Positions 1 through 37,975 of a stretch of 37,975 nucleotides of DNA are shown here, one piece after another. The stretch comes from Polaromonas sp. 39-63-25 (lineage in GTDB: Bacteria > Pseudomonadota > Gammaproteobacteria > Burkholderiales > Burkholderiaceae_C), in contig NZ_NCJH01000031.1 in the NCBI RefSeq assembly GCF_002278925.1, positions 1 to 37,975 on the forward strand, in the 5' to 3' direction. Position 1 is the stretch's first letter; each line of letters begins with the position of its first letter. A program made the position numbers and the translations under genes. A model generated the notes under the pieces. It saw only the letters and a program-made list of their open reading frames with translations. It did not search any database and was not told the DNA's origin.

Positions 1-97
1 GAGGGACCCGGACCATCGGGTCGCCTTTCTTTTCCTTAGGTTTCTTTGGCGAAGCAAAGAAAAGTAAGTCGCCCGCCGGGGCGAGTCCCGGCTTGCT
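1..97 (+). repeat. Family C hairpin repeat, left copy
   Basis: This GC-rich repeat is matched, in inverted orientation, by the last ~97 bases of the window (roughly 85% identical by eye). It runs from GAGGGACCC through CGGGTCGCC to the tract GTCGCCCGCCGGGGCGAG. Its centre is a hairpin: arm TTTCTTTG at about 41-48, loop GCGAAG, arm CAAAGAAA. A second small hairpin is formed by TCGCCC and GGGGCGA. No coding capacity is evident. I recall similar elements dispersed in Comamonadaceae intergenic regions, but I cannot name a formal family. Confidence 0.75.
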
Positions 98-168
98 GGC
101 AAGCCATAGCAGCTGAGATCAAAGAGGCTTACCCCCGCCCAGCCCGAACGGCTTCATAAGAAACAGCA

Positions 169-216
169 CCTCAGCCCAATATCCACGGGCGCCAGCAGCT
201 ATCAAACAGATAGCAA
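169..216 (+). repeat. Family A repeat copy A1 (intergenic)
   Basis: The copy contains CCTCAGCCC, then GCGCCAGCAGCTAT, then a short spacer and ATAGCAA. The arms GCTATC and GATAGC form a small hairpin. It lies beyond the 3' end of parC, in antisense orientation to that gene. The repeat consensus I use is CCTCCAGCCCTT, 8-11 variable bases, GCGCNNGCAGCTA, 6-11 variable bases, ATAGCAA. This copy could act as a weak terminator hairpin for parC, but it has no T-run. Confidence 0.8.
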
Positions 217-227
217 CTACGACCCTG

Positions 228-2585
228 TCATTCGACCCGGCTGATCGCCGTCGGCTTGAAGCCCAGATCGGCCGCCTTGCCCTTGCGCCCGCGCGCGGCC
301 CTGGCATTGTTCAGGCTGCGGATCTCCAGCGTCTCCTCGCGCTCCTTGCCGCCGCGGCCTATGCCCTCGATTTTCACGCTGCGGGTGTACGCCGCCGCGC
401 CGGCCAGGGTGTCCTTGGCATCGAGGTCGATCAGCATCAGGCCGCGGCCGCCGGCGGCCTGGGTTTTGAGTTCGCTGATCTCGAAGGTCAGGATGCGCCC
501 GCCGGTGGAGGCGCAGGCCACATGGGTCGCCGGGTTCAAAGGCGCCGTGCCGCTGTTGCCCGAGACATGCGAGGGCTTGCAGATCGCCTCGCCTTCACCG
601 CAGCTGATGAAGGCCTTGCCGGCCTTCAGGCGCGACGTCATGTTCTCGACCGTGGCCAGGAAACCGTAGCCGCCGCTGCTGCTGAGCAGCAAGGTGGCGC
701 TGGCCGGTCCGGCGAAATAATGCGCCGGGTGTGTCCCGGTTTCAAGTTCGATCAATGTGGTCACCGGCTGCCCATCGCCGCGGGCGCCGGGCAGCATGGC
801 CACCGGAATCGAATACACCCGGCCCGTGCCTTTGGTCGCCGTGCCGAATACCAGCAGGGTATCGATGGTGCGGCATTCAAAGGTACCGTACAGGCCGTCA
901 CCGGACTTGAAGGCAAAACTGGCCGCATCGTGGCCGTGGCCGCTGCGCGCGCGCACCCAGCCCTTGGCGCTGACGACCACGGTGACCGGCTCGTCGAGCA
1001 CCTTCACTTCCAGCACGGCTTTTTTCTCGGCCTGGATCAGGGTACGACGCGGGTCGGCAAACTGTTTGGCGTCCGCCTCGATTTCCTTGATCATCAGGCG
1101 CCGCAAGGCGGCCGGGCTGCCGAGGATTTCCTCGAGTTTGCCCTGCTCTTCGCGCAAGCCCTTGAGCTCCTGCTCGATCTTGATGGCTTCCAGCCTGGCC
1201 AACTGGCGCAGGCGGATTTCAAGAATGTCTTCGGCCTGCCGCTCACTCAGATTAAAACGCGCAATCAGCGCCGCCTTGGGCTCATCGGACTGACGGATGA
1301 TGGCGATGACTTCGTCGATGTTGAGCAGCACCAGCTGCCGGCCCTCGAGGATGTGGATGCGGTCCAGCACCTTGTTCAGGCGGTGCTGCGAACGCCGCTC
1401 TATCGTGGTCTGGCGAAAGGATATCCACTCCTGCAGCATTTGCCGCAGCGTCTTCTGCGTCGGCCGGCCGTCCAGCCCGATCATGGTCAGGTTGATGCTG
1501 GCCGAGCTTTCCAGGCTGGTGTGCGCCAGCAGGGTGGTGATCAGTTCGGACTGCTCGATGCGGCTGGTCTTGGGCTCGAACACCAGGCGCACGGCCGCGT
1601 CCTTGCTCGACTCGTCGCGCACCACGTCAAGCACGGCCAGCACGGTCTGCTTGAGCTGGACCTGGTCCAGGCTCAGCGCTTTCTTGCCGGCCTTGATTTT
1701 CGGGTTGGTGATCTCTTCGATTTCTTCGAGCACCCTTTGGGTACTGACGCCGGGCGGCAGCTCCTGCACCACCAGCTGCCACTGGCCGCGCGCCAGGTCT
1801 TCAATTTTCCAGCGGGCGCGCACCTTGAGCGAGCCGCGGCCCGTGCTGTAGGCAGCCGCGATATCAGTGGCTGTCGAGATGATCTGGCCGCCGCCCGGGT
1901 AGTCGGGCCCGGCAATCAGCGTGTACAGCTCGTCGTCGCTGAGTTTGGGGGTCTTGATCAGTGCGATGCAGGCATCGGCCACTTCGCGCAGGTTGTGGCT
2001 GGGAATCTCGGTGGCCAGGCCGACGGCGATGCCGCTGGCGCCGTTGAGCAGCGTGAACGGCAGGCGCGCCGGCAGTTGCTTGGGCTCCTCGAAAGAGCCG
2101 TCGTAATTCGGCACGAAGTCGACTGTGCCTTCGTCGAGTTCGTCGAGCAGCAGGGTGGTGATTTTCGCCAGCCGCGCCTCGGTGTAACGCATGGCCGCGG
2201 CGCCGTCGCCGTCACGGCTGCCGAAGTTGCCTTGGCCGTCGATCAGCGGGTAGCGCTGGCTGAAGTCCTGCGCCATGCGCACCATCGCGTCATACGCCGC
2301 CTGGTCGCCGTGCGGATGGTATTTGCCGAGCACGTCACCGACCACACGCGCGCTTTTGACCGGCTTGGCGCCGCCGGCGCCGGAAAAGCCCAGCCCCATG
2401 CGCGCCATGGCGTACATGATGCGCCGCTGCACCGGCTTCTGGCCGTCGCAGACGTCGGGCAGGGCCCGGCCCTTGACCACGCTGAGCGCGTATTCGAGGT
2501 AGGCGCGCTGGGCATAGGCGGCCAGCGATTCCTGGTCAGGCACGTCGGGAGGGGAAGGCGGGGCAGGCGTAAAAAGATCGTCCAT
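228..2585 (-). CDS. parC: DNA topoisomerase IV subunit A
   Basis: This is the DNA breakage-reunion subunit of topoisomerase IV, which unlinks daughter chromosomes in the cytoplasm as a C2E2 complex with ParE. The 785-residue protein starts with a typical ParC N-terminus. It carries the quinolone-region motif GKYHPHGD (about residues 88-94) and the catalytic tyrosine in [12 protein letters not shown] (Tyr134 by my count). The winged-helix/tower region follows, with motifs [18 protein letters not shown], and then a C-terminal beta-pinwheel-like region. At the position of E. coli ParC Ser80 the residue is Gln95, and the Glu84 position is Asp99. The length suits betaproteobacterial ParC. It is the third gene after parE and a lytic transglycosylase on the same strand, 116 bases after the latter's stop. 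No strong Shine-Dalgarno precedes the ATG. Confidence 0.97.
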
Positions 2586-2701
2586 CGAGGTTCAAACTGA
2601 AAAAAAAGGATGGGGGTCAAAGAGGTGGCCGGACCGATGGGCCGGCTGGCCGTCGCAGGCGATTATGGCCTCACGCGAAACAGCGGTTCCACGTCAGGAC
2701 A

Positions 2702-3601
2702 CTAGTCGCGTTCGACCCGGAATTCCGGTGCAACCGGGCTTTGCACGACGAGGGTCGGCAGCTGGTTGCCGCGTCCGGTGGCGCCGCCAGCGGGCAGGCT
2801 GGACGGCAGTTTGCTGCCGCCCATCATTTCCATCCGGACACGGCCCGAGCGCCGCGCCTCCCCGATCATGCTGGGTGGCTTGAGATGGCTGTAGAGCTGC
2901 ATCACGGTCTTGACGTAATTTTTGGTCTCGGGATAGTTGGGAATCTTGTTGCCATAACGCTGGACCGCGCCTTCGCCGGCGTTGTAGGCCGCCACCGCCA
3001 GCTCCAGCTGGCCGGGAAACAGGTCGATCAGGTAGCGCAGGTAGCGCGAGCCGGCCCGAATGTTGGTTTTGGGGTCGGTCAGCTTTTTTTCGATCGGGGA
3101 GTTCTTGTCGGCTCGCACGCCGTACCGTTGGGCCGTGGGCGGCATCAGCTGCATCAGGCCCACCGCGCCCTTGGGCGACACCGCATGGGTGTTGAAGCCC
3201 GACTCGGTGGCAATCAGCGCCTGCAGCAGTTCGTAGTCGATGTCATGGGCCACCGACGCCTCGCGCAGCAAGTGTTTGACGGCCTTGTAGTTGGGTGACA
3301 CATCGAAAAAGGCCAGCAGCTTGGGCGGTGCACCCGGCATGCCATTGCCGTAGGCGCCCGAGGAGGTCTTTCCACCGCGGCTGGTGTCAAAACTTTCGCC
3401 GCCGCGAAAAAACAGCTGGTAACGCTCATCGAGCCGCTCGGCCGAGAAATGTGCCACGCCCTGGCCGTCCACATAACCCCAGACATCGGCGCGGGCAGGT
3501 GTGCCGGCCAGCAACAGGGCGGCAGCAGCTATCAAAAATGATAGCTGTTTGCGCAATAGCCACAAGGGCTGGAGGCACTTTCGACGTAAAAAATGGCTCA
3601 T
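2702..3601 (-). CDS. Lytic murein transglycosylase, SLT domain
   Basis: This is an exported peptidoglycan-cleaving enzyme of 299 residues. A signal peptide of about 38 residues ends near ALLLAGTPARA. A DUF4124-like stretch follows (DVWGYVDGQGVAHFS), then an SLT/goose-lysozyme-type domain at about 118-235. That domain has the catalytic Glu133 in ATESGFNTHAVSPKGAVGLM and the conserved AYNAGEGAV motif. The hydrophobic part of the signal peptide is encoded by a family A repeat (3524-3575), so that sequence seems to have been rebuilt by repeat DNA. The gene sits between parE (35 bases upstream) and parC (116 bases downstream) on the same strand, probably one operon. A 9-codon reading frame with its own Shine-Dalgarno ends in an ATGA overlap with this start. 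The ATG could be doubted for that reason, but the resulting signal peptide is good. Confidence 0.93.
   Translation of the reverse strand: MSHFLRRKCLQPLWLLRKQLSFLIAAAALLLAGTPARADVWGYVDGQGVAHFSAERLDERYQLFFRGGESFDTSRGGKTSSGAYGNGMPGAPPKLLAFFDVSPNYKAVKHLLREASVAHDIDYELLQALIATESGFNTHAVSPKGAVGLMQLMPPTAQRYGVRADKNSPIEKKLTDPKTNIRAGSRYLRYLIDLFPGQLELAVAAYNAGEGAVQRYGNKIPNYPETKNYVKTVMQLYSHLKPPSMIGEARRSGRVRMEMMGGSKLPSSLPAGGATGRGNQLPTLVVQSPVAPEFRVERD
3524..3575 (-). repeat. Family A repeat copy A2, inside the lytic transglycosylase signal peptide
   Basis: On the minus strand the copy reads CCTCCAGCCCTTGTGG, then GCGCAAACAGCTATC, then a spacer and GATAGCTGC. It is a near full-length family member. It encodes residues 10-26 or so of the transglycosylase (CLQPLWLLRKQLSFLIAA) in the sense direction. 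The spacer length keeps ATA GCT in frame instead of TAG, so the reading frame stays open. Confidence 0.85.
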
Positions 3602-3627
3602 GCCGTGCAGATCCGCAGCTTGCGCAT
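3598..3627 (-). CDS. Possible 9-residue leader peptide overlapping the transglycosylase start
   Basis: A tiny frame (MRKLRICTA, then TGA) begins at ATG 3627. It is preceded by AAAGGA with a 5-base spacer, the best Shine-Dalgarno between parE and the transglycosylase gene. Its stop overlaps the transglycosylase start as ATGA, the usual arrangement for translational coupling. It looks like the beginning of a signal peptide (M-R-K, then hydrophobic). It may therefore be the remains of the gene's original N-terminus, cut off when repeat A2 arrived. It may also be meaningless; conservation would decide. Confidence 0.35.
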   Translation of the reverse strand: MRKLRICTA

Positions 3628-3636
3628 GGAAGTCCT

Positions 3637-5607
3637 TTAAATATCGATCTCCACGGCATCGCCGTGCAGTTCCATCAGTTCGCGCCGCGCCGCGGCTTCG
3701 CCCTTGCCCATCAACTTGGTCACCAGACTCTCGGTCTGCACAAAGTCGAAATTACCGAGTTGCACGGGCAGCAATCGGCGCGTATCAGGATTGAGTGTGG
3801 TTTCCCACAGTTGTTCCGCATTCATTTCGCCCAAGCCCTTGAAGCGGCTGATCGCCCAAGCCCCTTCACGCACGCCTTCCTTGCGCAATTTATCCAGAAT
3901 GGCGGTCAACTCGCCTTCATCAAGCGCGTACGCCTTCGATGCAGGCTTCTTCCCGCGCGCCGGAGCGTCCACCCGAAAAAGCGGTGGCCGTGCCACAAAA
4001 ATGTGCCCTGTTGCAATAAGTTGGGGGAAATGCCGGAAAAACAAGGTCAGCAGCAGCACCTGAATGTGGGATCCGTCCACGTCGGCATCACTGAGGATGC
4101 AGATCTTGCCGTAACGCAGGCCGCTGAGGTCCGGGGAATCGTTGGGGCCATGCGGATCAACACCAATGGCGACCGCGATGTCGTGGATCTCGGTGTTGGC
4201 AAACAGCCGGTCGCGTTCGACCTCCCAGGTGTTGAGTACCTTGCCGCGCAGCGGCAGGATGGCCTGGCTTTCCTTGTCGCGCCCCATCTTGGCGCTGCCG
4301 CCGGCGGAGTCGCCCTCGACCAGGAAGACCTCGTTGTGCGCCAGGTCCCTGCTTTCACAGTCGGTCAGCTTGCCCGGCAACACGGCCACGCCCGAGCCCT
4401 TGCGCTTTTCGACCTTCTGGCCGGCCTTCTGGCGGGTTTGTGCGGCCTTGATCGCCAGTTCAGCCAATTTTTTGCCATAGTCGACATGCTGGTTCAGCCA
4501 CAGCTCCAGCGTCGGCCGCACAAAATTCGAGACCAGGCGCACCGCATCGCGCGAATTGAGCCGCTCCTTGATCTGCCCCTGGAATTGCGGGTCCAGCACC
4601 TTGGCTGAGAGCACATAACTGGCACGGGCAAACACGTCCTCGGGCAGCAGCTTGACGCCCTTGGGCAGCAACGAATGCAGCTCGATGAAACTCTTGACGG
4701 CCTGGAACACGCCGTCGCGCAGGCCGCTTTCGTGCGTGCCGCCGGCGCTGGTCGGGATCAGGTTGACATAACTCTCGCGCACCGGCTGGCCGTCTTCGGT
4801 GAACGCCAGGCACCACTGGGCGCCCTCGCCTTCGGCAAAACTGTCGTGCGCGGCATCGGCAAAACCTTCGCCCTCGAACAGCGGAATCACAGGATCGGCG
4901 TTAAGCGTCTGCATCAGGTAGTCGCGCAGGCCACCCTTGTAGACCCAGGTCTGCACCTCTTTGGTCTTTTCGACCACCAGCGTCACGGTCACGCCGGGCA
5001 TCAGCACGGCCTTGCTGCGCAGCAGGTGGGTCAGCTCGGCCATGGGCAGAGCCGCCGCCTCGAAATATTTGGCATCCGGCCAGGCCCTCACCGTGGTGCC
5101 GGACTTGCGATCACCCTCGGCCGCCTTGCGCGTCTCCAGCGGCTCGGTGACGTCGCCGGCCTCGAACACCAGCCTGGCCACCATGCCGTCGCGGTAGGAG
5201 GTAGCTTCCAGGCGTTTGGACAGGGCGTTGGTCACGCTGACGCCGACACCGTGCAGGCCACCTGAAAAACTGTAGGCCCCGCCCTTGCCCTTGTCGAACT
5301 TGCCGCCGGCATGCAGGCGGGTGAAAACCAGCTCGATCACCGGCGCCTTTTCTTCCGGGTGCAGGCCGTAGGGAATGCCGCGGCCGTCGTCTTCGATGCT
5401 GACGGAACCATCGGTGTGCAGCGTGACCTTGATCTTCTTGCCGTGGCCGGCGAGTGCCTCGTCGGCCGAGTTGTCCAGCACTTCCTGGATGATGTGCAGC
5501 GGATTGTCGGTGCGCGTGTACATGCCCGGCCGCTGCTTGACGGGCTCCAGGCCCTTGAGCACGCGGATCGAGCCTTCGGAGTAGTCGTTGGGTAGTTTGG
5601 TCGCCAT
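3637..5607 (-). CDS. parE: DNA topoisomerase IV subunit B
   Basis: This is the ATPase subunit of topoisomerase IV, partner of ParC, 656 residues. The N-terminal GHKL ATPase domain shows EVLDNSADEA (about 42-51, with the general base Glu42), the DDGRGIP motif (73-79) and GGLHGVGVSVTNALS (116-130). The transducer region follows. The TOPRIM domain has EGDSAGGSAKMGRDKESQA (near 429) and LSDADVDGSHI (near 504), giving the metal-binding acidic residues. The LRGKVLNTWE sequence and overall length fit ParE rather than GyrB, which is usually longer. It is the first gene of the run parE, transglycosylase, parC. A LexA-box-like palindrome lies 35 bases upstream of its ATG, so DNA-damage control is possible. 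Confidence 0.97.
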   Translation of the reverse strand: MATKLPNDYSEGSIRVLKGLEPVKQRPGMYTRTDNPLHIIQEVLDNSADEALAGHGKKIKVTLHTDGSVSIEDDGRGIPYGLHPEEKAPVIELVFTRLHAGGKFDKGKGGAYSFSGGLHGVGVSVTNALSKRLEATSYRDGMVARLVFEAGDVTEPLETRKAAEGDRKSGTTVRAWPDAKYFEAAALPMAELTHLLRSKAVLMPGVTVTLVVEKTKEVQTWVYKGGLRDYLMQTLNADPVIPLFEGEGFADAAHDSFAEGEGAQWCLAFTEDGQPVRESYVNLIPTSAGGTHESGLRDGVFQAVKSFIELHSLLPKGVKLLPEDVFARASYVLSAKVLDPQFQGQIKERLNSRDAVRLVSNFVRPTLELWLNQHVDYGKKLAELAIKAAQTRQKAGQKVEKRKGSGVAVLPGKLTDCESRDLAHNEVFLVEGDSAGGSAKMGRDKESQAILPLRGKVLNTWEVERDRLFANTEIHDIAVAIGVDPHGPNDSPDLSGLRYGKICILSDADVDGSHIQVLLLTLFFRHFPQLIATGHIFVARPPLFRVDAPARGKKPASKAYALDEGELTAILDKLRKEGVREGAWAISRFKGLGEMNAEQLWETTLNPDTRRLLPVQLGNFDFVQTESLVTKLMGKGEAAARRELMELHGDAVEIDI

Positions 5608-5641
5608 GGGGGGTGGATTGTAGTCCCGGATGATTTTATAA

Positions 5642-5657
5642 CTGGATAAATATACAG
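5642..5657. promoter_or_regulatory. LexA (SOS) box-like palindrome between parE and the MFS gene
   Basis: The sequence CTGGATAAATATACAG matches the gamma/betaproteobacterial LexA pattern CTGT-N8-ACAG except for the fourth base (G for T). The surrounding bases (AA before, TT after) also match the extended E. coli operator. It lies 35 bases upstream of the parE ATG and about 100 bases upstream of the MFS start, within the A+T-rich promoter region. It is called on sequence resemblance only. Confidence 0.5.
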
Positions 5658-5755
5658 TTTTTTATCCGCCACGTTCCGAAACCCATGCCTGGCGCTCATC
5701 AATGGCGCGAAAAACTTTCAAAGCAGAACGCAGTGCCATTGGTTACATTCTCCGG

Positions 5756-6985
5756 ATGCAATCTCCAAGCCGAAATCTCTCCCTGGCCCAAGTGCTCATC
5801 TGCGGCGCCGCCATCGTCACCCTGTCCATGGGCATACGCCACGGCTTCGGCCTGTGGCTGCAACCAATCACCCAGGCCCAGGGCTGGACACGCGAAACCT
5901 TTGCCTTTGCCCTGGCCGTGCAAAACCTGTCCTGGGGCGTGTTTGGCATTTTTGCCGGCATGCTGGCCGACCGCTTCGGCGCCTTTCGCGTCATTGCGGG
6001 CGGCTCGGTGCTGTATGCACTGGGACTGGTCGGCATGGCGCTGTCGCCGACCGGCCTGTTGTTCACACTGACGGCCGGCGTGCTGATAGGCGCGGCGCAG
6101 GCGGGCACCACCTATGCCGTGATCTACGGCGTGATCGGCCGCAACATTCCGGCCGAAAAACGCTCCTGGGCCATGGGTGTGGCGGCCGCGGCCGGCTCTT
6201 TCGGGCAGTTCCTGATGGTGCCGGTGGAGGGTTTCCTGATCAGCGGCCTGGGCTGGAAAGAGGCGCTGCTGGTGCTGGGCGCCGCAGTGCTGCTGATCGC
6301 CCCGCTGGCCTTTGGCCTGCGCGAGACCCGCTTCGGCCCCGGCCAGGCGCCGCCGCGTGAACAGACCATCCTGCAGGCGCTCAAGGAAGCTTTCAAGTAC
6401 CCGAGCTTCCAGCTGCTGATGGCCGGCTACTTCGTCTGTGGCTTTCAGGTCGTGTTCATCGGGGTGCACATGCCCAGCTACCTCAAGGACAAAGGGCTGT
6501 CGCCGCAGGTTGCCAGCTACGCGCTGGCACTGATCGGCCTGTTCAATGTGTTCGGCACCTACGCGGCGGGCGCGCTCGGCCAGCGGCTGCCCAAAAAGAA
6601 CATCCTGGCCTTTATCTATCTCGCGCGGGCCGTCGTCATTGCCGTGTTCCTCGCCGCGCCCCTGAGCCCGGCCAGCGTCTACATTTTTGCCAGCCTGATG
6701 GGCCTGCTGTGGCTGTCCACCGTGCCGCCAACCAACGCCGTCGTGGCGCAGATTTTCGGCATCCAGCATCTGTCCATGCTCAGCGGTTTTGTGTTTTTCA
6801 GCCACCAGATCGGCTCCTTCATGGGGGTCTGGCTGGGCGGCGTGCTCTACGACCGCACCGGCAGTTACGACATCGTCTGGTACATCACGATTGCGCTGGG
6901 CGTGTTTGCGGCGCTGATCAACCTGCCGGTGCGCGAAGCCGCCATCCACCGGCCTGCCGCGGGCCGCCTGCCCCAAGGCGCCTGA
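5756..6985 (+). CDS. MFS transporter, OFA/monocarboxylate-like
   Basis: This is a 409-residue inner-membrane carrier with about 12 predicted transmembrane segments in two halves. The first helix contains SMGIRHGFGLWLQPITQAQG, typical of the OFA/monocarboxylate-permease-like branch of the major facilitator superfamily. The loop between helices 2 and 3 has the signature-like GMLADRFGAFRVIAGG. The central loop (GLRETRFGPGQAPPREQ) separates the halves. I chose ATG 5756, which gives a short polar N-terminus before helix 1; an upstream in-frame ATG at 5702 would add 18 residues of poor quality. No Shine-Dalgarno precedes 5756, but TACATT ends 6 bases before it, suggesting a leaderless message. The substrate is probably a small organic acid, which is a guess from the family. 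A 39-codon gene follows after one base. Confidence 0.85.
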   Translation: MQSPSRNLSLAQVLICGAAIVTLSMGIRHGFGLWLQPITQAQGWTRETFAFALAVQNLSWGVFGIFAGMLADRFGAFRVIAGGSVLYALGLVGMALSPTGLLFTLTAGVLIGAAQAGTTYAVIYGVIGRNIPAEKRSWAMGVAAAAGSFGQFLMVPVEGFLISGLGWKEALLVLGAAVLLIAPLAFGLRETRFGPGQAPPREQTILQALKEAFKYPSFQLLMAGYFVCGFQVVFIGVHMPSYLKDKGLSPQVASYALALIGLFNVFGTYAAGALGQRLPKKNILAFIYLARAVVIAVFLAAPLSPASVYIFASLMGLLWLSTVPPTNAVVAQIFGIQHLSMLSGFVFFSHQIGSFMGVWLGGVLYDRTGSYDIVWYITIALGVFAALINLPVREAAIHRPAAGRLPQGA

Positions 6986-6986
6986 C

Positions 6987-7106
6987 ATGGCACGCAAGCT
7001 CGCCTTGTACCTGCTCGCCATCACGGCCACGCTGGGCGTGTTTGCGCTGTATTTGCGTCCCGATTTTTTGCTGACGCTGGCCGACCAGCTCTGGGCCTGC
7101 TTCTAA
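6987..7106 (+). CDS. Small single-span membrane peptide (39 aa), unknown function
   Basis: The ATG lies one base after the MFS stop, and the frame encodes 39 residues: a basic start (MARK), one hydrophobic segment (LALYLLAITATLGVFALYL) and a short tail ending in WACF. The close spacing suggests translational coupling with the transporter. A basic N-terminus, one membrane span and a short tail would fit a small subunit or stabiliser of the transporter, but that is inference. The frame is short enough to be accidental. The clean hydrophobic design, immediate junction and convergent end 9 bases before the EF-G-like gene argue that it is real. Confidence 0.55.
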   Translation: MARKLALYLLAITATLGVFALYLRPDFLLTLADQLWACF

Positions 7107-7115
7107 GCCTGAACC

Positions 7116-9176
7116 TCAGTCCTCGTCGCGTACCCGGTACTGCCCGACCAGTTGCTGCTGCACCGCCGGCGGCACGACCTCGTAGTGGCTGAAGGCCAGC
7201 GTGTAAGCCCCCTGCCCGCCGGTCAGCGCATTGAGCCGCGACTGGTAGGCGGCCAGTTCGGACAGCGGTACCTGGCCCAGCACCGCCAGCGTGCCAGCCT
7301 GCAGCCCGCGCGTGCCGCTGACCTGCCCACGGCGCGCCGACAGGTCGCCGGTGATGTCGCCCATGACAGCCTCGGGCGCCGTGATCTCGACATCGACCAC
7401 GGGCTCGAGCACCACCGGCGACGCGGCGCGCACCGCTTCGATCACCGCCTTGCGTCCGGCCGTGGCGAAGGCAATGTCCTTGCTGTCCACACTGTGATGT
7501 TTGCCGTCGTACACCACGACCCGCATATCGCTGACCGGAAAACCCGCGATCACCCCGCCGTCGAGCGCCTGGCGCACGCCTTTTTCCACCGCCGGCATGT
7601 ACTGGCCGGGAATCGTGCCGCCCCTGACTTGGTCGACAAACTCGATGCCGGCGCCGCGCGCCAGCGGCTCGATGCGCAGGAAGACCTCGCCGAACTGCCC
7701 CGCGCCGCCGCTCTGCTTTTTGTGGCGGTGGTGGCCGGCGGCTGGCGTGGTGACCGTCTCGCGGTAGGCGATACGCGGCGGCCGCGTGTTCACCTCGCAC
7801 TTGTAGACCTCGGTCAGCCGCTCGATCAGCGTGCGCAGGTGCAGCTCGCCGAGGCCGTACACCACGGTTTCGTTGGTCTGTGCCACATGTTCCAGCCGCA
7901 GGCAGGGATCTTCATCGACCAGCCGCTGCACCAGGTCCCACATGCGCTGCTCGTCCCCGCGGCGTCTGGGCTCGATGGCCAGCCCGTGCACCGGCACCGG
8001 AAAGTCCAGCGGCTGCAGATGAATGTGTTCGTCCTCGGCAGCGTCGTGCAGCACGGCGTCGAAATGGATCTCGTCGACCTTGGCCACGGCACACAGCTCA
8101 CCCGGCCCGGCGCTGGCGATTTCCATGTGGTCCTTGCCCTGCAGCCGGAACAGGTGGCCCACCTTGAAGGGACGCCGACCGTCGCCGACGTAGAGCTGGC
8201 TGTCACGCGTGACCGTGCCCTGGTGCACGCGAAAAATGCCCATCTTGCCGACATAAGGGTCCACGCTGACCTTGAAAACATGGGCCAGCACATGACGCGC
8301 CGGGTCGGGCTCGGCTCGCACCGGAACAGCGGCGGCACCCCCTCCGCGCAAAAACTTCGGCGGGTTGCCCTCGGCCGGATCGGGCAGCAGCCTGACCATC
8401 ACGTCCAGCAGTTCGGCCACGCCGGCGCCCGTGCGCGCCGACACAAAACAAACAGGAATCAGGTGCCCCTCGCGCAGCGCCTGCTCCAGCGGCGCATGCA
8501 GCTCCCGGGGATCCACGTCGCCTTCGTCCAGATAACGCTCGACAAAAGCCGGATCGACCTCGACCACCTGCTCGACCAGCGCGCGGTGCGCCAGCGCCAC
8601 GCTGGAAAAATCGGATTCTCCGGCCGGATTGAAAAAACAGTCCACCACCCGCGTGCCCCCGCCAGCGGGCAGGTTCAGCGGCAGGCACTCCTTGCCGAAG
8701 GCGGCCTGGATGGCGGCCAGCAGGCCGGGCAGGTCAATGCCCAGCGCGTCGATCTTGTTGATGATCACCATGCGGCACAAGCCGCGGCCGGCGGCCCAGT
8801 CCATCATGCGGCCGCTCATGAGCTCCAGCCCGCTGGCAGCGCTGACGACCAGGGCTGCGGTTTCCACCGCCTCCAGCGCGGGCAGCGACTGCCCGAGAAA
8901 GTCCGGCGCGCCGGGTGTGTCGATGATGTGAATGCGCGTGTCCTGGTGCTGCAGGTGGACCAGCGCCGAATGCAGCGAATGCTGGGCGCGGCGCTCCAGC
9001 GGATCGAAGTCGCTAACCGTCGTGCCGCGCTCCAGGCTGCCGGGGGCGCCAATGGCGCCCGCCTTGTGCAGCAAAGCCTCGACCAGGGTGGTTTTGCCGC
9101 TGGCTGCTGCGCCCACCAACGCCAGCGTGCGCAGGGCCGCGACGGCCGACGGAACCGGATGCATGGGTGAGGACAT
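7116..9176 (-). CDS. Elongation factor G-like translational GTPase (EF-G paralogue)
   Basis: A 686-residue protein with the full EF-G domain layout. The G domain has the P-loop GAAASGKT (22-29), DTPGAPDFLG (G3) and NKID (G4). Domain II follows, then the domain III/IV boundary with KKQSGGAGQFGEVFLRIEP, and a domain IV/V region ending YEVVPPAVQQQLVGQYRVRDED. The P-loop differs from canonical EF-G (AHIDAGKT) and resembles the divergent second EF-G group (FusA2-like). Those are annotated elongation factor G but are often not the main translocase, so its role may be auxiliary, for instance in recycling or stress. ATG 9176 was chosen because AGGAG lies 6 bases upstream; an upstream ATG at 9260 has no such site. 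The gene is monocistronic, convergent with the MFS pair and divergent from the dehydrogenase gene. Confidence 0.88.
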   Translation of the reverse strand: MSSPMHPVPSAVAALRTLALVGAAASGKTTLVEALLHKAGAIGAPGSLERGTTVSDFDPLERRAQHSLHSALVHLQHQDTRIHIIDTPGAPDFLGQSLPALEAVETAALVVSAASGLELMSGRMMDWAAGRGLCRMVIINKIDALGIDLPGLLAAIQAAFGKECLPLNLPAGGGTRVVDCFFNPAGESDFSSVALAHRALVEQVVEVDPAFVERYLDEGDVDPRELHAPLEQALREGHLIPVCFVSARTGAGVAELLDVMVRLLPDPAEGNPPKFLRGGGAAAVPVRAEPDPARHVLAHVFKVSVDPYVGKMGIFRVHQGTVTRDSQLYVGDGRRPFKVGHLFRLQGKDHMEIASAGPGELCAVAKVDEIHFDAVLHDAAEDEHIHLQPLDFPVPVHGLAIEPRRRGDEQRMWDLVQRLVDEDPCLRLEHVAQTNETVVYGLGELHLRTLIERLTEVYKCEVNTRPPRIAYRETVTTPAAGHHRHKKQSGGAGQFGEVFLRIEPLARGAGIEFVDQVRGGTIPGQYMPAVEKGVRQALDGGVIAGFPVSDMRVVVYDGKHHSVDSKDIAFATAGRKAVIEAVRAASPVVLEPVVDVEITAPEAVMGDITGDLSARRGQVSGTRGLQAGTLAVLGQVPLSELAAYQSRLNALTGGQGAYTLAFSHYEVVPPAVQQQLVGQYRVRDED

Positions 9177-9334
9177 GGCGCGCTCCTGGGTGCCGGGCGT
9201 GGCGTCTGCGCCCGAGGGATTGGCCTGACGCAGACGTACAGCGTAAGGGATAGCCCGCACCGGGGCAAGAGGCCGGAGCAGACATCAAACGGTGGTAGTC
9301 TTTCGCCTCCACACACGCAGGGGACAGCAGGGCC

Positions 9335-10147
9335 ATGAAAACCATCGTCATCACCGGGGCTTCCGACGGCATAGGCGCGGAAATGGCGCGTCAGCTGGCG
9401 CAGCGCCATGGTGCTGCGGTGGCGCTGGTGCTGGCCGCGCGCAACGAAGCAGCGCTCAATACCGTTGCCTCCCAGTGCCAGGCCAGCGGGGCCGCGGCAC
9501 TGGTGGTCCCCACCGATGTGTCCGATCCGGCCCAGTGCCGCGCGCTGGTCAGCACGGCCGCCCGGGCGTTCGGCCAGATCGACGCCCTGATCAACAACGC
9601 CGGCATGTCGGCGCAGGCCCTGTTTGAAGATGTCAAAACCGACGACTTGGGCTGGTACGAAGACCTGATGCGCATCAACCTCTGGGGCAGCGTGTGGTGT
9701 ACCCATGCCGCCCTGCCCTACCTGAAGCAAAGTCGCGGCAGCCTGGTGGCGGTCTCCAGCCTCGCCGGCCTGGTGGGTGTGCCCGGGCGCACGGCCTACA
9801 GCGCCAGCAAATTCGCCATGACCGGTTTTTTTGAAGCCCTGCGCGCCGAACTGAAAACGGCCGGCGTCAGCGTCACCACCGCTTACCCCGGCGTGGTCGC
9901 CACACAGATCCGCTACCGGGGCTTCAACGCCGCGGGCGCGCCCGCCGGCGCCAGCGGCCTCAGGGAAGACGATGCCATGAGCGTCGAGACCTGCGCCCGG
10001 CTGATTCTCGACGGCATGGACAAACGCGCGCGCGAGGTCGTGATGACGCCCAAAGGCAAACTCGGGCGCTGGCTCAAGCTGCTGGCCCCCGGGGCCGTCG
10101 AATCCATGGCGCTGGCCGCGCTCAAGGACGAGGTCAAACCCCATTGA
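9335..10147 (+). CDS. Short-chain dehydrogenase/reductase
   Basis: A 270-residue classical SDR, a cytoplasmic NAD(P)-dependent oxidoreductase. It has the Rossmann motif TGASDGIG (7-14), NNAG (87-90) and the catalytic Ser141/142 with the YSASK motif (Tyr155, Lys159). The segment after the active site (TAYPGVVATQIRYRG) is the usual PG motif region. The C-terminal extension contains KLGRWLKLLAPG, similar to SDRs that act on hydrophobic or membrane-linked substrates. The substrate cannot be read from sequence. The stop codon overlaps the TTG start of the following methyltransferase by three bases inside ATTGA, so the two genes are probably co-translated. The gene is divergent from the EF-G paralogue, with about 160 bases between the starts. 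Confidence 0.9.
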   Translation: MKTIVITGASDGIGAEMARQLAQRHGAAVALVLAARNEAALNTVASQCQASGAAALVVPTDVSDPAQCRALVSTAARAFGQIDALINNAGMSAQALFEDVKTDDLGWYEDLMRINLWGSVWCTHAALPYLKQSRGSLVAVSSLAGLVGVPGRTAYSASKFAMTGFFEALRAELKTAGVSVTTAYPGVVATQIRYRGFNAAGAPAGASGLREDDAMSVETCARLILDGMDKRAREVVMTPKGKLGRWLKLLAPGAVESMALAALKDEVKPH

Positions 10148-10728
10148 AAACCGATACCGCCCCTGCGCATGCCAGCCTCACCCCGTCGGCCTGGGTCCGG
10201 CGCTGGTCCCACCTGGTGCCCGCCCAGGGCAGCGTGCTCGACGTCGCCTGCGGCCATGGCCGGCACGCTTACTGGTTTCATCAGCGAAATCACCCCCTGA
10301 CGCTTGTGGATCGGGCGCAGGAAGCTATCGATTCCATAGCAATTCCGGCGGCCTCCTGTGAAGCCGTGGTGGCCGACATTGAAAACGGACTCTGGCCTTT
10401 TTCGGGCCGGCAGTTCGACGCCGTGGTGGTCACCAACTACCTGTGGCGCCCCCTGCTGCCCACGCTGCTGGCCAGCCTGGCGCCGGGCGGCGTGCTGATT
10501 TACGAAACCTTTGCCCAGGGCAACGAAACCGTGGGGAAACCCTCGCGACCTGATTTCCTGCTGCGCCCCGGTGAGCTGCTGGAGGTCTGCCATGGCCTGC
10601 GGGTGGTCGCCTTTGAGGATGGCTTCCAGCAAGGCCCCGACCGCTTTACACAGCGGATTGCAGCGGTCCGGGAACTGCTGTCGCCGGGGACAGTCCCACG
10701 CCACTTGATCGACCAGCGCACTGGGTAG
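10144..10728 (+). CDS. Class I SAM-dependent methyltransferase
   Basis: A 194-residue protein with the Rossmann-like methyltransferase fold. Motif I is VLDVACGHGRHAYWF (31-45). An acidic residue ends strand 2 (LTLVDR, Asp56), and motif IV lies around FDAVVVTNYLW (91-101). It resembles the TehB/Methyltransf_11 type; the substrate is unknown. The start is TTG at 10144, which overlaps the SDR stop; no other start fits the N-terminus as well. A family A repeat (10292-10342) is embedded in the frame and encodes DRAQEAIDSIAIP, right after the strand-2 aspartate. The fold therefore tolerates or uses repeat-derived sequence next to the cofactor site. The stop codon TAG is part of a TAGAAT hexamer that could be a -10 element for dapA. 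Confidence 0.85.
   Translation: MKTDTAPAHASLTPSAWVRRWSHLVPAQGSVLDVACGHGRHAYWFHQRNHPLTLVDRAQEAIDSIAIPAASCEAVVADIENGLWPFSGRQFDAVVVTNYLWRPLLPTLLASLAPGGVLIYETFAQGNETVGKPSRPDFLLRPGELLEVCHGLRVVAFEDGFQQGPDRFTQRIAAVRELLSPGTVPRHLIDQRTG
10292..10342 (+). repeat. Family A repeat copy A3, inside the methyltransferase gene
   Basis: The core reads GGGCGCAGGAAGCTATC, spacer, CATAGCAA, with a more diverged left block (CTGACGCTTGT where the family has CCAGCCCTTNT). It is in sense orientation to the gene and is read as R-A-Q-E-A-I-D-S-I-A. This is the same reading frame as copies A4, A6 and A8. Confidence 0.75.
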
Positions 10729-10791
10729 AATGCTGAATTGGCTTTACCGCAGCATTGACCCCGGCCAGCGTGCCATCCTTGATACAAAGAC

Positions 10792-11673
10792 ATGAAAACC
10801 ATTACCGGCAGCATCGTTGCACTGGCTACCCCCCTGCATGAAGACGGCAGCGTTGACTATCCGACCCTGCGCAAACTGGTGGACTGGCACATCGCCGAAG
10901 GCACCGACTGCATTGGGGTGGTGGGCACCACCGGCGAGTCGCCCACGGTCAGCGTCGAAGAACACTGCGAGATCATCCGCGTGTCGGTGGAGCAAGCCAG
11001 GGGCCGGGTGCCGGTCATGGCCGGCTGCGGCGCCAACTCCACCGCCGAAGCCATCGAGCTGGCACGTTTTGCAAAAACCGTAGGCGCCGACTGCCAGTTG
11101 CAGGTCGTTCCCTACTACAACAAGCCGACCCAGGAAGGCCAGTACCGGCACTTCACCGCGATTGCAGAAGCGGTGGACCTGCCCATGGTGCTGTACAACG
11201 TGCCCGGCCGCACCGTGGCCGACATGCTGCACGCCACCGTGCTGCGTCTGGCGCAGGTGCCCGGCATTGTCGGCATCAAGGAAGCGACCGGCAACATCGA
11301 ACGCGCGCAGTGGCTGATCAAGGAAGTGCCGGCCGGTTTTGCCGTCTATTCCGGCGACGACCCGACCGCCGTGGCACTGATGCTGTGCGGCGGCCAGGGC
11401 AACATCAGCGTGACGGCCAATGTGGCGCCGCGCCTGATGCACGAGCTCTGCGTGGCCGCCATCGCGGGCGATGCACGCAGCGCGATGAAAATCCAGCTCC
11501 AGCTGCTGCCGCTGCACAAACACCTGTTCGTGGAAGCCAACCCGATTCCGGTCAAATGGGCCATGGCCCGCATGGGCCTGTGCGGCGGCACCCTGCGCCT
11601 GCCCATGACACCGCTTGAAACGGCCAACGAGGCCACGGTCGAAAACGCCCTGCGCGTTTGCGGCCTGCTCTGA
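10792..11673 (+). CDS. dapA: 4-hydroxy-tetrahydrodipicolinate synthase
   Basis: This enzyme condenses pyruvate with aspartate semialdehyde, the first committed step of lysine and diaminopimelate synthesis, in the cytoplasm. The 293-residue protein is a single TIM barrel. It has GTTGES (45-50), the catalytic tyrosine in VLYNVPGR (Tyr135) and the Schiff-base lysine in GIKEATGN (Lys163). [10 protein letters not shown] provides the neighbouring active-site tyrosine pair. The length equals that of the family. The gene is followed 20 bases later by bamC, the same pairing as dapA-bamC (nlpB) in E. coli, which strongly supports both calls. A TAGAAT hexamer at 10726-10731, overlapping the upstream stop, is a possible -10 element. 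Confidence 0.97.
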
Positions 11674-11693
11674 TTTTTAAGGAAACCCCAGTG

Positions 11694-12845
11694 ATGACAT
11701 TGCACACGACCAGCGCTTCCGGATTTGTCTCTGCACCACGGCTTGCCGCGGCCCCGCTGCTGGCGCTCGTCGCCGCGCTCCTCCTCTCGGGTTGCTCCTC
11801 ATTGAGCGAGTCCATGCAGGGCGACAAGGTCGACTACAAAAGCGCCGGCAAAGCGCCCTCGCTGGAGGTTCCTCCCGACCTGACGCAGCTGTCGCGCGAT
11901 ACCCGTTACGTCGTGCCCGGCAGTTCCGTCACGGCCAGCGGCTACCAGGTCGGCCAGACCACCCAGTCCGTGCCAACCGCGGCCCTCACGGTCGGCGACG
12001 TGCGCATTGAGCGCGCGGGCACGCAGCGCTGGCTGGTGGTCAACCGCCCGGCCGACAAGCTGTGGGGCCCCGTGCGCGAGTTCTGGCTGGAAAACGGCTT
12101 CCTGATCGCCACCGAGCAGGAAAACCTCGGCATCATGGAAACCGACTACGCGGAAAACCGCGCCAAGCTGCCACAGGACTTCATCCGCGCCACCCTGGGC
12201 AAGCTGCTCGACAGCCTGTACTCCACCGGCGAACGCGACAAGTTCCGCACCCGCCTGGAGCGCACGCCGACTGGCGGCACCGAAATTTACATCAGCCACC
12301 GCGGCATGGTGGAGATGCTGACGGGTACGGTCAAGACACCGCAGAAAAGTGATGGCACGGTGTGGCAGCCCCGCCCGGCCGATCCGGAGCTGGAAGCGGA
12401 ATTCCTGCGCCGCCTGATGGTCAAGCTCGGTGTCAGCCAGGAGCAGTCCAAGGCGCTGGTCGCCACGGGCCCGGCGCGGCAGAGCGCACGGGTGGCCAAT
12501 GTCAACAACATGCCCGTGGTTCAGATCGACGAGGGTTTTGAGCGCGCCTGGCGCCGCGTCGGTCTGGCCCTGGACCGCACCGGTTTCACCGTGGAAGACC
12601 GCGACCGCGCACAAGGCACTTATTTCGTGCGCTACGTCGAGCCTACCGGCGACAAGAAGGAACCCGGCTTCTTCAGCAAGCTCTTCAGCAGCTCCTCGGC
12701 AGGCCCGGCTCCCCTCAAATACCGGATCGCCGTACGCAGCCAGGGCGAAGCGACCACCGTGTCCGTGCTCAACGCCCAGGGCAACCCCGAAGCGTCGGCC
12801 AATGCCCAGCGCATCGTGCAGGTCATTGCCGACGACCTGAAATAA
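11694..12845 (+). CDS. bamC: Outer membrane protein assembly factor BamC (lipoprotein)
   Basis: This lipoprotein component of the BAM complex helps insert beta-barrel proteins into the outer membrane. It has 383 residues, with a signal peptide and lipobox LLLSGC about 33 residues in, followed by a Ser-rich start of the mature chain. An unstructured segment (KAPSLEVPPDLTQL) matches the BamD-binding lasso of BamC. Two helix-grip domains follow, the second starting near MPVVQIDEGFERAWRRVGLAL. The start is ATG 11694 or GTG 11691; AAGGA lies 7-10 bases upstream and serves either. It is adjacent to dapA as in enterics. Metallo-hydrolase gene 12868 follows after 22 bases and may share the transcript. 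Confidence 0.92.
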   Translation: MTLHTTSASGFVSAPRLAAAPLLALVAALLLSGCSSLSESMQGDKVDYKSAGKAPSLEVPPDLTQLSRDTRYVVPGSSVTASGYQVGQTTQSVPTAALTVGDVRIERAGTQRWLVVNRPADKLWGPVREFWLENGFLIATEQENLGIMETDYAENRAKLPQDFIRATLGKLLDSLYSTGERDKFRTRLERTPTGGTEIYISHRGMVEMLTGTVKTPQKSDGTVWQPRPADPELEAEFLRRLMVKLGVSQEQSKALVATGPARQSARVANVNNMPVVQIDEGFERAWRRVGLALDRTGFTVEDRDRAQGTYFVRYVEPTGDKKEPGFFSKLFSSSSAGPAPLKYRIAVRSQGEATTVSVLNAQGNPEASANAQRIVQVIADDLK

Positions 12846-12867
12846 GGCGTCGCGTGGAGCCTGTCCG

Positions 12868-13638
12868 GTGCTGAGGTTCAAAAGCCTGGGCAGCGGCAGC
12901 ACAGGCAATGCCACGCTGGTGGAGGCGACCGGGTTGCGGCCCAAGCGGCTGCTGGTCGATTGTGGCCTGGGGATCCGGCAACTTTCGGTGCGGCTGGCTC
13001 AAGCAGGCCTCGCCGACGGTGACATCGACGCCATCTTCATCACCCACGAACACAGCGACCACATTGGCTGCGCGCGCCAGTTCGCGCGGCGCCACCGGAT
13101 CCCGGTCTGGATGAGCCGTGGCACCCAGGAGGGCATCGGCCTGCCCGACTTCGACGGGCTGCTCCACACCGCCCGCGATGGGGAGGCGATTGACCTCGGC
13201 GAACTGCAGCTCATGCCCTTCACGGTTCCTCATGACGCACGTGAGCCCTTGCAACTCACCTGCACGGACGGCGCTTCCAAACTGGGGCTGCTGACCGACC
13301 TCGGCCACGCCACCGCCCACTTGCTGGCTCACCTCGCACACTGCAATGCCCTGCTGCTCGAATGCAACCATGACAGCGACTTGCTGGCCCGGTCGGCCTA
13401 CCCGCCTTTTCTCAAGCGGCGTGTAGGCGGCATGTACGGGCACCTGTCCAATGCGGCTGCGGGCGAGATTGCCCGCTCGGTCGCGCATGGCGGCCTCAGA
13501 CAGCTGGTGGCGGCCCATTTGAGCCAGCAGAACAACCGGCCTGAGCTGGCGCACCAGGCCATGACCGAGGCCCTCGGCAGCAGCGCCGAGCTGGTGATTG
13601 CCGACGCCGGCACCGGTACTCCCTGGCTGAGGCTGTAA
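12868..13638 (+). CDS. Metallo-beta-lactamase-fold hydrolase, YycJ/WalJ-like
   Basis: A 256-residue MBL-fold protein with the metal-binding motif THEHSDHIG (His60, His62, Asp64, His65). Further metal ligands are likely in FTVPHDAREP and LTDLGHAT, and the C-terminal AHLSQQNN resembles the late histidine motif of this group. The N-terminus (LRFKSLGSGSTGNATLVE) is characteristic of the YycJ/WalJ exonuclease-like subgroup, so a nuclease or phosphodiesterase role is more likely than antibiotic hydrolysis. The start is GTG 12868 with GGAG about 8 bases upstream. It is the last gene of the dapA-bamC run and ends before a bidirectional terminator shared with the convergent lipoprotein gene. Confidence 0.87.
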   Translation: MLRFKSLGSGSTGNATLVEATGLRPKRLLVDCGLGIRQLSVRLAQAGLADGDIDAIFITHEHSDHIGCARQFARRHRIPVWMSRGTQEGIGLPDFDGLLHTARDGEAIDLGELQLMPFTVPHDAREPLQLTCTDGASKLGLLTDLGHATAHLLAHLAHCNALLLECNHDSDLLARSAYPPFLKRRVGGMYGHLSNAAAGEIARSVAHGGLRQLVAAHLSQQNNRPELAHQAMTEALGSSAELVIADAGTGTPWLRL

Positions 13639-13675
13639 GACAGTTCTCAGACCGCGCTGTGCCCTGTTCCCAACG

Positions 13676-13701
13676 AAAAAAGCCGCCCGGAGGCGGCCTT
13701 T
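13676..13701. terminator. Bidirectional intrinsic terminator
   Basis: The stem GCCGCC/GGCGGC (13682-13687 with 13692-13697) has a 4-base loop. It is flanked by A6 on the left and CTTT on the right. It is strong in the minus direction (U6 tail) for the small lipoprotein gene and weaker for the plus-strand hydrolase gene. It lies between their converging ends. Confidence 0.8.
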
Positions 13702-13716
13702 CAGGAGCGAAAAGAA

Positions 13717-13941
13717 TTATTTCGTGGCGCTGGCAGGAGTCTGGGCTTCAGCAGGCACAGGAGCGGACGAAGGCGCAGGTGCGGATGCGTCGGCTGCGGG
13801 AGCAGAAGCTGCCTCAGCAGGAGCAGGTGCAGGTGCTGGCGTGACAACGACGGGAGCAGGTGCAGCGGCTTCTTCTTTTTTACCGCAGGCAGCCAGGGCA
13901 ACCGCAGCGACGATGGCGGCCAAAACGAGGGACTTGTTCAT
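13717..13941 (-). CDS. Small Ala/Pro-rich lipoprotein, unknown function
   Basis: A 74-residue protein: a signal peptide (MNKSLVLAAIVAAVALAAC) with the lipobox LAAC and Cys19, then KKEE, then a low-complexity Ala/Pro/Ser tail (APAPVVVTPAPAPAPAEAAS and onward). Apart from the lipid anchor there is no domain. Such tails usually act as flexible tethers in the periplasm. AAGGA about 6 bases upstream supports ATG 13941. It stands alone between two terminators (13676-13701 and 13986-14019), so it must have its own promoter in the short A+T-rich stretch at about 13942-13985. It ends in a strong terminator. I do not recognise a named family. Confidence 0.8.
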   Translation of the reverse strand: MNKSLVLAAIVAAVALAACGKKEEAAAPAPVVVTPAPAPAPAEAASAPAADASAPAPSSAPVPAEAQTPASATK

Positions 13942-13985
13942 ATCGAGATCCTTGATGAATGAGAGAGAAAACTTATAAATTCGTC

Positions 13986-14019
13986 AAAAAAAACCCCAAA
14001 CCTGACGATTCGGGGTTTT
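13986..14019 (-). terminator. Intrinsic terminator, minus direction
   Basis: The stem AAAACCCC (13990-13997) pairs with GGGGTTTT (14012-14019) around a 14-base loop. In the minus direction it runs straight into eight U residues. It would end the transcript from the oxygenase and unknown-protein genes (14181-15921) and isolates the small lipoprotein gene. Confidence 0.75.
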
Positions 14020-14180
14020 CGACGGGAGGGCGCGTGACGCGAGCTCAAACTGCCCTGTGAACGAGTATATGCGGGTTTTCACCGCCGTAAAAACCCTCAA
14101 TTCAGAAAAAGAGCAACGAGAAACCATGGCAAAACTGCCCCTGTCGCCAGCGGAGCCCCCTGCGGCATCGCCCCGCTGCG

Positions 14181-14699
14181 TCAAATCCCCACTGTGGTTG
14201 CCGGGAAGGCCGGACTGCTGCGCAGCAGCTTCTCCGTCAGCCTTTCCCTCAGGGCGACGCGCCGCGCGGCTTCGGATCCCGCCACACCGGTGCTGCGCAC
14301 GAGGTCCAGCCGTTCGAACACCCAGCCCGGGCTCCAGAAGGCACTGGGCAGGTCGCTGGCCGCCACCGCACCGCTGCCGCGACATTCAACAATGTGGGAC
14401 CAGGTGCGGCGCCAGGTCACAAACCGCGCGTGCCGGCGCGTCACTTCGTCATAGCTCCGGGCCAGCATGGTCAGTGTGCGGCCCGATGTGGACCAGTCGT
14501 TGAGGGATTGCACGACACTGCGCTCGCCCAGCGGCCAGTCCTCAAACGTGGCGTCACAAAGAATGATTTCACGCCAGCCCTCAGCAGCCGCTGCCGCGAA
14601 GGCCTGCCGGATCAGATCGGCGAATGCCGGGCGCCCTTCGAAGCGCCCCTGCAGCAGTATGGGCGAAGAAGGTGCGGGCGAAGGATGGGGATCATTCAT
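14181..14699 (-). CDS. Conserved-looking hypothetical protein downstream of the RoxA-like gene
   Basis: A 172-residue soluble protein that I do not recognise as a named family. After a Pro/Ser-rich N-terminus it has an alpha/beta-looking body (RFEGRPAFADLIRQAFAAAA, EIILCDATFEDWPLGERSVV). It includes W and R-rich segments such as RRHARFVTWRRTWSHIVECR, and ends in TTVGI. The pattern resembles a small domain that reports or binds, not an obvious enzyme. ATG 14699 is preferred because AAGGAG lies 6 bases upstream; the preceding ATG at 14702 is only 3 bases from it. It is 43 bases after the RoxA-like gene on the same strand, so it is likely co-transcribed and may relate to the same function. The 240 bases beyond it hold only hairpins. 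Confidence 0.7.
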   Translation of the reverse strand: MNDPHPSPAPSSPILLQGRFEGRPAFADLIRQAFAAAAAEGWREIILCDATFEDWPLGERSVVQSLNDWSTSGRTLTMLARSYDEVTRRHARFVTWRRTWSHIVECRGSGAVAASDLPSAFWSPGWVFERLDLVRSTGVAGSEAARRVALRERLTEKLLRSSPAFPATTVGI

Positions 14700-14742
14700 C
14701 ATCGGCTCCTTGAAGGCATGAAACAGCAGGTTGACGCGTGGT

Positions 14743-15921
14743 TCAGCGCCCCTGTGGATGGGCCAGCCAACCGGCCGCATGCCAGTCTGCCAGCAAGTCC
14801 AGCGCCGAAGAGCTCGCGTGGCGCAGGTCGGCGGCAGCGAGCCGGCGCTGGTCGGCCAGGCGCCGCATCAGGGTCGCGTCAGCCCCTCTGGCGCGGTAGC
14901 TTTCTCCATTGATGAACACATGCTGCGCGTCGTACATCATGCGGGTGCGCGGATCCAGGCTGAGACCTTCCGCGCAGCGCGGGTCCCATCGTCCCGACGG
15001 CTCGTCAAACCAGACCGAGGCCTTGGGTTCCGTCAGGCATTCACCGAGCGCACAGGCCAGCGCCAGCGGGTCTTTCAAGGCCTCATGCACTGCCTTTTGG
15101 GCAAAGGCGAGCAGGCCTTCGGGCAGGGCCGCGGGTGTTGACGTGGCGGCCTGCGATGGATCGCGGTACAGACTCTGACTGACGGCACCATCGTCTTCAC
15201 CATCATCCGCAAAATCCGCCAGGCGCTGCAGCAGTTCACCTGCCAGTTCGGCGCGCTTGGGCACCCGAAAGCCAATGGAGTACGTCATGCAGTCCTGCGC
15301 CTTGCCGTCGTCCCCCGGGCAGGGTTCTGCCAGCCCGTCATGGGCATAACGCGGCGGCAGGTAAAGCATGTCGCCGGCCTCCAGCACAAACTCCTGCTCG
15401 GGCTCGAAGTTCTGCAGGATCTTCAGCGGCACACCTTCCTGCAGCGTCAGGTCTTGCTGCCGGCCTATCTTCCAGCGCCTGCGGCCGCTGGCCTGGAGCA
15501 GGAAGACGTCGTAACTGTCAAAGTGCGGACCCACGCCGCCGCCCGGCGTGGCAAATGAAATCATCAGGTCATCAAGCCGGGCATCGGGCACAAAACGGAA
15601 GTGCTGCAGCAGTTCATGGGCCCGGCGATCGTGCAGGTCCACGCCCTGTAGCAGCAGCGTCCACTGCGGCCGGCTCAGGGCCGGCAGGCTGCGCGGCCCG
15701 AACGGCCCCTGCTTCATGCGCCAGCCGGTGGGCTGCTGCACCACAAGGCGCGACTCCACTTCTTTTCGCGCCGCGAGGTCGAACAGCTCCCTGCGGCTGA
15801 GCAAGGGCTTGAAACCGGGCATGGCCTGGCGCACCAGCAGGGGCTTTTTCTGCCAGTGGCGACGCATGAATTGGGCCGGGCTCAGACCGGCGAGAAGGGC
15901 AAGGGGTTGATTGACATCCAT
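14743..15921 (-). CDS. JmjC/cupin ribosomal oxygenase, RoxA (YcfD)-like
   Basis: A 392-residue Fe(II)/2-oxoglutarate oxygenase of the ribosomal oxygenase family. E. coli YcfD (RoxA) hydroxylates an arginine of ribosomal protein L16. The N-terminus (MRRHWQKKPLLVRQAMPGF) is the standard entry to this family. The double-stranded beta-helix has the iron triad GPHFDSYDVFL (His133, Asp135) and RYAHDG (His194), with GRRRWKIG between them. The C-terminal dimerisation and winged-helix region follows, and the length matches RoxA. The start codon is only 14 bases from that of slyD on the other strand, around a perfect 12-base palindrome. A -10-like GACAAT sits 6 bases before the ATG with no Shine-Dalgarno, so the message may be leaderless. 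Confidence 0.88.
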   Translation of the reverse strand: MDVNQPLALLAGLSPAQFMRRHWQKKPLLVRQAMPGFKPLLSRRELFDLAARKEVESRLVVQQPTGWRMKQGPFGPRSLPALSRPQWTLLLQGVDLHDRRAHELLQHFRFVPDARLDDLMISFATPGGGVGPHFDSYDVFLLQASGRRRWKIGRQQDLTLQEGVPLKILQNFEPEQEFVLEAGDMLYLPPRYAHDGLAEPCPGDDGKAQDCMTYSIGFRVPKRAELAGELLQRLADFADDGEDDGAVSQSLYRDPSQAATSTPAALPEGLLAFAQKAVHEALKDPLALACALGECLTEPKASVWFDEPSGRWDPRCAEGLSLDPRTRMMYDAQHVFINGESYRARGADATLMRRLADQRRLAAADLRHASSSALDLLADWHAAGWLAHPQGR

Positions 15922-15922
15922 G

Positions 15923-15934
15923 GGACAATTGTCC
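15923..15934. promoter_or_regulatory. Palindromic shared -10 element between roxA-like and slyD genes
   Basis: GGACAATTGTCC is a perfect palindrome filling nearly all of the 14 bases between the two divergent start codons. Each strand reads GACAAT, and each copy ends exactly 6 bases before its own ATG. This is the spacing expected between a -10 hexamer and a start site on the A of the ATG. No good -35 is visible on either side. It may also be an operator. Confidence 0.5.
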
Positions 15935-15935
15935 G

Positions 15936-16460
15936 ATGAAAATCACCCCGCAATGCGTTGTTGCCCTGACCTGGACGCTGAAAGATACCCTGGGCGAAAT
16001 ACTGGACGAGCTCGACGAGCCGGTGGAGTTTTTGCTGGGCGGCGATGACTTGCTGGCCAAAATCGAGGAAAGCCTGCAGGGCCATGAGGCGGGTGCCGCG
16101 ATTGATCTGCATCTGGAGCCTGAAAACGCATTTGGCGACTACGACGAAAATCTGGTTTTTCTCGAGGCCCGCAAGCTGTTTCCGGCCGAACTCGAGGAAG
16201 GCCTGACCTTTGACGGCGCCGCCCTGCCCACCGGCGTCAACCCCGACACCCCGACCGATCACATCTACACCGTGACTGAAATTTATCCCGAACATGTGGT
16301 GCTCGATGGCAACCACCCGCTGGCCGGCATCGCGATCCGCCTGAGCCTGAAGGTCGAGTCCGTGCGCGAGGCCACCGAGGCGGAAATCGGCCAGGGCTCC
16401 ATGGGAACCGGGTTTTTCAAGCTTGAATCGCAAGCTCCCGGCAACAACACGCTGCATTAA
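15936..16460 (+). CDS. slyD: FKBP-type peptidyl-prolyl isomerase, SlyD-like
   Basis: A 174-residue cytoplasmic prolyl isomerase and chaperone. The FKBP half-domains (MKITPQCVVALTWTLKDTLGE; GGDDLLAKIEESLQGHEAGA) flank an inserted chaperone flap, about residues 85-125 (GVNPDTPTDHIYTVTEI). The AFGDYDENLV sequence is typical of SlyD. It lacks the His/Cys-rich metal-binding tail of E. coli SlyD, so nickel-related roles are less likely. It is divergent from the RoxA-like oxygenase, a client-modifying enzyme for ribosomes, but no joint function is established. There is no Shine-Dalgarno; GACAAT ends 6 bases before the ATG. A strong hairpin terminator follows at 16472. Confidence 0.9.
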   Translation: MKITPQCVVALTWTLKDTLGEILDELDEPVEFLLGGDDLLAKIEESLQGHEAGAAIDLHLEPENAFGDYDENLVFLEARKLFPAELEEGLTFDGAALPTGVNPDTPTDHIYTVTEIYPEHVVLDGNHPLAGIAIRLSLKVESVREATEAEIGQGSMGTGFFKLESQAPGNNTLH

Positions 16461-16471
16461 AGTAGCCCAAT

Positions 16472-16508
16472 AAAAAGCCGGCCTGCTCCAGAGAGCAGGC
16501 CGGCTTTA
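16472..16508. terminator. Bidirectional intrinsic terminator
   Basis: A 15-bp perfect stem (16474-16488 with 16493-16507; AAAGCCGGCCTGCTC and its complement) has a CAGA loop. A-rich and T-rich edges flank it. It separates the convergent slyD and glycine-zipper genes and can end both. Confidence 0.85.
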
Positions 16509-16525
16509 GCTGAAGCCGCAGTGGC

Positions 16526-17038
16526 TTAACGCATGCGGTACAGCTGGTTGTTCTCGATCTTCACCCGGTCGCCAATACGCAGCTCGCCATAAGAAGGCAC
16601 GTCATAAGCACGTGTACCGCCGTTGTCCAGCTGGACAGACACGCGGTAGCTTTCATTCACGGGCTGGGTGTTGCGGTTCTTCTCCACGGCATTGCCGGCA
16701 ACGGCACCACCGACAGCGCCGATCACGGTGGCTGCCGTGCGTCCGCTACCGCCGCCGATCTGGCTGCCCACGGCTGCACCGGCCACGCCGCCGATCACGG
16801 CGCCCAGGCCAGAGGTTGTAGCCGGTTGTTGCGTACGCAGGACTTCCACATTGCTGACGCGGCCGTATTCGATGTAATTGCCCTGCGGGTTCTGCGCAGG
16901 GTAAGTGGAGGCGGGATAGGTGGCCGCAGGGTAGGTCGAGCCCTGCGCCGGCTGGCTCATGGGCGCCGCGCACGCGGCAAGCCCGGCGACCACAACCACG
17001 GATGAAACGACTGAAATGAAACGGGAAGCTTGACGCAT
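16526..17038 (-). CDS. Glycine-zipper outer-membrane lipoprotein (17 kDa antigen/Rick_17kDa type)
   Basis: A 170-residue envelope lipoprotein. The signal peptide ends with lipobox LAAC (VVVAGLAACAAPM). A tandem STYPAATYPASTYPAQ stretch follows. The glycine-zipper 2TM domain is GAVIGGVAGAAVGSQIGGG and GAVGGAVAGNAVEKN. The C-terminal beta segment contains RVSVQLDNGGTRAYDV and GDRVKIENNQLYRM. This layout is typical of SlyB/17-kDa surface antigen relatives, which stabilise the outer membrane. AGGAGATTTCC before ATG 17038 gives a clear ribosome-binding site; an upstream in-frame extension has no signal peptide and is rejected. It is monocistronic, with a terminator beyond its stop. The YP repeats are unusual and could be a cell-wall-facing linker. 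Confidence 0.88.
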   Translation of the reverse strand: MRQASRFISVVSSVVVVAGLAACAAPMSQPAQGSTYPAATYPASTYPAQNPQGNYIEYGRVSNVEVLRTQQPATTSGLGAVIGGVAGAAVGSQIGGGSGRTAATVIGAVGGAVAGNAVEKNRNTQPVNESYRVSVQLDNGGTRAYDVPSYGELRIGDRVKIENNQLYRMR

Positions 17039-17199
17039 GGAAATCTCCTGTGTGTGAACGTTCAGAGGGTCCGCTGCATCCATGCCGTTGAAGACAAGTT
17101 GCCTGAGGGCCCTGCTGCATTGATTACACCTACACCGCGCCGTCGGACAGGTGGGGTCCCAGGCTGTTCCGGCGTGGGAGCCCACTGCCGGCAGGTGTA

Positions 17200-17223
17200 G
17201 GAAAAGCCTGACGCTGCGGCGTC
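17200..17223 (-). terminator. Probable terminator after dut
   Basis: The hairpin GACGC-TGCG-GCGTC (17210-17223) is followed, in the minus direction, by AGGCTTTTCC. It lies 5 bases beyond the dut stop. The stem is short and the U-run has only four bases, so termination may be partial. The rest of 17039-17228 holds no gene that I can support. Confidence 0.5.
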
Positions 17224-17228
17224 TTTGC

Positions 17229-17678
17229 TCACGCCTTGCCGGTCGAGCCGTAGCCGCCTTCACCGCGCTGGCTGGCCGCCGCGAAATCATCGACCACATG
17301 GAACTCGGCCTGCACCACGGGCACGATCACCAGCTGGGCGATACGCTCCATGGGTTCTATCGTGAAGGCCACGTCGCTGCGGTTCCAGGCGCTGACCATG
17401 AGCTGGCCCTGATAGTCGCTGTCGATCAGCCCGACCAGGTTGCCCAGGACGATGCCGTGTTTGTGCCCCAGCCCAGAGCGCGGCAGGATCATGGCCGCGT
17501 AACCGGGGTTGTGCAGATAGATCGCCAGGCCGGTGGGCACCAGTTGCCAGGCATTGGGCTGCAGGGTCAGCGGCGCGTCCAGGCAGGCGCGCAGGTCCAG
17601 CCCGGCGCTGCCGGGCGTGGCATAGGCGGGCAGGTTCCCGCGCAGGCGCTCGTCGATGATCTTCACGTCGATTTTCAT
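17229..17678 (-). CDS. dut: Deoxyuridine 5'-triphosphate nucleotidohydrolase (dUTPase)
   Basis: This enzyme hydrolyses dUTP to dUMP and pyrophosphate, keeping uracil out of DNA and supplying dTMP synthesis. It is a homotrimer in the cytoplasm. The 149-residue protein shows all five motifs in order: [10 protein letters not shown] (1), [10 protein letters not shown] (2), [13 protein letters not shown] (3), [10 protein letters not shown] (4) and [12 protein letters not shown] (5, the C-terminal arm over the active site). ATG 17678 gives the family's usual N-terminus (MKIDVKIID). It begins one base after the stop of the small membrane-protein gene and is in a run with coaBC, as in many proteobacteria (coaBC-dut). 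Confidence 0.97.
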
Positions 17679-17679
17679 G

Positions 17680-18099
17680 TCACTTGCCTTGTTTGAATTC
17701 TTTGGCGGCCTGTTCAGCCAACGCACGCAAGCGCGCCTTGAGCAGTTCCGGAGAGTATTTTTTAAAACGGTAAATGGCCCAGGCGGCGAAAGCGAGCGGC
17801 ATGGCCACCGCGAACATGCCAGCGCGCGGAACCAGGACTGAGAGCAACTGCAGCGCGATCCAGGCGAGCAGCACCCACTTGCCCACTGTCCACAAGGACG
17901 GTCCGGCGGGCCGGCTCGACGCTGCCTCCCCGGCGGCCTCCTGGCGTCCCGGCGTGGCGGCCCCTGGCATCAGGCCGGTGCCCGGCTGCGCGTCAGCCTT
18001 CGCCTGCCGGGCAAGGACAGCCGCCGCCGCGGTGGCACTCACTTTTTCCACATACCGGGCAAAGTCGCCGTCGGGCGGGGTGTCAGAAGGTTGTTCCAT
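17680..18099 (-). CDS. Small two-span membrane protein between coaBC and dut, unknown function
   Basis: A 139-residue protein. The N-terminal half is soluble, rich in Ala, Pro and Gly. Two hydrophobic segments follow ([16 protein letters not shown] and [19 protein letters not shown]), then a basic amphipathic C-terminal helix ([21 protein letters not shown]) likely to be cytoplasmic. No known domain is apparent. It lies 6 bases after coaBC and 1 base before dut on the same strand, so it is surely in the same operon. The link may be genomic convenience and not shared function. The protein is a reasonable call because of its tight packing and membrane pattern. Confidence 0.72.
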
Positions 18100-18105
18100 C
18101 GTGCC

Positions 18106-19362
18106 TCACCCTGCCCGCTTGATCCGGCTGGCGATCTCTGCCACCAGTTGCCGCGCCAGCGACAGCTTGGAGGCACGCGCCAGTTCCCGGCTGCCCTGCG
18201 CATCGACCAGCAGCAGGGCGTTGTCGTCACGGCCGAAAGTGGCCGGGCCGATGTTGCCCACCAGCAGCGGCACGCCCTTGCGCAGGCGCTTGGCCTGCGC
18301 GTTGTCCTCGAGGTCGTGGCTCTCGGCGGCAAAACCGACGCAGAACAACTCACCCGATACGCCACGCGGCGATTGCGCCAAGGTCGCCAGGATGTCGGGG
18401 TTCTCGGTAAAAGCCAGCTGGGGTGCCTGGCCCGAGCCGTCCTTCTTGATCTTGCGCTCCGCGCTGCTCGCCGGTCGCCAGTCGGCCACGGCTGCGGTTG
18501 CTATAAAAACAGTAGCTGCTTGCGCCCGTTCCGTAACGGCTTCGAGCATGTTTTGTGCTGATCTGACGTCGATGCGGGTGACGCCGCGCGGCGTGCTCAG
18601 GCTGACCGGCCCGGCCACCAGCGTGACCTGCGCGCCGGCCTCGTGCGCGGCGCGGGCCACGGCAAAACCCATCTTGCCGCTCGACAGATTGGTGATGCCG
18701 CGCACCGGATCGATGGCCTCGTAGGTCGGGCCCGCCGTCACCAGCACATGCTGACCGGCCAGCACCTTGGGCGTGAAAAAGGCGACCATGTCTTCGAGCA
18801 GCTCGGGCGGCTCCAGCATGCGCCCGTCGCCGGTTTCGCCGCAGGCCTGGAACCCGCTACCCACCCCGAGGATGGTCGCGCCATCGCTGGAGAGCTGCGC
18901 CATGTTGCGCTGGGTGGCGGGATGGGCCCACATTTCACGATTCATCGCCGGCGCGATCAGCAGCGGCACGGTGGCGATGGGCCGGGCCAGGCACATGAGG
19001 CTAAGCAGGTCGTCGGCACGGCCATGCAGCAGTTTGGCCATGAAGTCGGCGCTGCAGGGCGCAATCAGGATGGCGTCGGCCTCACGGCTCAGGTTGATGT
19101 GCGCCATGTTGTTGGCCTCACGGCTGTCCCACTGGCTGGTGTAGACCGGCCGGCCGCTGAGCGCCTGCAGCGTCACCGCCGTGATGAACTGCTCGGCGGC
19201 CTCGGTCATGACCACCTGCACAGTGGCGCCCTGCTTGATCAGCGCGCGGCACAACTCCGCCGCCTTGTAGCAGGCAATGCCGCCCGACAGGCCCAGCACG
19301 ATGTGCCGGCCGGCCAGATCGCCGCCTGCTTCGATGGCTTCTTCGTTTGCTTGCTTCGTCAT
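18106..19362 (-). CDS. coaBC: Bifunctional phosphopantothenoylcysteine decarboxylase / phosphopantothenate-cysteine ligase
   Basis: This flavoprotein carries out two successive steps of coenzyme A synthesis, joining cysteine to 4'-phosphopantothenate (CoaB) and decarboxylating the product (CoaC). In the 418-residue protein the N-terminal CoaC half has GLSGGIACYKAAEL, APCSADFMAKL, the APAMN motif and GFQACGETGDGRM with the active cysteine. The C-terminal CoaB half begins VLVTAGPTYEAIDPVRGITNLSSGKMG. It continues with KIKK and NPDIL. ATG 19362 is chosen because it gives the family's start; upstream in-frame codons are low quality. A family A repeat (18498-18542) is embedded in the CoaB half and encodes AQAATVFIA next to the conserved TAAVADW strand. 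TACATT ends 7 bases before the start. It is first in an operon with the membrane-protein gene and dut. Confidence 0.96.
   Translation of the reverse strand: MTKQANEEAIEAGGDLAGRHIVLGLSGGIACYKAAELCRALIKQGATVQVVMTEAAEQFITAVTLQALSGRPVYTSQWDSREANNMAHINLSREADAILIAPCSADFMAKLLHGRADDLLSLMCLARPIATVPLLIAPAMNREMWAHPATQRNMAQLSSDGATILGVGSGFQACGETGDGRMLEPPELLEDMVAFFTPKVLAGQHVLVTAGPTYEAIDPVRGITNLSSGKMGFAVARAAHEAGAQVTLVAGPVSLSTPRGVTRIDVRSAQNMLEAVTERAQAATVFIATAAVADWRPASSAERKIKKDGSGQAPQLAFTENPDILATLAQSPRGVSGELFCVGFAAESHDLEDNAQAKRLRKGVPLLVGNIGPATFGRDDNALLLVDAQGSRELARASKLSLARQLVAEIASRIKRAG
18498..18542 (-). repeat. Family A repeat copy A4, inside coaBC
   Basis: On the minus strand it reads GGGCGCAAGCAGCTACTG, spacer, TATAGCAA, with a diverged left block. 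It is in sense orientation and encodes AQAATVFIAT in the CoaB domain, next to the conserved AAVADW strand. Family members elsewhere have a comparable strand here, so the repeat seems to have replaced or reshaped sequence, not simply lengthened the protein. Confidence 0.8.
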
Positions 19363-19387
19363 GCTCCGCAATGTACAGGATATGCCC

Positions 19388-19456
19388 CCACGCTTGCCAC
19401 TTCGTGTGCTGCGCTGCCCCCCGAGGGGGCTATTTTTCCTAGGGGCGGCCCGTCGG
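19388..19456 (+). repeat. Family B GC-rich repeat, copy B1 (partial)
   Basis: This copy contains CCCCCACGCTTGCC, ACTTCGTGTG and GCTGCCCCCCGAGGGGGC, the core of a repeat also found at 29797-29890 and 33208-33371. CCCCC-GA-GGGGG forms a hairpin. It fills most of the 190 bases between coaBC and pyrG. It may contribute to termination or to the promoter region, but the sequence does not decide this. Confidence 0.7.
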
Positions 19457-19506
19457 AAAAATGTTTGCCCTGGCCTGGTGTGAGCGTAGACGCATGCAGC
19501 CACCCG

Positions 19507-19512
19507 TATAAT
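19507..19512 (+). promoter_or_regulatory. Likely -10 element (TATAAT) for pyrG
   Basis: A perfect sigma-70 TATAAT lies 41 bases before the pyrG ATG. The -35 region at 17 bases spacing (GCGTAG) is poor, so the promoter may depend on an activator or be weak. There is room for a leader of about 35 bases. Confidence 0.5.
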
Positions 19513-19529
19513 CCCCGTTTACCACCTAA

Positions 19530-22075
<2,546 letters not shown>

Positions 22076-22077
22076 TC

Positions 22078-22368
22078 ATGACCAGTGCCTACATCATTGC
22101 CAACGTGACGGTCACCAATCCGGTGCAGTACGAGGAATACAAGAAGTGGTCCAGCGCCGCCATGCAGGCGCATGGTGCCGAAGTCTGCGTACGCGGCGGC
22201 AAGGTCGAAGTGCTCGAAGGCGACTGGGCGCCCGAGCGCCTCGTCATCCTGAAGTTTCCGACGTTTGAAGCGGCGAAGGCCTTTGACGCCTCCCCCGAAT
22301 ACGGCAAAGCCCGGGCCGCGCGGCAAGGCGCGGCCATCATGCGGATGATCATCGTCGAAGGTGTCTGA
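22078..22368 (+). CDS. DUF1330 family protein
   Basis: A 96-residue protein with the compact alpha/beta ferredoxin-like fold of DUF1330. It shows TVTNPVQYEEYKKWSSAAMQAHGAEV, then VEVLEGDWAPERLVILKFPTFEAAKAFDASPEYG and a C-terminal strand. The W-x-P-E-R-L and E/Y-G positions are typical of the family. The family has been seen with oxidoreductase or dioxygenase genes, but its activity is not established. Here it lies two bases after kdsA and 42 bases before eno, so it is expressed with core metabolism genes. Confidence 0.88.
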   Translation: MTSAYIIANVTVTNPVQYEEYKKWSSAAMQAHGAEVCVRGGKVEVLEGDWAPERLVILKFPTFEAAKAFDASPEYGKARAARQGAAIMRMIIVEGV

Positions 22369-22401
22369 CCCTTCGCCTGCCAGTTTTTAATCTTGATTTG
22401 A

Positions 22402-23697
<1,296 letters not shown>

Positions 23698-23707
23698 ACA
23701 CCCTTAG

Positions 23708-23989
23708 TTGATCGTGGGTAACCGCGTTGTCCCCGCCCTCCTGATTGCACTGCTGGTCATCGTGCATGCGCAACTCTGGATTGGCCGGGGCAGCCTGACC
23801 AGCGTCAACGAGATGCAGCGCAGGCTCAGCGAGCAGACCGTCAAAAACGCCCAGGCACAGGCCGACAACGAACGGCTGGCCGCCGAGGTCAAGGACCTGC
23901 GGGAAGGACTGGAGATGGTCGAGGAAAAAGCGCGCCAGGAGCTGGGCATGGTCAAGCCCAATGAAATTTTTGTGCAGATTGCGCGCTGA
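23708..23989 (+). CDS. ftsB: Cell division protein FtsB
   Basis: A 93-residue bitopic inner-membrane protein of the FtsQ-FtsL-FtsB divisome subcomplex. An N-terminal hydrophobic segment (VVPALLIALLVIVHAQLWIGRG) is followed by a coiled coil (EMQRRLSEQTVKNAQAQADNERLAAEVKDLREG), and it ends in ARQELGMVKPNEIFVQIAR, the characteristic FtsB tail that contacts FtsQ. The length is typical. The start is TTG 23708 or GTG 23714; both give a short cytoplasmic N-terminus and the choice is open. It is downstream of eno as in E. coli (eno is not adjacent there) and in most betaproteobacteria. Confidence 0.92.
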   Translation: MIVGNRVVPALLIALLVIVHAQLWIGRGSLTSVNEMQRRLSEQTVKNAQAQADNERLAAEVKDLREGLEMVEEKARQELGMVKPNEIFVQIAR

Positions 23990-24018
23990 CCGCAGCCCGC
24001 TCGCTCGCCTCCCTTTTG

Positions 24019-24065
24019 CTCTGCTTTTGATAGCTGCCGGCGCTTTACCTATAAGGGCTGTAGCC
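24019..24065 (-). repeat. Family A repeat copy A5, intergenic ftsB/P-loop gene
   Basis: On the minus strand it reads GGCTACAGCCCTTAT, then GCGCCGGCAGCTATC, with a degenerate right arm. It fills most of the 80 bases between ftsB and the P-loop gene. It ends 4 bases before the TTG start of the latter, so it forms that gene's leader. Confidence 0.75.
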
Positions 24066-24069
24066 TGAT

Positions 24070-24621
24070 TTGGCTCATTATTTGACCGCCCCGCTTGCCC
24101 ACGGGCCTGCTTCGCGCCACATCGCCTTGCTGGGCGCAGCAGGTACCGGCAAGACCCGGCTGGCTGGCGAACTCAGGGCGGCGCTGGACAGCCGCCCCTC
24201 CCCGCACCCGGCCCTCCTTTCCATCCTGATTGCCGACAACCCGCCGCTGGCGACTGTTCGGCAGGCCCGCGCCGGCGCACCGACCGGCCCACGTGGCTTC
24301 GGTTTCGATCAGGTCCTGCTCATGGGTCTGGATCTGCCGGTGCCAGCCGGTCTCGCGGCAGCGCAGGAGGCGGTCGACCAGCAGCTGCGCCTGACGCTTG
24401 CCAACGCGGAGCTGCCCTACACCGTGGTTTACGGCCAGGGGCCGCAGCGCCTGGCCCATGCGCTGGGCGCGCTGCAGGGGCTGCTGGACGGCGGCAAGCC
24501 GCATCCGCTTGCGGACGATAGCCGGGAGCGCAAGCCCTGGGTCTGGGCCTGCGACACCTGCAGCGACCCGGGTTGCGAACGCCGCCTGCTCAGCGACCTG
24601 CTGGAACGCCGGTTGCGCTGA
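24070..24621 (+). CDS. P-loop ATPase-like protein with C-terminal cysteine cluster, unknown function
   Basis: A 183-residue protein. Walker A GAAGTGKT is at 22-29, after HIALL. An aspartate-containing strand (FDQVLLMGLDLPVPAG) may be Walker B-like. The end is distinctive: a W-rich stretch with CDTCSDPGC (Cys161, Cys164, Cys169), a possible metal site, then a basic helix. The start is TTG 24070, because an in-frame TGA lies immediately upstream; TTG 24082 is an alternative. It may be a small nucleotide-binding factor with a zinc knuckle. I do not recognise the family. It ends 18 bases before the convergent hslO stop. Repeat A5 lies just upstream, and no Shine-Dalgarno is close. Confidence 0.6.
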   Translation: MAHYLTAPLAHGPASRHIALLGAAGTGKTRLAGELRAALDSRPSPHPALLSILIADNPPLATVRQARAGAPTGPRGFGFDQVLLMGLDLPVPAGLAAAQEAVDQQLRLTLANAELPYTVVYGQGPQRLAHALGALQGLLDGGKPHPLADDSRERKPWVWACDTCSDPGCERRLLSDLLERRLR

Positions 24622-24639
24622 CGGCAGCAGGCACGGCAA

Positions 24640-25602
24640 CTACTGCACGGTAGGCGCGGGCGGCAGCTGGCTTTCCTGGCGGGTGAAAATCTGCGCGGCA
24701 TCGACCGGATCGAAACCGTACTGCGCGCCGCAGAACTCGCAGCCCACGTCGATGCGCCCCTGCTCGGCGATGATGCTTTCCACCTCGGCCGCGCCCAGGC
24801 TGCGGAGCATGCCGCTGACACGCTCCTGCGAGCAGCTGCAGGCAAAGGTCGGCGTGCTGGGCACAAAACGCGTGACTTTTTCTTCCCAGAACAGGCGGTG
24901 CAGGATGGTGTCGGCGTCCAGGCCCAGCAACTCCTCGCGCTTGAGCGTGCCGGCCAGCATGGCAATGCGTTTGTAGTCTTCGTTGCGGCCGATCTCGTCT
25001 TCGTCGGCGCGCTGGCCGCCCTGCAGGTTGCCCTGCCCCTGCACGGGCAGGCGCTGGATCAGCAAGCCGGCAGCGACCTGGCCGTCGGCCGCCAGAATCA
25101 GCCGGGTGTCGAGCTGCTCGCTTTGCAGCATGTAGTGCTCCAGCACCTCGCTGAGGTTTTCGAGCTTTTCATGCTGGTCGCCAAACAGCGGCACCACGCC
25201 CTGGTAGGGCTGCTGGCCCGGCAGCCGGTCTTTCGGGTCCAAGGTGATCGCGCAGCGGCCCTGGTTGTTGACGTTGACGAGACGGCTCAAGGTGTCGCCC
25301 GGCACCACCTCACCGGTCACGGTGGCGGTGGCGCGCAGGCTCAGGTCGGGCTGCACTTCAGCCACGGCCAGCTTGACCGGGCCGTCCCCGAAGATCTGCA
25401 GGACCAGCGCCCCATTGAACTTGATGTTGCCTTGCATCAGCGCCCCGGCGGCCGTCATTTCACCGAGCAGCTGCATGACTTCGGGCGGGTAACCGCCGCC
25501 GGCCTCGCGCCGTTTGAGGATTTCCTGCCAGGCGTCCGTCAGGCGCACCAGCATGCCGCGCACCGGCAGGCCGTCGAAAATAAACTTGTGTAATTCAGAC
25601 AT
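24640..25602 (-). CDS. hslO: Redox-regulated chaperone Hsp33
   Basis: This cytoplasmic holdase chaperone is activated by oxidation of its zinc-binding cysteines. The 320-residue protein has the Hsp33 N-terminal domain (LHKFIFDGLPVRGMLVRLTDAW). Its linker/redox switch holds all four cysteines near the C-terminus: Cys255 and Cys257 (CSC) and Cys288 and Cys291 (CEFC), in the pattern CXC-X30-CXXC. The zinc site is therefore intact. The start is ATG 25602; a codon earlier (TTG) is less likely. The ATG overlaps the stop of the upstream gamma-carbonic-anhydrase-like gene in TGATG, so the genes are coupled. Confidence 0.95.
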   Translation of the reverse strand: MSELHKFIFDGLPVRGMLVRLTDAWQEILKRREAGGGYPPEVMQLLGEMTAAGALMQGNIKFNGALVLQIFGDGPVKLAVAEVQPDLSLRATATVTGEVVPGDTLSRLVNVNNQGRCAITLDPKDRLPGQQPYQGVVPLFGDQHEKLENLSEVLEHYMLQSEQLDTRLILAADGQVAAGLLIQRLPVQGQGNLQGGQRADEDEIGRNEDYKRIAMLAGTLKREELLGLDADTILHRLFWEEKVTRFVPSTPTFACSCSQERVSGMLRSLGAAEVESIIAEQGRIDVGCEFCGAQYGFDPVDAAQIFTRQESQLPPAPTVQ

Positions 25603-26126
25603 CAATCAATCTTTTTGAAGCCGGCTCTGTAACGCCGCGCATTCTCTACATAGTGCTGCGCGCTCATTTTTAAACCCTCGATCTGTTCGGGGCTCAGTTG
25701 CCGCACGGCCTTGGCCGGGCTGCCGAGAATCATGGAGCCGTCGGGAAACTCCTTGCCTTCGGTCACCAGCGAACCGGCGCCCACCAGGCAGTTCTTGCCG
25801 ATTTTTGCGCCATTGAGCACCACGGCCTGGATGCCGACCAGCGAACCGTCGCCGATGGTGCAGCCGTGCAGCATGACCTGGTGGCCCACGGTGACGTTGT
25901 CGCCGATAGTCAGCGGCATGCCCATATCGGCATGCAGGACGCTGTTGTCCTGGATGTTGGAGCCCTTGCCCACGCGGATGGTTTCAGTGTCGCCGCGAAT
26001 CACCACGCCGAACCAGACACTGCTGTCCTCGGCCAGCGACACATTGCCCATGACCTGCGCACTGTCGGCGACCCAGGCGGATTCATGAACGGCAGGGGTC
26101 AGGTCGTCGAGTTGGTAGAGGGCCAT
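25602..26126 (-). CDS. Gamma-carbonic anhydrase-like hexapeptide-repeat protein
   Basis: A 174-residue left-handed beta-helix protein of the gamma-carbonic anhydrase/YrdA group, likely a trimer in the cytoplasm. The hexapeptide repeats are clear ([38 protein letters not shown]). The three metal-binding histidines are at expected positions: HADMG (His65), GHQ (His82) and LHGC (His87). Catalytic activity as a carbonic anhydrase is not assured for this subgroup; a metal-dependent hydration or transferase role is possible. It is coupled to the hslO gene. Divergent DUF455 gene 26267 starts about 140 bases away. Confidence 0.92.
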
Positions 26127-26266
26127 GGTTCTTTGTGAAGTCGGGGGAAAGGGGCCGCTGGCGCGGCAGGGCGCGGCGGGAAGAGCCCCAATTGTAGGCA
26201 GGCATCCGCACCCTGTCTTTGCCCGGCGCTGCCCGCCTGTTGCGCGCTATCGCCGACAATCCAGCC

Positions 26267-27082
26267 ATGACGGCGACACCCGCACCCCCCGAACTGCGCC
26301 AACAGGCCCTGCAGGCGCTGATGGAACCCGATCCACAGCAGAAAGTGCTGCTGGCCCAATCCCTGTGGGCGCAGGCAGCTACTCTTTCGATAGCGTATCA
26401 AGACCCACCCGAGGCGCCCACCGGCCTGCCCGGCTGCCCGGCCCGGCCCGAGCTGCGCTCCCACCTCGATGTGCCCAAGCGTTCTCCCTTCACCCCGCAG
26501 GGGCTGGCCGCCCTGCTGCACGCGGTGACCCACATCGAATTCAACGCGATCAACCTGGCACTCGACGCCGCCTGGCGCTTTGACGGCATGCCGCCCGCCT
26601 ATTACCTGGACTGGCTGAAAGTCGCCGCGGAAGAAGCCTTGCACTTCAGCCTGCTGCGCGAGCACCTGCAGACCCTCGGTTATGACTACGGTGACTTTCC
26701 CGCCCACACCGGCCTGTGGGACATGACCGAAAAAACCGCCGGCGACGTGCTCGCGCGCATGGCGCTGGTGCCGCGCACGCTGGAAGCCCGGGGGCTGGAC
26801 GCCACCCCCGCGATGCAGGCGAAACTGCGCCGGGTCGGCAGTCCCGCCGCCCTGCGCGCGGTGGCGATTCTGGACATCATCCTGCGCGACGAGATCGGCC
26901 ATGTCGCCATCGGCAACCATTGGTACCGGCATCTGTGCGGGCAGCGCCAACTCGATCCCGTGGCGACTTATGCTGAACTTGCCGCCAGGTATGAAGCGCC
27001 CGCGCTGAGAGGCCCGTTCAACCTGGCCGCCCGGCGCGCCGCCGGGTTTGACGAGGCCGAGCTGGCCCGGCTGGGGACCTGA
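26267..27082 (+). CDS. Ferritin-like DUF455 protein
   Basis: A 271-residue protein of the DUF455 family, with a ferritin-like four-helix fold related to tRNA hydroxylase MiaE. It has likely di-iron ligands in THIEFNAINLALD, AAEEALHFSLL (E-x2-H type) and RDEIGHVAIGNHWYR (E-x2-H). DVLARMALVPRTLEARGLDAT is the family signature. The exact substrate is unknown. ATG 26267 is supported by the alignment-like N-terminus; GACAAT lies 6 bases before it and no Shine-Dalgarno is visible, so the message may be leaderless. A family A repeat (26351-26397) is read in frame and encodes LWAQAATLSIAYQ in the N-terminal region. It is divergent from the hexapeptide gene. Confidence 0.88.
   Translation: MTATPAPPELRQQALQALMEPDPQQKVLLAQSLWAQAATLSIAYQDPPEAPTGLPGCPARPELRSHLDVPKRSPFTPQGLAALLHAVTHIEFNAINLALDAAWRFDGMPPAYYLDWLKVAAEEALHFSLLREHLQTLGYDYGDFPAHTGLWDMTEKTAGDVLARMALVPRTLEARGLDATPAMQAKLRRVGSPAALRAVAILDIILRDEIGHVAIGNHWYRHLCGQRQLDPVATYAELAARYEAPALRGPFNLAARRAAGFDEAELARLGT
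26351..26397 (+). repeat. Family A repeat copy A6, inside the DUF455 gene
   Basis: It reads CTGGCCCAATCCCTG, then GGGCGCAGGCAGCTACTC, spacer, GATAGCGTA. It is in sense orientation and encodes WAQAATLSIAY. The AQAAT peptide is the same as that encoded by copy A4 in coaBC, although the proteins are unrelated. Confidence 0.8.
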
Positions 27083-27124
27083 ACCGGGAAACGGCAGCCG
27101 CGCGTGGCACGCAAGCCCGCCAGC

Positions 27125-27138
27125 TTGATACATGTCAA
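27125..27138. promoter_or_regulatory. FNR/Anr-type binding site upstream of cfa
   Basis: TTGATACATGTCAA matches the FNR consensus TTGAT-N4-ATCAA at nine of ten defined positions. A -10-like GACACT at 27161-27166 would put the start of transcription at 27173, and the site centre (27131.5) then lies at -41.5, the class II activator position. The same tract holds the palindrome GGGAATTTTTCCC (27172-27184). Otherwise the 192 bases between DUF455 and cfa hold no gene. Confidence 0.5.
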
Positions 27139-27274
27139 TACCCCAGGCTCCGGGGCGGCTGACACTGAATCGGGAATTTTTCCCACGGCGCGAGGGCACG
27201 GGACACCGGCAAGCTGGCGCAGGATTGAGTAATATTTCAGCTTCAGACCGTCAAGTCTCCGAGGAGGGTTTGCA

Positions 27275-28573
27275 ATGATCCGGCATCTCGTTCCCCAGAT
27301 TGAGTCGCAACTCGTGCGCCTGCCGTCGCCGATGGCCGTGCAGTTGCCCGCGGGCCAGGTGCTCGGCCCGCCCGGCGCGCCGGTCAAGATGTCGTTTTCC
27401 CACTGGTCCAGCCTGACCCGGCTGCGCGCCGGCCAGATCGGCGCGCTGGCCGAGGAGTTTGTCGAGGGCAAGCTGCATCTGGAAGGCCGCATGCGCGACG
27501 TGATGGCCGTGGCCGCCAGCCTGCTGCCGGCCAACCCGGTCCACATCGACGCCGGCTGGTGGAACACCCTGCAGCGCCAGATCCGGGCACTCCGGGCGCA
27601 TACGCCGGAAAAAGACGCCGAGCAGATCCAGTTTCACTACGATGTTTCTGACGACTTCTACGCCCTGTGGCTGGACCCGCGCCGCGTTTATTCCTGCGCC
27701 TACTACCGGGACGACGCCATGACCCTGGCCCAGGCGCAGGAAGCCAAGCTCGACCACATCTGCCGCAAGTTGATGCTGCAGCCGGGTGAGCGTTTCCTCG
27801 ACATAGGCGCGGGCTGGGGTGGCCTGCTGCTGTGGGCCGCCGAACATTACGGTGTGGATGCCACCGGCATCACGCTGTCGAAAAACCAGCATGCCCATGT
27901 GCAGAAAATCATTGAAGACAAGGGCCTGCAGGGGCGGGTCCGCATGGCGTTGCGCGACTACCGCCACCTGGATGAAAGCCAGCCCTTCGACAAGATCTCG
28001 TCGGTTGGCATGTTCGAACATGTGGGCCGCGCCAACATGACGGCTTATTTCAGCAAGATCGGTCGCCTGCTGGCACCGGGCGGGCTGGTCATGAACCACG
28101 GCATCACCGCCGGCGGGCCGGACAACGACCAGCTCGGCGCGGGCATGGGCAACTTCATCGAGAAATACATTTTCCCCGGCGGGCAATTGCTGCACGTCAG
28201 CGACGTGCTCAACCACATGGCGCGCGGCGGGCTGGAGATGGTCGATACGGAAAACCTGCGGCCCCACTATGCGCGCACCTTGTGGGACTGGTCCGATGCG
28301 CTGGAAGCCCGGCTGGACGCCGCGCAGCAGGTGCTGGCCACGGGCAGCGGCGGCAGCGAGCGCGGCGAAAAAATCCTGCGCGCCTACCGCCTCTACCTGG
28401 CCGGCAGCGCCATGAGTTTCGAGCAGGGCTGGCTCTCGCTGCACCAGATGCTGGCCACCCGCCCGGCTGACTCCATGGCAGACGAAGCCATCAAGGGCGC
28501 GCAAAGCCGCTACCCCTTCCGGCGCGACTACATGTTTGCGCCGACTGCCGGCGCGGACAGCGCACCGGGTTGA
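27275..28573 (+). CDS. cfa: Cyclopropane-fatty-acyl-phospholipid synthase
   Basis: This peripheral membrane methyltransferase adds a methylene group from S-adenosylmethionine to unsaturated acyl chains of membrane phospholipids, a stress adaptation. The 432-residue protein has an N-terminal lipid-binding part (about 1-110) and a catalytic domain. Motif I is FLDIGAGWGGLLLWAAE (174-190). The bicarbonate/substrate-site motif region YSCAYY (139-144) and EHVGRANMTAYF are also present. It is slightly longer than E. coli Cfa (382 residues), mainly at the N-terminus and C-terminal tail. GGAGG about 8 bases before ATG 27275 is a good Shine-Dalgarno. An FNR-like site upstream suggests oxygen-dependent control. 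Confidence 0.93.
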   Translation: MIRHLVPQIESQLVRLPSPMAVQLPAGQVLGPPGAPVKMSFSHWSSLTRLRAGQIGALAEEFVEGKLHLEGRMRDVMAVAASLLPANPVHIDAGWWNTLQRQIRALRAHTPEKDAEQIQFHYDVSDDFYALWLDPRRVYSCAYYRDDAMTLAQAQEAKLDHICRKLMLQPGERFLDIGAGWGGLLLWAAEHYGVDATGITLSKNQHAHVQKIIEDKGLQGRVRMALRDYRHLDESQPFDKISSVGMFEHVGRANMTAYFSKIGRLLAPGGLVMNHGITAGGPDNDQLGAGMGNFIEKYIFPGGQLLHVSDVLNHMARGGLEMVDTENLRPHYARTLWDWSDALEARLDAAQQVLATGSGGSERGEKILRAYRLYLAGSAMSFEQGWLSLHQMLATRPADSMADEAIKGAQSRYPFRRDYMFAPTAGADSAPG

Positions 28574-28608
28574 ACCGGTCGCCTTCCGAAAATTATCAAT
28601 AAAATCAG

Positions 28609-28656
28609 CCTCCAGCCCTTATGTGGCGGTCGCAGGCAGCTATTGAATCAATAGCA
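28609..28656 (+). repeat. Family A repeat copy A7 (full-length, intergenic)
   Basis: This is the best complete copy: CCTCCAGCCCTTATGTGG, then CGCAGGCAGCTATTG, then AATCAATAGCA. GCTATTGA and TCAATAGC form a perfect hairpin. It lies in the 99 bases between the convergent cfa and first Bug-type gene, and could serve as terminator DNA. It served as the reference for the others. Confidence 0.85.
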
Positions 28657-28672
28657 CTCCACACCCCGGGCT

Positions 28673-29665
28673 TCAGTCGACCTTGATCTGCGCCGCCTTG
28701 ATGATGCGGGCGTTGTTGTCCGACTCCTGCGCAATCTGCCGGCCGAACTCGGCGGCGCTGCCACCCGTCGGCACGTTGTCGGCGCCCAGCAGGCGCTTGC
28801 GCAGCTCGGGCGTCTTCAGGGCCAGATTGATTTCGGTGTTCAGGCGCGTCAGCACGGCCTCGGGTGTTTTTCCGGGTGCAAACACGCCGAACAGCGAGCT
28901 CAGGTTGGCCGGCGCAAAACCGAGCTCGGCAAAGGTCGGCACCTGCGGCAGGGCCTCCACCCGCGCCGGCGCACCGACGGCCAGCGGCCGCAGCTTGCCG
29001 GACTGGATGTGCGGCATCACCGCGCCGCTGAGGTTGGTGGTGATGACTTCAAACTGCCCGCTCAGGGCGTCGGTCAGTTGCTGGCCGCCGCCTTTGTAGG
29101 GGATGTGGGTGATCTCCACTTTGGCACCGTGCTGGACCTGCTCGAGCACGATGTGGCCGACCGTGGCCAGGCCCGAGGTGGACCAGCGCACGCTGCGGGG
29201 TTTGGCCTTGGCCGCTCCCAGCAGGTCCTTGAAGTCCTTGCCCTCAAACGCAGAAGTGGCCAGCAGCACCACCGGCGAATACATCACGCTGGCGACCGGG
29301 GCAATGTCCCGGGCCGGGTCATAGGGCAGCTTGCCCAGGTGCGGGTTCAGCGCCAGCGGGCTGATCGAGGAAAAGCCGAGGGTGTAGCCGTCCGGCGCGG
29401 CCTTGGCCACAACGTCCATGCCGATGCTGCCGCCTGCACCGGCCCGGTTTTCCACCACCACCGGCGTGCCCAGCTGCACGGCCAGCTTGTCGGCCAGCGC
29501 CCGCGCGATGTTGTCGCTCAGGCCACCCGGCGGGTAGGCCACGACGATGCGAATGGGGCGTGCCGGCCAGGCGGCCTGGGCGATTGAAAACGAAGGAAGC
29601 GCGGCAGCGCACAGGGCGAGCAAAGGCAGGGTCAGCAGGCGGCGGCGCGATGGGGTCAATGACAT
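28673..29665 (-). CDS. Tripartite tricarboxylate transporter (Bug/TctC) periplasmic binding protein
   Basis: A 330-residue periplasmic solute-binding protein. The signal peptide (MSLTPSRRRLLTLPLLALCAAALPSFSIAQA) is followed by WPARPIRIVVAYPPGGLSDNIARALADKL and VVENRAGAGGSIGMDVVAKAAPDGYTLGF. These are the standard Bug motifs that bind a carboxylate. Central SVRWSTSGLATVGH and HIPYKGGGQQLTDALSGQ follow. No tctA/tctB membrane genes are present in the window, as is usual for the expanded Bug family of Burkholderiales, so its ligand and partner permease are unknown. AGGA ends 6 bases before ATG 29665. The twin arginine could mean Tat export. Family B and D repeats lie upstream. Confidence 0.9.
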   Translation of the reverse strand: MSLTPSRRRLLTLPLLALCAAALPSFSIAQAAWPARPIRIVVAYPPGGLSDNIARALADKLAVQLGTPVVVENRAGAGGSIGMDVVAKAAPDGYTLGFSSISPLALNPHLGKLPYDPARDIAPVASVMYSPVVLLATSAFEGKDFKDLLGAAKAKPRSVRWSTSGLATVGHIVLEQVQHGAKVEITHIPYKGGGQQLTDALSGQFEVITTNLSGAVMPHIQSGKLRPLAVGAPARVEALPQVPTFAELGFAPANLSSLFGVFAPGKTPEAVLTRLNTEINLALKTPELRKRLLGADNVPTGGSAAEFGRQIAQESDNNARIIKAAQIKVD

Positions 29666-29734
29666 GAATTTTCCTGAGGTGAACATGCAAGCATTTTGCC
29701 CCGCGCCGGGTAAGCACTGTCCTTCGGGGGAGAT

Positions 29735-29760
29735 CCTTCGACAAGCTCAGGACGAACGGG
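29735..29760 (+). repeat. Family D repeat, copy D1
   Basis: CCTTCGACAAGCTCAGGACG then AACGGG. This is the widely distributed repeat known from many bacterial genomes, whose complement translates as PFVLSLSK. It lies between two genes, 37 bases from family B copy B2. Confidence 0.75.
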
Positions 29761-29796
29761 AACTCAATAAGCGACCGTGGAGGCTCTCCGTTCAAG

Positions 29797-29890
29797 CAGG
29801 GGCCGCGGGTCCGGCTTCGCCGGCCCGCAGGCGCAGCGGCCCCCTCGGGGGGCAGCGACCCACACGAAGTGGGGGAGCGTGGGGGCTCAA
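29797..29890 (-). repeat. Family B GC-rich repeat, copy B2 (longest clean copy)
   Basis: From the left: GCAGGGGCCGCGGGTCCGGC, TTCGCCGGCCCGCAGGCGCA, GCGGCCCCCTCGGGGGGCAG, CGACCCACACGAAGTGGGGG, AGCGTGGGGGCTC. It is the complement of the B1 and B3 orientation. It contains nested GC-rich inverted repeats (GCGGGTCCGGC with GCCGGCCCGC; GCCCCCTCGGGGGGC). It occupies the region immediately before the xerD stop codon, on the plus strand side of the gap 29666-29890. Confidence 0.75.
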
Positions 29891-30793
29891 TCAGCCTCTG
29901 GGGTGATGGTGCGCGTGCAGCGCCTTCAGCCGTTCGCGCGCCACATGGGTGTAGATGGTGGTGGTGGAGATGTCGGCGTGGCCCAGCAACATCTGCACCG
30001 CGCGCAGGTCGGCGCCGTGGTTGAGCAGGTGGGTGGCAAAGGCGTGGCGCAGGGTGTGCGGCGACAGCGGCGAGGTGATGCCGGCCCGCAACGCATGTTT
30101 CTTGACCAGCATCCAGAACATCACGCGGCTCATGCCGCTGCCCCGGCCGGTGACAAACAGGTCGTCGGTCTGCTGGCCGCCCAGGATCACGGGGCGCGCT
30201 TCGGCAAGGTAGTGTTCGATCGCCTGCCGCGCAACCTGGCCAAAGGGCACCAGGCGCTCCTTGCTGCCCTTGCCCATGACGCGCAGCACCCCTTCGTTCA
30301 TGCCGACATGAAAGGTCTTGAGTCCGACCAGCTCGCTCACGCGCAGGCCGCTGGCGTACATCAGTTCCAGCATGGCACGGTCGCGCAGGCCCAGCGGCGT
30401 GTCGATGTCCGGCGCGGCCAGCAGCAACTCGACCTGGGCTTCCGACATGAGCTTGGGCACACGCAGGGCCTGTTTCGCCGACTGCAACTTGAGGGTCGGG
30501 TCGGCCGTGATCAGGCGCTCACGCAGGGCCCAGTGGAAATAGCGTTTGAACACCGTCAACCGGCGGTTGGCCGAGGTGGCCTTGGTGGCACTATGGCGCG
30601 CCGCGAAATAGCCATGGATGTCGCTTTCCAGCGTTTCATCCAGTGCGCGGCCGCCCTGCTCTTTTGCGCCCAGCCAGAGCGCATACAGCGACAGGTCGCG
30701 CCGGTAGGCGGCCAGCGTGTTTTTGGACAAGCCGTCTTCCAGCCACAAGGCGTCAACAAAGGCATCAATGCCGGACTGGCTCTGGGGATTCAT
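29891..30793 (-). CDS. xerD: Tyrosine recombinase XerD
   Basis: This site-specific recombinase resolves chromosome dimers at dif with XerC, activated by FtsK. The 300-residue protein has the N-terminal core-binding domain and the catalytic set: Arg151 (YASGLRVSEL), Lys175 (MGKGSKERLVP), His246-x2-Arg249 (HTLRHAFATHLL), His272 (LGHADISTT) and the nucleophile Tyr281 (IYTHV). The N-terminus (DAFVDALWLEDGLSKNTLAAYRRDL) matches XerD better than XerC. It is a core gene; no integrated element or attachment site is associated with it here. It functions with topoisomerase IV (parC/parE, 25 kb away) in chromosome segregation. Upstream lies the terminator of the second Bug-type gene. Confidence 0.93.
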   Translation of the reverse strand: MNPQSQSGIDAFVDALWLEDGLSKNTLAAYRRDLSLYALWLGAKEQGGRALDETLESDIHGYFAARHSATKATSANRRLTVFKRYFHWALRERLITADPTLKLQSAKQALRVPKLMSEAQVELLLAAPDIDTPLGLRDRAMLELMYASGLRVSELVGLKTFHVGMNEGVLRVMGKGSKERLVPFGQVARQAIEHYLAEARPVILGGQQTDDLFVTGRGSGMSRVMFWMLVKKHALRAGITSPLSPHTLRHAFATHLLNHGADLRAVQMLLGHADISTTTIYTHVARERLKALHAHHHPRG

Positions 30794-30846
30794 ACCGTGA
30801 CGATAACAAATGCGAAAGAAGTGGTTGCGCCCGCCGGGCAGCCCGC

Positions 30847-30885
30847 AAAAAAAACACCCCGCCAGGCGTGCAGCCTGCGGGGTGT
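30847..30885 (-). terminator. Intrinsic terminator after the second Bug-type gene
   Basis: The stem ACACCCCGC/GCGGGGTGT plus AGG/CCT (30854-30885), with a one-base bulge, is followed in the minus direction by eight U residues. This is a strong terminator. It ends the transcript from 31893 and shows that xerD needs its own promoter. Confidence 0.85.
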
Positions 30886-30918
30886 ACGTTGCGGCGCGAG
30901 CCCAGGGCCCGCTCCGGG

Positions 30919-31893
30919 TTAGTCGAGCTTGAGCCCGGCGCTGGTGACGACCTTTTTATACACCTCGAACTCGGCCTTCATCTGCGCCGCGAACTGCTCG
31001 GGCGTGTTGCCAACGATGATGGAGCCGGTGTCTTCAATGCGCTTGCGCACCGCCGGGTCCTGCAAGGCCTTGAGCGCGGCCGCGCTGACCTTGTCGACCA
31101 CCTCTTTCGGCAGGCCTTTGGGGCCCATGATGCCGTAATACGCCATGCGGTTGACAGGCTCCAGGCCCACTTCCTTGAAAGTCGGCACGTCAGGCATCAC
31201 CGCCAGACGCTGGGGCGCGGCGACCACGATGGGGATCAGGCGCTTTTGCTGGATGAAAGGCAGGGCCGAGGGGATGTTGTCGAAAATGATCTGCACCTGG
31301 CCGGCCACGGTGTCGTTCAGGGCCGGCCCAGCCCCGCGGTAAGGAATGTGGGTGATGAAGGTGCCGCTCAGGTTCTTGAACAGCTCGGTCTGCAGGTGGC
31401 CAATGCCGCCCGTGCCCGACGAGGCGTAAGAGTACTTGCCCGGATTCTTCTTGAGTTCGGCAATGAACTCCTTGTAGTTGCGCGCCGGAAAGCTCGGGTG
31501 CACCGCGATGATGTTGGGCGTGGCGGCAATGTTGATGATGGGCGTGAAGTCGGTGGCAGGGTTGTACGGGATTTTCGGGTTGATGGCCGGGTTGGCCGCT
31601 GTGGTGGACACGGTGGCCATGCCCAGCGAATAGCCGTCCGGTGTGGCGCGGGCGGTTTCCAGGGCACCCACCACCCCGCCGCCGCCGGCCTTGTTCTCGA
31701 CGATCACGTTTTGGCCAAGGGCCTTGCCCAACGGCTCGCTGATGACACGGGCCACGATGTCGGTGGTGCCGCCCGGTGCAAAAGGCACCTGCAGCTTGAC
31801 GACCTTGTTCGGGTAGGACTGGGCCAGGGCGGAACCTGCCGCGGCCGTGGCCAACGTCAGTGCAGAAAGGGTAAGCAGATAACGACGTTGCAT
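30919..31893 (-). CDS. Tripartite tricarboxylate transporter (Bug/TctC) periplasmic binding protein
   Basis: A 324-residue periplasmic binding protein. The signal peptide (MQRRYLLTLSALTLATAAAGSALAQ) is followed by SYPNKVVKLQVPFAPGGTTDIVARVISEPL. VIVENKAGGGGVVGALETARATPDGYSLGMATVSTTAANPAI follows, then YASSGTGGIGHLQTELFKN and FITHIPYRGAGPALNDT. It belongs to the Bug family but is not close to the 28673 protein. The ligand is unknown; no transporter membrane genes are nearby. AAGGA lies 9 bases before the ATG. It is divergent from the AEC carrier gene, and both starts flank the 279-bp element. The gene ends at a strong terminator. Confidence 0.92.
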   Translation of the reverse strand: MQRRYLLTLSALTLATAAAGSALAQSYPNKVVKLQVPFAPGGTTDIVARVISEPLGKALGQNVIVENKAGGGGVVGALETARATPDGYSLGMATVSTTAANPAINPKIPYNPATDFTPIINIAATPNIIAVHPSFPARNYKEFIAELKKNPGKYSYASSGTGGIGHLQTELFKNLSGTFITHIPYRGAGPALNDTVAGQVQIIFDNIPSALPFIQQKRLIPIVVAAPQRLAVMPDVPTFKEVGLEPVNRMAYYGIMGPKGLPKEVVDKVSAAALKALQDPAVRKRIEDTGSIIVGNTPEQFAAQMKAEFEVYKKVVTSAGLKLD

Positions 31894-31984
31894 AACGATT
31901 TTCCTTGCAATAGAAAGTGGACAGCCCCTATCGTAAGCGCAAGCACCGTGCCACCTTGTTGTGGATTACGCATAAGGGCAATCC

Positions 31985-32263
31985 CCTAGGGACCCTCTGC
32001 CTGACTCCCGCCATGCGCGTTCGGGTCCACAACGGGATGATTTGCTCGCCAACACCACGCAGCGTGTGCTGAAGCACACGCAAGGGGTTTGGTGAGGAAA
32101 GCGCCCGTTTTGGTCCGAACCCGAAGGGGCGTGGTTTTGCAGGCGATCCGCTTCGTTACAAAACCAGGCAAGGCGTTCAGCCTTGCCTTGGGTTTTGCGC
32201 CTCACGGCTCATCCCGCAAAAGCCCCGCCGCGCTCGGCGCGAGTCAGGCAGAGGGTCCCTAGG
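31985..32263. mobile_element. 279-bp element with 23-bp terminal inverted repeats (MITE-like)
   Basis: The ends are perfect inverted repeats (31985-32007 and 32241-32263; CCTAGGGACCCTCTGCCTGA then CTC), with weaker pairing continuing inward to about 40 bases. Inside are two more hairpins. The first is GCGTGTGCT-GA-AGCACACGC (32062-32081). The second is a longer one with a 16-bp stem and a 2-base bulge (32159-32197; CAAAACC AGGCAAGGC, loop GTTCA). No transposase or convincing reading frame is present, and no target duplication is obvious. This looks like a small non-autonomous transposable element or a structured repeat. It occupies the regulatory gap between the second Bug-type gene and the AEC gene. 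Confidence 0.65.
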
Positions 32264-32294
32264 CTTTGCGCCTGTTGCGGTTATTCTTGCCGGG

Positions 32295-33200
32295 GTGAAT
32301 TACGCGCAACTTCTCTTTCCGGATTTTTCCCTCATTCTCTGCGGCTACCTGGTGTGCCGCTACACCGCCCTCAACCGCACGGTGTGGCAGCAGGTGGAAA
32401 GCCTGGTGTATTACTTCCTGTTTCCGGTCCTGCTGTTCCAGTCCATCGTCAAAAGCCCGCTGGACCTGGGCGCGGCTTCCAGCCTGATTGCGGCCGGGCT
32501 CAGCATGGGGGTGCTCGGTATTGCACTGGCTTATTCGCTGCCGCACCTGCCCTGGCTTGGGGCGCACATCGACAGGCGGGAGCACGCGGCCAGTGCGCAG
32601 GTGGCTTTCCGCTTCAACTCCTTCATCGGGCTGGCGCTGGCCGAACGGCTGGCCGGCGCCGAAGGCCTGCTCCTGATTGCCGTGCTGATCGGCGTCTGCG
32701 TGCCGCTGTTCAATGTCGGTGCGGTCTGGCCCATGGCGCGCCACGCCAACAGCGGCTTTCTCGGTGCGCTGGTGCGCAATCCCCTGATCATCGCCACCGC
32801 CACCGGCCTGGCCTCCAACCTGGCGGGTTTCCAGATTCCGGTCTGGCTGGAGCCCACCGTGACCCGTATCGGTGCGGCCTCACTGGCGCTGGGCCTGATG
32901 GCTGCCGGCGCCGGCATGCAGTTCGGCCGGTTGGCCAAAGCCAAAATCCTGGCGGTATCGCTGCTGGCCATCCGCCACCTCTTCATTCCGCTGATCGCCC
33001 TGGGCCTGTCCTGGGTGTTTCGCCTGTCGCCGGTGCAGACCACCGTGCTGCTGGCGTTTTCGGCCCTGCCCACCGCCTCCAGCTGTTACGTGCTGGCGGC
33101 GCGCATGGGTTACGACGGCGCCTATGTGGCCGGCCTGGTCACCTTGTCGACCCTGCTCGGCATGTTCAGCCTGCCGTTTGCGCTGGGTGTGTTGAGGTGA
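32295..33200 (+). CDS. AEC family transporter (auxin efflux carrier type)
   Basis: A 301-residue inner-membrane protein with about ten transmembrane segments, of the AEC (auxin efflux carrier, MdcF/MleP-type) family. Bacterial members mostly move malonate, malate or similar organic acids. It shows the typical NYAQLLFPDFSLILCGYLVCR start and a polar break near FLFPVLLFQSIVKSPL. The second half begins around LVRNPLIIATATGLASNLAG. Late conserved sequence is SALPTASSCYVLAARMGYDG. The start is GTG 32295; TATTCT lies 7 bases before it and only GGGG is adjacent, so it may be leaderless. It is divergent from the second Bug-type gene. The ligand is unknown. Confidence 0.88.
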   Translation: MNYAQLLFPDFSLILCGYLVCRYTALNRTVWQQVESLVYYFLFPVLLFQSIVKSPLDLGAASSLIAAGLSMGVLGIALAYSLPHLPWLGAHIDRREHAASAQVAFRFNSFIGLALAERLAGAEGLLLIAVLIGVCVPLFNVGAVWPMARHANSGFLGALVRNPLIIATATGLASNLAGFQIPVWLEPTVTRIGAASLALGLMAAGAGMQFGRLAKAKILAVSLLAIRHLFIPLIALGLSWVFRLSPVQTTVLLAFSALPTASSCYVLAARMGYDGAYVAGLVTLSTLLGMFSLPFALGVLR

Positions 33201-33207
33201 AATAGGG

Positions 33208-33371
33208 CCCCCCACGTTCGCTCACTGCGTGTAGCTCTCTGCACCTTGCAGGCCGCCGCTCGCCAGAGGCTTCGCTTCTGTCGCCTGTCCAAACCTGCGC
33301 AGGCAGGTTTGGAGCCGCAGGCTCCAGCCCCGAGGGGGCGCTGCGCCTGCGGCCCCTGCTTGAAGGGGAAG
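33208..33371 (+). repeat. Family B GC-rich repeat, copy B3 with internal insert
   Basis: It starts CCCCCCACGTTCGCTCACTG and ends CGAGGGGGCGCTGCGCCTGC then GGCCCCTGCT, matching B1 and the complement of B2 at both ends. Between them is an extra stretch that contains two hairpins: CCAAACCTGC-GCAG-GCAGGTTTGG (33289-33312) and GGAGCC-GCA-GGCTCC (33311-33325). It fills most of the 258 bases between the AEC gene and the ModA-like gene. No gene is visible. Confidence 0.65.
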
Positions 33372-33395
33372 TTCTTCGAGGCGCACACGTCTGAT

Positions 33396-33421
33396 CCGAT
33401 CATCCTGCGCCTGTCGAAGGA
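33396..33421 (-). repeat. Family D repeat, copy D2 (diverged)
   Basis: On the minus strand it reads TCCTTCGACAGGCGCAGGAT then GATCGG, matching D1 with four or five changes. As with D1 it lies next to a family B copy (B3). Confidence 0.65.
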
Positions 33422-33458
33422 TGGCGAGGCCCGGCGGAAAAACCAGCCAGGCCCATCC

Positions 33459-34259
33459 TCAAGGCCGGCCGAAACCGTGACGCTGCAGGACAGCCTGCGC
33501 GGGCGGCGACAGGATGAACTGCGCGAGCCGCGTGGCGGCGCCATCCCCGTCCGCGCGCCAGGTCAATCCGTAACTGGCCGCCACCTCCAGCGCGGGCGGC
33601 ACCGCAATGATTTTCAGGCGCGGCACCTCGCGCTGAGCCACCACGGCATTGGTGCAATAAGTCAGGAACAGGTCGGCCTTGCCTTCATCCATGACCCAAG
33701 CATAGGTGCTGCGACCCGCCGGCGCCTTGGGCGAGTCGGCACCGCCCGTGAGCTGCAGCGCCTTGGCCTCGAGCACCCCAAATGCGCCGGGGCGCAGCGT
33801 GTCGGCGCGACGAAACAGCGACCAGGCGTAGTCACCCGACGGATCGGCCTTGGGCGTCGAGGTTCCGACGCGGACCCCGGGGCGCAGCATGGTCTCCAGC
33901 AGCGCATCCGGGCTGACATCGACCGAAGGCGCCGCCAGCGCACACATCTGGTTGAGCGCAAACACCCGGGGTGCCTGCCAGCCACCGGCCTGTGCGAGGC
34001 GCTGCGGATGGTCCACATCGGCCGAGGCGAAGACCTGGGCCGGTTCACCCTTTTCGATACGCTGGCGCAGCAGGCCCGAGGCGCCAAATGTCAGCGCCAC
34101 CTTCTGGCCGCTTTGCGCCTCGAACTGCTGCGCCACTTCGGTCAAGGCCTCACGCAGGCTGCCCGCCGCGTAGAGCTGAACCGGCACAGGCTGCGCCTGC
34201 GCTGCGGAGGCCACCAGCGACACGGCCATGGTTGCCAGGACGCGCTGCCAGTTCACCAT
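33459..34259 (-). CDS. ModA-like molybdate/tungstate-binding periplasmic protein
   Basis: A 266-residue periplasmic binding protein. The signal peptide ends near VASAAQAQ. The mature chain begins VQLYAAGSLREALTEVAQQF, then LTFGASGLLRQRIEKGEPAQVFASADVDH. These are the ModA-type oxyanion-binding motifs (AAGS and GASG). GEPAQVF replaces the usual GAPAD, so ligand preference may differ. The ATG overlaps the tupA stop (TGATG); GTG 34262 is a possible alternative start. It is the last gene of the tup operon and gives the importer a second binding protein. Its C-terminus contains SPPAQAVLQRHGF, the standard late helix. Confidence 0.85.
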   Translation of the reverse strand: MVNWQRVLATMAVSLVASAAQAQPVPVQLYAAGSLREALTEVAQQFEAQSGQKVALTFGASGLLRQRIEKGEPAQVFASADVDHPQRLAQAGGWQAPRVFALNQMCALAAPSVDVSPDALLETMLRPGVRVGTSTPKADPSGDYAWSLFRRADTLRPGAFGVLEAKALQLTGGADSPKAPAGRSTYAWVMDEGKADLFLTYCTNAVVAQREVPRLKIIAVPPALEVAASYGLTWRADGDGAATRLAQFILSPPAQAVLQRHGFGRP

Positions 34260-35095
34260 CACTTCGTGGCGTTCGGAAAGAACAGCTGCTCGCCGCCAAT
34301 CTTGTAGCTGGCAATCGCCGCCTGGCCGGCCGGTGAAATCACCCAGTCCACGAATTTTTGCGCCTCGGCCACCTTGACTTTCGGGTGTTTGGCAGGGTTG
34401 ACCACCATCACGCCGTACTGGTTGAACAGGCGTGTATCACCCTCCACCAGCACCGCCAGATCAGCGCGGTTCTTGAACGCCAGCCAGGTGCCGCGGTCGG
34501 CCATCACGTAGGCGCCCGAGCTGGCCGCGATGTTCAGCGCCGGGCCCATGCCGCAGCCGCAGGCCTTGTAGCCGGCAAACTGCGGGTTGTCGACGCCGGC
34601 ATTTTTCCAGTAACGAAGCTCGGCGGCATGGGTGCCGCTCTTGTCTCCGCGCGAAACAAAGGTGGCGTTGGCGGCACTGATTTTTTTCAGTGCCTCAACA
34701 ATGTCCTTGCCTTTGGTTTTCGCCGGATCGGCAGCCGGGCCAATCAGCACGAAGTCGTTGTACATGACCGGGTAGCGTTTGATCGCAAAACCTTCGGCAA
34801 TGACTTTTTCCTCGGCCACCTGGTCGTGCACAAACAGCACGTCGGCATCGCCGCGGCGGCCCATGTCGATGGCCTGGCCGGTGCCCAGGGCCACCACCTT
34901 GATATCGATGCCGCTGGCCTGCTTGAAGGCCGGCAGCAGCGTGCCGAACAGGCCCGACTGCTCGGTCGAGGTCGTCGAGGCCATCACGATGGTGTTTTGC
35001 TGCGCTATAGAAACAGTAGCTGCCAGCGCAATAGGAAAAAGGGCTGCAACCCGAAAACACTTGAACATCCGGGACCGTGCGGGGGTGGGCTTCAT
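34259..35095 (-). CDS. tupA: Tungstate ABC transporter substrate-binding protein
   Basis: A 278-residue periplasmic binding protein. After the signal peptide (cleavage probably near VSIAQQ-NT) comes the TupA signature VMASTTSTEQSGLFGTLLPAFK, with the TTTS-like threonine/serine cluster that binds tungstate. ALGTGQAIDMGRRGDADVLFVHD and RGDKSGTHAAELRYWKNAG follow, all strongly TupA. AAGGAG with an 8-base spacer precedes ATG 35095. A second ATG at 35068 would shorten the N-terminus. The signal peptide core (AALFPIALAATVSIAQ) is encoded by a family A repeat (35004-35048). The start overlaps the tupC stop (ATGA). It feeds the TupB/TupC permease for tungsten or molybdenum cofactor enzymes. Confidence 0.94.
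   Translation of the reverse strand: MKPTPARSRMFKCFRVAALFPIALAATVSIAQQNTIVMASTTSTEQSGLFGTLLPAFKQASGIDIKVVALGTGQAIDMGRRGDADVLFVHDQVAEEKVIAEGFAIKRYPVMYNDFVLIGPAADPAKTKGKDIVEALKKISAANATFVSRGDKSGTHAAELRYWKNAGVDNPQFAGYKACGCGMGPALNIAASSGAYVMADRGTWLAFKNRADLAVLVEGDTRLFNQYGVMVVNPAKHPKVKVAEAQKFVDWVISPAGQAAIASYKIGGEQLFFPNATK
35004..35048 (-). repeat. Family A repeat copy A8, inside the tupA signal peptide
   Basis: On the minus strand it reads GCAGCCCTTTTTCC, then GCGCTGGCAGCTACTG, spacer, CTATAGC. It is in sense orientation and encodes AALFPIALAATVSIA, the hydrophobic core of the TupA signal peptide. Confidence 0.85.
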
Positions 35096-35781
35096 ACAAG
35101 TTCTCCTTTGACAAACATCTCGGCTTCCAGCGGCAGGGGGCCGTTGAAAAAATCATGGGTGGGCCGGTCGGCCAGCAGGCGACCGTGCTCGAGGTAGATC
35201 ACGCGGCTGGCCAGGCGTTTGACCTGGCCCAGGTTGTGGCTGCTGAACACCAGCGTCATGCCGGCGTCGGCAAACTCGGTCATCAGGGCCTCCACGTCGC
35301 GTTTGGCGCCGGGGTCCAGGCTGGCGGTGGGCTCGTCGAGCAGGAGGACCTGGGGCTGCAAGGCCCAGGCACGCGCCAGCGCCAGCCGCTGCTGCTGCCC
35401 GCCTGACAGGGCCTTGGCATTGCGGTGGGCGATGCCCGCCAGCCCGACACGCGCCAGCGCCTGAAGCGCCTGGGTTTGCGCCTTTTTCCAGGGCACGGCC
35501 TTGAGCCACAGACCCAGCGCCACGTTGTTCAGGGCACTGGCACGCAGCATGTAGGGCCGCTGGAACAACATGGCCTGACGCGCCGAAACGTCTGAAGACA
35601 CCGTGCCCCGCGTCGGCGGCACCAACCCGTGCAGGGTTCTGAGCAGCGTGCTTTTGCCGCTGCCGTTGGCACCCACCAGGGCCACCCGTTCACCGGCGCG
35701 GATGCTGAGCGCGCAACCGGTCAGCGCGCGGGTCTGGCCGAAGTGCACGTCGACCGCTTTGAGTTCGAACAGCGCGCTCAT
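35092..35781 (-). CDS. tupC: Tungstate ABC transporter ATP-binding protein
   Basis: A 229-residue ABC ATPase that powers oxyanion import on the cytoplasmic face. Walker A is GANGSGKS (37-44), the signature is LSGGQQQRLALARAW (125-139) and Walker B is VLLLDEPTASLDP (145-157), with the expected switch histidine near SSHNLGQV. It is one domain with no regulatory tail. The start overlaps the tupB stop by four bases (ATGA), and its stop overlaps the tupA start. The order tupB, tupC, tupA is the reverse of the common tupABC order. Confidence 0.94.
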   Translation of the reverse strand: MSALFELKAVDVHFGQTRALTGCALSIRAGERVALVGANGSGKSTLLRTLHGLVPPTRGTVSSDVSARQAMLFQRPYMLRASALNNVALGLWLKAVPWKKAQTQALQALARVGLAGIAHRNAKALSGGQQQRLALARAWALQPQVLLLDEPTASLDPGAKRDVEALMTEFADAGMTLVFSSHNLGQVKRLASRVIYLEHGRLLADRPTHDFFNGPLPLEAEMFVKGELV

Positions 35782-36536
35782 GATTTGACGGCTCCAGCCT
35801 CGGGGACCAGCAATTGGGCCGTTTCGGGCAGCCCGTCATCGAGCCGCTCGCGCCAGCGCCGCACCAGCGCGATCAGCACGTTGAGCAGCAACACCACGGC
35901 CAGCAGCAGCAGGCCCAGTGCCAGCGCCAGCGGCAGGTCGCCCTTGCTGGTTTCCAGCGCAATCGCCGTGGTCATGACGCGCGTGAAACCGTCGATGTTG
36001 CCGCCCACCACCATCACCGCGCCGACCTCGGAGATCGCCCGGCCGAAGGCGGCGATCAGCACGGTGAGCAGCGCATAACGCTCGTCCCACAGCAGCAGCA
36101 GGCTGCGCATGCCCTTGCCTGCGCCCAGCGACTGGAACTGTTCGCCGTGCAGACGGTCGGCGTCTTCAATGGTCTGGCGCACCAGCGCCGTCACCACCGG
36201 CAGCACCAGCACGGCCTGCGCCAGCACCATGGCCTGAAAGGAAAACAGCCAGCCGAGAAAACCCAGCGGGCCGGACCGCGACAGCAGCAAATAAACCACC
36301 AGCCCGACCACCACCGACGGCAGGGCCAGCAGCGTGTTGAGCACGGTCAGCAGAATGCCGCGGCCGCGAAAGCGCGCCACGCCCAGCCAGGCCCCGAGCA
36401 GCAGCCCGGCGCTGCAGGCGATTGCGCAGGCACAGGCGCTGACCGCCAGCGAGCGGAACACAATGCTCGCCAACAGGGGATCCAGGGAAACGATGAGCGA
36501 AAACGCCGTGCCGACGCTGTCCGGGAAAGTGTTCAT
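35778..36536 (-). CDS. tupB: Tungstate ABC transporter permease
   Basis: A 252-residue inner-membrane protein with about five to six transmembrane segments. The EAA loop is around GAGKGMRSLLLLWDERYALLTVLIAAFGRAISEVG. VVVGLVVYLLLSRSGPLGFLGW and SFQAMVLAQAVLVLPVV are typical of TupB/WtpB permeases. It is the first gene of the operon; its ATG is about 137 bases from the start of the divergent ModE-type regulator. A degenerate family A copy (36572-36625) lies in that gap. Regulation by molybdate or tungstate through the neighbour is likely, but I see no clear ModE operator. Confidence 0.92.
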   Translation of the reverse strand: MNTFPDSVGTAFSLIVSLDPLLASIVFRSLAVSACACAIACSAGLLLGAWLGVARFRGRGILLTVLNTLLALPSVVVGLVVYLLLSRSGPLGFLGWLFSFQAMVLAQAVLVLPVVTALVRQTIEDADRLHGEQFQSLGAGKGMRSLLLLWDERYALLTVLIAAFGRAISEVGAVMVVGGNIDGFTRVMTTAIALETSKGDLPLALALGLLLLAVVLLLNVLIALVRRWRERLDDGLPETAQLLVPEAGAVKS

Positions 36537-36571
36537 GCAGGAAAAAAGTTGTGACCTTATCGTAGAAGCGA

Positions 36572-36625
36572 AGGCCGTGGGTCGCCATCGGGAATCACGA
36601 GCTATGAAGCAAATTGCATAGCAAA
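36572..36625 (+). repeat. Family A repeat copy A9 (degenerate), tup promoter region
   Basis: The right half is clear: GAGCTATGAAGC, then AAATTGCATAGCAAAG. The left half (AGGCCGTGGGTCGCC) only loosely matches. It lies between the divergent tupB and regulator starts, so it may have altered their promoters. I call it with moderate confidence because the left block is weak. Confidence 0.5.
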
Positions 36626-36673
36626 GACGCGCCCGGCCTTGCGACCATAATCAGCACACCCTTCTGCCACCCC

Positions 36674-37783
36674 ATGCACAAAGTCGAACTCTCCTATCTG
36701 TTGACGCCCGAGCGCAGCAAGGACACGCTGATCCGCAATCCGCTGATGGACCTGCTGCACGCCGTGCGCGAGCAGGGCTCCATTTCGAAGGCGGCGCGCG
36801 CCCTCGATCTGTCCTACCGCCATGTCTGGGGGGCGCTGAAAAAGTGGGAACTGACACTGGAGCGTCCGCTGATCGTCTGGGACAAGGGCCAGCGCGCCCA
36901 GCTCACCGAGTTTGGCGAGAAGCTGTTGTGGGCCGAGCGCCAGGCGCAGGCCCGGCTGGCGCCGCAGATCGAGGCGCTGCGCGGCGACATCGAACGGGCC
37001 TTCTCCACCGCCTTTGACGATGAGGCCCACGTGCTCACGCTGTATGCCAGCCACGACAGCGCGCTGAGCGCACTGCGCGAACAGGCCGGTGCGCGCGGCC
37101 TGCACCTGGACATCCGCTTCATGGGCAGCGTGGACGCGATTGCGGCGCTCAACGCCGGGCGGTGCATGATGGCCGGCTTCCACACCCTGGAGCAGCCGGG
37201 TAACAAGTCGGTGGCGGCGCTGACTTACCGCAGCCTGCTCAAGCCCGGCCTGCACAAGCTGATCGGTTTCGCGCATCGCCGGCAGGGCCTGATGGTGGCG
37301 AAGAACAACCCGCTGGCCATCAGCGGCATCGCCGACCTGAAGCGGCCAGGCATCCGATATGTCAACCGCGCGGCAGGCACCGGCACGCGGGTGCTGCTCG
37401 ACGAACTGCTGGCGCAGGCCGGCCTGAACGCGGACGGCATCGAAGGCTACAACACGCAGGAGCCCTCCCACAGCGCGGTCGCGCAGGCCATCGCCAGCGG
37501 CGCCGCCGATGCCGGGATGGGCATCGAAGCCGCAGCGCACGAGAAAAACCTCGGGTTTGTGCCGCTGGTCCAGGAGCGTTACCACCTGGTCTGCCTGAAG
37601 TCCGAACTGCCGCAACCCCAAGTACAGGCCCTGCTCAAGGAGTTGCAGAGCAGCGACTGGCAGAGGACGCTGGCCGGACTGCCCGGCTACAGCGGCGACC
37701 ACGCACAAAGCGGCAAGGTGCTGTCGCTGCGGGCGATGTTGCCTTGGTGGAATTACCGGAAAGCCAAGGCTTCCCGCTCTTGA
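36674..37783 (+). CDS. ModE-type transcriptional regulator with periplasmic-binding-like domain
   Basis: A 369-residue cytoplasmic regulator. The N-terminal winged helix (about 20-110) is ModE/LysR-like, with the HTH segment GSISKAARALDLSYRHVWGALKKWE (35-60 region) that is the ModE hallmark. The C-terminal domain (about 120-350) is a binding-protein-like fold (HVLTLYASHDSALSALREQ, NRAAGTGTRVLLDELL, AQAIASGAADAGMGI), unlike the MOP domains of E. coli ModE. It probably senses an oxyanion or the molybdenum cofactor and controls the divergent tup operon; this is inference from position. ATG 36674 gives the family's start; an upstream ATG at 36614 adds residues encoded by repeat A9. A CATAAT hexamer is at 36646-36651. 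Confidence 0.88.
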   Translation: MHKVELSYLLTPERSKDTLIRNPLMDLLHAVREQGSISKAARALDLSYRHVWGALKKWELTLERPLIVWDKGQRAQLTEFGEKLLWAERQAQARLAPQIEALRGDIERAFSTAFDDEAHVLTLYASHDSALSALREQAGARGLHLDIRFMGSVDAIAALNAGRCMMAGFHTLEQPGNKSVAALTYRSLLKPGLHKLIGFAHRRQGLMVAKNNPLAISGIADLKRPGIRYVNRAAGTGTRVLLDELLAQAGLNADGIEGYNTQEPSHSAVAQAIASGAADAGMGIEAAAHEKNLGFVPLVQERYHLVCLKSELPQPQVQALLKELQSSDWQRTLAGLPGYSGDHAQSGKVLSLRAMLPWWNYRKAKASRS

Positions 37784-37794
37784 GGATGATTTCT

Positions 37795-37844
37795 GGCTAC
37801 AGCCCTTGGTGTGCGCGCGCTGGCAGCTATTTAATTCATAGCAA
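37795..37844 (+). repeat. Family A repeat copy A10 (intergenic)
   Basis: It reads GGCTACAGCCCTTGGTG, then GCGCGCTGGCAGCTATT, then AATTCATAGCAA. It lies 12 bases after the stop codon of the regulator gene, before family C copy C2, and is a near full-length copy. Confidence 0.85.
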
Positions 37845-37876
37845 CTACTGAGCACCTCCAGCGTGAAGGTACGCCT

Positions 37877-37975
37877 GCAAGCCGGGTCTCGCCCCGGCGG
37901 GCGACTCACTTTCTCTTGCTTCGCCAAGAGAAAGTAAGCAAAGAGAAGGCGACCCGATGGTCTGGGTCCCTCCGC
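37877..37975 (-). repeat. Family C hairpin repeat, right copy
   Basis: Inverted copy of the repeat at 1-97. On the minus strand it reads GAGGGACCCAGACCATCGGG, then TCGCC and so on. Its hairpin arms are TTTCTCTTG and CAAGAGAAA around GCGAAG, whereas the left copy has TTTCTTTG and CAAAGAAA. Paired changes keep the stem, so the structure seems conserved. It lies beyond repeat A10. Confidence 0.75.

Follow-up and report, generated by a model that had tools for sequence, protein, structure and literature searches.

The short repeat scattered over this part of the Polaromonas sp. 39-63-25 genome is mostly a DNA signal of about 60–69 bp that was written in place rather than carried into genes by a jumping sequence. 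Hundreds of copies are spread across the chromosomes of Polaromonas and its relatives, in dialects that differ between species; what the signal resembles most are the tags by which some bacteria take up DNA of their own kind. We consider it fairly probable that this chromosome-wide recognition motif is kept by a trans-acting, sequence-specific process, mostly not by insertion, and that its reader is an uptake receptor.

The window, i.e., the whole stretch of 37,975 nucleotides that was analysed (contig NZ_NCJH01000031.1), had been described in an earlier note as carrying ten copies of a repeat of about 50 bp. Nine of these ten sites fit one ungapped motif (41–76 bits), which turned out to be about 69 bp long; the tenth, at 36572, has a best ungapped score of −22 bits and is not a copy. 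Four copies lie outside genes or at their edges: 150..218 (+ strand, 56.2 bits) between genes; 24014..24082 (− strand, 63.5 bits), intergenic and overlapping a predicted gene start (24070) by 13 bases; 28591..28659 (+ strand, 75.7 bits), between convergent genes and, of the nine, the closest to the consensus; and 37778..37846 (+ strand, 61.5 bits), at and just past a predicted gene end (37783). All relatives that span these sites carry a homologous copy (2/2, 5/5, 4/4, and 3/3, respectively). The other five copies are genic, and Pfam agrees with the host genes named earlier: an SLT-domain gene of lytic transglycosylase type (2702-3601, PF01464), with a copy at its 5′ end (3525..3593, − strand, 41.3 bits; in 4/5 spanning relatives, absent in G315); a methyltransferase-domain gene (10144-10728, PF13649; copy at 10276..10344, + strand, 57.5 bits; 8/9, absent in G304); coaBC (18106-19362; copy at 18496..18564, − strand, 57.8 bits, in place); a DUF455 gene (26267-27082, PF04305; copy at 26330..26398, + strand, 47.4 bits; 8/9, absent in G304); and a periplasmic binding protein gene (34259-35068, PF12849), with a copy at its 5′ end (35000..35068, − strand, 54.8 bits; 4/4). 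The name TupA for this last protein is that of the earlier note alone. As also stated there, all five genic copies are in sense orientation and four of them share one frame, the main one; the SLT copy is in a minor frame.

A weight matrix for the ungapped motif of about 69 bp was trained on the Polaromonas sp. 39-63-25 genome, of which we scanned 1.62 Mb with a call level above 12 bits. We found 256 copies, against 0 in a reversed-sequence control that preserves composition but not codon structure, i.e., about 760 copies per genome by extrapolation. Over the whole genome, one exact pattern gave 93 matches (control 1) and another, short pattern gave 282 (control 0). The copy number is far above chance and reaches the hundreds, as in the uptake sequences USS and DUS. 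The motif carries AT-rich blocks, and its length is fixed across many copies; the AT-rich steps at positions −34..−31, −17/−16, and 10..12 tolerate either AAAA or TTTT, TT or AA, and each copy contains an imperfect palindrome, AGCTAY-N7-RTAGC, at one end of the motif only. Helical phasing of the AT steps is not claimed, since the periodogram has its maximum at 7.75 bp and a lesser peak at 10.75.

Two main dialects were found, nearly exclusive per genome, which is also a feature of USS and DUS with their species or clade dialects. GCCC/GCGC counts are 195/9 in our genome and 313/16 in G287, versus 4/179 in G297, 1/165 in G309, and 1/177 in G375. The dialect is echoed in an alanine codon of CoaBC, which could be read in 38 of 50 genomes: it is GCG in 8/9 GCGC genomes read and GCC in 19/19 GCCC genomes read; GCC being the codon in 7/10 motif-poor genomes read too, only the change to GCG is informative. 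At six sites aligned between G297 and our genome, position −19 follows the dialects four times; at the other two, one of which is the methyltransferase site of the window, our genome has the base of the other dialect. DapE reads GCGC in 3/3 GCGC genomes, and also in G290, a GCCC genome.

Copy number is switched on or off from one species to the next within a single genus, also where genomes are complete. In a CoaBC tree, G304, G276, and G391 are motif-free among motif-rich genomes, as losses in single lineages, and another 12 motif-free genomes group in one clade; in G304, 120 kb with a G+C content of 0.63–0.66 contain no copy. Within genomes, distribution is uneven as well. In G297, the one genome for which we considered presumed plasmids (first 20 kb of each small contig, or the whole contig), 136 kb of these contigs yielded 1 copy, while 200 kb of the main contig yielded 33. 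Of the two longest copy-free deserts, one holds a Tn3 transposase and catabolic-type enzymes, the other surface-polysaccharide genes with a G+C content of 0.57; ten further long copy-free gaps are mostly of ordinary G+C. For the presumed plasmids of one genome and for two deserts, the motif is, like USS and DUS, sparse in foreign DNA and dense in the shared chromosome.

The alternative that survives best, which we nevertheless regard as unlikely, is a chromosome-structure motif, i.e., a site of about 60 bp bound by a nucleoid or architecture protein, whose copies are selected for chromosome function and not for uptake. AT-rich steps accepting AAAA or TTTT, TT or AA resemble DNA-shape recognition, and near absence from presumed plasmids would suit such a role, as would the scarcity of close neighbours: copies are rarely less than 1 kb apart, with 1 gap in 251 below 500 bp versus a random mean of 7.8%. 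The palindrome, in addition, has no compensatory pairing, which points to a readout of DNA, not RNA. On the other side, no consistent strand polarity runs along the contigs (34+/65− on C31, 43/43 on C52, 23/22 on C18), and the on/off pattern between congeneric species with complete genomes, the near-exclusive dialects, and the extended gaps without copies, in which the same chromosome carries foreign-looking genes, are all easier to understand under biased uptake. Over long distances, copies are spaced no more regularly than random placement would give (coefficient of variation of 1.08 vs. 1.01), a point against the uptake reading. One has to keep in mind that another chromosome-wide DNA-binding protein could account for all these facts too.

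Much less probable is a mobile palindromic repeat (of MITE, REP, or RPE type) that entered genes in frame, in line with the proposal of the earlier note that a repeat spread through coding sequence by being translatable. A long shared consensus of fixed length would fit, and two proteins behave as expected from insertion: compared with their PDB homologues, DapE has 17 and PurL 11 extra residues at the copy, and the DapE site spans 14 residues in the motif-less G304, G381, and G357 versus 24 in our protein. To judge by these extra residues, some loops have grown or shrunk. Most genic sites tested, however, show unchanged protein length: 5/7 PDB-compared proteins have no length change, LigA, LpxB, Dxr, and CoaBC aligning without extra residues at the motif and 3-hydroxyisobutyrate dehydrogenase with a 1-residue shift. 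Apart from DapE and PurL, the coaBC loci and the PDB-compared proteins showed no insertions facing empty orthologous sites. The motif stands in the same place in relatives, being kept (>20 bits) in 46/51 alignments that span a window copy, with flank identities of 73–96% at shared sites; the five misses are those of G304 (3) and G315 (2). Dialects, too, speak against a mobile repeat, which for coaBC is already contradicted. There, the homologous position reaches 26 bits or more in 27/30 genus loci, ours included, with no change in length. The earlier note had named orthologues with the same residues in unrelated codons as evidence against its own proposal, and the CoaBC of motif-free G304 does have almost identical residues there, encoded by different codons. 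The Ile/Val codon at motif position 15, read in 50/50 genomes, ends in A in 28/29 motif-rich, 4/8 low, and 0/13 motif-free genomes; ATA makes up 4.2% of Ile codons, and rare codons (ATA, GCT) are found at the motif. Codon choice in CoaBC bends to the motif.

Genomic placement bears on a regulatory or RNA element (transcription factor site, terminator, or riboregulator), which we hold to be equally improbable. In the 1.62 Mb, 144/256 copies are intergenic, and convergent spacers are enriched (45 copies in 29.0 kb, versus 75 in 107.3 kb of co-directional and 18 in 42.1 kb of divergent spacers); the palindrome in each copy also suits such an element, and, of four copies folded, two do better than shuffles (z −2.4 and −3.9). 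The two others fold no better, 96/256 copies lie wholly inside predicted genes, and copies in co-directional spacers are 36 on the same strand as the genes versus 39 on the opposite one. The stem, moreover, varies without compensatory changes (A-T 158, A-G 43, C-T 32, C-G 3), and these pair counts rule out an RNA hairpin, the folds of the four copies being mixed; an Rfam scan of the window gave no match at gathering scores.

Inside genes, the sense orientation seen in 5/5 window copies becomes a weak excess genome-wide (57 sense vs. 39 antisense, two-sided p = 0.08), while the frame preference holds: 47/57 sense copies use one frame, as do 24/39 antisense copies for theirs. Stop codons alone would give 24.1, 21.2, and 3.9 copies in the three sense frames, versus 47, 6, and 4 observed; an alanine-rich translation that suits existing proteins would set which frames occur in genes. 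Permissive placement in situ, intergenic and coding, with biases of frame and orientation, is also what USS and DUS display, the exceptions here being the added residues of DapE and PurL. Copies inside genes are rich in Ala and have lower scores than those between genes (means of 47.9 and 60.3 bits), as might be expected if alanine-rich protein stretches resembled the consensus by chance, a codon-usage or matrix artefact that is already refuted by the intergenic majority, the empty control, the rare codons at the motif, and the absence of copies from the 120 kb of G304 sequence with the G+C content given above.

Among known systems, the DUS of Neisseriaceae, with their dialects and ComP receptor, are described as having at least hundreds of copies, both intergenic and intragenic, at permissive core-genome sites, with dialects by clade and some family genomes lacking them (PMC3630211), all of which recalls our motif. 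They differ in being 10–12 bp long, versus about 60–69 bp, and of unrelated sequence, and in their frequent inverted pairs (PMC3630211), of the terminator type, whereas no two copies start less than 150 bp apart in our 1.62 Mb; one opposite-strand pair, about 145 bp apart, lies in locus L236. Inverted pairs, reported to be common among DUS (PMC3630211), are not an uptake requirement. The USS of Pasteurellaceae are likewise described as numerous, with a core and AT-rich flanking segments and one favoured genic orientation; their core is 9 bp, with about 31 bp in all, and their sequence is unrelated (PMC7811141, PMC2346458). Our motif, at about 60 bp, is longer than known uptake sequences. Uptake and receptor are demonstrated for DUS (PMC3630211) and uptake was measured directly for USS (PMC7811141, PMC2346458); for the Polaromonas motif, both are proposed.

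Part of the motif had been seen before. A spaced motif, ATAGCT(N)22CAAAAG, was reported in 2017 in P. naphthalenivorans CJ2, with 125 copies, of which 101 intergenic, 18 in genes, and 34 convergent (PMC5217627); it is a fragment of the CJ2 dialect of the Polaromonas motif, and its 6/6 instances in 200 kb of G297 coincide with motif matches. What that report says of it (PMC5217627) concerns the fragment, without function, relatives, or dialects. The motif GCTTAT(N)5AAGCG of A. ebreus TPSY (PMC5217627) would be in register with ours; 1.62 Mb of our genome and the 114 named loci contain 0 matches to it. The RPEs of Rickettsia are also short repeated DNA inside genes in a tolerated frame; they are described as insertions (PMC3733652), whereas our motif is mostly length-neutral and common to relatives at the tested sites. 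The BRE, another short repeat of Comamonadaceae and Bordetella with a few copies in genes, is described as about 90 bp long, 69% G+C, and often tandem (PMC3110155), while ours is about 69 bp long with AT-rich blocks and no neighbours within 150 bp. For BRE, the counts are 29 in Polaromonas sp. JS666 and 4 in CJ2 (PMC3110155), versus 22 and 147 exact motif matches in G315 and G297, presumed to be these two strains; compared by description and not by sequence, size and copy numbers rule out that the motif is BRE.

A trans-acting reader plus drive fits these observations, the scarcity of close neighbours included, and by analogy its best-known case is that of USS and DUS. In this view, the motif would be read by a receptor for DNA uptake, probably one of the type IV minor pilins; fragments bearing the motif would be preferentially taken up and recombined, and permissive places would acquire it through this bias, as has been proposed for USS in Pasteurellaceae and DUS in Neisseriaceae. 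Competence machinery, as judged by ComEC, is above cut-off in 78/87 genus genomes, ours included; ComEC is also present in motif-free genomes and was dropped as a discriminating gene. The FimT/GspH pilin separated 26 hand-chosen genomes almost cleanly, a separation that weakened over the genus and makes it only a lead: with ancestry uncontrolled, genomes with more motif matches tend to have a lower best PF12019 score (rho −0.53, 79 genomes, the 8/87 without a PF12019 match being dropped), 33 motif-poor (at most 40 matches) and 10 motif-rich genomes scoring above 65 bits versus 6 poor and 30 rich at or below. This inverse link is loose and confounded by ancestry, and the ComEC and FimT/GspH comparisons over the genus genomes identified no cognate receptor.

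In the same family, transformation of Verminephrobacter is reported to be sequence-specific and pilus-dependent, and A. temperans to be transformed solely by DNA of its own species among those tried (PMC4212676). Our literature search found no paper on a DNA uptake sequence in Comamonadaceae or an uptake sequence in Polaromonas, and, judged by titles and listing, none on natural transformation or competence in Polaromonas. That Comamonadaceae possess a third, independent uptake-sequence system, with a partly shape-read tag of about 60 bp, several dialects, and repeated gain and loss, is a proposition for which we see the balance as even. If true, the sequence-specific transformation reported in Verminephrobacter and Acidovorax would be accounted for by this tag, which would also mark which bacteria can exchange genes; as an uptake sequence, it would bring in a third bacterial family beside the Pasteurellaceae and Neisseriaceae of the papers cited, with a much longer motif. 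Its natural on/off and dialect variation would let comparison find the receptor and test biased gene exchange and the cost to protein sequence. Should the motif instead serve a different DNA-binding system, there would still be a chromosome-wide motif in need of explanation, one to which codon choice yields even in conserved genes.

We described the motif by a weight matrix that started from exact matches and was refined by iteration over 1.62 Mb of our genome, Polaromonas sp. 39-63-25 (34% of 4.83 Mb; 54 contigs, the window being C28). It is ungapped and spans about 69 positions, TTT nnAR Yn AAAW nRGCCTCCAGCCCWW, then a poorly conserved stretch of about ten bases, and then GGGCGCAAGCAGCTAY nnAWT nn RTAGCAA; the length of about 50 bp proposed in the earlier note was too short. 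In these 1.62 Mb, 256 copies score above 12 bits and 246 above 30 bits, while the reversed sequence gives none; the counts are for ungapped copies, those with insertions or deletions being left out, and extrapolation would bring the genome to about 760. Nine of the ten sites previously listed in the window are copies by this matrix, but the one at 36572 is not.

The motif appears mostly to have arisen in place, and mostly not by insertion. In coaBC, it scores at least 26 bits at the homologous position in 27 of 30 genus loci (the 30 best matches, with identity to the query below 86% in 23 of them), the exceptions being the related genomes G304 (−16.5 bits), G315 (9.6), and G307 (15.2). G304 encodes a nearly identical residue run with G+C-rich codons, which contradicts, for coaBC, the idea of a repeat entering coding sequence. 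CoaBC codons were compared in 50 of the 87 genus genomes (20 hand-picked, mostly motif-poor, in addition to the 30 best matches): at motif position 15, the third base of the Ile/Val codon is A in 28 of 29 motif-rich, 4 of 8 few-copy, and none of 13 motif-free genomes, ATA making up 4.2% of Ile codons. When the nine window copies were compared with ten syntenic windows, 51 of the 90 possible alignments spanned the site (unaligned sites being uncounted); the motif is kept in 46 of them, the other five belonging to G304 (three) and G315 (two), and gaps fall within the element in 10 of the 51. Among seven hand-picked enzymes compared with PDB homologues, LigA, LpxB, Dxr, and CoaBC have no extra residues at the motif, 3-hydroxyisobutyrate dehydrogenase shows a one-residue shift, and PurL and DapE have 11 and 17 extra residues, respectively. 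The DapE motif is present in 25 of the 30 loci nearest our gene and missing from G304, G381, G357, G278, and G291; the interval between the conserved LWA and TLVFAGH is 14 residues in G304, G381, and G357, 24 in ours, and 28 in G356, a difference that may reflect either a gain by insertion or a loss by deletion.

Of the 256 copies, 144 are intergenic, 96 lie entirely within genes, and 16 overlap a gene in part; as the 1433 genes predicted by our home-made gene finder cover 88% of bases, the motif is under-represented in genes compared with random placement, though far from excluded. The earlier note had all five genic copies of the window in sense orientation and four of them in one frame. Over the 1.62 Mb, frames are indeed strongly uneven, with 47, 6, and 4 sense copies (24.1, 21.2, and 3.9 expected from stop codons alone) and 10, 24, and 5 antisense ones (2.1, 26.4, and 18.3), but the sense excess shrinks to 57 against 39 (p = 0.08). 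Comparison with these expectations indicates that stop avoidance accounts for part of the frame bias; the remainder likely reflects how well the encoded residues suit the protein. Six predicted genes stop within an antisense copy, each 38 nt before the copy's far end (C18 244660 and 272677, C31 167530 and 553775, C44 (fetched part) 4268, and C52 474399), so that the motif supplies the stop codon.

The left half of the motif is group-specific (CTCCAGCCC in our genome, CTTTTGCGC in G297), and one spot in it reads GCCC or GCGC, which we call dialects. Many rich genomes use one of the two almost exclusively (GCCC/GCGC counts of 195/9 in ours, 313/16 in G287, 4/179 in G297, and 1/165 in G309), and a few mix them (76/58 in G370, 95/48 in G380); others have many right halves and few of either (0/1 in G283, 15/0 in G361), pointing to further dialects, which likely exist. 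Loci retrieved with our own dialect's pattern share the layout with small differences (L179, L189 (Ottowia), L192 (Simplicispira), L214 (Extensimonas), and L234 (Rhodoferax antarcticus)); three of four Ottowia copies have GCCCTACA. Orthologous coding sites follow the dialect in part. The CoaBC Ala codon, read in 38 of 50 rows (12 unread), is GCG in eight of nine GCGC genomes (GCA in G318) and GCC in all 19 GCCC genomes; since GCC also occurs in 7 of 10 further motif-poor genomes (2 GCT, 1 GCG), only the change to GCG is informative. At six sites aligned between G297 and our genome, position −19 differs dialect-wise at four, including CoaBC and DUF455; both have G at L307-13456 and at the methyltransferase site, where G305, G321, G376, and G277 have C. 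DapE carries GCGC in all three GCGC genomes and also in G290, a GCCC genome. Most GCGC genomes form one clade in the CoaBC tree, with G316 outside.

Tong et al. (2017; PMC5217627) reported 125 copies of ATAGCT(N)22CAAAAG for P. naphthalenivorans CJ2, with 101 intergenic, 18 genic, and 34 convergent, and, in the passages dealing with it, doubted transcription initiation and assigned no role. Within 200 kb of G297 it occurs six times, always at a motif match, and it does not occur in our 1.62 Mb. Our searches of open-licence papers turned up no printed account of the complete motif, of its dialects, or of a part played in uptake. The window also holds a second, unrelated repeat family of about 80 bp (19384–19464 and 29839–29872), which might be the BRE of PMC3110155; listed copies across genus genomes are 84–98% identical to the window's, with adjoining pairs in G367 and G300. 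The window ends (1–100 and 37873–37972) form a 100-nt inverted repeat with 84% complementary arms, and 29733–29759 (ATCCTTCGACAAGCTCAGGACGAACGG) has an 85% complementary partner at 33396–33422.

Close neighbours are rare: 1 of 251 distances is below 500 bp (7.8% under random placement, 95% range 5.2–11.2%) and 6.0% are below 1 kb (15.0%), with random positions drawn from genic and intergenic DNA alike; the coefficient of variation of spacing, 1.08, is not below random (1.01). One of the two longest copy-free stretches, C52:1–90016, starts with a Tn3 transposase and contains catabolic-type enzymes, and the other, C31:437358–500346, contains surface-polysaccharide genes at a G+C of 0.57 (10 proteins examined in each); ten more gaps measure 16–40 kb each, most with ordinary G+C. 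Eight smaller contigs of G297, presumed plasmids (first 20 kb of each, or whole), hold 1 copy in 136 kb, compared with 33 over 200 kb on the main contig, and G304 has none in 120 kb.

Each of the 87 genus genomes has between 0 and 307 matches to a short exact pattern. In the CoaBC tree of 50 genomes, rooted at the midpoint and uncertain in several branches, one clade unites 12 genomes that have no more than two matches, and G391 (1 match), G276 (7), and G304 (8) are placed among motif-rich genomes. Across the family, a count by eye gives at least 20 matches in 58 of the 299 genomes and in 31 of the 141 genera, the reversed pattern reaching 12 at most in any genome, and a single genus can include both rich and empty genomes. 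ComEC was found with and without the motif. In an exploratory comparison, ancestry uncontrolled, strong matches to the FimT/GspH pilin (PF12019) were associated with few motif copies: its score is above 65 bits in 33 motif-poor (at most 40 matches) and 10 rich genus genomes, and 65 bits or less in 6 poor and 30 rich ones.

Stem positions of the motif show no compensatory changes (A-T 158, A-G 43, C-T 32, C-G 3), and neighbouring bases are interdependent (TT/AA/CC at −17/−16; AAAA/AAAT/TTTT at −34 to −31), which together suggest that a protein reads the motif as DNA, partly by shape. Conservation in place, codon bending, group dialects, whole loss in single lineages, and near absence from presumed plasmids call for a trans-acting reader able to drive the motif over the chromosome, and biased DNA uptake followed by recombination is the best-known process of such a kind. 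Uptake sequences in genes prefer one orientation (PMC2346458), DUS dialects track the core phylogeny (PMC3630211), and the predicted USS receptor is a minor pilin (PMC12616744). Within the family of Polaromonas, sequence-specific DNA uptake via type IV pili is reported for Verminephrobacter eiseniae, and A. temperans was transformed, among the DNAs tried, only by that of its own species (PMC4212676). The motif described here may be linked to DNA uptake.
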